From: Dermatophagoides farinae
Lineage: Eukaryota > Arthropoda > Arachnida > Sarcoptiformes > Pyroglyphidae
Length of the DNA: 64,000 bases
NCBI RefSeq assembly: GCF_024713945.1
Contig: NC_134683.1
Location: forward strand, 3,969,501 to 4,033,500
Reading direction: 5' to 3'
Part shown: in pieces, positions 1 through 64,000 of the stretch
How positions within the stretch are numbered: position 1 is the first letter of the stretch
Layout of the letters: every line of letters starts with the position of its first letter
Position numbers and translations under genes: made by a program
Notes under the pieces: model-generated
What the model was told of the DNA's origin: nothing
Database searches by the model: none
The model's input: only the letters and a program-made list of their open reading frames with translations

Positions 1-3000
1 CAATGGGTTTCTCATAATCGATTTCTGGTTTCGATTTTTCATCGAGGGGTTGTTCTTTTGGTTTCTTTATCTTCTTTATCTTTTTCACAATTTTCTTTTC
101 ACCGACTGGTGTTTCCTCGATGGTTTCGATAACTTCGGTAGTTTCGATCATTTCTGTTTCTTCAGGTTGTTCAGTGATTTCTTCTTGAATTGGTTTTTCT
201 TCTTTTGGTTTTTTGGATTTCTTAACTTTTTTCAGCACAGTCTTTTTACCTTCTGGTGTTTCAATCTCTTCGATCGTTTCGACAACTTCTGGTTCATCTT
301 CCTTTTCAACAGATTTTTCATCTTCAGTTGGTTTTGTATCTTCGGTTTTCTTTGTCTTTTTGACTTTTTTGACAACTTTCTTTTTACCTTCTGGTGTATA
401 TATTTCTTGAACAGTTTCAATGATTTCCGTTGTTTCAGTGGCATCAGTTGGCTGTTCGGGTATCAACTCATCACCTGGCTTCGGTTTTTTGTCTTTTTTA
501 ATTTTTCGGATGACTTTTTCTGGTTTATCTTCTGAATCCAGAATCACTTGATCTTCTGGTTCTTCTTTATATTCATTCGGTTCAATGGCTTCTGGTTTTT
601 TGATTTTCTTTATTTTATGAACCTTTTTCTTTTTACCATCAACTTGTTCAATTGCTGGAATAGATTCAACTACTTCGTAAATGTCAATCAATTCCACTAA
701 TTCTTCATCAGATATTGTCTTTGTTGGCTTTTTAATTTTTTTAGTCTTTTTGACAACTTTCTTATCATCTCCTGGTGTGTCTTCTATGATCGTTTCAATT
801 ATTTCAGTGGATTCCACAATATCTGATTCGTTATGTTTTTCAGTCATTTCTTCAATGATTGGCTTTTCATCTTCTGTTGGTTTAATTTCTTCAATTTTAG
901 GCTTCTTGACTTTTTTAATTTTCTTGTCTCCTTCAGGTGTTTCTTCAACAGTTTCAATAATCTCAGTTGTTTCAATCATTTCTGGTTTACCAGGTTCAAT
1001 AATTTTTTCAAGTTTTGTTTTCTCTTCTTCATCTGGCTTTTCATCTTCTTGTTTTTCCTCTTTTGGTTTCTTTGTCTTCTTGATCTTTTTAACAATTTTT
1101 TTGTCACCTTCAGGTGTCGATTCAATTGTTTCTGGTTTTTGTTCCTCATCTTTGGGCAATTCAATGATTTCTTCGAAGAAATCTGTTTTGATTTCTTCAA
1201 TCACTTCTTTATCACCCGTTTCTTGAACTTCGGTGATCGATTCTTTTTGTTTTGGTTTCTTAAATATTTTTCTCTTGGTTTCAGATTGATCTTTTGGACG
1301 AATCCCTTCTTCGAGAGATTCTTCATCGATTGGTTGTTGTTGATCAGGTTTTAAACTAATTTCTTCTGTGATTTTGGGTTTCTTGACTTTTTTGATCTTT
1401 TTGATAATCTTTTTATCTCCTTCGGGTGTTTCCTCAATGGGTTCGATTACTTCCGTTGTTTCAATTATTTCTGATTCAACAGGCTGTTCAATATCTTCGA
1501 TAATCGGTTTCTCTTCCTCTATTGATTTTTCATAATCGATTTCTGGTTTTGATTCTTCATCAAGTGGTTGTTCTTTCGATTTTTTTATTTTCTTGATCTT
1601 TTTGAGAATCTTTTTCTCACCAGGTGTCATTTCGATTGTTTCAATGGTTTCGATCAATTCTGGCTCACTAGGCTGATCAGTAATTTCTTCTTGGGTTGGT
1701 TTTTCTTCTGTAATTTTTATTTCATCAGTTTCTGTTTTAATCTCTTCTGGCTTTTCGGCCTTCGGTTTCTTGACCTTTTTGATCTTTTTGTCAATCTTTG
1801 TATCACCATTAGGTGTTTCCTCAATGGTTTCGATTACTTCGGTTGTTTCAATCATTCCTGATTCAACAATCTGTTCAGTAATCTCTTCGATAATCGGTTT
1901 ATTTTCCTCGATTAATTTTTCATAATCAATTGATATTTTAGATTCATCAAGTGGTTGTTCTATTGGTTTCTTTGTTTTCTTGATCTTTTTGACAATTTTC
2001 TTTTCACCTTTAGGTGTGTACTCAATGATTTCGATAACTTCTGTCGTTTCAATCAATTCCTTTTCTTCAGGTTCAGTTGTTTCTTTCTGGATCGGTTTAT
2101 CTTCTTCAGTTGGTTTCGTATCTTTGATTTCGGGTTTCATGTCTTCTAATTTATCCTCTTTTGGTTTCTTTACTTTTTTGATCTTTTTTATCACTTTTTG
2201 TTCACCTTCAGGTGTCATTTCTATTGTTTCAATAATTTCTTCTGGTTTTTGCTCATCATCTTTGAGCAATTCAATGATTTCTTCGAATATTTCGGTTTTA
2301 ATTTCTTCAATAACTTCTTTATCGCTTATTTCTGGAACTTCAGTGATCGATTCTTTCAATTTTGGTTTCTTTTTTGTTTCTGTATCGATTGTCGATTCAG
2401 CTTCTGGACCAATCTCATCTTCGGGGGATTTTTCATCCATTGGTTGTTGTTGATCAGGTTTTAAACTTACTTTTTCTTCTGTGATTTTCGGTTTCTTGAC
2501 TTTTTTGATCTTTTTAACAATTTTCTTTTCACCTTCCGGTGTTTCCTCAATGGTTTTGATGACTTCGGTTGTTTCAATAATTTCTGATTCATCAGGCATT
2601 TCATTGATTTCTTCTTCGTTCGGCTTTTCATAATCGATCGATGGATTTGATTCTTCATCAAGTGGTTTTTCTTTTGGTTTTTTGTATTTTTTGACTTTTT
2701 TCAAAACAGTCTTTTTACCGTTTGGTGTTTCAATCTCTTCTATTGATTCGGTGATTTCTTGCTTATCTTCTTCTTCAACGAGTTCAATTTTATCGGTGAT
2801 TGGTGTGGTTTCATCAGTTTTCCTTGTCTTTTTTACTTTTTTGACGATTTTCTTTTTACCTTCTGGTGTGTCGATTTCTTGAACAGTTTCAATGGTCTCC
2901 GTTTCAGTGATTTCCTTTTCACTGGGTTGTTCAGGTTCAATCACATCTTCATCTGGTTGGACTTTCTTTGGTTTTTTGTCCTTTTTGACTTTACGAATAA

Positions 3001-6000
3001 CTTTTTCTGGTTTATCTTCTGAATCCAGAATTATCCGGTCTTCTGGTTCTTCTTTGTACTCGATCGGTTGTTGGTCTTCAGGCTTTTTGATTTTCTTGAT
3101 TTTATGAATCTTTTTCTTTTGGCCATCAACTTGTTCAATTGCTGGAATAGATTCAACTACTTCATAAATTTCGATCACTTCAATCACTTGTTCTGTGATT
3201 TGTTTCTTTACTTTTTTCTTCTTTTTAGGCTTTTCTTCATCTTTATCTGGTTTAGTTTCAACTTCTTCATCTGCAAGTTCGATGATTTCCTCGGTGACAG
3301 TGACTGTTGTTTCTTCGGTTATTTCTTTTTCATCAGCTTCATGTAAATCAGCTGTTGGTTCTTTTGTTTTCGTTAATTTTTTCTTGGTTTCAACACCGAC
3401 TTCGGATTCGATGTCAGGTTGTATCTCTTCTTCTGGAGCTTGTTCCTCGAGAATTTCATCTGTCGGTTTCAAGGCAATCAATTCTTCAGCGATGATTTTC
3501 GTCTCTTCATCGGGTTTAGTTTCCAAACCATCTGGTTTGGATTTTCGTCTGATGACTTTCTTCTTTTTCGGTTTTTCTTCATCTGGTTTAGTTTCATCTT
3601 TCGGTTTTTCACCTTCTTCATCTGGTAGTTCGATGATTTCCTCGGTGACAGTGACTGTTGTTTCCTCGGTTATTTCTTTTTCATCGGAATCCTGCAATTC
3701 AGTTGTTGGTTCTTTTGGTTTCGTTAATTTTTTAACCAATTTTTTCTTGGTTTCAACACCTACTTCAGATTCAATGCAGGGCTGAATTTCGTCTTCTGGA
3801 GCTTGTTCTTCGAGAATTTCATCTGTTGGTTTCAAGTCAATCATTTCTTCAGTGATTGCTTTTTCATCGTCCTCAGTAGGTTTTTTGGGTTTTAATTTTC
3901 TCGGCTTTTTCGTCTTTGTTTCTTTTTCTGGTTTCATTTCTTCTTCCTCTTCAACTTTGATTTTGGATTTTTTAACCTTTTTGAGGACAGTCTTTTTGCC
4001 TTCTGGCGTTTCAATCTCCTCTATTGATTCCGTGATTTCTTCTGGTTTATCTTCTTCAACGAATTCAATTTTATCAGTAATTGGAGTGGTTTCATCAGTT
4101 TTCTTTGTCTTTTTGACTTTTTTGACAACTTTCTTTTTACCTTCTGGTGTATATATTTCTTGAACAGTTTCAATGATTTCCGTTGTTTCAGTGGTATCAG
4201 TTGGCTGTTCGGGTATCAACTCATCACCTGGCTTCGGTTTTTTGTCTTTTTTAATTTTTCGGATGACTTTTTCTGGTTTATCTTCTGAATCCAGAATCAC
4301 TTGATCTTCTGGTTCTTCTTTATATTCAATCGGTTCAATGGCTTCTGGTTTTTTGATTTTCTTTATTTTATGAACCTTTTTCTTCTTGCCTTCGATTATT
4401 TCAACTGTTGGAATTGATTCAACTACTTCATAGATTTCGATCACTTCAATCACTTGTTCTGTGATTTGTTTCTTTACTTTTTTCTTCTTTTTCGGTTTAT
4501 CTTCATCGGTTTTCGTTTCATCCTCTGGTTTTTCAACTTCTTCATCTGGTAATTCGATGATTTCCTCAGTCACAATGACTGTAGTTTCTTCGGTTATTTC
4601 TTTTTCATCGGCATCCTGCAATTCAGCTGTTGGTTCTTTTGATTTCGTTAATTTTTTAACCAATTTTTTCTTGGTTTCCACGCCAACTTCGGATTCGATG
4701 TCAGGCTGAATTTCATCTTCTGGAGCTTTTTCTTCCAAAATTTCATCGGTTGGCTTTATAGAAATCACTTCTTCAGTGATGACTTTATCCTCATCTTCTG
4801 GTTTTTCCGTTGATTTTTTAGGTTTCAATTTCTTTGTTTTCTTTGGTTTTTCTTCTACCAATTGTTCATCAATTTCAGGCTTGGTTTCGTCTTCAGGTTT
4901 TATAGGTTCGTCTTTTCCTTCAATTACATTCTCCTCTTCTTTTTCAGGTTTATCTTCCTCTTCGACAACTTCATCATCAGGTTTAGTTTCACCTTTCACA
5001 ATATCTTCTTGTCGTCTTGGTTTTATTTTTTTGACGCCTTTCTTTTTCTCTTTGGTTATTTCTTCTGTAGTGATTTCAATATCAACCGATTCGGTTTTTT
5101 CAATTTCACCAGGTTGTTCTGTCGTTTCTTCGGGTGAAGTTTTTTCAAATGTTTCGGTTACTTTTTTAGTTTCAACTCCAGGTTGTAATTCGCCTGTTAC
5201 ATCTTCAGGTTTCTTATCTTTTTTGATTTTCTTTGATGGTCTTTTTTCATCTTTCAATTTATCCACAACTTTTTCTTCCTCTGCCATTTCTGAAGGTTTT
5301 TCTAGTTTCTCTTCTTCCTTCACATCTGGTTTAGATTTTCGTCTGATGACTTTTTTCTTTTTCGGTTTATCTTCAACGGGTTTAGTTTCATCTTCGGATT
5401 TTTCACCTTCTTCATCAGGTAGTTCGATGATTTCCTCGGTCAAAGTGACTGTAGTTTCCTTGGTAATTTCTTTTTCCTCAGCTTCATGTAAATCAGCTGA
5501 TGGTTCTTTTGGTTTTGTTAATTTTTTAACCAATTTCTTCTTTGTTTCAACTCCAACTTCGGATTCAATGTCAGGTTGAATTTCTTCTTCTGGAGCTTGT
5601 TCTTCGAGAATTTCATCTGTTGGTTTCAAGTCAATCATTTCTTCAGTGATAATTTTCGTCTCTTCATCGGGTTTAGTTTCCAAAGCATCTGGTTTGGATT
5701 TTCGTCTGATGACTTTTTTCTTTGAAGGTTTTTTCGATTTACCTTCTTCGCATTTCTCTTCTGGAATTTCTTCCTCTGGGTTTTGCTCTTCATCAGGAAG
5801 TTTGATAATTTCCTCGGTGACATTGACTGTTGTTTCTTCGGTTATTTCTTTTTCCTCAGCTTCCTGTAAATCAGCTGTTGGTTCTTTTTGTTTTGTTAAT
5901 TTTTTTATCAATTTTTTCTTTGTTTCAACATCAACTTCTGATTCAATGTCTGGTTGAATTTCATCTTCTGGAGCTTTTTCTTCCAAAATTTCATCTGTTG

Positions 6001-9000
6001 GTTTCAAGTCAATCATTTCTTCAGTGATAATTTTCGTCTCTTCATCGGGTTTAGTTTCCAAAGCATCTGGTTTGGATTTTCGTCTGATGACTTTCTTCTT
6101 TTTCGGTTTTTCTTCAACGAGTTTCGTTTCATCTTCTGGTTTTTGTTCTTCATCGGGAAGTTCGATGATTTCCTCAGTCACAATGACTGTCGTTTCTTCT
6201 GTAATTTCTTTTTGTTCAGGTTTTTCATGTAATTCTGCTGTTGGTTCTTTTGGTTTTGTTAATTTTTTAACCAACTTTTTCTTGGTTTCCACGCCAACTT
6301 CGGATTCGATGTCTGGTTCACTTTCTTCTTTTTCCAATTTGGTTTTGGATCTCTTTATCTTTTTGAGGACTGTCTTTTTACCTTCTGATGTTTCAATCTC
6401 TTCTATTGATTCGATTGTTTCGTCTGGTTTTATTTCATCTGTTGGTTTTGTTTCGTCAATTTTCTTTGTTTTCTTTACCTTTTTGACAAGTTTTTTCTTG
6501 CCTTCTGGAGTTTCAATTTCTTGAACAGTTTCCATGATTTCCGTTGTTTCAGTTATATCTGTTGCACTTGGTTGTTCGGATACCACTTCTTCATTTGATT
6601 TTTCTTTTGGTTTTTTATCCTTTTTGATTTTGCGTATTACTTTTTCTGGTTTGTCTTCTGAATCCAAAATTATCTGATCATCTGGTTTTTCTTCATATTC
6701 AATCGGTTGCTGATCTTCTGGTTTTTTAATTTTCTTGATTTTATGAACTTTTTTCTTTTTGCCATCAACCTGTTCAATTGCAGGAATTGATTCAACAACT
6801 TCATAAATGTCAATCAATTCGATGACTTCGTTTGGTTCATAAATGGTTTTTTCTAATTTCGGTTTCTTGACTTTTTTGATTTTTTTGACAACTTTCTTTT
6901 CGCCTTCAGGTGTTTCCTCAATGGTTTCGATTACTTCGGTTGTTTCAATCATTTCTGATTCAACAGGCTGTTCAGTAATCTCTTCGATAATCGGTTTATC
7001 TTCATCGATTGATTTTTCATGATCGATTTCTGGTTTCGATTCTTCATCGAGTGGTTGCTCTTTTGGTTTTTTGACTTTTTTAATCTTTTTGACAATCTTT
7101 TTATCACCATCAGGTGTTTCCTCAATGGTTTCGATAACTTCGGTGGTTTCAATCATTTCTGTTTTTTTTGGTTGTTCAGTGATTTCTTCAGAAATTGTTT
7201 TCTGTTCTTCTGTTGTTTCTTTAGTTTCGATTTGAGGTTCCGATTCTTCTTCAACAGGCTTTTCTTCCTTTGGTCTCTTTACTTTTTTGATTTTTTTGGC
7301 AATCTTTTTATCACCTTCTTGTGTTTCCTCAATGTTTTCGATAATTTCATTCGGTTTTTGCGCATCTTTGGGCAATTCTATGATTTCTTCAAAGATTTTG
7401 GTTTGGATTTCTTCCGTTATTTCTTTATCATCTGTTTCGTTTACTTCAGTAACCGATTCTTTTCGTTTTGGCCTTTTCAATATTTTCTTTTTTGTTTTTG
7501 TATCGATTTTAGACTCATCTTCTGGTTGGATATCATCTTCATGAGATTCTTTTATTTCTGGTTCATCAGTTACTCTCGATTTCTTTGTTTTCTTGATCTT
7601 TTTGATAATTTTCTTTTCACCTTCAGGTGTCATTTCGATTGTCTCGAATACTTCTGTTGTTTCAATCAATTCTTTTTCTTCAGGTTGTTCAGTTGTATCT
7701 TCCTGGATCGGTTTTACTTCTTCTGTTGGTTTTGTATCTTTGATTTCTGGTTTCATGTCTTCTAATTTACCCTCTTTTGGTTTCTTTACTTTTTTGATCT
7801 TTTTCACAATCTTCTTTTCACCTTCAGGTGTCATTTCGATTGTTTCAATAATTTCGTCTGGTTTTTCTTCATCATCTTTAGGCAATTCAATGATTTCTTC
7901 GAAGATTTCGGTTTGGATTTCTTCAATCACTTCTTTATCACTTGTTTCTGGAACTTCGGTGATCGATTCTTTTCTTTTTGGTTTTTTTAATATTTTCATT
8001 TTTGTTTCTGTATTGATTGTCGATTCAGCTTCTGGACCAATCTCATCTTCGGGGGATTTTTCATCCACTGGTTGTTGTTGATCTGGTTTTAAACTAATTT
8101 CTTCTGTGATTTTCTTGGCTTTTTTGATCTTTTTGACAATTTTCTTCCCATCTTCGATTGTCTCTTCAATCGTTTCGATCAATTCTGGCTCACTAGGATG
8201 ATCAGTAATTTCTTCTTGGTTTGGTTTTTCATCTTCGGTTGTTTTTATTTCATCAGTTCCTGGCTTAACCTCTTCTGGCTTTTCTGCCTTAGGTTTCTTG
8301 ACTTTTTTGATCTTTTTGACAATTTTTTTATCACCACCAGGTGTTTCCTCAATGGTTTCGATAACCTCAGTTGTTTCAATCATTTCTGGTTCAACAGGCT
8401 GTTCAGTAATCTCTTCGATAATCGGTTTCTCTTCCTCTATTGGTTTTTCTGGTTTCGATTCTTCATCAAGGGGTTGTTCTTTCGGTTTCTTTGTTTTCTT
8501 AGTCTTTTTGACAATTTTCTTCTCACCATCAGGTGTCATTTCGATTGTCTCAATAACTTCTGTGGTTTCGATCATCTCTTTTTCTTCAGGTTGTTCAATG
8601 ATTTCTTCAGTAATTGGTTTCTCTTCTGCGGCTGGTTTTTCATCTTCGATTAATGGTTTTGTTTCTTCTTCCACTGGTTTTTCATCTTTTGGTTTCTTAA
8701 CTTTTTTGGTCTTTTTGACAATTTTTTTATCACCTTCTGGCGTCTCTTCAATTATTTCAATGACTTCAGTTGTTTCAATCATTTGTTGTTTTTCAAATTC
8801 AATCTTATCATCTTCATCAACAACTGTTGCTTTTTCAACTGATGGTTTTTCTCCAGAATGTTCATCTACTGTGATTGTTATTTGTTCAATTTTCTCTATA
8901 GATTTATCTTCAGAAACCGTTTCGTCTTTTTCAGGTTGTTGTTGTTTCTTTGTTTTTCGTTTCACAATTTTCTTTTTCCCTTCTGGCATTTGAATTTCTT

Positions 9001-9690
9001 CAATTGTTTCTGCGATATCAATTTCCACAGAAATCTCTGATGGCTTTGATGGTTTAATTACATGTTCGGTTACCAATGAAGTCTGTGAAAATTCCGGTTC
9101 ATCGGAAGGTTTCTCTTCAATTTTACTTTCAGGCTGCAAATCTGGTTTTTCATCATCTAATTTGGCCGATTTACGCCGAATAATTTTACGTTTTTGTTTT
9201 ATCGATTCTAATGTTTCGTCTTTTTTCTGTGTATTTTCTTCTGATTCTTTAGATTCAAAAATTTCCAATGATTTCGTTTTTTCAGCTAATGGCTGCTGTT
9301 CAACTTCTGGTTCATCGACTTTTTTCTCAATCTGATCAGCACCAGTTTTCACTTGTGGTTCTTCCTCCTTCTCCTTATGGTCATCCAAAATCGGTTTTTC
9401 AATCATCTCCACTGCCACTTCTTTCTCTGGTTGTAGTTGTGATTTTTCTAAAATTTTTGATTTTTTATCATCATCATCAATTAATTCAGAATAATTGGCT
9501 AAATTATAGCCATTAGCAACATCAATAGCAACAATAGCATTCTTATCATCATCAACACGGGCAGCAGTAGCAGCATTGATAGCCATAGCATCATCGTTGT
9601 CGTTGTTGTCCATTGCCATTACAACATCGGCTGTTTCATCAACATTCATTGGCGTAGTCATCATCATCATTTCATTTGCATTTTTTGTAC
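1..9690 (-). CDS. sls: Exon E17 (partial, runs off the window): PEVK-like repeats
   Basis: About 3,230 codons, open to the window edge and in the same frame as E16. It begins with an acidic, Met-rich, non-repetitive island (EMMMMTTPMNVDE, about 9480-9690). A transition of mixed charged sequence follows to about 8800, then arrays of the MIETTEVIETIEETPEGD-type repeat and Lys-rich partner. Between 2670 and 6840 the pattern changes to KKKVIRRKSKPD and KELVKKLTKPKEPTA-like modules with ITEETTVTVTEEIIELPDEE. The module EIYEVVESIPAIEQVDG with DQVILDSEDKPEKVIRKI recurs. Base 1 is the first base of an unfinished codon. Everything seen fits the elastic spring; no folded domain is recognisable. Confidence 0.9.
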
Positions 9691-9747
9691 CTATTATCTC
9701 GGCCATTTCTATGTTCTTTTTATTAATAAAAAATTTTTTATACATAC
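9691..9747 (-). other. Tentative 57-bp in-frame intron in the PEVK-like region
   Basis: CAAG|GTATGT matches the donors of E13 and E15 almost exactly. An acceptor GATAATAG|GTAC 57 bp later keeps the frame, and 57 bp equals the size of other introns here (56 and 57 bp). Left unspliced, the segment would read GMYKKFFINKKNI and so on, an aromatic, hydrophobic patch foreign to the acidic flanks. A closer acceptor (ACATAG, 39 bp) is also in frame. The sequence contains no stop, so it could instead be coding. Confidence 0.55.
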
Positions 9748-12700
9748 CTTGTTTATCATCAACAACAATTTTTACGATTGTTTCGTCTTTCCCATCCAAA
9801 ATTGTTTCTGGTTTTTCCTCTGCGATTTTTGTGGCAACGGCCGTTTCAAATACATTTTCTTTGTCATCTGGTTTCTCATCCAATAATAATGGTTGATCTT
9901 CGATGACTTCCACGGGTTTTGATTTTCGTTTTGGTTTTTTCGGTTTCTCTGGTTCCTCGGGTTTTTCTCCAACTGGTTCGTCGACTGGCTGGATTTCCTC
10001 TTCAATTGGCAATTTTTCTTCAGAAGGCAATTCTTCTTTTTCATCAGGATGTTTTAGTTTCTTTGTTTTTCGTTTCACAAATTTATTTTCACCTTCTGGT
10101 GTTATTTCACTTTCTTCAATTGTTTCGACAATGCTACTTTCTTCTAGAATCTCTGATGGTTCATCAACTACATGTTTTGTTATTTCGGGTGATGATTGAA
10201 ATTCAGGTTCTTCAGGTTTCGTTTCAACATCGGGTTTTTCTTCTTTGGTTTTTTTGACTTTTTTAATCTTTTTAACACTTTTCTTGCCTTCTGGTGTTTC
10301 GATTTCTTCTATCGTTTCAATCAATTCTGTCGTTTCAGTCATTTCAGTTTGAGTCGGCTGTTCGGGTAATTCCTCTTCTGGTTTCTTTTTGTCTTTTTTG
10401 ACTTTACGAATAACTTTTTCCGGTTTATCATTTTCATCCAGAATTATCTGGTCTTCTGGTTCTTCTTTGTATTCAATCAGTTCTTTTTCTTCTGGTTTTT
10501 TTACTTTCATAATTTTATAAATTTTTTTCTTTTTACCTTGAATGATCTCAATAGTGGAAATTGATTCGATGACTTCATAGATCTCAATCGATTCGATGAA
10601 TTCGATCGATTTTTTAATAGTTTCATCATCTTTAGGTTTCTTTATCTTCTTTATCTTTTTGACAACTTTCTTATCGCCTTCAGATGTCTCCTCGATGGTT
10701 TCAATCAATTCAGATGTTTCGATCACTTCGGTTGTTTCAGGTTGTTCAATAATTTCTTCTTGGATCGGTTTATCTTCTTCGATCGGCTTTTCATAATCGA
10801 TCGATGGTTTCGATTCTTCATCCAATGGTTTTTCTTCTTTTGGTTTTTTGGATTTTTTGACTTTTTTCAAAACAGTCTTTTTACCTTCAGGTGTTTCAAT
10901 CTCTTCTATCGATTCCATAACATCATCTGATTTATCAATTGACTTTTCATCTTCTGTTTGCTTCATCTCTTCAGTTTTCCTTGTCTTTTTCACTTTTTTG
11001 ACAACTTTCTTTTTGCCTTCTGGTGTGTCGATTTCTTGAACAGTTTCAATGATTTCTGTTGTTTCAGTTATATCTGTTGCAGTTGGTTGTTCGGGTATCA
11101 CTTTTTCATCTGATTTTTCTTCTTTCGGTTTTTTATCCTTTTTGATTTTGCGTATTACTTTTTCTGGTTTGTCTTCTGAATCCAAAATTACCTGATCATC
11201 TGGTTTTTCTTCATATTCAATCGGTTGCTGATCTTCAGGCTTTTTGATTTTCTTTATTTTGTGGACCTTTCGCTTTTTCCCATCAACATGTTCAACTGTT
11301 GGAATTGATTCGACAACTTCATAAATGTCAATTAATTCGACGACTTCAGTTGGTTCATCAATGGGTTTTTCTTCCTTTGGCCTCTTTACTTTTTTGATCT
11401 TTTTGACAACTTTTTTGTCACCTTCGAGTGTTTCCTCAATCGTCTCAATAACTTCTATGGTTTCAATCATCTCTTTTCCTTCAGGTTGTTCAGTGATTTC
11501 TTCTGGTTTAGGTTTCTTTTCATCGATTGGTTTTTTATAATCGATTAATGGTTTTGTTTCTTCTTCCAGAGGTTTTTCATCTTTCGGTTTCTTTATTTTC
11601 TTGATCTTTTTGACAATCTTTTTATCACCATCAGGTGTTTCCTCAATGGTTTCGATAACTTCGGTTGTTTCAATCAATTCTGATTCAACAGGTTTTTTGG
11701 TCTTTTTGACAATTTTCTTTTCACCTTCAGGTGTTATTTCCATTGTTTCGATAATTACTTCGGGTTTTTCTTCATCATCTTTGGGCAATTCGATGATTTC
11801 CTCAAAGATTTCGGTTTGGATTTCTTCAATTACTTCTTTATCGCATGTTTCTGGAATTTCGGTGATCGATTCTTTTCGTTTTGATTTTTTTAATATTTTC
11901 TTCTTTGTTTCTGTATCGATTTTTGATTCATCTTCTGGACGAATCTCTTCTCCAGAAACTTCTTCCGTGATTGGTTCATCAGATGGTTTCAAGCTGATTG
12001 TTTCTTCTGTCACTTTTGGTTTCTTGACTTTTTTGATCTTTTTGACGACTTTTATGTCCCCTTCGGGTGTTTCCTCAATCGTCTCAATAACTTCGATCGT
12101 TTCAATCATTTCTGTTTCTTTTGGTTGTTCAGCGATTTCTTCTGGTTTTGGTTTCTTTTCCTCGATTGGTTTTTTATAATCTATCAGTGGTTTTGTTTCT
12201 TCTTCCACGGGCTTTTCATCTTTTGGTTTCTTGACTTTTTTGATCTTTTTGAGCACAGTCTTTTTGCCTTCTGGTGTTTCAATTTCCTCGATTGTTTCAA
12301 TTATTTGTTCGGGTTTTTCTTCTTCAACAGGCTTTATTTCATCACCTGTTGGCATCGTTTCTTCAGTTTTCTTTATTTTCTTTACTTTTTTGACAACTTT
12401 TTTCTTGCCTTCGGGTGTTTCAATATCTTTGACTGTTTCAATGATTTCCATGATTTCGGTAGTTTCAGTTGGCTGTTCGTGCATCACTTCTTCATATGGT
12501 TTCGGTTTTTTATCTTTTTTAACTTTACGAATTACTTTTTCTGGTTTATCATCATGATCAAGTATCACTTCATCATCTGGTTCTTCTTTGTATTCAATGG
12601 GTTTTTGATCCTCTTGTTTTTTCACCTTTTTGATTTTATGCACTTTTTTCTTTTTGCCATCAATAGTCTCAATTGTAGCAATTGAATCAATAACTTCATA

Positions 12701-15700
12701 GATTTCAATTTGTTCAATAAATTGTTCAATTATTTCGGTGATATCATCATCAGGTTTTTCAATTGGTTTTTCTGGTTTAATTTCTTCAATCACTGAATCT
12801 TCATCTTTCTTTTCTTTTTTAATCTTTTTGATTACTTTTTTCTTTTCTTTGGTTATTTCAATTTTTTCTTCAACGATTGGCTTTGTTTGTTCATTATCAA
12901 TTGATTGTTCTTCAGGCTTTTCTTCATTTTTCAATGTTTCAATGATATCTTCTTTAAGCGGTTCAGCAATTTCATCGCTAACAACATCTGGTTTAGATTT
13001 TCGACGAATAATCTTCTTTATTTTTTTAGGTTTGTCTTCTTCTGGTTCGTGTTTTTCCTCCATTGGCTTGATTTCCTCTTCAATTGGTAATTTTTCTTCA
13101 GAAGGCAATTCTTCTTTTTCATCAGGTTGTTTTGGTTTCTTTGTTTTTCGTTTTACAACTTTCCTTTCACCTTCTGGTGTTATTTCAATTTCTTCAATTG
13201 TTTCGATGATACTACTTTCTTCTAGAATCTCTGATGGTTCGACCATATGTTCTGTTATTTCGGGTAATGGATGAAATTCTGGTTCTTCAGGTTTCTCTTC
13301 AATTTCAGGTTGAAGTTCAGTTGTCACTTCATCTGGTTTCTTTTCTTTTTTGATTTTCTTCACAATTTTCTTTTTGTCCACTTTCAACTCTTCAATTGTT
13401 TTATCTGGCATTTCGGGTTGATCGATTTTTTCCTCCTTCTGTGGTTCGGGCTGAAATTTCTCATCTGGTTTACTAATATCTTCAATCGGTTTTGATTCTT
13501 CGGGTTTTTCTTCTTTGGGTTTCTTGACTTTTTTAATTTTCTTGATCACTTTCTTTTCACCTTCAAGTGTCTCTTCAATTGTTTCAACGATTTCCGTCAT
13601 GTCAATAATTTCTGGTTCACTAATGGGTTTTTCTATTATTTCTTCAGAAATTGGCTTCGCTTCTACAATTTCAGGTTTCGATTCTTCTTCCACAGTTTTT
13701 TCATCTTTTGTTTTCTTTGTCTTCTTGAACTTTTTGACAATTTTCTTTTCGCCTTCAGGTGTCATTTCGATTGTCTCGATTACTTCGGTTGTTTCAATCA
13801 TTTCTGATTCTTTTGGTTGTTCAATTATTTCTTCTGTAAATGTTTTTTCTTCTTCGGTTGGTTTCGTATCTTTGATTTCTGGTTTCATTTCTTCTGGTTT
13901 TTCCTCTTTTGATTTCTTTGTCTTCTTTAACTTTTTGACAATTTTCTTTTCGCCTTTAGGTGTCATTTCGATTGTCTCGATTACTTCGGTTGTTTCAATC
14001 AATTCCTTTTCTTCAGGTTGTTCAGTTGTTTTTTCCTGAATCGGTTTCTCTTCTTCAGTTGGTTTCGTATCTTTGATTTCTGGTTTTATTTCTTCTGGTT
14101 TTTCCTCTTTTGGTTTCTTTGTCTTCTTGATCTTTTTGACAATTTTCTTCTCACCATCTAGTGTCATTTCGATTGTCTCGATTACTTCGGTTGTTTCAAT
14201 CAATTCTCTTTCTTCAGGTTGTTCAGTTGTTTCTTCCTGAATCGGTTTCTCTTCTTCAGTTGGTTTCGTATCTTTGATTTCTGGTTTCATTTCTTCTGGT
14301 TTTTCCTCTTTTGGTTTCTTTGTCTTTTTGATCTTTTTCATAATTTTCTTTTCGCCTTCAGGTGTCATTTCGATTGTTTCCATAATTTCTTCCGGTTTTT
14401 CTTCATCATCTTTGAGCAATTCAATGATTTCTTCGAATATTTCGGTTTTAATTTCTTCAGTAACTTCTTTATCGCTTATTTCTGGAACTTCATTGATCGA
14501 TTCTTTCAGTTTTGGTTTCTTTAATATTTTCTTTTTTGTTTCTGTATCGATTGTCGATTCAGTTTCTGGACGAATGTCCTCTTCGGGGGATTTTTTATCC
14601 ATTGGTTGTTGTTGATCGGGTTTGAAACTTACTTTTTCTTCTGTGATTTTCGGTTTCTTGACTTTTTTGATCTTTTTAACAATTTTCTTTTCACCTTCAG
14701 GTGTCATTTCGACTGTTTCGATAACTTCGGTTGTCTCAATCATCTCTTTTCCTTCAGGTTGTTCAGTAATTTCTTCTGGTTTAGGTTTCTCTTCTTCAGT
14801 TGGCTTTTCAAAATCGATTTTTGGTTTCGATTCTTCATCAAGTGGTTGTTCTTTTGGTTTTATTTTCTTGATCTTTTTGACAATTTTCTTTCCATCATCG
14901 ATTGTCTCTTCAATCGTTTCGATCAATTCTGGCTCACTAGGATGATCAGTAATTTCTTCTTGGGGTGGTTTTTCATCTTCGGTTGTTTTTATTTCATCAG
15001 TACCGGGTTTAATCTCTTCTGGCTTTTCTGATTTCGGTTTTTTGACTTTTTTAATCTTTTTGACAATCTTTTTATCACCATCAGGTGTTTCCTCAATGGT
15101 TTCGATAACTTCGGTGGTTTCAATCATTTCTGTTTCTTTTGGTTGTTCAGTGATTTCTTCAGAAATTGTTTTCTGTTCTTCTGTTGTTTCTTTAGTTTCG
15201 ATTTGAGATTCCGATTCTTCTTCAACAGGCTTTTCTTCCTTTGGTCTCTTTACTTTTTTGATTTTTTTGGCAATCTTTTTATCACCATCAGGTGTTTCCT
15301 CAATGGTTTCGATAACTTCGGTGGTTTGAATCATTTCTGTTTCTTTTGGTTGTTCAGTGATTTCTTCAGAAATTGGTTTTTCATAATCGATTTCTGGTTT
15401 TGATTCTTCATCAAGTGGTTGTTCTTTCGATTTTTTTATTTTCTTGATCTTTTTGACAATCTTTTTATCACCTTCAGGTGTCATTTCGATTGTTTCGATG
15501 GTTTCGATTAATTCTGGCTCTCTAGGCTGATCAGTAATTTCTTGAGTTGGTTTTTCTTCTGTTGTTTTTATTTCATCAGTACCAGGTTTAATCTCTTCTG
15601 GCTTTTCAGATTTCGGTTTTTTGACTTTTTTAATCTTTTTGACAACTTTCTTTTCGCCTTCAGGTGACATTTCGATTGTCTCGGTTACTTCGGTTGCTTC

Positions 15701-18700
15701 AATCAATTCTCTTTCTTCAGGTTGTTTAGTTGTATCTTCCTGGATCGGTTTTTCTTCTTCAGTTGGTTTTGTATCTTTGATCTCTGGTTTAGATTCTTCA
15801 TCAAGTGGTAGTTCTTTCGGTTTCTTTGTCTTCTTGATCTTTTTAACAATTTTCTTTTCGCCTTCAGGTGTCATTTCGATTGTCTCGGTTACTTCAGTTG
15901 TTTCAATCATTTCTGATTTTTTTGGTTGTTCAATTATTTCTTCTGGAATTGTTTTTTCTTCTTCGGTTGATTTCTTTACTTTTTTGATCTTTTTTATTAC
16001 TTTTTGTTCACCTTCGGGTGTTGCTTCGATTTTTTCAATAATTTCTTCTGGTTTTTCTTCATCATCGTTGGTCAATTCAATGATTTCTTCGAAGACTTCA
16101 GTTTTGATTTCTTCAGTCACTTCTTTATCGCTTGTCTCTGGAATTTCGGTTATGAATTCTTTTCGTTTTGGCTTCTTCAATATTTTCTTTTTTGTTTTTG
16201 TGTCGATTCTCGATTCATCTTCTGGACAAATCTCTTCTTCATGAACTTCTTCCGTGAGTGGTTCATCAGATGGTTTTAGACTAATTGTTTCTTCTGTTAC
16301 TTTTGGTTTTTTCACCTTCTTTATCTTTTTGACAACTTTTTTGTCCCCTTCGGGTGTTTCCTCAATCGTCTCGATAACTTCGATCGTTTCAATCATTTCT
16401 GTTTCTTTTGGTTGTTCAATGATTTCTTCAGAAATTGGCTTCACTTCTTCAGCTGGTTTTTTATCTTCAATTTCTGTTATTATTTCATCTGACTTTTCAT
16501 CTTTTGGTTTTTTTACTTTCTTAATTTTTTTGATCACTTTTTTACCTCCATCAGGTGTTTCTTCAATTTTTTCAATGACTTCAGTTGTTTCAATCAATTC
16601 TTGTTCTTGTGGCAGCAGTTCAATAATTTCTACAGATTTCGGTTTCTCTTCAGTTGTTTCAATCTCTTCAATGGATTCGATAATTTCTTCTGGTTTATCT
16701 TTTTCTTCAACTGGTCTCTCATCTGTTGGTTTTGTAGCTTCTGTTTTCTTAGTCTTTTTCACTTTTTTAACAAGTTTTTTCTTGCCTTCTGGAGTTTCAA
16801 TTTCTTGGATCGTTTCAATGATTTCTGTTGTTTCAGTTTGATCGGTTTCTGTCGGTTGTTCCGACATTTCTTCTTTTTCTGGTTTAGACTCATCTTCTTT
16901 AGGTTTTTTATCCTTTTTGATTTTACGGATGACTTTTTCAGGTTTATCTTCTGAATCCAAAATTACCTGATCATCTGGTTTTTCTTCATATTTAATCGAT
17001 TCAATAGATTCTGGTTTCTTGATTTGTTTAATTTTATGCACTTTTTTCTTTTTGCCCTGAACAATCTCGATTATTGCAATGGTTTCGACAACTTCATAGA
17101 TTTCAACCATTTCAATCACTTCTGTCGGTTGTTTTTCCTCCAATTCTTGTTGGATAGGTTTCTTTGGTTTTTTAACTTTTTTCAAAATTTTTCTTTTACT
17201 TTTTTCGGGTTGCTCTGCTTCTTCTTCTTCTTCTTCTTCTTCAGTGAAAATCTCGGTTTCATCGATCATCTTTTTCTTGATTTTTTTGATTTTCTTAACA
17301 ATCTTTTTCCCACCATCTGATGTTTCGATTTCATCGACAATTTCTTCCACTTCTATTTCGTCAATAGTTTCATCAATTTTTTCCATTTGTTCTTCTGATC
17401 GTTGTTGTTCAGATTCATCGATTAATTTTTTTGGTTTTTTTGTTTTTCGTAAAACTTTTTCCGGTCTACCATTTATCAAATTGGTAATGATTTTATCATC
17501 CGGTTTCTCCACATAATCCATTGGTTTTTTATCACTAGGTTTTCTTATCTTTTTCACTTTATAAGTCTTTTTCTTTGGTTGTTCATCAAAGATTTCAATT
17601 TCTTCCACCATTTCAATCACTTCGTAAATTTCAATGATTTCAACAAATTCTTGCTGTTCCAACATTAGTTCTTCAGTAATTTCTTTCGGTTCAGTAACTT
17701 TTTCTTCAATTTCATCATGTTTTCTCGTTTCTAATTCTGGTTGTATTGATTCCGATTCGATTGGTTTTTCTTCATCTTCTGATTTTTTATCTTTTTTACG
17801 TATCAATTTCTTTTTCTGTTTTGTTATTTCTAATTGTTCTTGAGTCACTGTTGTTTCAACTTTTGATTCTTCGGTTGGTTGTTCCTTTTTGGATTCGATT
17901 TCCTCCTCTTCAGTAAGTTTTTCTTCAATTGTTTCGACTAAATCAATTGTTTCGAAAATTTCCGATGGTTCGACCATATGTTCTGTTATTTCGGGTAATG
18001 GATGAAATTCTGGTTCTTCAGTTTTCTCTTCAATTTCAGGTTGAAGTTCAGTTGTCACTTCATCAGGTTTCTTTTCCTTTTTGATCTTCTTGACAATTTT
18101 CTTTTTGCTCATTTTGATTTCTTCAATGATTTTATCGGGCATCTCAGGTTGAGTTTTATCTTCAGGTTTGATCACATCTTTTTGTTCATCTAGTGGTACA
18201 GTGATTTCCTCAGACATAGGCTTCTCTTCTTCAGTTTGTTTCATATCCTCGATTTCTGGTTTGATTTCTTCTGACTTTTTTGTTTTAGGCTTTTTGATCT
18301 TTTTGACGTTTTTTTTGTCACCTTCATGTGTCGTTTCAATTGTTTCTGGTTTTTGTTCCTCATCTTTGGGCAATTCAATTATTTCCTCAAAGACTTCAGT
18401 CTGGATTTCTTCAATCACTTCTTTATCGCTTGTTTCTGGAATTTCGGTGATTGATTCTTTTCGTTTTGGTTTCTTCAATATTTTCTTTTTTGTTACTGTA
18501 TCAATTTTCGATTCATCTAATGGATGAATCTCTTCTTTAAGAGATTCTTCCATGATTGGTTCATCAGATGGTTTCAAGCTGATTGTTTCTTCTGTCACTT
18601 TTGGTTTCTTGACTTTTTTGATCTTTTTGACAATTTTCCTTCCATCATCGATTGTCTCTTCAATCGTTTCGATCAATTCTGGTTCACTAGGATGATCAGT

Positions 18701-21700
18701 AATTTCTTCTTGGGTTGGTTTTTCATCTTCGGTTGTTTTTATTTCATCAGTTCCTGACTTAACCTCTTCTGGCTTTTCTGCCTTAGGTTTCTTGACTTTT
18801 TTGATCTTTTTGACAATCTTTTTATCACCATCAGGTGTTTCCTCAATGGTTTCGATAACCTCAGTTGTTTCAATCATTTCGGATTCAATAGGCTGTTCAG
18901 TAATCTCTTCGATAATCGGTTTCTCTTCCTCTATTGGTTTTTCTGGTTTCGATTCTTCATCAAGTGGTTGTTCTTTTGGTTTCTTTGTCTTCTTGATCTT
19001 TTTGACAATTTTCTTTTCGCCTTCAGGTGTCATTTCAATTGTCTCGATTACTTCGGTTGTTTCAATCAATTCCCTTTCTTCAGGTTGTTCAGTCGTTTTT
19101 TCCTGAATCGGTTTCTCTTCTTCAGTTGGTTTCGTATCTTTGATTTCTGGTTTAATTTCTTCTGGTTTTTCCTCTTTTGGTTTCTTTGTCTTCTTGATCT
19201 TTTTGACAACTTTTTTATCACCTTCAGGTGTCATTTCGATTGTTTCAATAATTTCTTCTGGTTTTTGCTCATCGTCTTTGGGCAATTCAATGATTTCTTC
19301 AAAGACTTCTGTTTTGATTTCTTCAATCACTTCTTTATCGCTTATTTCTGGAATTTCGATAATCGATTCTTTTCGTTTTGGTTTTTTCAATATTTTCTTT
19401 TTTGTTTCTGTATCGATTGTCAATTCAGATTCAGCTTCTGGACGAATCTCTTCTTCAGGAACTTTTATGATTGGTTCATCAGATGGTTTCAAGCTGATTG
19501 TTTCTTCAGTTGTTACTTTTGGTTTTTTCACTTTTTTTATCTTTTTGACAACTTTTTTGTCGCCTTCGGGTGTTTCCTCAATTGTCTCAATAACTTCGAT
19601 CGTTTCAATCATTTCTGTTTCTTCAGGTTGTTCAGCGATTTCTTCAGACATCGGTTTTTCTTTTTCTATATTTAATTCGTAATCACTCTCTAGTTGTTTG
19701 TTTTCTTCAGGTTTTTTGATCTTTTTAATTCTTTTCACAACCTTCTTTTTACCCTCTGGTGTAATCACTTCTTCTTTTTGTTCTTGAACAATAAATTCAT
19801 CTTGTTTAGATTGTTCAGATTCTATGGATTCTGATTTCGTTTTTCGAAGAATTAATTTTTTCGGTTTATTTATTGTTAAATCTTCGCCTTCAGTTTTATC
19901 TTCATTATCATAATCATCTGGTAGATCGATTATTTCTTCAAAAATTTCTGTCATAACATCTTCATCAATTTCTTTTGCAGAAAATTCTTCATAAATTTCT
20001 TGTGGTTGTTCTTTTCTTTTTGATTTCGTTTGAATTTTCTTTCTACTTTCTGTGATGAATTCCTGTTCAGGTTTTATAACCGATTCGGTTAATTCTTCAT
20101 CCGATTCTTCAAACGGCACGATTGGTTTTCCTTCTGGTTTCATATGAACCGTTTCTTCGGCCATTAATTTTGGCTCATCAAACTGGTCAAGATTTACCGG
20201 TTGTTGATCTTTTCGTTTTTTAACTTTTTTCACGATTTTCTTCTTATCATCGTAAGACGTTTCAGTTATCACTTCTTCAACGACATCAGATACTTCGATG
20301 AATTCAATTTTTTCACTTGGTTGTTGATCAGTTATTTCTTCTTCAGGTTTTTTGTCCGATTCTGGTTTGATTTTTTCTTCTATTTCATCAGCTGGTTTTT
20401 TTGCCATCTTCACTATAAGTTTCTTTTTATCTTTTATAATTTTAATTTCTTCAGGTTTTGTGATTTCTTTGATCACCGTTTGTGGTTTACCAGTTTCATC
20501 GGACAAGATGTGTTCATCCGGTTTTTTCTCATATTCTTCAGGTAACTTTTCTTCTGGTTTCTTTATTTTCTTCACTTTTTTAATGAATTTCTTATTCCCT
20601 TCTGGAGATTCGGTCATTTCTTCAACAACCTCCACTACATCTGCCACTTCAACGAATTCAGATGGCTTTTCAGGCATTTCTTCAGATTTTTCATCGGGTT
20701 TTTTCATTTTTCGAATGATTTTCTTTGGTTTTTTCGTTTCATCCACGACTACCAAGTCGCCAGGTTGCTCTTTGTATTCTTCTGGTTTCTTAGCTTTTGG
20801 TTTTTTCACCAATTTGATTTTATGTAAGGTTTTTTGGCCACCTTCAGGTGTTGCTTCAATCTCCTCGATTGTTTCAACAACCTCGGATACTTCGATGAAT
20901 TCTTTCATCTCAATTTCGGTTTTTTCTTCTGTAGTTTCCTCTGGTTTCTTTTCTGGTCTGTCTTCCTGGGTTGGTTTGAAACTAATTTCAGGCTTAGTTT
21001 CTTCAATAACTTCATCCGGTTTTTTCGGCTTCTTCAAGACAATCTTTTTCTTGTCTTTTGTTAAATCAATCGTCTCTTCAGAAACTACATCACCCGGTTT
21101 TGTGATTTCTTTGATCACCTTTTGTGGTTTACCAGTGTCATCAGATAAAATATGTTCATCTGGCTTCTTTTCATATTCTTCTGGTAACTTTTTTTCTGGT
21201 TTCTTTATTTTCTTCACTTTTTTGATGATTTTCTTTTTGCCTTCTGGTGTCTCGGTAATTTCTTCGACAACCTCGACCACATCAGCCATTTCAACGAATT
21301 CAGTTGGCTTTTCAGACGTTTCTTCAGGCTCAGGTTCTTCTGGTTTTCTAATTTTTCGAATTATCTTCTTAGGCTTTTTCGTTTCGTCTACCACAACATG
21401 ATCGCCTGGTTGTTCTTTGTATTCCTCTGGTTTTTTGGCTTTTGGTTTTTTCACCAATTTGATTTTGTGTACAGATTTCTTGTCGCCATCAGGTGTTTCC
21501 TCAATTTCTTCGATTGTTTCCACAACCTCGGAAACCTCAACAAATTCTTTCATCTCGATTTCAGTTTTTTCTTCGGTCGATTCTTGTCGTTTCTTGTCTT
21601 GTTTTTCTTCTATAGTTGGTTTGAAACTTATTTCGGGTGTCGTTTCTTCAGCCACATCATCGGGCTTTTTCTTCAAGACAATTTTCTTTTTATCTTTGAT

Positions 21701-24700
21701 TTCAATTTCTTCTTTTGATCCTACAATATCTTCTGGCTTTTCTTCTTTAGGTTTTTCATCAGTTATTGAGACAACAACATCAATTTCTTCAAGAATTTCC
21801 TTCAATTCAATTTGATGTTCAGTTAATTCAGGTTTTTCTTCGACTTTTGATTGAATTTCACTAACTTCTTCGTCTGGTTTCTTTTCTTTTTTGATTTTAC
21901 GAACAATTTTCTTTCGTGGTTTGCCAAGTTTTTCCCGTAGAACATCTTCAAATTCATCCATTTCTTCTGTCAGTGATTTCAATTGTTCAACATCATCTTT
22001 AAGTTTTTCCATTTTGTCATGTTCCGTTGGTATTTGTAATTGTTTCAGCATTTCCTGAATTTCCGATTTAATCGTTTCTTCTTTTTGTTTTTCATCGGTA
22101 ATTTCTTTTTCAAATGTTTTTGTTATTTCTTCAATTAATGTTTCAATACGTTCATGTAATTCATGTTCGGGTTTTTTATCTTCTGGTTTTTTGATCTTTC
22201 GGATTATTTTCTTTGGTTTACCAGTTTCATCTACAACCAAGTGTTCATCTGGTTTCTTTTCATAATCTTCTGGCTTTTTATCTTCAGGTTTTTTCACTTT
22301 TTTGATTTTTCTTACAATTTTCTTCTTGCCTTCAGGTGTTTCAATAATTTCTTCGGTTGTCTCCACAACATCGGAAACTTCGATGAATTCGGTCATTGGA
22401 ATTGTTTCTTCTGTTATTTGCTCTGGTCTTTTGGATTTGCGTATGATTTTCTTTGGTTTTTTGGTTTCGTCCACCACAATATGATCACCAGGTTGTTCTT
22501 TGTATTCTTCTGGTTTCTTTTCTTTTGGTTTTTTAACCAATTTGATTTTGTGTATGGTTTTCTTGTCACCATCAGGAGTTTCTTCAATCTCCTCGATTGT
22601 TTCAACAACCTCGGATACTTCGATGAATTCTTTCATCTCAATTTCGGTTTTTTCTTCTCTAGTTTCTTCTGGTTTCTTTTCTGGCATTTTTTCTTCAATT
22701 GGTTTGAAACTGATTTCTGGTGTCGTTTCTTCAGCCACATCATCGGGTTTCTTTTGTTTCTTTAAGACAATCTTTTTCTTATCTTTGGTTAAATCAATCG
22801 TCTCTTCAGAAATTACATCACCAGGTTTTGTGATTTCTTTGATCACCTTTTGTGGTTTACCAGTGTCATCAGATAAGATATGTTCATCGGGTTTCTTTTC
22901 ATATTCTTCTGGTAACTTTTCTTCTGGTTTCTTTATTTTCTTCACCTTTTTGATGATTTTCTTTCTGCCTTCTAGCGTTTCGGTAATTTCTTCAACAACC
23001 TCCACTACATCTGCCACTTCAACGAATTCAGATGGCTTTTCAGGCATTTCTTCAGATTTTTCATCGGGTTTTTTCACTTTTCGAATGATTTTCTTTGGTT
23101 TTTTCGTTTCATCCACGACTACCAAGTCGCCAGGTTGCTCTTTGTATTCTTCTGGTTTCTTAGCTTTTGGTTTTTTCACCAATTTGATTTTATGTAAGGT
23201 TTTGTCGCCATCAGGTGTTTCTTCAATCTCCTCGATCGTTTCAACAACTTCGGATACTTCGATGAATTCTTTCATCTCAATTTCGGTTTTTTCTTCTGTA
23301 GTTTCCTCTGGTTTCTTTTTTGGTATTTTTTCTTCAATTGGTTTGAAACTGATTTCTGGTGTCGTTTCTTTAGCCACATCATCGGGTTTCTTTTGTTTCT
23401 TCAAGACAATCTTTTTCTTATCTTTGGTTAAATCAATCGTCTCTTCAGAAATTACATCACCCGGTTTTGTGATTTCTTTGATCACTTTTTGTGGTTTTCC
23501 GGTATCATCGGACAATATGTGTTCGTCTGGTCTTTTCTCGTATTCTTCTGGCAACTTTTCTTCTGGTTTTTTTATTTTCTTCACCTTTTTGATGATTTTC
23601 TTATTGCCTTCTGGAGTTTCGGTGATTTCTTCAACTACCTCGACCACATCAGCCATTTCAACGAATTCAGTTGGCTTTTCAGACGTTTCTTCAGGCTCAG
23701 GTTCTTCTGGTTTTCTAATTTTTCGAATGATTTTCTTTGGTTTTTTCGTTTCGTCTACCACAACATGATCGCCTGGTTGTTCTTTGTATTCTTCTGGTTT
23801 CTTAGCTTTTGGTTTCTTTACCTTCTTTATTTTATGAACAATTTTCTTATCGCCTTCAGGTGATTCTTCAATCTCTTCAATTGTTTCCACAACCTCTGAA
23901 ACTTCAACAAATTCTTTCATCTCAATTTCAGTTTGTTCTTCAGTCGTTTTCTCTGGCTTTTCTTCTATAGTTGTTGGTTGAAAACTAATTTCTGGTTTAG
24001 TTTCTTCAATAACATCATCTGTTGTCTTTTTCTGTTTTTTCCGAACAATTTTTTTCTTGTCTTTGACTTCAATTTCATCGATTGTTTGGATAACTTCTGA
24101 AGTTTCTATCAATTCACTTATTTCATGTTTACTTTCTTCAGTTATTTCTTCATCTGACATTTTTTGTTTTTTCAAGACAATTTTCTTTTTGTCTTTTGTC
24201 AGATCAATTTTCTCTTCAACCAGTACATCTTCAGTTTTTTCCGGTGTTTTAATCTTTCGGATAATTTTCTTTGGTTTACCCGTTTTATCTACAACCACAT
24301 GTTCATCGGGTTTTTTCTCATATTCTTCTGGTAACTTTTCTTCTGGTTTCTTTATTTTTTTCGCCTTTTTGATCATTTTCTTTCTGCCTTCTGGTGTTTC
24401 GGTAATTTCTTCTACCACTTCAACCACATCGGCCAATTCGACAAATTCGCATGGCTTTGATTCAGTCACTTTTTCTTGTTTGACGATTTTACGTATGATT
24501 TTCTTTGGTTTTTTTGTCTCATCGACGATGATATGATCATCAGGATGTTCTTTATAGTCTACGGGTTTCTTTTCTTCTGGTTTTTTCACCAATTTGATTT
24601 TATGAACAGTTTTTTTGCCACCTTCAGGTGTTTTTTCAATCTCTTCGATAGTTTCAACAACCTCGGAAACTTCAACGAATTCACTAGGTTCCATCTCAGT

Positions 24701-27700
24701 GAATTCTTCAGTCGTTTTCCCCGAGTTTCTTTTCGGGCATTTTTTCTTCGGTTGGTTTGAAACTAATTTCGGGCTTCGTTTTTTCAGCCACATCATCGGA
24801 TTTCTTTTGTTTCTTCAAGACAAGTTTCTTTTTATCTTCGACTAATTTAATTTCTTCTTTTGTTTCAGTTTGGTCTTCTGGTTTCTTATCATCCGGTTTT
24901 TTAATCTTTCGGATAATTTTCTTTGGTTTACCCGTTTCATCCATCACAACATGCTCATCGGGTTTCTTTTCATAATCTTCAGGCATTTCATTTTCTGGTT
25001 TTTTGACTTTTTTGATTTTTCTTACGATTTTCTTGCCTTCCGATGTTTCAGTGATTTCTTCAATTGTCTCCACAACATCGGAAACTTCAACGAATTCCAA
25101 TTTTTCTATTGGCTGCTGTTCTTTTGATGTCGTTTCATGTGGTTTTTTCACTTTTCGTATAATTTTCTTTGGTTTTTGACTAATTTCATCCACCACAATA
25201 TGTTCATCAGGTTTTTCCTCATATTCTTCTGGTTTCGTAACTTTTGGTTTTTTAATCAATTTAATTCGATGAATAGTTTTCTTTTGATCATCATCGATGA
25301 TTTCACTATCTTCAATTGTTTCGATAACTTCAGAAACTTCAACGAATTCCATTGTTTCTATTTCGCTTGATGATTGTTCGATAGTTTCTTCCATTGGTTT
25401 TTGCATTACAGGTTCATCATCATAGTGTTTAATTTTTGTTATTATTTCTGGCTCTTCAAATTCTTCTTTTTCAGATTTCTTTGGTTTTTTAAGAATGATT
25501 TTCTTTTTATCTTTGATCATTTCAATATTTTCTTCACTGATTACATCTTTTTCGGGTAATTTTGGAATTTTTCTGATGATTTTTCTTGGTTTACCTTGAT
25601 CATCGGATAATAAATGTTCATCTGGTTTTGTTTGATAATCTTTGGGCTTTTCATCTTCGGGTTTCTTTACTTTTTTCACTTTTTTAATGATTTTTCTTTT
25701 ACCTTCAGGTGATTCGATTATTTCATCAATAACTTCGACGATATCTGCTATTTCAACAAATTCAGTAATTGTTGTTGATTCATCTACTTCTTCTTTCAAT
25801 GGTTTTTTATCGTCTGGTTTTTTCACTTTTCGAATGATTTTCTTTGGTTTTTTCATTTCATCAACGACTACCAAGTCGCCTGGTTGTTCTTTGTATTCTT
25901 CTGGTCTCTTTTCTTTTGGTTTTTTAACCAATTTGATTTTGTGTACGGTTTTCTTGTCGCCTTGAGGTGTTTCTTCAATTTCTTCAATTGTTTCTACCAC
26001 TTGAGAAACTTCGACGAATTCTGTAAGTTCGTAAATATCGGCAAATTCTTCTTTTGTTTGCTCTGGTTTCTTTTCTTGCTCAACTTCATGAGTTGGTTTG
26101 AAACTGATTTCGGGTGTCGTTTCTTCAGTCACATCATCGGGTTTCTTTTGTTTCTTCAAGACAAGTTTCTTTTTATCTTTGACCAATTCAATTTTCTCCT
26201 CGAAAACAACATCACCAGGTTTTCGGAGTTCTTTAATCACCTTTTGTGGTTTACCAGTTTCATCTACAACTACATGTTCATCTGGCTTCTTTTCATATTC
26301 TTCTGGTAACTTTTCTTCTGGTTTCTTTATTTTCTTCACCTTGTTGATGATTTTCTTTTTGCCTTCTGGTGTCTCGGTAATTTCTTCGACAACCTCGACC
26401 ACTTCAGCCATTTCAACGAATTCAGTTGGCTTTTCAGGCTTTTCCTCGGATTCAGGTTCTTCTGATTTTCTAATTTTTCGAATGATTTTCTTTGGTTTTT
26501 TCGTTTCGTCTACCACAACATGATCGCCTGGTTGTTCTTTATATTCCTCCGGTTTCTTAGCTTTTGGTTTTTTCACCAATTTGATTTTGTGTACGGTTTT
26601 TTTGTCACCTTCAGATGTTTCTTCAATCTCCTCGATAGTTTCAACTACTTGAGAAACTTCGACGAATTCTTTCATCTCGATTTCCATCTTTTCTTCGGTC
26701 GTTTCTTCAGGTTTTTCTTCTATAGTTGGTTTGAAACTAATTTCGGGCTTTGTTTCTTCAACAACTTCATCTGGTTTTTTCGTTTTCTTTAAGACAATCT
26801 TTTTCTTGTCTTTTGTTAAATCAACTATCTCTTCAGAAACTGCATCACCCAGTTTTGTGATTTCTTTAATCACCTTTTGTGGTTTACCAGTTTCATCGGA
26901 CAAGATGTGTTCGTCCGGTTTTTTCTCATATTCTTCTGGTAATTTCTCTTCAGGTTTCTTTATTTTCTTCACTTTTTTCATAATTTTCTTTTTACCTTCT
27001 GGTGTTTCAGTCATTTCTTCAACAACCTCGACTACATCAGCCAATTCAATAAATTCAGATGGCTTTTCAGGCATTTCTTCAGATTTTTCATCGGGTTTTT
27101 TCATTTTTCGAATGATTTTCTTTGGTTTTTTCGTTTCATCCACGACTACCAAGTCGCCAGGTTGCTCTTTGTATTCTTCTGGTTTCTTTTCTTTTGGTTT
27201 TTTAACCAATTTGATTTTGTGTATGGTTTTCTTGTCACCATCAGGAGTTTCTTCAATCTCCTCGATTGTTTCAACAACCTCGGATACTTCGATGAATTCT
27301 TTCATCTCAATTTCGGTTTTTTCTTCTCTAGTTTCTTCTGGTTTCTTTTCTGGCATTTTTTCTTCAATTGGTTTGAAACTGATTTCTGGTGTCGTTTCTT
27401 CAGCCACATCATCGGGTTTCTTTTGTTTCTTTAAGACAATCTTTTTCTTATCTTTGGTTAAATCAATCGTCTCTTCAGAAATTACATCACCAGGTTTTGT
27501 GATTTCTTTGATCACCTTTTGTGGTTTACCAGTGTCATCAGATAAGATATGTTCATCTGGCTTCTTTTCATATTCTTCTGGTAACTTTTCTTCTGGTTTC
27601 TTTATTTTCTTCACCTTTTTGATGATTTTCTTTTTGCCTTCTGGTGTCTCGGTAATTTCTTCGACAACCTCGACCACTTCAGCCATTTCAACGAATTCAG

Positions 27701-30700
27701 TTGGCTTTTCAGACGTTTCTTCAGGCTCAGGTTCTTCTGGTTTTCTAATTTTTCGAATTATCTTCTTAGGCTTTTTCGTTTCGTCTACCACAACATGATC
27801 GCCTGGTTGTTCTTTGTATTCCTCTGGTTTTTTGGCTTTTGGTTTTTTCACCAATTTGATTTTGTGTACAGATTTCTTGTCGCCATCAGGTGTTTCCTCA
27901 ATTTCTTCGATTGTTTCCACAACCTCGGAAACTTCAACAAATTCTTTCATCTCGATTTCGGTTTTTTCTTCTGTCGTTTCCTTTGGTCTCTTTTCTGGTT
28001 TATCATCTGTTGTTGGTTTGATGCTAATTTCGGGTTTCGTTTCTTCAACAACTTCATCTGGTTTTTTCGTTTTCTTTAAGATAATCTTTTTCTTGTCTTT
28101 CGTTAAATCAATCGTCTCAGAAACTACATTACCCGGTTTTGTGATTTCTTTGATCACCTTTTGTGGTTTACCTGTTTCATCGGACAAGATGTGTTCGTCC
28201 GGTTTTTTCTCATATTCTTCTGGTAACTTTTCTTCTGATTTCTTTATTTTCTTCACCTTTTTGATGATTTTCTTTCTGCCTTCTGGCGTTTCGGTGATTT
28301 CTTCAACCACCTCGACTACATCAGCCAATTCGATAAATTCCGTTGGCTTTTCAGGCTTTTCCTCGGATTCATGTTCTTCTGGTTTTCTAATTTTTCGTAT
28401 GATTTTTTTTGGTTTTTTCGTTTCGTCTACCACAACATGATCGCCTGGTTGTTTTTTATATTCTTCTGGTTTCTTTTCTTTTGGTTTTTTAACCAATTTG
28501 ATTTTGTGTATGGTTTTCTTGTCACCATCAGGAGTTTCTTCAATCTCCTCGATTGTTTCAACAACCTCGGATACTTCGATGAATTCTTTCATCTCAATTT
28601 CGGTTTTTTCTTCTGTAGTTTCCTCTGGTTTCTTTTCTGGTATTTTCTCTTCAATTGGTTTGAAACTGATTTCTGGTGTCGTTTCTTCAGCCACATCATC
28701 GGGTTTCTTTTGTTTCTTCAAGACAATCTTTTTCTTATCTTTGAGATCAATCTCTCGTTTTGATTCAGTTTTGACTTCTGGTTTTTTGATCTTTCGGATT
28801 ATTTTCTTTGGTTTACCCGTTTCATCTACAACCACGTGTTCATCGGGCTTCTTTTCATAATCTTCGAGCTTTTTATCTTCAGGTTTTTTCACTTTTTTGA
28901 TTTTTCTTACAATTTTCTTTTTGCCTTCTGGTGTTTCAATAATTTCTTCGGTTGTCTCCACAACATCGGAAACTTCGATGAATTCCGTCATTGGAATTGT
29001 TTCTTCTGTTATTTGCTCTGGTCTTTTGGATTTGCGTATGATTTTCTTTGGTTTTTTGGTTTCGTCCACCACAATATGATCACCAGGTTGTTCTTTGTAT
29101 TCTTCTGGTTTCTTGGCTTTTGGTTTTCTCACTAATTTAATCTTATGAGTTGTTTGCTTATCACCTTCAGGTGTTTCCTCTATTTCTTCGATTGTTTCAA
29201 CAACTTCTGATATTTCAACAAACTCTTCAGTGATTGTTTCAATTTCAGGATGAATTTTTTCTTGTATTATTTGTGTTGGTTCATGTTCAATTTTTTCAAC
29301 AATTTCTCTTGGTTTTTCTTCATCTTTTTCATCAGATTTCTTTGGCTTTTTCAAGACAATCTTTTTCTTGTCTTGATCTGATATTTCTTTGGGTTTTTGG
29401 ATTTTTCGTATGATTTTCTTTGGTTTACCAGAAATATCGGATAACATGTGTTCTTCTGGTTTCTGGAGATATTCTTCAGATTTTCCATCTTCTGGTTTCT
29501 TTACTTTTTTCACTTTATGTTTTATGATTTTTTTACCACCAGGTGTTACGGATATTTCATCCATAGTTTCCACGATATCTGTGATTTCTATGAATTCAAG
29601 AATTTGTCTATCCTCATCGGGTAGTATTTCGATTGTTTCGTCACTAGTAGGTTTTTTCACACGTTTGATAATCTTCTTTGGTTTCTTTGTTGTTTCTTCA
29701 ATCAAAATATGTTCACCCGGTTTCTCTTGATATTCTACCGGTTGTTTTTCTTTGGGTTTTTTAATCAATTTAATTTTGTGCACTTTTTTCTTGTCGTCTA
29801 CTTCTTCTTCGATTATGTGGACGACATCAGCTATTTCCATATATTCAGCCATTTCTGTTGGCTTTTCTTCTTCTTTGGTTTCTTTTGGTTTTTTCAATAA
29901 AATTTTCTTTTTATCTTTTTCATCCGGATGTTTGGCATGAATTCGGATAATTTTCTTCGGTTTTCCACTTATATCCGAAAGCATATGATCATCAGGTTGT
30001 TTATCGTATTCTTCGGGTTTTTTCTCATCATGTTTACGGATTCGAATAACTTTTTTCGAAACACGTTCACTTCCATCTGGTGTCGATTCAATTTGAGCAA
30101 TTGTTTCGATGATATCAGATATTTCGATAAATTCTAATCTTTTTTCATCATCTTTTTGCTCATCATCGATGGATTTTCGTAAGCGACGTATAATTTTTAT
30201 CGGTTTTTTCGTCTCACTTTCAATGACAACATGATCACCAGGTTTTTCTTCATATGGAATTGGCTTTTTATCATCTGGTTTTCGTACTAATTTAATTTTA
30301 TGAACCGATTTTTTATCACCTTCAGTTGTTGTTTCTTCAATCTCTTCGATTGTTTCGACAACTTTGTATATTTCAATAAATTCCGGTAATTCTTCTGGAT
30401 ATTCTTCTTCTGTTGATTCTTTTGGTTTTTTACATTCTTCTTCTGTATCGGGGATTTGTTTTGTTATCGTTGCTAATATTGTGGTGGTAGGTTTGGTTTC
30501 AACGATTTCTTTCGGTTTTCTTGCCATTCTAATGATTTTCTTTAGTTTACCCATTTTATCAGCAAGTAAATGATCACCGGATTTAGGTTCATAATCAATT
30601 GGTTTTTGATCTTTAGGTTTTTTAACTTTTCGGATTTTATGTCGTATAATGTTTTGGCCATCCGGTGTTTCGGTCATTTCTTCCACCGTTTCAATGATAT

Positions 30701-31177
30701 CGGAAATTTCAATAAATTCGAATGATTCCGGCGATGGTTTTATTGTTTCTACAGTTGTCACGGGTTTTGGTTGTTTTCTCCGAATTATTTTTTTCGGTTT
30801 CATTGTTTGATCATCAATCACAAAATGATCATCCGGTTCTTCACGATATTCAATCGGTTTTTGATCTTCTGGCCGTCTGATTAGTTTAATTTTATGTTGA
30901 ATTTTTGGTTTTTCTTTTTCGTCATAACTTTCGATCACTTCAATTGTTTCAACGACATCTGATATTTCAATAAATTCCTCGATATCTAAATCGTATGGTC
31001 GTTGTTCAATCGTTGTTTCTGGTTCTTGGTCAATCTGCTGCTTATCTGTTGCCTTTATGACACGTTCCAATTTGATTGGTTGATCTTGTTTCGGTTCGAT
31101 TTTCTTTGGTTTTCGTACGATTTTCCTGATGATTTTATCATCCGGTTGTTGTTGTTGTTGTTCTTCATAGACGACAT
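9748..31177 (-). CDS. sls: Exon E16: 21.4 kb PEVK-like exon of super-repeats and 67-residue repeats
   Basis: About 7,140 codons read in one frame except for a one-base break at 24715-24722. From 31177 to about 20300 the protein is made of 211-215-residue super-repeats: EFVEVSEVVETIEEIEET, KIKLVKKPKEKKPEEYKE, then GDHVVVDETKKPKKIIRKI, a second half with EELPEEYEKKPDEHILSD, and LKKQKKPDDVAEETTPEI. At 21936-22170 a non-repetitive, helical-looking island interrupts them. From about 20300 down to 9748 the units are about 67 residues long (MIETTEVIETIEETPEGD, then KKIVKKIKKVKKPK and an acidic tail), interspersed with two other modules. Composition is Glu/Lys/Pro/Val/Ile-rich with almost no aromatic residues apart from Tyr and Phe at fixed repeat positions. 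The role inferred from the family is molecular spring. Its left end is the donor of a tentative 57-bp intron; without it the exon runs on to base 1. Confidence 0.9.
13620..14440 (-). repeat. Tandem 201-bp (67-residue) repeats
   Basis: The phrase ATTGTCTCGATTACTTCGG or a close variant on the plus strand occurs at about 13770, 13971, 14172 and 14373, an exact 201-bp step. The encoded unit is ELIETTEVIETIEMTPEG, KKIVKKxKKTKKxK and EEKPEEMKPEIKDTKPTEEE. Confidence 0.85.
20330..31150 (-). repeat. Array of 211-215-residue PEVK super-repeats
   Basis: The plus-strand tag GGTTTGAAACT (or close variants) marks one fixed point per unit. It recurs at about 20973, 21618, 22701, 23340, 23976, 24753, 26095, 26728, 27370, 28015 and 28657. 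Most steps are 633-645 bp, that is 211-215 codons. The longer steps hold inserted sequence (the helical island; extra half units). From about 28800 to 31150 units are more diverged. Confidence 0.85.
24708..24722 (-). other. Single-base frame break inside E16
   Basis: The right-hand frame ends EKKLGEND and stop at 24708. The other super-repeat copies read a short TTT run here (GTCGTTTCC), whereas this copy has GTCGTTTTCC followed by CC. Removing one base restores EKKLGETTEEFTEMEP and joins the two long open frames perfectly. The extra base sits in the T run at 24715-24718 or the C run at 24719-24722. A homopolymer error in the assembly is most likely; a true truncating variant would remove more than 8,000 residues. 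Confidence 0.9.
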
Positions 31178-31491
31178 CTTTTAATTTTTGAATTAATTGA
31201 AGATTATTTGTCATCATCAAATTGAGAGCATTTTTTGGAGCGTTTTATAGCGTATAGTGTCCATTCAGAAAACATCCAATGGATTGCGGTTGCATGGTGA
31301 TGTGGTGGTAGAAGGTGGTGGCGGTGGTGTTTGCGAAAAATGCCACACACAGCATCATCATACACAAGCAGAAGTAGAGCTTAAATGATAATTTCATATT
31401 GCTTTTTTGGGGGATTTATCATACCAATTCTCGGCCATTTTCATCATAGAAAATTTAAAAGCTGCATTCATTCATTTAATTTTATACATAC
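31178..31491 (-). other. Intron between E15 and E16, 314 bp
   Basis: GTATGT donor at 31491 and TTAAAAG acceptor at 31178. The region is AT-rich with a GTG/CCA-rich patch near 31300-31330; I see no exon in it. The acceptor has a weak polypyrimidine tract. It is chosen because its phase turns the leftover G of E15 plus AT into an Asp codon and keeps the long frame open. Confidence 0.6.
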
Positions 31492-31558
31492 CTTGATCAA
31501 TTTGTTCTGTTTCCAGTTCTGGCTCCTTGGATTCTTCAGCACGTGGTTCATGATCATC
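31492..31558 (-). CDS. sls: Exon E15: short acidic linker exon
   Basis: A 67-bp exon between acceptor ATAATTTCAG|GATGATC and donor GATCAAG|GTATGT. It encodes DDHEPRAEESKEPELETEQ and a little more, leaving one base that E16 completes to Asp. Glu/Pro-rich composition fits the surrounding spring. In the other two frames it either stops at once or does not fit E16. Its small size makes it a candidate for alternative splicing, though skipping it would shift the frame. Confidence 0.6.
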
Positions 31559-31719
31559 CTGAAATTATGTGATGAAACAAAAAAAAAAATTCAAAAGTAT
31601 TAATTTGATTCTTCCATTTGAGATTTTGATCACGATTTTTTGTCCAATTAATAAAATTGATTAATTAAATTTTTTTTTCATATACAACTCAATAGTTTAG
31701 TAGTAATGGTAAATGTTAC

Positions 31720-31964
31720 CGTTAGTTTTGGTTGGTGGTGGTGATCGGTATGAATTTGGTTAATGACAACACTATATTCTACACAGGTAAATGAATCAAT
31801 CATGGAACTGGCAATTATTGTGATGGGTTTGGTGGTAGTTATAGTAGTAGTAGTAGGTGTTGTTGGTAGTAATGGTAGGTGTTTGTCAGTAGTAATAATA
31901 TGATGATGATGAGGATGAAGATGGTCTCCACGATAATTATTGTCGATAATGGTAGTTGATTCGC
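31720..31964 (-). CDS. Exon E14 (tentative): His/Thr-rich linker exon
   Basis: E13 ends with one base over, but E15 can only be read in phase 0, so an intervening coding segment of 3n+2 bases is needed. The sequence right after a good 56-bp intron (acceptor TTTAATTTAG|GCGAAT) stays open for more than 80 codons and reaches a possible donor (TAACG|GTAACA) of the right phase, giving 245 bp. The peptide is His/Thr/Ile-rich (RGDHLHPHHHIITTDKH), unlike the Glu/Lys repeats around it. An earlier donor (ACCTGT|GTAGAA) would also keep phase. Transcript data could replace this model. Confidence 0.35.
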
Positions 31965-32020
31965 CTAAATTAAATGAAAAATAAAATTAGAAATTTTCCA
32001 GTGATTTACAGGAAACATAC

Positions 32021-35000
32021 CTGGTTGTTGCAATCCGATTATTGGAGATTTATCGATAATTTCAAATCGTTTTTGATCTCGATGATCATCATCATCATGA
32101 TCTAATTTTGATTCCACTTTACGTCGTACTATTTTCATTTTTGATTTTTGTTCCGGTTTTTCCGATTGTAAATCATCGGTAATTTCTTCAATCGATTTAT
32201 CTATGAGAGGCTGAATTTCAGTCGAAAATTTTGGTATCGTTCGACTTTTCTTCGTTATTCGTTTATGACCATCTGGCATTGTTTCTTCTTCAATAATTTC
32301 TTCAATCAATTCATCAATCATTATATAGTCGTCATCGACAATAGGATGATGTTCAATGATTTCGTCTGGAACACGTTGTTCAACTTCTTCCATCATCATC
32401 ATTGATTTGATCGACAATTCAGGTTTAGTTTTTGGTTTTCGAATCTTTTTGATTTTTCGTTCAAATTTCTTCCGAACGCCATCTGGTGTCATTGATTCTT
32501 TATGTTCAATAATAATTTCTTCTTCAGAATGTTTCTTCTGATCTTTTTTTATTTGATCAAATGGTACCATTGTTTCTTCAGATACGGCTGCTGGAAATTC
32601 ATCAGAAATTTCCTGCGATGGAAGATTGATTATTTCTTCAAAAATTTCCGTCTGAATATCTTCGAAAATTTCCTTTTCATCAAACACTTGTTCAGTGATG
32701 GCAATTTCACGACATTCTTGTTGCTCATCTGATTTTTGTAAAATTTTTTTCAACGATAATGTTTTTGTATATAATTCCGGTTCAATCGTTTCTTCATCAT
32801 CGGAAGCCACATGTTTGGAAATTATTTTTTCCGGCTTCGCCATCATCATCATTTCATGGCATGATTTCTCGTCGTCAATTATTTCAATTGATGATGATTT
32901 GATTGGCTGCTTTCGTATGATTTTAATTTTTTTAGACTTATCATCTCTAATTTTGGTTTCACCATCTGGTCTAAGTAAATAATCAACTGGTCGTTCAATT
33001 ATTTCTTCATTATTACCATCGGATTTTCGTAATCGAATTCTTCGAATTAAAGATTTTTTCGGTTCATCAGTTGTGGTTGTTGTTGTTGATGATGATGATG
33101 TTGGAATTTCAACAATTTCTTCATCAATAATTTCAGATATTTCTTCAACAATATCTTTATCTTTGATGAATTCCGTTTCAATTATGCCGGGTTTTAATTT
33201 ACGTTGAATCAGAATCATTTTATTCTTGGCCGATTCATCATCATCATCAACGGGTATTTCGATCAATTTTTCCAACAATATTTTCTCTTCAGAAATTAAT
33301 TTTGATTGTCCACTATTATCAGATCGATATTTGCGTACGATTATTTTTTTCGGTTTTCGATTATAAATTTCAATTTCAGTTTTCTCCAACGATGGCAGCA
33401 CTGATGGTTCTTTGGGTTTCTGAAATTTTCGCTCAATAATCATACGTTTTGGTTCATTCGGTTTTCCAGTTGATGGAAATTCAATGATTTCTTCAGAAAT
33501 TAATTTCACTTTATCATCAATGATTTTGTCATCATCCATTGGTTCGATTTCTTCTTGTTTCTGATCAACAGGTTGATCAACAGCAACAACTTCTATCGTT
33601 CCATCGGATTTTTTCAATTTTTTTCGTCTAATAACCTTTTTCATTGTTTCATCCGGTTTTTCTGGTGATTCTGAAATTTCAACAATTTCTTCTGTAACAT
33701 CGTTTTGTTCATAGACGATTTCAGTACCATCTGGTTTCTGGATTCGTCTTTTAATTGTAAATTTTTTCGGTTCATCTGTCGATTTTTTGGGTTGAACTTC
33801 GATTTTCTCTTCCGATATGATTATACCTTCGGTGAGAAAACTGTTAATTACCATTTCTTTCGAATGGTCGTCGTCTGGTTTATATTTTCGTATGATCATC
33901 ATTTTCGGTTGTTTCTCTCCCTTCTCATCATCTGTTTCGATTATTTGTTCGATTATCTGTTCATTTCCATCATCAGGTTTTTTTGTTTTACGTCTTATGA
34001 TTTTCTTTTTCGCTTTTTCCGGTTGTTCAAATCGAATTTCGGTTATTTCTTCTTCTAATTTTTTGTCTTCTGGTAAATGTTGTCCAGTTTTATCGTCAAC
34101 AATTTCTTCAAGAACCAAATCTGATATTTGACCTTCAGTCAAAAGTTTCGGTTCAAGCGACGACAATTTTTTCGTCTTTTCTGATTCATCTTTTGCCTGG
34201 ATTTCTTCAGGAATCTTTTCAATGATTTCATCGGTAACATCTTTTTGTTCAACAATTTCATCACTGCCATCTGGTTTCTTCGATTTTCGTTGTTCATCGA
34301 TGATTTCATCTTTTTTATCAACATCTTCTTTTGTTTCCATTACTGGTTTGCGGACAATTTTCACTTTTTTCTGTTCATCATCTTCAATATCCAACTGCAT
34401 TGTCTTATCAACAGGTCGTTCCATAATTTCTTCAGTGCCATCTGGTTTTTTCACTTTTCGTCTTATGATTGATTTGAAGCTTGGTTCTCCTCCAGGTTTA
34501 TCACATGGTAGTTCGATGATTTCTTCGGAAATTATTTCGGCAATTTCTTCAACCACATCTTTGTCTCGAATGAATTCAGTTTCAACAATACCCGGTTTAA
34601 ATTTACGACGGAGCAATATTTTTTTCGGTTTTTCCGTACCTTCAAAAGGAACTTCGAGTATTTTTTCCAAGATGATTTTTTCCTCGTTAATCAATTTCGG
34701 TTTCCGATCTTCTGGCCGTTGACGATATTTACGTACAACAGTTTTTTTCGGTTTTTTCCCATATTCTTCAATTTCAATTTGCTCAATAATTTCTTTTGGT
34801 TCATCCGGTTTTTTCAATCGACGTGTAATGATTGTTTTTGTTGGTTCGCCCGATTTTTTGGGCAATTCTTCATGAATTTGTTCAGCAACGATTTCGACAG
34901 TTTCTTCAACAATATCTTCCGGTTTGATCGTGCTTAACTCGGGCATTTTACTGTCTTTTGGTTTTTTCAATTTTCTTGTTTTGAGAATCTTTTTAGTTTC

Positions 35001-38000
35001 GGTTCCGGATGAATCTTCGATTGGTTGATCAATGATTTCTTCCGAAATGGTCACCAATGTTTCTTTAGGTTTTTGTGACGGCTTTTCAGTTTCTTTTTTG
35101 ATTGATTCTTCAGTTTCTTTTGGTCGTTTTTTATCTTTGACCATTTCATCTTTTTTCATTGTTTTGTCATCATCAAGTGGCTGAACTGATTTTTCATTGA
35201 TTGACATTTCTTGTTCAATAATCGTTTCGGTTCCATCTGGTTTTCGGATTTTTCGTTTTATTAACAATTTTTTCGGTTTGTCTACTGGCGCTGTTTTATC
35301 CGCTGGAATCTCAACCAATTCTTCAGTGATCACTTTCATTATTTCGTTGGTAACATCTTTTTGTTCGACAATTTCAGTTCCATCTGGTTTTTTTGATTTT
35401 TTCTTGATCATCACTTTTTTTGGTTCATGTGATTGTTTTGATGGAACTTCAATGATGTCTTCAACCGGTACGGCTTGTTCAACGATTTCTTCGGTTTTAT
35501 CTGGTTTTTGTAATTTACGTCGAATGATCAATTTCTTTGGTTCATCTGATGTGCGAGCAGGAAATTCAATAATTTCCTCACTGATAATTTGTTGTTCAAC
35601 AATCTCATCACTGCCATCTGGTTTTTTTGATTTTCGTCTCAGGACAAGTTTGCCAGCTTTTTCTGCTGGATATTCGATTATTTCATCAAAACTTATCGGA
35701 GACATTTTTTCAGTAATTTTTTCTCCATCCTTCAGGTGGATATCAGGTTTCGTTTCTTTGCATGGTTTCTTCTGAATTATACGAATAATTTTCTTTGGTT
35801 CACCGGTTTCATCGACAACCACGTGTTCATCTGATTTTGGTTCATATTCTTCAGATTTAGTTTCTTTTGGTCGTTTGATTTTCTTGACTTTTCTAATGAT
35901 TTTCTTTTCGCGATCGGGTGTATCGATGATCTCTTCAATTGTTTCGACAACATCAGAAACTTCAACAAATTCTACTTCTGCTGCTGATTCTTCAATGATT
36001 ATTTCCGATTTTTCATCAGGTTTTTTCACTTTTCGAATGATTTTCTTTGGTTTTTTTGTTTCATCAACGACTACCAAGTCGCCAGGTTGCTCTTTATATT
36101 CTTCTGGTTTCTTAGCTTTTGGTTTTTTCACCAATTTGATTTTGTGTACGGTTTTTTTGTCGCCTTCAGGTGATTCTTCAATTTCTTTGATTGTTTCAAC
36201 AACCTCGGATACTTCGACAAATTCTATAGGCTCCATGTCAATGAATTCTTCAGTCGTTTCCTTTGGTTTCTTTTCTGGTTTATCATCTGTTGTTGGTTTG
36301 ATGCTAATTTCGGGCTTCATTTCTTCAACAACTTCATCTGGTTTTTTCGATTTCTTCAAGTCAATCTTTTTCTTGTCTTTCGTCAAATCAATCTTTTCTT
36401 CAGTAACTACATAGCCCGGTTTTGTGATTTCTTTAATCACCTTTTGTGGTTTACCAGTTTCATCGGACAAGATGTGATCGTCCGGTTTTTTCTGGTATTC
36501 TCCTGGTAACTTTTCTTCTGGTTTCTTTATTTTCTTTACCTTTTTGATGATTTTCTTTTTGCCTTCTGACGTTTCGGTAATTTCTTCAACAACCTCGACT
36601 ACATCAGCCAATTCGATAAATTCAGTAGGCTTTTCAGGCGTTTCTTCAGATTTTTCATCGAGTTTTGTCACTTTTCGAATGATTTTCTTTGGTTTTTTCG
36701 TTTCATCCACGACTACCAAGTCGCCTGGTTGTTTTTTATATTCTTCTGGTTTCTTTTCTTTTGGTTTTTTAACCAATTTGATTTTGTGTACGGTTTTCTT
36801 GTCGCCTTGAAGTGTTTCTTCAATCTCCTCGATTGTTTCAACAACCTCGGATACTTCGATGAATTCTTTCATCTCAATTTCGGTTTTTTCTTCGGTCGTT
36901 TCTTCTGATTTATCATCTATAGTTGGTTTGAAACTAATTTCGGGTTTCGTTTCTTCAACAACTTCATCCGGTTTTTTCGTTTTCTTTAAGACAATCTTTT
37001 TCTTGTCTTTAAGTTCAATCTCTTGTTTTGATTCAGTTTTGACTTCTGGTTTTTTGATCTTTCGGATTATTTTCTTTGGTTTACCCGTTTCATCTACAAC
37101 CACATGTTCATCTGGTTTCTTTTCATAATCTTCGGTTACTTTGTCTTCTGGTTTCTTTATTTTTTTCACCTTTTTGATGATTTTCTTATTGCCTTCTGGA
37201 GTTTCGGTAATTTCTTCAACAACCTCCACTACATCAGCCACTTCAACGAATTCAGATGACTTTTCATGCGTTTCTTCAGATTTTTCATCTGATTTTCTAA
37301 TTTTTCGAATAATTTTCTTTGGTTTTTTCGTCTCATCAACGATTATCAAGTCGCCATGTTGTTCTTTATATTCTTCTGGTTTTTTGGCTTTTGGTTTTTT
37401 CACCAATTTAATTTTATGGACAGTTTTTTTGCCACCTTCAGGTGTTTCTTCAATCTCCTCGATAGTTTCAACTACTTGAGAAACTTCGACGAATTCTGTA
37501 AGATACATATCAGTGAATTCTTCGGTAGTTTCCTCAGGTTTCTTTTCTGGCATTTTTTCTTCAATTGGTTTGAAACTGATTTCTGGTGTCGTTTCTTCAG
37601 CCACATCATCGGGTTTCTTTTGTTTCTTCAAGACAAGTTTCTTTTTATCTTTGACCAATTCAATTTTCCCCTCGAAAACAACATCCCCAGGTTTTCGGAG
37701 TTCTTTGATCACCTTTTGTGGTTTACCAGTTTCATCGGACAAGATGTGTTCGTCCGGTTTTTTCTGGTATTCTTCTGGTAACTTTTCTTCTGGTTTCTTT
37801 ATTTTCTTTACTTTTTTGATGATTTTGCTTTTGCCTTCTGGTGTTTCGGTAATTTCTTCAACCACTTCAACAACATCAGAAACTTCAATGAATTCAGTAG
37901 TCATTGGAATCGTTTCTTCAGTTACTTTTTCTGGTTTTTTTACTTTACGAATGATTTTCTTTGGTTTTTTCGTTTCATCAACGATTACCAAATCGCCTGG

Positions 38001-41000
38001 TTGTTCTTTATATTCTTCTGATTTTTTATCTTTTGATTTTTTCACTTTTTTGATTTTATGCACAATTTTCTTATCACCATCTGGTGTTTCTTCTATCTCT
38101 TCGATGGTTTCGATAATTTGGGCAATCTCAATGAATTCAATCGGTTCAATGTCAGCGAATACTTCTTCTTCTTGAACTGTTTGTTGTGTTTGTTCAATAA
38201 TTTTGAATTCGGCTGTTGGTGTTTGAATTTGTTGTTCGACGATTGATTTTTTCTCTAGAAATTTTGTCACTTCATCATCATCATTCGATTGTTGTTGATC
38301 GAATTTTTTCAATTTCATTTTTCGGATCATTTTTCTTTTTCCATCTTTCATTTCTTCTTCTTCCGCTATTGTAACATTAGTGGCTTCATTTTTTGTTTCA
38401 ATAATTTCTGTTCCATCTGGTCGTTTTAATTTTCTTCTGATTATCCTCTTTTTGGTTTCTGTTGATTCATCGATTTTTTCTTCAGTAAGAATTTCAAAAA
38501 ATTCTTCAATCATTTCTTCGGAATCGGGAATCATTGCTTCGGTAAATATTTTTGGTTTTCGTATTAATTTTCGTCGAAGGATTCGACTTGTCTTTGGCTT
38601 ACCATCATCATCTGATGATGATGGTGTCTGAACTTGACCAACTTGACCATCAACGTCGAGAATTTCTTCGAAAATTATTTCAGCTTCTTCGACTGGCGTC
38701 AATTCATCATCAACAACATCATCGGATTGTTTGACCGGCAATAATTGTTCACTTGTTTCTTCACTGCCATCAAATTTTCGAAGTTTACGTTTTAGAATTA
38801 ATTTTTTCGGTTTTGCGGCCATCTCATTATCATCATCTGATGGCTGCTGTTTTGTTTCTGATGTTGATGATTCAACAGAAATTATTTCTTCATCAACAAT
38901 TTCGGCAGTTTCTTCGGTTACATCTTTCATTTCAATCAACACTTTGCCATCTGATTTTTGTAATTTACGTTCAAGTATAATTTTTTTCGGTTTTTCTACT
39001 TGATCATCCAATGGTATCATCACAATTTGTTCGGAAATTATTTCGGCCATTTCTGATGGCTGGTGTCGTGGACCAGTGATTATCATTTTTTTAACCATTG
39101 TATCATTTTCATCAATTATTTCTTCAGTTCCATCAGATTTACTTACCAATCGTCGTAGGTGGAATTTTTTCGGTTTTTCTTCATCATCAACAACAATTTG
39201 TTCATTGATAACATTAACAGTTTCAATCAATTCGGTTGGTCGCATTTCATTTTCGGTGGTTTCATTTTTCAGTTTTTTACGTTTTATAATCAATTTTTTC
39301 TTATCACTCTGTTTATCTGGTTGTAATTCAATAATTTCTTCAATGATTCTTCGATCCAATGTTTTTGGTTCTTTCGGTTGTTGTTCAACAACAAAATTTG
39401 TTTCTTCGAATGATTTTTTGGTGGGAATCTCATCATCAACAAGTTCTTTGTTGTCATCCGTGAATTTAGTAGTGCCATCTGGTGTTTTCTGTTGTTCAAA
39501 TTCGATTGTTGTCTTAATTTTTTCCGATTGTCGATTGTCATCATCGATATATTTTAGTTTCAATTCATCGAATGTTTTTTGCTCACCCATGATTTGTCTT
39601 TCATTATCGTGTTTTTGTTTTCGTCGAATCATATTCATCCGTTTTGATTGCTTTTCATCATCATCATCCAATAATGTTGTTGGTAAGTCAATGACTTTGT
39701 CTTCTTTTTCAATAATTTTCTTTTCTATTTTTATTCTATCAATTGGTGGTGGTGGTTCCACAAATGGTTGTTCATTGATTACTTCACTTCCATCGAGTTT
39801 TTTCAATTTACGTCGAATGATCAATTTTTTACTTGTCTCTTCGGGTTTTTCATCCGAAATTTTTTCAATAATTTCTTCGGATATAATTTCAGCTATTTCT
39901 TCACAAACATCTTTCAATATGACAGTTTCTTCACTGTTATCCGGCTTTCGAATTCGACGTTTGATTGTCAATTTTTTCTCTTGTTTATCTCTGGTTGGTT
40001 CTGTTTCGATAATTTCTTCTGAAATAATAATTTCATCTTCAGTCAATTGTTTTTGTTCAGGTTCTGGTTTGTATTTACGAATGGTCAATTTTTTCGGTTG
40101 TTCATCTTTACCATCGTCGATTTCCACAATTTGTTCGACAATTTCTTCACTGCTATCCGGTTTCTTTATTTTTCTTATGGTTATTATCTTTTTCGGTTTG
40201 TTTGGTTCTTCTTTGATTTCTTGTGTTTGTTCGGAAATTATTTCACCAATTTCTTCTGGTTGTTTACTTGGTTTACGTTTTATAATGAATTTTTTTGCCT
40301 TTTCCGGTTGTTCGGAAGGAGTTACAACTCCAATTATTTCTTCTTTAGTGATTTTTTCATCTTTAGTTTTCTTTACAATCACTATTTCTTCACCAGCAGT
40401 ATCTGGTATTTGTTTTTGGACAATTTTCTTTATTTTTTCCGAATCGAATACGGAATATTCAAATATTTCATCATCTATTCTTGTCATTGGTCTACGTATG
40501 ATTTTCATTTTGATTTGATCATCTTGAATTTCTATCATTGATTTATCAATCGGTCTTTCCATAATTTCTTCCGTGCCATCTGGTTGTTTTAATTGTCGTC
40601 GAATAATAAATTTCATCGGTTCGTTTGAATCATTTTCACATGGTAATGCGAAAATTTCTTCAGAAACCACTTCAACGATTTCTTCAATGATATTTTTATC
40701 CAATATAAATTCCGTATCCACGATTCCGGGCTTCAATTTACGACTAACCAATATTTTTTTCCACTTTTCTGGTTCTTCTGTCGGAATTTCAATAATTTTT
40801 TCAGAAATTATTCGCTCTTCCGATACAATTTTCGGTTTCCGATCTTCTGGCCGTTGTCGATATTTACGTACAACAGTTTTTCTCGGTTTTTTTCCATATT
40901 CTTCGATTTCAGTTTGCTCGATAATTTCTTTCTGTTCTTCCGGTTTTTTCATTCGACGCATAAGGATTGTTTTCTTTGGTTCACCCGATTTTTTGGGCAA

Positions 41001-44000
41001 TTCTTCATGCATTTTTTCAGCAACGATTTCTACCGTTTCTTCAACAATATCTTCCGGTTTTATCGTGCTTAATTCAGGCATTTTACTATTTTTTGGTTTT
41101 TTCAATTTTCGTATTTTAAGAATCTTTTTTGGTACATTTTCTTTACCATCCTCTTGATCATCGGGTAAATAATCTAGAATTTCTTCTGAAATGATCACCA
41201 TTGTCATTTGTTTCGGTGGCTCTTTTATAATGACTTTTTCTTCTTGTTGTTGTATTGCAGGAATTTTTCGTGCAATTTTTCTCAATTTTTTGCCATCATC
41301 ATCAGTTTCTTCTTTTTCGATTTTTTCGGTCGGTTCAATTTTTGATTCATCATCTACGGGTAGTACATGATCAACATCCGAAATTATCATTTTTTCTTCT
41401 TCACTAATTTCTTCAGTGCCATCGGATTTTTTCAAACTACGTCTTATTATCACTTTTTTAGATTTATTTTCATCCTTTTCTTTTTCATCATGTGCTGAAA
41501 TAATTTCTTCAGATGTAATTTCAGCTGTTTCTTCACGAACATCTTTCAGGATGACAACGTCTTCACTGTTATCTGGTTTTCGTATTCGACGTTTGATTGT
41601 CAATTTTTTCTCCGGTTTATCCGTTGATTCTTTGGGTGAAATTTCAATAATTTCGTCTGAAATAATAATTTGACCTTTAGTCATTTGTTGTGATTCTGGT
41701 TCATATCTACGAATAGTCAATTTTTTTGGTTTTTTGTCTCGATCATCATCTGTGATTTCCACAATTTGTTCAACAATTTCTTCTGTTTTATCTGGTTTTT
41801 TCATATGACGAATCGTTATCAACGTTTTTGGTTTATCAGATTTATCCGATGGAATCATTTGTGTCTCTTCCGATATGATTTCGATTATTTCTTTTTCTTC
41901 GTCTGGATGATGATGATACATGAACGGAATTATTTCATCCATTGGTTTCTTCTCATGTTTTCTTCTAATGAGAATCTTTTTTGGTTTGCTTACCACTTCT
42001 TCTTCATCACTAGTGGTCACGTTTATTATCTCTTCGGTTATGAATTTCTTTTGCTGTTCTGATTCTGGTTTTACTTTTTGATCAATTTTTGGTACAGAAA
42101 TTCTTTCTGGTTGATCCATATTGGTTTGTGAATCGACCACCATCTCAGAATCGATTGATCGTTCAACAATTTCTTCATTTCCATCCGATTTTTTCAACAA
42201 TAAACGTTTAATGAAATGTTTTTTCGGTTTTTCCATTTTATCATCATCAACATCAGTTGATTTGGTTATTTCAATAATTTCTTCCATTAAAACTTCACCG
42301 ATATCTTGGATAAAATCTTTCGATGAATCCGGTGATTTCAATTTACGTTGAATTAATATTTTCTTTGGTTTGTCACCCGGTATTTTGATTAATTCTTCGG
42401 AAATGATTTTCTCTTCTGTTATTAATTTTGGTTTTTCTTCACCATCGTTTGCTTGATATTTACGAATAATAATCTTTTTCGGTTTTTCTTTATCATCATC
42501 ACCAATTCGTTGTGGATGATGAATCTCAATTATTTCCGTCATTTGACTGCCATCTGATTTTTCATATTGGCGTTTTATTATTAATTTTTTTGTTTTTTCT
42601 TCTGGTTCATTTTGAATTTCATTTATTTCTTCAGCCAATAATTTTTGTTCATCTTTTTTCAATTTTCGATGAAGAATTTGGCTCGGTTTTTCAGCTTTTT
42701 CATCATCTGGCTTCTTTTTTGGTTTTTTTAATACAATTTTCTTTTCGTCTTTGTCCAATTCTTCGATGAATTGTTTTTGTTGTTCGTCGATAGTTTGTTC
42801 AATAATCGTTTCGGTTCCATCCGGTTTTCGGATTTTTCGTTTTAGTAACAATTTTTTCGGTTTGTCTACTGGCGCTGTTTTATCCGCTGGAATCTCAATC
42901 AATTCTTCAGCGACCACTTTCATGATTTCGTCGGTAACATCTTTTTGTTCGACAATTTCAGTTCCATCTGGTTTTTTTGATTTTTTCTTGATCATCACTT
43001 TTTTTGGTTCATGTGATTGTTTTGATGGAACTTCAACGATGTCTTCAACCGGTACGGCTTGTTCAACGATTTCTTCGGATTTATCGGGTTTTTGTAATTT
43101 TCGTCGGATGATCAATTTCTTTGGTTCATCTGATGTGCGAGCAGGAAATTCAATAATTTCCTCACTGATAATTTGTTGTTCAACAATCTCATCACTGCCA
43201 TCTGGTTTCTTTGATTTTCTTCTCAGGACAAGTTTTTTAGGTTTGCCAGATTTTTCTGCTGGATATTCGATTATTTCATCGATGACAATCTCTTTTTCTT
43301 CAATTTCTATCGGTTCAATGCATGGTTTTACGACTGTTTCAACAATCGTTTCTGATTTTGGTTTTTTCACAATTTTCTTTCTGATTTTATGTGTTTCTTC
43401 TGGTTGTTGTTCAATAATTTTTTCGGGTATGATTGCACAAACCTCTTTCAAACTGATAGTTTCTTCAGTTTTATCTGGTTTTTGAATTTCACGTTTTATT
43501 TTCATTTGTTTTGGTTGTTCTGTTTGTTCTGTTGGTGAAAATTCGTTGATTTCTTCAAAAATAACTTCGGTCATGTGTTTTTGTTGTTGAAGTTCTGGTT
43601 TGTATTTATGAATGGCTAACATTTTCGGCTTTTCATCTTCATCGTCAGCCGAGATTTGTTCACCAATTTCTTTGGTGATATCCGGTTTTTTCACTCTTTG
43701 TATTGTCTTTCTCTTTTTTGATTTGCCTGGTTTTTCAGATGGCATTTCTTTTGTTTCTTCGGAAATTATCTCAATTTTTTCCGTTTGTTTTTCTGGTTCA
43801 CGTCTGACGATTAATTTTTTCAATTTTTCTGGTTTTTTATCTGCTTCAATCATAACTGGTTTATGTACAATTTTCATTTGTTTCTGGTCATCTCCAATAT
43901 CCTGTTGCAATGTCTCAGCAACAGGTTTTTCAATGATTTCTTCTTGTTTTGGTTCTGATTTTTCGGGTTTAGATTTTTTCACTTTTCTCTCAACATCATC

Positions 44001-45398
44001 AAAATCAGTTTCACGTATTATTTTTGATTTGATTTCATCAATCTGAATACTTGATCTATGATGACTGTCTAATGGTTGTTCAATTATCTGCTCTGCACCA
44101 TCTGGTCGACGTAATTTTCGTTGAATAATAAATTTTTTCGGTACAGTTGGTATTTCTATTGATTCTTCACTGACAATTTCTGCTATTTCTACCACATCTT
44201 TTTGTTCAGATTTGGTTTTCTCAGATATCTTCGGCATAATCATCATTCGTTTTGGTTTTTTCATCATTTTTGAATCATCATCATCAATAATTCTCGGTTC
44301 TTTTTTGATGCAGATTTCATGGGCACAAATCTCCTGTTCAATAATTTGTGATTCATTGGGTTTTTTCAATATTCGTCTGATGATCAATTTTTTTGGCATT
44401 TCTTGTTCATCACCAGGAAATTCAAAAATTTCTTCTGAAATCATCATTGTCATTGTTTCCTTTTCTTCTTCTTTGTCTGATGATTTTTCCGGTAATAACA
44501 TCTTTGTTTCTGGTTGTTGTTGTTTCGGTTTTGCTTTTCGTACAATTATTCGTGGTTTTACCGCCGGTTGTTTGTCGCCACTAATCGCCGGTAATACTTC
44601 AACAATATCTTCCATCAAAACAATTTGTTCATCAATTTCTTCCTTTCCATCGGGTCGTCTTAATTTTCGACGTAGAACAAATTTCTTTTGCTGATATTCA
44701 TCATCATTTGGTATTTCATAGATTTCTTCATCAATAATTTTTATAATTTCATTGGTTACATCACGTTGTTGATCAATCCATTTTGTTTCATCGGATTTTT
44801 TTAATTTTCGTTTCAATATAACCCTTTTTGGTTTACCAGGACCGACGGAAAATTCCGTCAAACTATCAGCATCGATTAATTGTTCGGTTATCATTTCCGT
44901 TTTACCGAGTTTTCCCAATTTTTGTCTCAATATTAATTTTCTTGGACTTTTTGTTGTTGTTGTTGGTTTCATTCCTTTTTCCTGTTGTTGTTGTTCTTGT
45001 GGAAAAATTTCAAGTATTTCTTCTCCAATAATCTGTTGTTCATTATCATCGATTAGTTCTTCATTAACTTTGGTGATGGCAGTGGCGTCGATTTTGCCAT
45101 CACTTTTGATTGGTTTCTTCAGAATTGATTTCGTTTTTGTATATCGCTCATCATCATCAATTTTACTTACCTTTCTTTCATCATCATCATTAAATAATCT
45201 ACTTACTTTGGCTATTTTAACACTTTTTGTTAGTTTTTTATCACCATTATTATCAATGGGAATCTTCGGGATTTGGTCATCGATGATTGGTTTAGGAATT
45301 ATTGTCGTCTTCATTGTTAGTGGTTGTTGTTTTTCCTCTATTTTTACCTTTATTATATCCTTTTCATCGATTGGTTTAGCCGCCATTGTCGTTGTTTC
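32021..45398 (-). CDS. sls: Exon E13: 13.4 kb PEVK-like spring exon
   Basis: One open frame of about 4,459 codons, from acceptor AACAAAG|GAAAC to donor CAACCAG|GTATGT. Composition is dominated by Glu, Lys, Ile, Val, Pro and Asp, with almost no Trp or Cys, as expected of the disordered elastic PEVK part of titins. Most of it is irregular 45-60-residue units of the form EIIEIPxxKPKKLIIRRK followed by KKPDGTEEIVEQ, alternating acidic and strongly basic segments. A central block (about 35740-38230 in window coordinates) instead carries the 211-215-residue super-repeat typical of E16. Two internal duplications are visible (35212-35690 with 42796-43280; 34700-34960 with 40830-41080). The expected role is entropic/electrostatic extensibility in the I-band. 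The length of a single exon is remarkable. Confidence 0.93.
35740..38230 (-). repeat. Block of the same super-repeat embedded in E13
   Basis: Three tags at about 36295, 36925 and 37567 (steps 630 and 642 bp) show the E16-type unit inside E13, flanked on both sides by the different RRKLKKPDG-type units. The block is near identical in parts to E16 copies, so it was probably moved or converted between the two exons. Confidence 0.8.
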
Positions 45399-45473
45399 CT
45401 TTGTTTATGTTAAAATAGATTTTTTTTTAAGATTTATTTTTTTTTGTATTTCTGTATAAATAGCCACACTTAC

Positions 45474-46222
45474 CTCCTGTTGTAAATCTTCTTGTTGTTC
45501 TTGTTTTATGGATTTACGTTTAGTTATTTTTATTACTCTTTTAATAATTTTTTCCTCATTAAATTCAATTTCATCTTGTTCTTGTTCTTGAAATCGAATC
45601 TCTGCAATGGAAATGGCTTCGCCAAGATAGGAAAATATCCGTGCACGATATTCACCCATATCTTCTTCATCCATTTTTTTGATGATTAATTTTGAATTAT
45701 AACCATCGGTTATTATTTGATAATATTCACGGTCACCACCAGAATCAGCATCGATAATTTTACCATTATGATACCAGAATATTTCTGGTTTTGGATTGCC
45801 AATAAAATCCACTTCATATAGGAAATCTTTTTCGCCTAATTTTACAATTTGATTTCGTAATGTTCGTGTGAAATCTGGTGGTACTAGATCCGCGTAAACA
45901 TCCTCCAACGGTTGTTCCGATGGTGTGGTTTCTTGAATTTGGATACGTCCAACGGTTTCAGTTTGACCGTATTTATTTTCTGCCACGCATTTAATTTCAC
46001 CTTCATCATCTTTGAAACATTCAAATATGGTCAATTCAGTCCAACCAATTTCTTCGAATGTTTTAACAATAAAAAATCTTCGATCACGTATCATTCGTTG
46101 ATTATGATACCATGTTAATCGTGGCATTGGATTTCCTTGAGCTTTTAATTTTATTGTCATTATACTGCCTTCTTTAACGCGTAATTCTGATTGAATTTTT
46201 TCAATAAATTCTGGTTTTTCTC
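45474..46222 (-). CDS. sls: Exon E12: last two Ig domains before the PEVK-like region
   Basis: Acceptor ATATACAG|GAGAAA and donor CAGGAG|GTAAGT. The first domain runs from EKPEFIEKIQSELRV through PRLTWYHNQRMI to GEIKCVAENKYGQ. A short linker (TTPSEQPLEDVYADLVP) leads to the second domain (PDFTRTLRNQIVKLGE, PEIFWYHNGKII, EDMGEYRARIFSYLGE). The C-terminal tail becomes Lys/Glu-rich (KIIKRVIKITKRKS), a smooth entry to the spring. It ends in phase 0, joined to E13 across a 75-bp intron. Confidence 0.9.
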
Positions 46223-46279
46223 CTGTATATAGATTATTTGTTCATAAATCACGTGCACACACCAATTCAACAAACTTAC

Positions 46280-46672
46280 CCAGAATATTAACATTTACAG
46301 ATGATGTTCGTACACCACAACGATTAATAGCACGAACAGTATATTTACCTGAATCATCTGGATGTGCTTTATCAATTTGTAATTGACTTTTTGTACGAAT
46401 TTTTGTACGATCATCATTCGGTTCATGTTGCTCATCAATACGATGAAAACGTGAATTTTTTATCTTACGATTTTCATGAAACCAATAAATTTTTGGTGAT
46501 GGTACTGATTCAACAATTGCTTCCAACATGATTGGTTCATTTTTTCTTATGGTTAATGGCCGTAATGGTTTGACAAATATTACTTGACAATCTTTTTTCG
46601 GTTTTTTGCCACCATCATCATCCAACAACCAATCTTCCGAATCCGATTTCTCTTTACTTGGTTGTTTTTTTC
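46280..46672 (-). CDS. sls: Exon E11: one complete Ig domain
   Basis: Acceptor ATAATTAG|GAAAAA and donor TTCTGG|GTAAGT. A Lys/Ser/Asp-rich lead (about 30 residues with SKEKSDSEDWLLDDDGG) precedes an Ig domain running from CQVIFVKPLRPLTIR through KIYWFHENRKI to PDDSGKYTVRAINRCG. The F-strand Cys is Val. Phases are two bases in (Arg codon with E10) and one base out (Gly codon with E12). Confidence 0.87.
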
Positions 46673-46786
46673 CTAATTATAATGTTTTTTTTGCAAAGTA
46701 CAAGTGTGTTCAAGTGCAAAATAGAAAAAAAAATTCAATTTTCAAAATCGCATCGCAAACAAACAACAAAATCATCATCATCATAC

Positions 46787-46916
46787 TTTCCACTGTAACT
46801 TTGAATTTCTTTTCACATTTTCCAAGCTTATTTTCTGCTACACATCGATATTGACCTTCATCTTCGGGACATATTTGTGCAATAATCAATGTGCATGATA
46901 TATCATCTTGTAAAAT
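46787..46916 (-). CDS. sls: Exon E10: second half of the Ig domain begun in E9
   Basis: Acceptor ATGATTAG|ATTTTAC and donor GTGGAAA|GTATGA. It is 130 bp, the same length and phase pattern as E6, which suggests duplication of the Ig plus intron unit. It contains CPEDEGQYRCVAENKLGK, a standard F-G strand signature, then the G strand ending FKVTVE. Confidence 0.83.
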
Positions 46917-47487
46917 CTAATCATTATTATCATCATTATCATCATCAAGTGAAATTTAAATTTTTTGTTTTCCAACGAATTTATTTCATCATTTTTAAGG
47001 CAAGTTTTTTGTATTTTTGATGTAGTTGTTGTTGTTGTTGTTTTTGTTTGTTTTTTTCGATAGACAAATTATATATATTCATAAAGGAAAAAAGAAAGAA
47101 AAGAAAAAAAGGAAGAAAAAATGAAAATTAAGAAATGAAAAGAAAGAATAAATGAATGTATGTTTGTGTGTGTGTGTTTGTGGTTGAGAATATTCTTGCA
47201 CTCACAGCTAAAGTGAAAGAATCTTTAGTAATCAATTAATAGTGATTAGAAAGAATATTCTGTTTGTGTTTTGTAATTAATTTGAGCGTGTAAGTAGTAG
47301 TAGTAGTGAGGATGCAAATTTTCATAAATTTTTTTTTGAGTAAATTCTTGTGTGATTTGTGAATGAATTTTGATGTTGTGAGTGTGTGTATGCGTGTGTT
47401 TTTTTGCAAATGTTGTTTGCGTTGTTATCATTTTATAATATTGAATTTTCATTGAAAATTTTTTCTTTAAATATATTTTGATTATAC
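46917..47487 (-). other. Intron between E9 and E10, 571 bp, low complexity
   Basis: This is the longest intron seen among E1-E13. It holds a purine-rich stretch on the plus strand at about 47087-47150, short GT and TTG microsatellites, and A/T runs. I see no coding exon with matching phase inside it; the small minus-strand ORF near 47246-47452 has no Ig-like sequence. Confidence 0.7.
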
Positions 47488-47645
47488 CTGAACTTCTCTG
47501 GATTGATAAATTTGTTGTCCATCTTTATACCATGTTACTTTTGGTGTTGGTGAACCAGATAGTGTACATGTTGAATGTAATTGTGAATCTTCTTTTATTG
47601 TTTGATCATTTAATTCGGATAATTTTGGTTTTTCTGCTTCATCAG
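47488..47645 (-). CDS. sls: Exon E9: first half of an Ig domain
   Basis: Acceptor CATCTAG|CTGATG and donor GTTCAG|GTATAA. Two bases complete a Ser codon from E8; the exon ends in phase 0. It encodes an A-D segment starting EKPKLSELNDQTIKED with STCTLSGSPTPKVTWYKDG (first Cys and Trp). The rest of the fold is in E10, after the largest intron of this part of the gene. Confidence 0.84.
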
Positions 47646-47749
47646 CTAGATGATGATGGAAATAAAAAAAATTGATATATATTCAATTATTGATTTGATA
47701 TATATTTGTGTCGAATGTTTTTTGTGGGTAAATTTTGATTAATACTTAC

Positions 47750-47920
47750 AAATGACTCTTAATCGTGCCGATGTTGATACACGACCAATACAGCAACGAT
47801 AAATGCCTTCATCTTCAGTGAATGCTTCATATATACGTAATGTATGACATTCACGATCTGATGTCATACGGAAATAACGTGATTGTTTAATCATTTCATC
47901 ATCTTTATACCAGATTACTT
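47750..47920 (-). CDS. sls: Exon E8: second half of the Ig domain begun in E7
   Basis: Acceptor TTTCTGTAG|AAGTAATC and donor GTCATTT|GTAAGT. It opens with EVIWYKDDEMI (the core Trp) and carries TEDEGIYRCCIGRVST, the F-strand Cys signature. Phase: two bases in, one base out, matching E7 and E9. The flanking introns are 69 and 104 bp. Confidence 0.85.
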
Positions 47921-47989
47921 CTACAGAAAGAAATTAATAAATCAATTAGGATTTGAACAAATTCATTAATTTAGTTTTTTTTTCATTAC

Positions 47990-48421
47990 CTTGATTCGTA
48001 CATGTAATACGACATTTAAAAACAGCTGATTGTCCTTCTTTCACAGTGATATCTTTGAGTTTTTCAATTATTTTTGGTTCTTCTTCCGGAAAACTTTCCA
48101 CCGACAATGGTTCAGCTTCTTCAACGAATACTTCAGCAATACAACGTGCTTCACCAACATTATTCATTGCAACACATTCATAGGAACCAGAATCATCGAC
48201 ATGGGCATCCAATACAACCAATGTATATTGATCTTCATGTTCAACGATACGATGTTTTTTATCCTCTTGTATACGTTGTCCATTTTTAGCCCAAAATACA
48301 TTCATCGGTTGTGAACCATTAATTTTTGCGTCCAACGTGATGACCAAACCGGATTTTGTTCGTATACATTGTATGGTTTTCGTAAAACTTGGTGGCACAT
48401 CATCGGATTTTTTACGCATTT
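47990..48421 (-). CDS. sls: Exon E7: one complete Ig domain and the start of the next
   Basis: Acceptor AAAAACAG|AAATGCG and donor AATCAAG|GTAATG. The two leading bases complete a Glu codon with E6. The complete domain runs from PPSFTKTI through NVFWAKNG to DDSGSYECVAMNNVGE. A short acidic linker (EEAEPLSVESFPEEEP) leads to a second domain that breaks off after its first Cys strand (AVFKCRITCTNQ) and continues in E8. Confidence 0.87.
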
Positions 48422-48494
48422 CTGTTTTTTTTTTTGAGTAAAAAATTATCATTATTTTCATCATTGAATAAATTGAACCTAATCATCATCTTAC

Positions 48495-48624
48495 CTTCAA
48501 CAATCAAATTTGCCGAACATTTAGCGATTCCACCATCATTTCGTACTGCAACACTGAATACACCGGAATCTTCCAGGAATACTTCCTGTATGATTAATGT
48601 GGATTTAAATTCTTCATTTATGAT
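48495..48624 (-). CDS. sls: Exon E6: second half of the Ig domain begun in E5
   Basis: Acceptor CACACACAG|ATCAT and donor TTGAAG|GTAAGA; starts in phase 0 and leaves one base. It encodes the D-G strands, including LEDSGVFSVAVRNDGG, the Ig F-strand signature with Val in place of the usual Cys. The upstream intron (48625-48704) is 80 bp. Without this exon the E5 Ig domain would be cut off after its D strand. Confidence 0.82.
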
Positions 48625-48704
48625 CTGTGTGTGTGAATGAAAATGAAATTGAATTTAGTTTTTTCTAATTTTCTTGACAACAATCATCATCATTGAAACA
48701 TTAC

Positions 48705-49357
48705 CTTAAAATCATCTGAACATTGAATTTCAAAATTCTCTCTATACCATGTTACTTCTGGAGTTGGTTTCCCTGAAAATTCACATTCAAATCGTGCTTG
48801 ATTACGTTCCACACAACGACATGGTTTAATTTTCTTTATAAATCTTGGTCCAATTATAATGGCTTGTGGTGGTTTTTTCGTGGCAATTTTACGTTCAGCT
48901 GTCATCATTTTATGTTCTTGATCAATTGAACTTGTTTCTTTAATTTTTCTGGTTATCTCAGTTTGATCACGAATTTCTTTTTGTGTTTGTTTCTGTTCTT
49001 TTGTTACAACTTCACGTCCATGTACTAATGTTTCGGCTTGTTGTTGTTGATCTGGTGTAATAGAAATAGTCGATTTTGGTTTTGGTGAAGAAATTATTTT
49101 AAATTTCTTTTTTGGTTCCATTTCCATGGCAGGTTTCATTGCTGTGGTTGTTTCATCTTTACAATAAGTTGCATCCGCTTTTATCGGTACATAATCAACA
49201 AGATGTTCACGTATTTTTATCCGTTCACCATCTTCAGATTGTTCAGTGTACCAAACAATTTCTTCTTTTTTATCACTAATACGTTCTTCAAACACATTTT
49301 CTGTTTCAAGTTCTTTACGTGATTTTTGATATTTTTCCATATTATCATCATAATTAG
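48705..49357 (-). CDS. sls: Exon E5: charged unique region and first half of an Ig domain
   Basis: Acceptor ATATATAG|CTAATT and donor TTTAAG|GTAATG; phases fit E4 (one base, making Thr) and E6 (phase 0). The first about 170 residues are a non-repetitive, charged, Lys/Glu/Thr-rich linker. An Ig domain then begins at GPRFIKKIKPCRCVE, with its first Cys in RFECEFSG and its Trp in PEVTWYRE. The domain is finished by E6. This long linker separates the kettin array from the later Ig cluster and has no function I can name from sequence. Confidence 0.87.
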
Positions 49358-49426
49358 CTATATATGAAATGAAATGAATGAATTCGAGAATGAGAATATC
49401 AAAAATAATTAATTAGTTTCACTTAC

Positions 49427-52400
49427 TTTTTGGTGAATGTTTCAAAATGGCACGATAATCAGCATTTCTTGGACGAACTTCCAACATTGTCGATGCACTA
49501 ACTTCACCAAGATTATTTTTTGCAATTACTTCGATTTTTCCTTGATCATATTGTCGAGTTTTTGGAATTTCCAAATGATGTATACCATCATAGCGAATTT
49601 TATATCGTGATCCATTCGGTATTGGTTTACCATTCAATGTCCATATAACTCGAGGTTTTGGATAACCAATTATACGACAACAGAATCGTGCCACATCACC
49701 TTCCAATACGCACAGTGGTTCAGGATTCTGTACAAATGTTGGTGCCATATTTTCACGTCGATCATCTGGTGATACAAAATCCGGTGTTCTTGGTATTTGT
49801 TGCTGCTGTTGATCAAGATCCTGAATTCTTTCGAATGCAGCTGACATTTCTTTTGGTATTTGTGGTTTAAAATCCAATTTTTTTCGAGGACGTACTTCTA
49901 CTAAACACATGATTTGATCTTCACCACGTGGTGATTTTGCAACACATGTATAGTGGCCAGAATCTTCTAAGTCAGCCGAAATAATATCCAATGAAATGTA
50001 GCCAAAATCATTAATAGTTTTATGTCGATGACCTGAACGTAATGGTTCCTGATTATGTAACCATTCAATTTTCATTTCACCGTCACCAAATGGTTCAATA
50101 CGACTATCAAAATGGATATTTTCACCTTCATTTATGATTATTTTTTCCACTAATGATTTTGTAAAATGTGGTGCCATTAATTGTTTTTGTTGCTGTTGCT
50201 GTGGTGATGTTATTGTTGTTGATGTTGAAATAGTTGGTTGTAATTGACTATCATAAACAATATTGGATTCTGGTTTAACAACCAGATTAAATGCAAATGT
50301 ATCACTACCATGATGATTACTAGCGACACATTGATATGTACCACAATCACGATCAAATAGCCAATCAATATCCAATACAACGAAACCAAAATCATTGATT
50401 GAATGTATACGTGAACTTGTAATTAATGGTTTACCATCAAGAAACCATTCAATAGTAAGATCAGGATCATTTGACGGTTCAACACGACAATCCACATGTA
50501 ATGCATCACCTTCTTTTCTGTGGATAGTGGATTCAATTTTACCGAAAAATTTTGGCATCGGAAATTCTCGTTGATCATCAGCATCGGATTTACGAATAAA
50601 TTGTTGATTCATGATACGTTGTTCCAATGATTGTAATGTTCGGCTGTGTTCCACCGGTAATTGTGTTTCCATTATGACATTTTTTGTTTTTTCCACATTT
50701 ATTTGACTTTTAATTGAATCTCGGCCATATTGATTAGTGGCAACACATTCATAGACACCAGAATCACGTGCATATGCTTCAATGATTTCTAGCACAACAT
50801 AACCAAAATCACTGATTGTACGAAATCTTGATCCAGTTGTAAATGGTTTTCCATTGACAAACCATTCAACATTCATTGTTGGATCACCAATCGGTGTTAA
50901 ACGGGATTCCAAATGAATAAAATCATGTTCTTTCATATTCAGATCAGTTAATTGATCAAGAAATCGTGGTTTTTGTTGTTTTGTACTACTGAAAATCTGT
51001 GCTTTATCCATCGTTGTTGTATGTTGTAATATTTGGCTATCATAAACAATATTACGGCTATCGTGACAGAAAATACGTGTAGAAAGTACAGCTTCACCAA
51101 CATTATTGGTAGCACGAACTGTATAAAGACCACTATCTTCTGGACAGACTGGACTTATTTCCAAGATGACAAAACCAAATTCACTTATTGTACGGATTCG
51201 ATTTGATGCACGTAATGGTTGATTATCTTTATACCATTCAATTGATAATGATGGATCTGATGAAGGTGTTACACGTGTTTCCAAATGAACACAATCACCT
51301 TCTTTCAGATTTGTTTGATCATTTAATGGTAATTCAAATTTTGGTGATTCATAACGTGTTTCCACTTCTCGTTGTATGTGTGTTGTTCTACTACTGACAA
51401 CACGATCAATATAATTGATTGTTGGCACTGTTTCACCTGGTAGTAGTATTTGTTGCTGTTGATCTCTTGATTGTACATTAACACGTGTTTGTACACGATC
51501 GGTACCAAATTGATTGGTGGCACGTATTTCATAAATACCACTATCTTCTTCATAAAGATAGACAATATCCAGTATTGCAAAACTAAATTCATTTATTGTT
51601 TGAAAACGTTCACTTGCCACCAATGGTTTTCCATCCCTTAAGAAGTCAATTTGTACTGTACCATCAAATGGTTGATAATCACTTTCCAAATGGACACTTT
51701 GTCCTTCCCAAACATTAATTTGTTCAGGTAATTTACGATTAAATTTTGGCGCCACTTGTTGTGGCCTTGGCATCATTTGTAATGTTGATTGATATTTTGG
51801 ATCCAACATTGCACCATGATCAATATTACTTGTTGGTTGACAATCAAGATTAAATTTTAATGTATCAATACCGTACTTGTTAGTAGCTACAAGTAGATAT
51901 TCACCAGAATCTTTTGGTTCTACTTTTGATATTTCCAACACTACGTAACCAAAATCACCGGTTGTTTTGATTCTTGAACTTTGTTGTAATGGTTGGCCAT
52001 TATGAAACCATTCTAATTGTATATCATGTGGTATTACGGTTGTTGCAACATGAATACTTTCACCTTCCACTACTTGAATGTCTTCATTTAATGGTTGTTG
52101 AAATTGTGGTTTTTCTTGTTGTGGCTGTGGATGTGGTTGCTGGATCATTGGTTCATTGATCATCGTTTCAATCAGATTAACCTGGAAATTTTGTTGTGAA
52201 TAACCTTTATCATTTCTAGCGATACATGCATATGTTCCACCGTCATCACGATTACAATCATTAATCTCCAGGATAGCAAAACCAAATCCATGAAACGTTG
52301 TGATACGATTACCGATTTTTAGCTCGGTTTCATTATGATACCATTCAATTTGCATTGATGAATCATTCATCGGATCAACTTTGACTTCAAGATGAAGACT

Positions 52401-55400
52401 TGAACCTTCATTCAGAAAAATTTCCGTATCTGTTAACGGTATAATTGATGGCAATTTATCGTGGATTTCGTCATCAATTGTCGTTGTCGTTGTTTGTTCG
52501 TAGAATAATGATTCCCTGACAATATTTGATTCACTTGGCTGTACATATACCTGTGTGGTTGTATATGATTCACCTTGATTATTTGATGCACGACATTTAT
52601 AAAGTCCAGAATCTTTTGGTTCAGATTTTTTGATTGTTAAAAGAATTTTACCCGATTCTTGTTTCAGATTTATTCTTGGTGATGAACCATTTAATGGTAC
52701 GCCATTTAGAAACCATTCAATTTTACTGGTTGTATCATCTGATATTTCACAATTCAATTCCAAATCATTACCTTCACGTATTCGGATTTCATTTGGTAAT
52801 GATCGTATAAATTTGGGTGAAGATGGAAATTCTTTTTCTGGCTGTGTAGCAGTGGTGGTGGTAATAGTCGATGTATATTTTTGTTGTTGTTTTTCAATTT
52901 TTTCAATTGCTTTCATTCCTTTCATACCGGCAGGATGTACCGGTTGATAATCAACATTAGTTGTCGGTATTACATTCAATGATGCTGTTGAAGTGGATTC
53001 ACCAAAATTATTTGCCACTTTTACCGTATAGATACCAGAATCTTGTGGTTTAACGGAATCAATTTCAATACGTACATATCCGAATTCATGTTGTACGAGA
53101 ATTCGATTTCCTACTTGAATTTCACGTCCATTATGTAGAATACGGAATTCTAAATTTGGATCTTGTATTGGCTGTTGTACGTTACATTCAAATGTAACAT
53201 TTTGACCTTCTGGTATGACCATATTCTGTATATGATTTGTAAAATAAGGAGGTTGACCTCCTTGTTGTTGTGGTCGTATTTCTAATTGACCTGTTGATTT
53301 ATGAATCTTTGATGGATGTTGTTCCAATTGTTCGATGGTTTTCAATGTTTCCGGAAAAAATGATCCAGTTTCAATGCGGTTACTATCTTTTATTTTGATC
53401 GTACAAGAATTGGTTGCCTCTCCAAATTGATTTACAGCTCGACAAGTATAAACACCAGTATCTTCACTTTTTGCGCCAATAATTTCCAAAATGACGAGAC
53501 CAAAATCAAAATTCGATGTAATACGTGAACCAAGTGTTAATATTTGGCCATTTTTATACCATTCAATTGTTAGTTTTTCATCCATCTCAGGTTCAACACG
53601 TGTTTCTAGCCTTATATAATCACCTTCATTACCATTATCGATACTATTCAAATGTTTGGTAAATTTTGGTGGTTCACCCATTGATGGCTGCTGTTGAATT
53701 GGTTGTCGATGTGAGCCACGTTTAAATTTTTCCAAATATTGAATCTGTTTATATGTTTCTGGATGTTGACATTGTGTATCGATTGCTGGAAATGTATTCA
53801 CACGTAATTGATGTGATGAAATTGCTTCACCAGATTCGTTGGCAATTTTCAACATATAAACACCACTATCATCTTCACAGGCGGAAGCAATTTCCAAAAA
53901 AACATAACCAAAATCATTTGATGTTGCAATTCTTGAACTTGGTGATAATTCTTGGCCATTTTTATACCATTGATATGTCATTGTTGAATCACCAATCGGT
54001 GTTACTTGACATTCCAAACATACGCGATCATTTTCATTCACCATGTTTGGACCACGAATTGGTACGAAAAAATTCGGTTTCTCCATTCGTTGCTGTTGAT
54101 CATGATCTGATCTGGTGGCTCTTAAATTACGTTCCAAATATTGAATGGTTTTCAATGATTCAACATTTGTTGTGTCGGTGATGACGGATTTTTCCGACGG
54201 TATTTCCAATGTACATAGTGTATGTGCTTCACCTAATTCATTTGTTGCTCTTACTGTATAGGTGCCTGAATCTTTCGATTCAACTTTATGAATATCCAAT
54301 GAAATGTAACCAAAATCATTGATATGATGATAACGAGAACTATGCTGTAATGGTCGGCCATTTTTATACCATTCCACGTTCATTGATGGATCACCCACCG
54401 GTATTAGACGACATTCAAGATGAGCATTTGATCCTTCCCTTACATTATAAACATTATGTAATGGTTGTGTAAATATTGGTTTTTGTTGTGTTTTGCCATC
54501 ATCTACATCGGTTACTCGATGAGCTTGTTGTTGTTCCAGGATATTTAATTTTTTCAATGTTTCACCATACATTGTATCAGTTTGAATGGATTTTATTGGT
54601 CTTACTTGCAGATTGATATTATCTTCAATTTGTCCTAAACGATTTGATATACGAAATTTATATGTGCCCATATCTTCTGGATTCATTGAATGAATATCCA
54701 ATGCTATGTAACCAAATTCACAAAGTGTACGAAAACGTGAACCAGTTTTTAATGGTCGGCCATCATGCAATATTTCAACCACCATGTCTGGATCATTAAT
54801 CGGTTCAATTTGACATTCAATATGACAATTATCACCTTCGGTCAGTTGAGTATTATTGGCACGAAGTTTTGAAACAAAATGTGGTGCCGCGGTCATGTCC
54901 ATTTGTTCATAATCAATTCTAGTGGTTCGTTGTACATGTTTTTCTAACATTTGGATTTTTTCCAATCCTTCCGGATGAATTGTATCGAAAATGATATTTC
55001 TTTTTTCCTTGACAATTATATTTGATGTTTGTATCACTTCACCAGATGCATTCGATATCCGTACGGTATATGTACCGGAATCTTCTGGATAAACATAAAG
55101 AATCCTTAGAGCGATATAACCAAATTCATGAATAACAACAAAACGATGACCAGTTTTAATAGGAACTCCATCATGTGACCATTCAATAATCATCGTTGAA
55201 TCATTCACTGGTTCAGCTGTCAATTCTAAACACACAGAATCACCTTCATTTAATTCATGTGAATTACGCAATGGTCGAATAATTCTTGGCCGTATTGGTT
55301 GATCAAAAATTTCTTGTTCTTGTTTCACACGTGTATGGCGTTCAATTTGTTGAATTCGAGCCAATGATTCATCATGTATGGTTGATGTATCGATAATTTT

Positions 55401-58400
55401 TCGACTTTTCACCTGTACATTGCAATGAATACGATCTTCACCAAGATCATTTGTGGCACGACATTCATAACGGCCACTATCTTCTGGATAAGCGTATAGA
55501 ATTTGCAATGAAACATAACCAAAATCATTCAATGTACGAAATCGGTGACCACATTTCAGTAATTGATCATTGAGATACCAATCAACTTTCATTGTTGGAT
55601 CATTTATAGGCGTAAGCGTACTTTCCACATACAATGGTTGTCCTTCCATTAGTTCACTTAGTTCTGGTAATTTTTGACCAAATTTCGGTTGATCAATAAT
55701 CACATAATCATCTTCAATTTTTTTCTTTTTATGTGCTGATGATGTACGTTCAAGAATCTGAATTTTTTCCAAACTTTGTGGTTGTTGACTACCACGTAGT
55801 ATTGTATCACGTTCAATAACTGTTAAATGGATACTATCTTCAACCATGCCAAGATGATTTGTGACACGTATACGATATTCACCGGAATCTTCAGCAGTAA
55901 CTTTCAATATATCTAATGTTATGAAACCAAAATCAAACAATGTATGATAACGATTTCCAACGGGCATTGGTCGGCCATTATGAAACCATTCAACATTCAT
56001 TGTTTCATCACGCGATGGTTCCACAACACATTGAAAATGTGCTGCCATTCCTTCTTCTAATTGACGTGTTCCTTTCAATGAATGTTTAAATGTTGGTCGT
56101 GTTTGTCCGGTGATATCATCTTCAATTTCTTTACGTTTAAATGTTTTCGTTTCTAATGTCGAGAATTTTGCTACCGTTCCTGGATGTATTGTATCATTGA
56201 TAATTGTATCGGTTGCTTGTACTGTTAACGTAGCGGAAACACTATCTTCACCATTAGCATTACGTGCTCTACATGTGTAGGTACCAGAATCATATGGTGT
56301 TAATTCTTTAATATCCAATGATACATAACCAAAATCATTTATAAATGAAATTCTTGAACTTGATTTCAATGATTGTCCATTTAAAAACCATTCCACATGG
56401 AGATTTTCATCACCAATGGGCACCAATCGTGTTTCAAAATGAACACGTTCATTTTCAATACGTTTAGCTGATTGTAATGGTTGCAAGAATTTTGGTGGTT
56501 CAGTTATCAGTGTTTCACGTTCAAATCGTTGTTCATGACGCAATTCTAAACGACGTATACTTTGCATACTAATTTCATTCAATGATCTTGTATCAAGATT
56601 TGCAGTTGGCATACAATAAATATTACATGATTTTGTTACCGTACCATATTTATTGGTTGCTTTCAATGTATACAATCCACTGTCTTCCGGATAAACGCAA
56701 AGAATATCCAGACAAACATAACCAAAATCACAAATCTCTACAAATCGTGATCCTTTTCTCAATAGTTCATTATCTTTATACCATTCCACCACAAGATCTG
56801 GATCATCCATTGGTTGTACATAACATTCTAAATGAATTTTTTGTCCTTCAATCGTATGGATATCTTTCATCGAAGTGGATTTTATTCTTGGTGCTTGTTG
56901 TTGTTGTCCAGAAATTTCTTCATCATCTCGATGTTTTGTTTTTGTTATTGGTTCATGAAATTGTATGTCCGTTTCAAGATTTTCTTCATAACAAACAATT
57001 GTAGTGGACATTTCATCGAAACCAGATTCATTCGATACACGACATGTATACAAACCAGAATCATTTGGTTGTGTTTTCAATATTTTCAATACAACATAAT
57101 CAAAATGATAATATGGTTGAAAACGATTACCAACGGTTAATGGTTTGCCATTGAAAAACCAATCAATTGCTAGATTTGGATCTAATGTCGGTTCGATACG
57201 ACTTTCCAGACATGCTGTTTTACCTTCTGGTATTGTAACATTATTCATTTTAGTAACAAATTTGGGTTTTGGAAATATTTCACGTGGTTCCGTTGTGGTT
57301 AGAATTGGTGGTGGCGGACCAGTTGTAACCGGATACACTTCTTGATAATAAGCTCTTTGTGGTACAATTTGTTCATACTGATCTGTTGTCACTGTTGTTT
57401 TTGTTGTATCAAACCATTCTTGTTTGGTTTGCATCCGTTGACTTTCATCAAAATATGAATAAACAGGTGGCGGTGGTATAGCTGGTGCTATATGAATTGG
57501 TAATGCAGGACGTGGTGGTGGTGGAATTTCTGGTGGTTGTGTTTGTTCTACACCAGGAATTCTTACAATCGAAACATTAGCCGATGATACAGCCTGGCCA
57601 TAATGATTACGTACACAACAGGTATATTCACCACCATCATTTATGTTAACCGTTTCAATCATCATCGAAATACAGCCAAAATCAAATTTTTGATGATGTC
57701 GTTGAGTGAATACAACCGGTACTTTATCAAGATACCATTCAATTTTCAAATTTGGATCATTAACTGGTTCAATAAATGCTTCCATATAGACATTTTCACC
57801 TTCACTATACATTAATGGTGGTATCTGTAACGGTATACGAAATATTGGTGCCATACCAGTGGTCATTTTTGGCACTGCTACAGATTTAATTGGTGGCTGC
57901 TTTGTTTGTACCTGTGGTGATGGCTGAAATTGCATCACCGGTGGTGATGATTCTTGTTTCATTGCTATTACCGGTGGTTGTGGTGGTGGTGGTGGTTGTG
58001 TATGCGTATAGAATTCTTGTGTAGCTAGAACAGTTTCTTTTGTTGTCATTGTGTCCATTTGTTGTTGTTGTTGAAATTTTAAATATTGATCATCCATTTT
58101 TACTGGTTCTTTTACGCGTAACTCACCAATTGTTTCAGCTTGACCTAATGAATTTTTTACTGTACATTTATATACGCCACAATCTTCTGTGGCTAAATCA
58201 TTGATACAAATTGATACTAAACCACGATTATAAAGAATTTGTATTTTTGGTGTTGGCAAAATTATTTGTTCATCTTTCACTATATAAACTTCAAGATTTG
58301 GATCATCATTTGGTTCAACTAATGCTTCAAAACGAATTGTGTCACCTTTTGTAGTATCAATTAAATTTTGAAAATGTTTTTTAAAATATGGACGTATTTG

Positions 58401-60205
58401 TCGAATATCAACAATCGAAGCAGCAGTTGGACTATAAACATGTTCTTCACGTGTATGTTTACGAATTTTACTTGTTGCTGTTGTCGTTGTTTGTTGTTGT
58501 TGTTGTTGTGTTTCCGTTTCCACTTGTTGATGTTTTTTCTCAATAATTGGTTTTGGTGCTGGTGGTGGTGGTGGTGGTTCAAGCGGATTCACATGAATCG
58601 ATGCAGTTGATGTAGCTTCATTGGCACCATTAATGGCTCTGACCATATAGACGCCGCTATCAGATTCACGTAGATCAACAATAACCAATGAAATATAACC
58701 AAAATTAAATTTAGAACTTATTCGTTCATTAGATATTAATGGTTGTCCATTTAGATACCATTCTATACGCATATTTGGATCATTTACTGGTGTGATTTGT
58801 GCTTCCAATAATATTGTTGCACCTTGTGTGGTCAAAATTTGTGATTGTAATGGCCGTACAAAATGTGGTGCAATTTTTCCTATACGATTCTTCTACTTCT
58901 TTTTGATAACTATAAAATTCTGAATCTTCAATTTGTTGGTATTTTTGTCGATATTCTTCGTCTTTTTCCTCCTGTTGTTTCGCTTGTTGCTTTTGTTGTG
59001 ATATAGTCGTCTCTTTTTGTTTTTCTTGTTCTGGTTTCACTTGTTGTTGTATTGGTTTTTCTGGTTTTGCTGTTGTTGTTGTTGTGGCTGGTACTGGTGC
59101 TGGTGCTGGTGCTGCTATTGTATCGGCACATTTCAATGTAGCCGATGTTTGTGCATCACCATATTGATTCGTTACTTTACATGTGATGATACCAGAATCT
59201 TCTGGCTGTACATTTAATATTGTTAAGGCAATATAACCATATTTATCTGTAATAATAAATCGTTCACTATTTTCCAATAGTTTATCATTGAGAAACCATT
59301 CAATTTTCATATTTGAATAATCAGCTGCTTTTAAATATGCTTCAAAATGTCCAGTCATTCCTTTTTGGAGATTAACATCACGTAAATGTGTTGCAAATAT
59401 TGGTTTTGTTTTACGTTCTTCATATGTAATGAAATCACGTTGTTCTGGTGGTATTTCTTCATAATATCGCTGAACATGTCTCAAGATAATTGTTTCTGAT
59501 TGTTGTCCTGGTTCTGGTTCAATTCGACGATGTGTTTTTGGTAGATTCAATCTCAATGGTTCACCTTGCAACAGAGTTTTCTGATCAGATTCAATATTTA
59601 AACGTGCACGTGTTGCAACTGTGCCGCCTTGATTCTGTGCTGTACATTGATACCAGCCAGAATCACGTGCCGAAACATTATTCAAATATAATGATGATGA
59701 ACATTGATCCGAACGAATTTCAACGGCCGGTGGATTTGGATCAATTTGTATACCATCTTTTTGCCACGTCAAAATTGGTGATGGTGTTCCAACAGCACGA
59801 CAATGAAAGACAATTGATTCACCAGCCTTGATTGTGGTATTTTGAAATCTTTCAACAAATTTCGGTGATACCGTTGGTTCTTTTTCCAACACCAATAATC
59901 GTACTGTAAATGCTGATTGGCCATTTTGATTTGAAGCAACGCATTTATAAAGGCCAGAATCTTGTGGATCAGCTCCCATTATTAATAATGCATGACTACC
60001 TTCTTCATTTACTACTAATTTAAAATGTTCACAATCAAATAATTGTCGACCATCTTTGAACCATGTGATTTCCGGTTCTGGGCGTCCACTAACACGTAAT
60101 TCGAATCGTACAATTTGATTTTCCATTGCTTCCATATCATATGGAATTAGATAGAAATTTGGCCGTATACCACTTATGATTGGCAATTCATCTACGGTAT
60201 CAGCA
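49427..60205 (-). CDS. sls: Exon E4: 10.8 kb kettin-type exon with about 26 Ig domains
   Basis: A single uninterrupted exon encodes about 3,590 residues once a one-base frame break at 58880-58895 is allowed for. I count 26 Ig-like domains: two ordinary I-set domains first, then about 23 of the longer kettin type (inserted PxxDPxMxxEWYxNG, then DFGYVxLxI, then EDSGxYxCxATNxxG), and a last short domain before 49500. Many domains are joined by about 35-residue linkers with the kettin signature D(T/S)xHPExLxxIQxLE, for example near 55380, 54960 and 53760. In Drosophila and Bombyx, kettin modules of this kind bind actin and alpha-actinin and lie at the Z-disc and adjacent I-band. Acceptor ATTTTCAG|TGCTG and donor CCAAAAA|GTAAGT fit both neighbours in phase. 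The domain near 58150-58350 lacks the core Trp. Some domains lack one or both canonical Cys residues, as is common in kettin. Confidence 0.93.
58880..58895 (-). other. Single-base frame break inside E4
   Basis: The upstream frame reads SYQKEVEES and then degenerates, hitting a stop near 58780. A second frame opens at 58892 and immediately reads RIGKIAPHFVRPL, a normal A-strand start of the next kettin Ig domain. No intron fits in the overlap. Removing one base makes the exon length agree with the phases of both flanking introns. An assembly or sequencing error is most likely; a real allele-specific break is possible. Confidence 0.85.
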
Positions 60206-60270
60206 CTGAAAATGTAACAAAAAAAATTAATTAATTACCGCAAACACTACCGATCCATACTACCACCCAC

Positions 60271-60866
60271 CTTCTTGATGTTGTAGTTTGTCGTTGTTGT
60301 GTTATTGTTGTTGTTGTTGTTTTCGTCGTCATAGTTTGTTGTTGTTGTGTATTTATACCACCGGACATCAGGTTAGTTCCAGTTGCATTTGTTGGTTTCG
60401 ATTGCGGTTTTGTATAGATATCATCTTCAATAAAATAATGTACATTCAGATTGATTGAAAATGTTGCTGATCCATGATTATTTTCAGCAAGAATTGTATA
60501 ACTTCCGGCATCTTCATTTAATAATCGTGAAATATGTAATCGTACAATATCATTATCATAACTTATTCGACATTTATTCTCTATCTGTGGCATTGGTTGA
60601 CCATTTTTGAACCAATAAATTTTCGGTATCGGATTACCACCGACACGAATATCGAATACAAGATCATCATTTTCATAACAAACAATATCTTTTGGTTTTT
60701 CAATAATTTCAGGTGCCGATTCCACCATATCCGTACGGCGTTGATCACTTTGTTGATTTAATCGATTAAAATGTTCATCACGTTCAAATAATGAACATTT
60801 ATTATGGCGAAATTCGTCATTTTTGATTAGATCGTTTTCGAATTTTTCGCAATCAAAATTTGATTT
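60271..60866 (-). CDS. sls: Exon E3: linker, Ig domain 2 and Thr/Gln-rich tail
   Basis: The acceptor is CTTTTCAG|AAATC and the donor CAAGAAG|GTGGGT. It opens in phase 0 and leaves two bases that join E4 to make a Ser codon. A charged linker (about residues 1-60) leads into an I-set Ig domain with IYWFKNGQPMP and the signature EDAGSYTILAENNHGS. The canonical second Cys is replaced by Ile in this YTI motif. The tail is low-complexity Thr/Gln. A possible later donor (TTTGCG|GTAATT) would break the phase with E4, so I chose the GTGGGT site. Confidence 0.83.
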
Positions 60867-60885
60867 CTGAAAAGTCGCGAGAGAG

Positions 60886-60960
<75 letters not shown>

Positions 60961-60998
60961 GAAACCAAGAATATTAATTCGGAATCAGAATTGCTTAC
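60867..60998 (-). other. Intron 2 containing a long CT microsatellite, stop-free and a multiple of three
   Basis: GTAAGC donor at 60998 and TTTTCAG acceptor at 60867 flank 132 bp. Most of the 3' half on the coding strand is a (TC)n run that would act as an oversized polypyrimidine tract. Because the length is 44 codons and no stop occurs, an ORF finder reads straight through and yields a spurious Ser-Leu stretch. That stretch is unlike any neighbouring protein sequence, so I call it intronic. Confidence 0.8.
60891..60957. repeat. (GA)n dinucleotide microsatellite
   Basis: A perfect GA/CT run of about 33 units inside intron 2 of the titin gene. It should be length-polymorphic. On the transcribed sense strand it is CT and lies 25-91 bases upstream of the AG acceptor. 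Confidence 0.97.
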
Positions 60999-61242
60999 CA
61001 TATCGATTTGACGTGTCAAACGATTCAATTGAAAATCATGTAATTCTTTGAATGAATCAAATTGTCTAGTTGCCATTTCTGGTTTATTATCTTTTTTATC
61101 ACCTTTTTTAATTACCGCTATAATTGATGATTCACCAGCCACATTGCTGGCAATACAAACATATTCACCATCATCGATTTCGTGAAAATTTTTTATAATT
61201 AATGAATGATATCCGGTTTGTGGATTATTTGAAATGAGATAT
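60999..61242 (-). CDS. sls: Exon E2: second half of Ig domain 1
   Basis: Acceptor TTGAAG|ATATC and donor ATATG|GTAAGC bound the exon; it takes one base to finish the E1 codon and ends in phase 0. It encodes the D-G strands of Ig 1 with the usual C-terminal signature DDGEYVCIASNVAGES (Asp, Tyr-x-Cys, Asn-x-x-Gly). A charged linker follows that ends in a helical-looking segment (FKELHDFQLNRLTRQID). The intron between E1 and E2 is 74 bp and splits the Ig domain in the middle, as also happens in E5/E6, E7/E8 and E9/E10. Confidence 0.85.
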
Positions 61243-61316
61243 CTTCAATAAAAAAAATGGGAAAAAAATTCAATAATCAATACAATCGATAATTAAACAA
61301 TCGATACACTACTTAC

Positions 61317-61480
61317 TTGTTAGTATGTGTCAGCATATAGCCATGTCGTACCCAACGTACTGTAGCCGGTGGCTGTGCACGTATCTTACATTTGAGCAAT
61401 ACATCATCACCTTCATGAATATTTTCAATCTCTGGTGGTCGCTCAAATAACGGTGCCAAATATGGCCTTGATTCCGGCAT
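61317..61480 (-). CDS. sls: Exon E1: probable start codon and first half of Ig domain 1
   Basis: The ATG at 61480-61478 opens a peptide beginning MPESRPYLAPLFERPPEI, followed by the A-C strands of an I-set Ig domain with its first Cys (LLKCKI) and the Trp (VRWVRHG). An in-frame TGA lies eight codons upstream with no AG acceptor between it and the ATG, which supports this start. The exon ends at an AA|GTAAGT donor with two bases left over, completed to a Lys codon by E2. An alternative is that E1 begins at an internal acceptor (TCAAG|GCC) after an upstream coding exon; no phase-compatible upstream exon was found. The domain would sit at the N-terminal, Z-disc end of the protein. Confidence 0.72.
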
Positions 61481-61987
61481 TTGATTTAACGAAAAAGAAA
61501 ATCAATATATTAATCAATCAATTCAAATCCAATCAGCAAATAACACTTTTGCAATTCAAATTCTTTTTAAATTTTTTTTTTTCGCTAAATTCTGGGTTTG
61601 TAATTTATTATTTTATATTCTACTTTTTTTTTGTTTCTAGAGCGAATATATTTTTAGCTAAAGCAATCGGCTGTTACGTTGTTTGAATATTTCATTTCCT
61701 TTTGAGTTATTATTCAAAAGATCATCTCTCATTGCCATCATCATAATCTTTATTCATCACTAGCAACAACAACAACAATAATGGTGATGGCAGCCAAACA
61801 TCCAGACAACACCACCACTACCACCATGATGAATTCATTTTTCATTTCCTAAATTACGGATTGACGGCAATATAGTGGGGGGGCGTTGTCGTTGTTGATG
61901 ATTCTTGACAGAAAAAATGTGTAGCAAAAAAAACACGTAAACACACACACACAGTGAATATATATTCAACAGGCAAAAAAATCGATT

Positions 61988-61997
61988 CTATAATTAG
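61988..61997. promoter_or_regulatory. Possible MEF2 binding site upstream of the muscle gene
   Basis: CTATAATTAG matches the MEF2 consensus YTA(A/T)4TAR exactly, about 510 bp upstream of the E1 ATG. A second site with one mismatch (ATATTTTTAG) lies at 61648-61657. MEF2 drives many sarcomeric genes in insects and vertebrates, so the location is sensible. In AT-rich DNA such a match can arise by chance. Confidence 0.35.
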
Positions 61998-62146
61998 AAA
62001 TTTTTTTTTTCTTTTTTAAAGTTCGTATCATCATCATCAACGATACAACAACAATATTCTCTCATTGGTTCGAATTCTTTTCGAACTAAATTTCTATTTA
62101 ACTGTGTTAATGGGTTGAATTCATTCATTCATTTTGTTGAGAGTTG

Positions 62147-62169
62147 AACAACAACAACAACAACAACAA
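62147..62169. repeat. (CAA)n microsatellite
   Basis: A short trinucleotide run in the upstream region of the titin gene; similar TTG/GTT runs occur at about 62253-62270 and 62330-62348. Confidence 0.9.
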
Positions 62170-62478
62170 TGAAAAAGGATATAGGAAACGCCGAACATTA
62201 GAAAAAAAAGAAAGAACTCGAAAATCCATAAAAGGGGTAAAAAATTCAAATGTTTGTCGTTGTTGTTGTTGTTATTGTCATCAACAACAAACATTCGAAT
62301 TTTTTTTATATGGAAAAAACTTACGTTTCTTGTTGTTGTTGTTGTTGTGTGTCCATGATTAATTATTAGGTGTGTTTTTGATGAAAATTCTCGATGATTG
62401 ACTGATGATGAAATTTTTAGTTTAGCTTTTTTTTAGTTAGTCGATTACGTAAGAAGCAGACAAATGGATGATATTAAA

Positions 62479-62525
62479 AGATGATGATGATGATGATGAT
62501 GATTGATGACGATGATGATGATGAT
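62479..62525. repeat. (GAT)n microsatellite
   Basis: Imperfect GAT/ATG trinucleotide run of about 47 bp upstream of the titin gene. Confidence 0.92.
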
Positions 62526-63702
62526 GGACGAAACAGAATTAAATTTTTCGGTTCTCGAAAATGAACTGTTGTTTTTTTTTGTGTGTGTATGTTTGAATTT
62601 TAAAATTATTAAAAATCACAAATTCGTTGAAAACAAAACAAGGTTTTTCGTCGTCGTCGTCGTCGTTCGAATGTGAAAACAAAAAACCTTAATCGAATCA
62701 TTAAAAAAAATGATTCGATCAGGTTAGTTCGTATTTTCGTTTACGATGGTTCATTGTTGATATTATTCGTGTGCATTTTTGTTTCACTTTCATCCAATTC
62801 AAAAATTAATCGCAATTCACACTCTGCTGGTATACATTATTATCTCATTCGTGAAACAAATACCGGGCCAATATTAAATGCCCGTAGTAAATGTTTCGTT
62901 CTCGTTCTCGTTTTTTTTTTGTTTGTTAACCACCAATATTTTATCAAGCACACGCACACACCGCGTAACCATTCAAGAATCGTGATAATTTGCGAATGAT
63001 CAACAATAAGAATATCAACAGGAAGAATTTTTCATCATCATCATCATTGAATGGATTGCAATTTTAATGATTTGAGCATGCGCGTTTATATATCAATATA
63101 TAAATGAAAACTTGAAAAAATAACTTTGTTTGCCCCCAATTTTCGTTTCGTTTGTATAAAGAATTTATGTGAGAAATGTGTAAATTCTTTATCCGTATAT
63201 GTTTCGGTTTCTATGCTCTGCATCTGGTGGTGTTTGTTCGTTGTTCGTTGTTCTACATTTTTAGTAGATGTGTGTGATTATTTTATTGTCACAAAAGCGG
63301 GAGAAATCTTTTCTTTTCATCCAATTGGATGGAAATAGTCAAATGTGTCTATGTTGACATTGATGGCACAATTTTTACCAGTTTTTAAGCTGTAACATCA
63401 TCTATGGACATGTGTGGATGAAAAACGAACGGAATATAAAGCATGAGCATGGAAAACACACGTGTGTGGCATTTTCATAGCATTTCCACTTCGAATTTAT
63501 GTGAAAAAAATTTCAACAAAATTAAATTAAAAAATTTCTGTGTAATAAATGAAATTATCAAAAAAAAAAAAAATTCTAAATTCTATTCATGATCAAATTA
63601 TGAACGATTTTGATGTTGCAACAATTACATTTATTTTTATATCCTCATCTGTATCATTATTTCCAAATTATGGTAATGATAAAGAAGAGTTTTAAATTTC
63701 TT

Positions 63703-63876
63703 TGTCCTTGACCAAGATGCGACAAAAAATTCCTGAAAATTGGAAAATATAATGAACACGAGAAAATATTCCATCTTGAACAGAAAAATAAGTGCAAGAA
63801 AATTGGATGTGGAAAATCGTTCTTCAGCAAAGGTGGCTTATATAAACATAAAAAAATAAACATTCACAATAATTGA
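63703..63876 (+). pseudogene. C2H2 zinc-finger fragment, probably degraded
   Basis: The plus strand from 63718 reads CDKKFLKIGKYNEHEKIFH and, after a short linker, CKKIGCGKSFFSKGGLYKH followed by KKINIH. The second is a complete C-x4-C-x12-H-x5-H finger; the first has C-x12-H-x4-H. The expected first Cys of the upper finger is present (TGT at 63703), but an in-frame TGA at 63709-63711 lies between it and the second Cys. A TGA at 63874 ends the frame. No Met start is seen. It may be a pseudogene, or a terminal exon whose acceptor is GACCAAG|ATGCGAC. It lies head-to-head with the titin gene and is not related to it. Confidence 0.5.
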
Positions 63877-64000
63877 TTCTGATATATTCAATTTAGAAAC
63901 ATGGATCACAACCAACGAAATCAGCTATTCCAAATACAAAGAAACCTTTTACAAATACAACATCAAATAATTGACGACCACCACGAGAGCTGCTGTCGAA
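63877..64000. other. Right edge, nothing recognised
   Basis: AT-rich sequence after the zinc-finger fragment; the short open frame there has no recognisable motif. Confidence 0.5.

Follow-up and report, generated by a model that had tools for sequence, protein, structure and literature searches.

A window of 64,000 nucleotides from the mite Dermatophagoides farinae (the whole stretch of DNA analyzed here) raises the question of whether a coding block that fills 31 kb of it and continues past its edge belongs to one exon, which gene it serves, and how it came to be so long. A preliminary description had claimed that these 31 kb read in one frame to the window edge apart from one single-base break, and two overlapping open frames on the minus strand bear this out. 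The first spans 31,244 to 24,711 (2,178 codons) and the second runs from 24,814 to the window edge, with the break between them. After addition of 60 kb past the low-coordinate edge, where positions are negative, and of 20 kb on the other side, the second frame was found to continue through neighboring contig sequence to -14,714, giving 13,176 codons in all.

A frame-and-splice model of the locus placed one exon on the minus strand from 31,177 to -14,675 (contig C7:3,954,825-4,000,677), with 45,853 bases, ~15,280 codons, and no intron; the downstream end that was to be sought in the neighboring sequence is modelled there. The exon proposed at 21 to 31 kb stands as a giant spring exon but not at that size, as the block measures 45.9 kb and is about half longer than its part in the window. 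It would break down into two exons, of 21.4 and 24.2 kb, only if every transcript lost an internal intron candidate. Most of the training codons of the initial gene model came from springs, and its intron calls in the Ig region were numerous and doubtful, so that this region was modelled anew with an Ig-trained model; even the initial, over-calling model put no intron inside the giant exon. The further claim that three exons hold over 90 percent of the coding sequence applies to the in-window model (~91%) but not to the whole modelled gene (~67%), where both sums use a guessed pairing of the names E4 and E13 with the 9.4-kb Ig exon and the 13.4-kb first spring exon.

Table 1. Features of the locus, in window coordinates
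Feature	Position	Strand	Remarks
Giant spring exon, part in the window	1..31177	-	Open frames and frame-and-splice model; extends to -14,675
In-frame intron candidate	9499..9747	-	249 bases, stop-free; alternative end 9,691 gives 57 bases
Single-base frame-break zone	24711..24814 (near 24,714)	-	Short homopolymer; frames overlap
Intron just 5' of giant exon	31178..31491	-	314 bases; strong donor, weak acceptor
Short exon before giant exon	31492..31558	-	67 bases
First spring exon	32010..45398	-	~13.4 kb; 3' end at 32,010 or 32,020, uncertain
Tandem Ig array exon	49427..58801	-	~9.4 kb; upstream boundary is a weak 58-base intron call
Upstream Ig exons	58860..61441	-	Ig-trained model; 5' end of gene not fixed

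The ends of the giant exon are less certain than its middle. Its acceptor at 31,178 scores -0.5 and its donor at -14,676 is modest (1.2), and the last ~400 residues of the product are acidic, with PEVK residues scarce. The exon starts and ends in identical phase, and with equal phases at both ends it is predicted to be skippable, which would give a short isoform.

Both the open frame and the selection acting on it can be observed directly. The sense strand consists of 49% A and 17% T, and its dinucleotide composition predicts 0.064 stops per codon, so that ~844 would be expected in the 13,176 open codons. A codon score trained on frames from this gene, the giant-exon frame among them, was positive in one frame at every 600-base step from 31,200 to -13,800, bar the step that holds the break. 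When copies of the internal repeats were compared, mismatches amounted to 8.5%, 6.1%, and 24.8% at codon positions 1, 2, and 3, respectively; these rates derive from the 129 of 547 self-alignments with at least 300 bases and at least 80% identity, which overlap and hence are not independent. The excess of mismatches at third positions is the pattern of selection on protein sequence.

The break is also visible in the self-alignments: 19 of the 21 that span it are offset by one base and 2 are not. Among the 526 that do not span it, 467 are in frame and 59 start out of frame, possibly as a result of gaps in the alignments. Three matches to the mite allergen family Blo-t-5 (best E = 2.6e-53) occur in the genome, two of them on contig C4, and in the published D. 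farinae assembly Der f 5 and Der f 21 map to chromosome 4 (PMC11074847). The accessible text on this assembly gives a quality value of 36.1 (PMC11074847), which by arithmetic corresponds to about one error per 4,080 bases, or ~11 base errors in 45.9 kb. Since that many are predicted in the giant exon, one frame break is unremarkable, and we infer that it is, most simply, an assembly error. A biological break, i.e., a disabled or polymorphic allele or a programmed frameshift, seems unlikely to us: it would fit the presence of the break in a polished assembly and the same sign with which all seven breaks of the downstream spring were modelled, but the number of errors predicted from the published quality value, the position of the break in a short homopolymer, and the similar coding scores on either side of it argue for an error.

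The downstream spring differs in this respect, with seven apparent single-base frame breaks of the same sign within ~9 kb (-30,000 to -38,600) versus one in the 46-kb exon. Local assembly quality is their likely cause, with very short introns as the alternative.

Translation of the giant exon yields a product of ~15,280 residues with a mass of 1.78 MDa and a pI of 4.95, composed mainly of E (21.7%), K (20.1%), I (11.1%), T (8.1%), P (7.9%), D (6.5%), and V (6.4%). P, E, V, and K together account for 56%, and 98% of the 250-residue windows exceed 40%, the limit that defines PEVK sequence in the available portion of PMC12063666 (>40% in 250-residue windows). A Pfam search of the 13.4-kb spring exon and of the giant-exon part 10,003-24,811 matched no family.

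The product is visibly repetitive. A profile seeded with one repeat of ~62 residues detected 148 copies at a score of at least 20 bits, covering 54% of the product; no copies reached 20 bits in six shuffled versions or in the reversed product, the latter giving five weaker matches. With looser limits, five spring sequences together gave 193 copies, and the two parts of the giant exon account for 166 of these. A search of the whole genome (62,435,336 bases, 22 contigs; 150 of 169 candidates scored) returned 135 matches to the consensus, all on the strand of this gene on contig C7 between 3,946,938 and 4,007,638 and thus inside the gene. The longest exact internal repeat of the giant exon measures 392 bases, and 239 identical bases at -6,012 and -20,524, in the giant exon and the next spring exon, suggest that sequence was recently exchanged or duplicated across an intron.

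Of the two causes originally proposed, large-scale intron loss and growth by internal duplication within the exon, the second is supported by these 148 copies, which are mostly in-register duplicates, and by identities of up to 392 bases. In the simplest reading, a ~62-residue unit rich in Glu, Lys, Ile, Pro, and Val was repeatedly duplicated in frame and exchanged, and the block would have grown in this way. We consider it very unlikely that the repeats were expanded or mis-joined during assembly and that the length is unreal. Such an artefact would suit a repetitive block with eight single-base frame breaks modelled across the springs, in an assembly that was merged from three assemblers and whose PacBio read N50 is given as 9,679 bases in the accessible text of PMC11074847. 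The exact internal repeats, at no more than 392 bases, are however far below the read length, just 2 of the 547 self-alignments reach 500 bases at 90% identity, the copies diverge mainly at third positions, and a homologue of 26,516 residues is predicted in the sister species (PMC6493757, available text).

In-frame duplication remains our preferred account of the block. We picture its product as a disordered entropic spring, presumably expressed in muscle, that links the Ig array to the C-terminal SH3-Ig-Fn3 part; the giant exon alone would contribute a contour length near 5.3 micrometers at 0.35 nm per residue.

The optional 57-bp intron mentioned in the preliminary description was located at 9,747-9,691, and a 249-base version that ends at 9,499 scores better. 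Our scan covered in-frame GT-AG pairs of 45 to 1,200 bases under loose splice limits and combined splice signals with the loss of coding score; it was redone with these limits because earlier, stricter ones let just 8 of the 14 introns called in the gene pass both cut-offs. Among the best 12 pairs listed, the top five all use the donor at 9,747 (11.5 for 249 bases and 9.0 for the 57-base version). Four pairs with donors at 9,691 or 9,775, which lie within or next to this segment, follow with scores of 2.2 to -1.8, and the remaining ones score -1.9 or less. The highest score among 20 codon-shuffled controls was 3.4, a level surpassed by none but the pairs with donor 9,747. On nearly the same measure (best frame, stops capped), thirteen called introns of the gene score 6.4 to 117, a partly circular comparison that omits the fourteenth and weakest intron and involves introns found by similar scoring. 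The block thus contains one serious in-frame intron candidate, and no second one is visible.

With a score of 5.8, the donor at 9,747 equals the best donor among the 14 introns called in the gene. The coding score falls below zero within 9,889-9,496 and is negative for the 249-base candidate itself. A 16-base word across the donor occurs at only two sites in 62.4 Mb, at 9,747 and at the intron at 31,491, and a 12-base word with 10 occurrences in the genome follows both donors, at distances of ~40 and ~50 bases. When the 9,747 site was locally aligned with the 31,491 intron, the score was 93, versus a mean of 58.5 for shuffled sequences (standard deviation 9.1, maximum 99, n = 300); with the donor left out, the alignment of the two sites was not significant, being matched or beaten by 82 of 1,000 randomized controls. 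In this AT-rich sequence, words of at least 12 bases are shared by 47 of 1,500 random pairs and by 5 of 136 pairs of real introns, and the candidate also shares a 12-base word with the intron at 48,704. Homology of the introns, as judged from alignment and shared words, was set aside, as the alignment beyond the donor is not significant and 12-base words are common by chance. Going by the genome-wide word counts only, a link between the 9,747 and 31,491 donors is likely.

All 83 codons of the candidate are open, with a p of ~0.0045 at the intron stop rate of the gene (139 of 2,204 codons in 13 introns, three frames pooled), yet 3 of the 13 introns, each of 132 bases or less, likewise have one open frame. 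Constitutive splicing of 9,747-9,499 (or of a shorter segment), which would leave no 46-kb exon but only the two constitutive ones, is a serious if doubtful possibility. A donor level with the best of the gene, the dip of the coding score, and a 16-base donor word found genome-wide only here and at 31,491, with the 12-base word after both, are what it would lead one to expect. The uninterrupted codons, the failure of the two sites to align beyond the donor any better than 82 of 1,000 controls, and the equally long word common to the candidate and another intron point the other way. In the simplest view, an intron end entered the array as part of a duplicated block and is now coding, or is spliced only in some transcripts; splicing at 9,747 would then be optional and could tune the spring. 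On this account the 45.9-kb block would be one coding exon, which would rank with the longest of any animal, would have arisen by in-frame duplication, and would carry a copied donor now serving as coding sequence or as an optional intron. We hold this reading tentatively, at a little less than an even chance.

The domain order around the springs is directly observed and points to the identity of the gene. N-terminal to the spring lies a long tandem Ig array (23 I-set stretches in the open frame 49,422-58,892), for which titin chains lead the matches among solved structures. In the open frame from -38,461 to -44,086, Pfam detected SH3_1, 1 + 8 I-set, and 5 fn3 stretches and no kinase at an E value of 0.01; titin chains are also the best relatives of this C-terminal SH3/Ig/Fn3 tail among solved structures. 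Sallimus, or I-connectin, has the C-terminal order SH3, Ig, Fn3 without a kinase, and projectin and twitchin (A-band titin) combine many Fn3-Ig repeats with a kinase. The layout, an Ig array followed by PEVK springs, SH3, Ig, and five Fn3 domains, is that of arthropod Sallimus/I-connectin and suggests that the gene is the mite's Sallimus/D-titin/I-connectin, an I-band titin. Projectin and twitchin were rejected as candidates, given five Fn3 domains and no kinase in the scanned tail. Very probably, then, this is an I-band titin gene with much of its extensible spring in the 45.9-kb open block, be it one exon or two.

Roughly estimated, the coding sequence of the whole gene amounts to ~103 kb, for a protein of ~34,000 residues, with its 5' end unfixed and its 3' end perhaps beyond -44,061. 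Exons that the Ig-trained model places upstream of 61,441 may belong to another gene and were left unused. At 58,783-58,892, two Ig-coding frames overlap and are bridged in the model by a 58-base intron with poor splice signals; this overlap may reflect one more single-base break of the frame. A tract of ~39 GA copies, (GA)n, occupies 60,879-60,957, in a modelled intron between upstream Ig exons. A search for relatives returned none in viral contigs and, in genome contigs, three distant Ig-type matches in bacterial records.

Elsewhere in the genome, numerous short Ig frames, spaced by a few hundred to ~1,000 bases, cluster at C1:3,962,903-3,973,522, C1:8,127,731-8,136,888, and C1:8,208,479-8,215,062, two of these clusters being on opposite strands and ~72 kb apart. 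All three are similar to the arrays of tandem exons in chelicerate Dscam-like genes. Further Ig-rich loci at C9:2,687,839-2,719,310, with frames of up to 3,247 codons (nearly 10 kb), and C7:4,306,632-4,318,489 probably represent further giant genes of muscle, for example projectin or obscurin, and the one at C9:2.69-2.72 Mb may be projectin.

If unspliced, the giant exon would be more than twice as long as the human titin and MUC16 exons cited in the preliminary description, in a 62-Mb genome and a very small animal, and it would illustrate clearly how a mechanical element can lengthen inside one exon. The locus also offers a route to testing whether the length of I-band titin sets sarcomere size outside insects. 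Giant repetitive exons are easily fragmented or missed in annotation and raise questions about exon definition and messenger RNA quality control. Among the literature matches listed, we found none that describes the 46-kb open block, its repeats, or the intron-like site; the giant protein is already known in outline from the sister species.

The PEVK spring of human titin is spread over many small exons. Human titin has 38,138 residues over all exons, 363 exons, and a largest exon of 17,106 bp according to the accessible parts of PMC12198301 and PMC9845391, a figure that the mite exon surpasses, as had been claimed. In contrast to human titin, the mite gene, with its ~34,000 residues, carries its springs in few giant exons and has no kinase in the examined tail. 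Fukuzawa et al. (2001) reportedly described crayfish I-connectin, an arthropod I-band connectin across giant sarcomeres, whose PEVK repeats are said to be ~68 residues long. The mite spring is, we assume, longer than that of crayfish I-connectin.

Spring exons of arthropod I-band titins are alternatively spliced in a muscle-specific manner; in fly flight muscle they are skipped. The available text of PMC12063666 reports that flies without Sallimus exons 31 and 32 are viable and able to fly, and that removal of the Drosophila PEVK exon 32 (~1,700 residues) shortens Sallimus by ~0.5 micrometer and the larval sarcomere by ~1.5; the mite block, at ~15,280 residues, is nine times larger than this sls exon (PMC12063666). 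For D. pteronyssinus, the accessible part of PMC6493757 lists the titin homologue DERPT_G11449 with 26,516 residues, 3,086 kDa, and a pI of 4.93, close to the 4.95 of the giant-exon product, and the two are probably orthologous. The same text gives a mass range of up to 3,086.2 kDa, the mass of this homologue, for D. pteronyssinus proteins with at least two peptides (PMC6493757). In the draft genome of the scabies mite, the largest gene is given as 9,021 residues and is likewise a titin/twitchin homologue (PMC4641413, available text).
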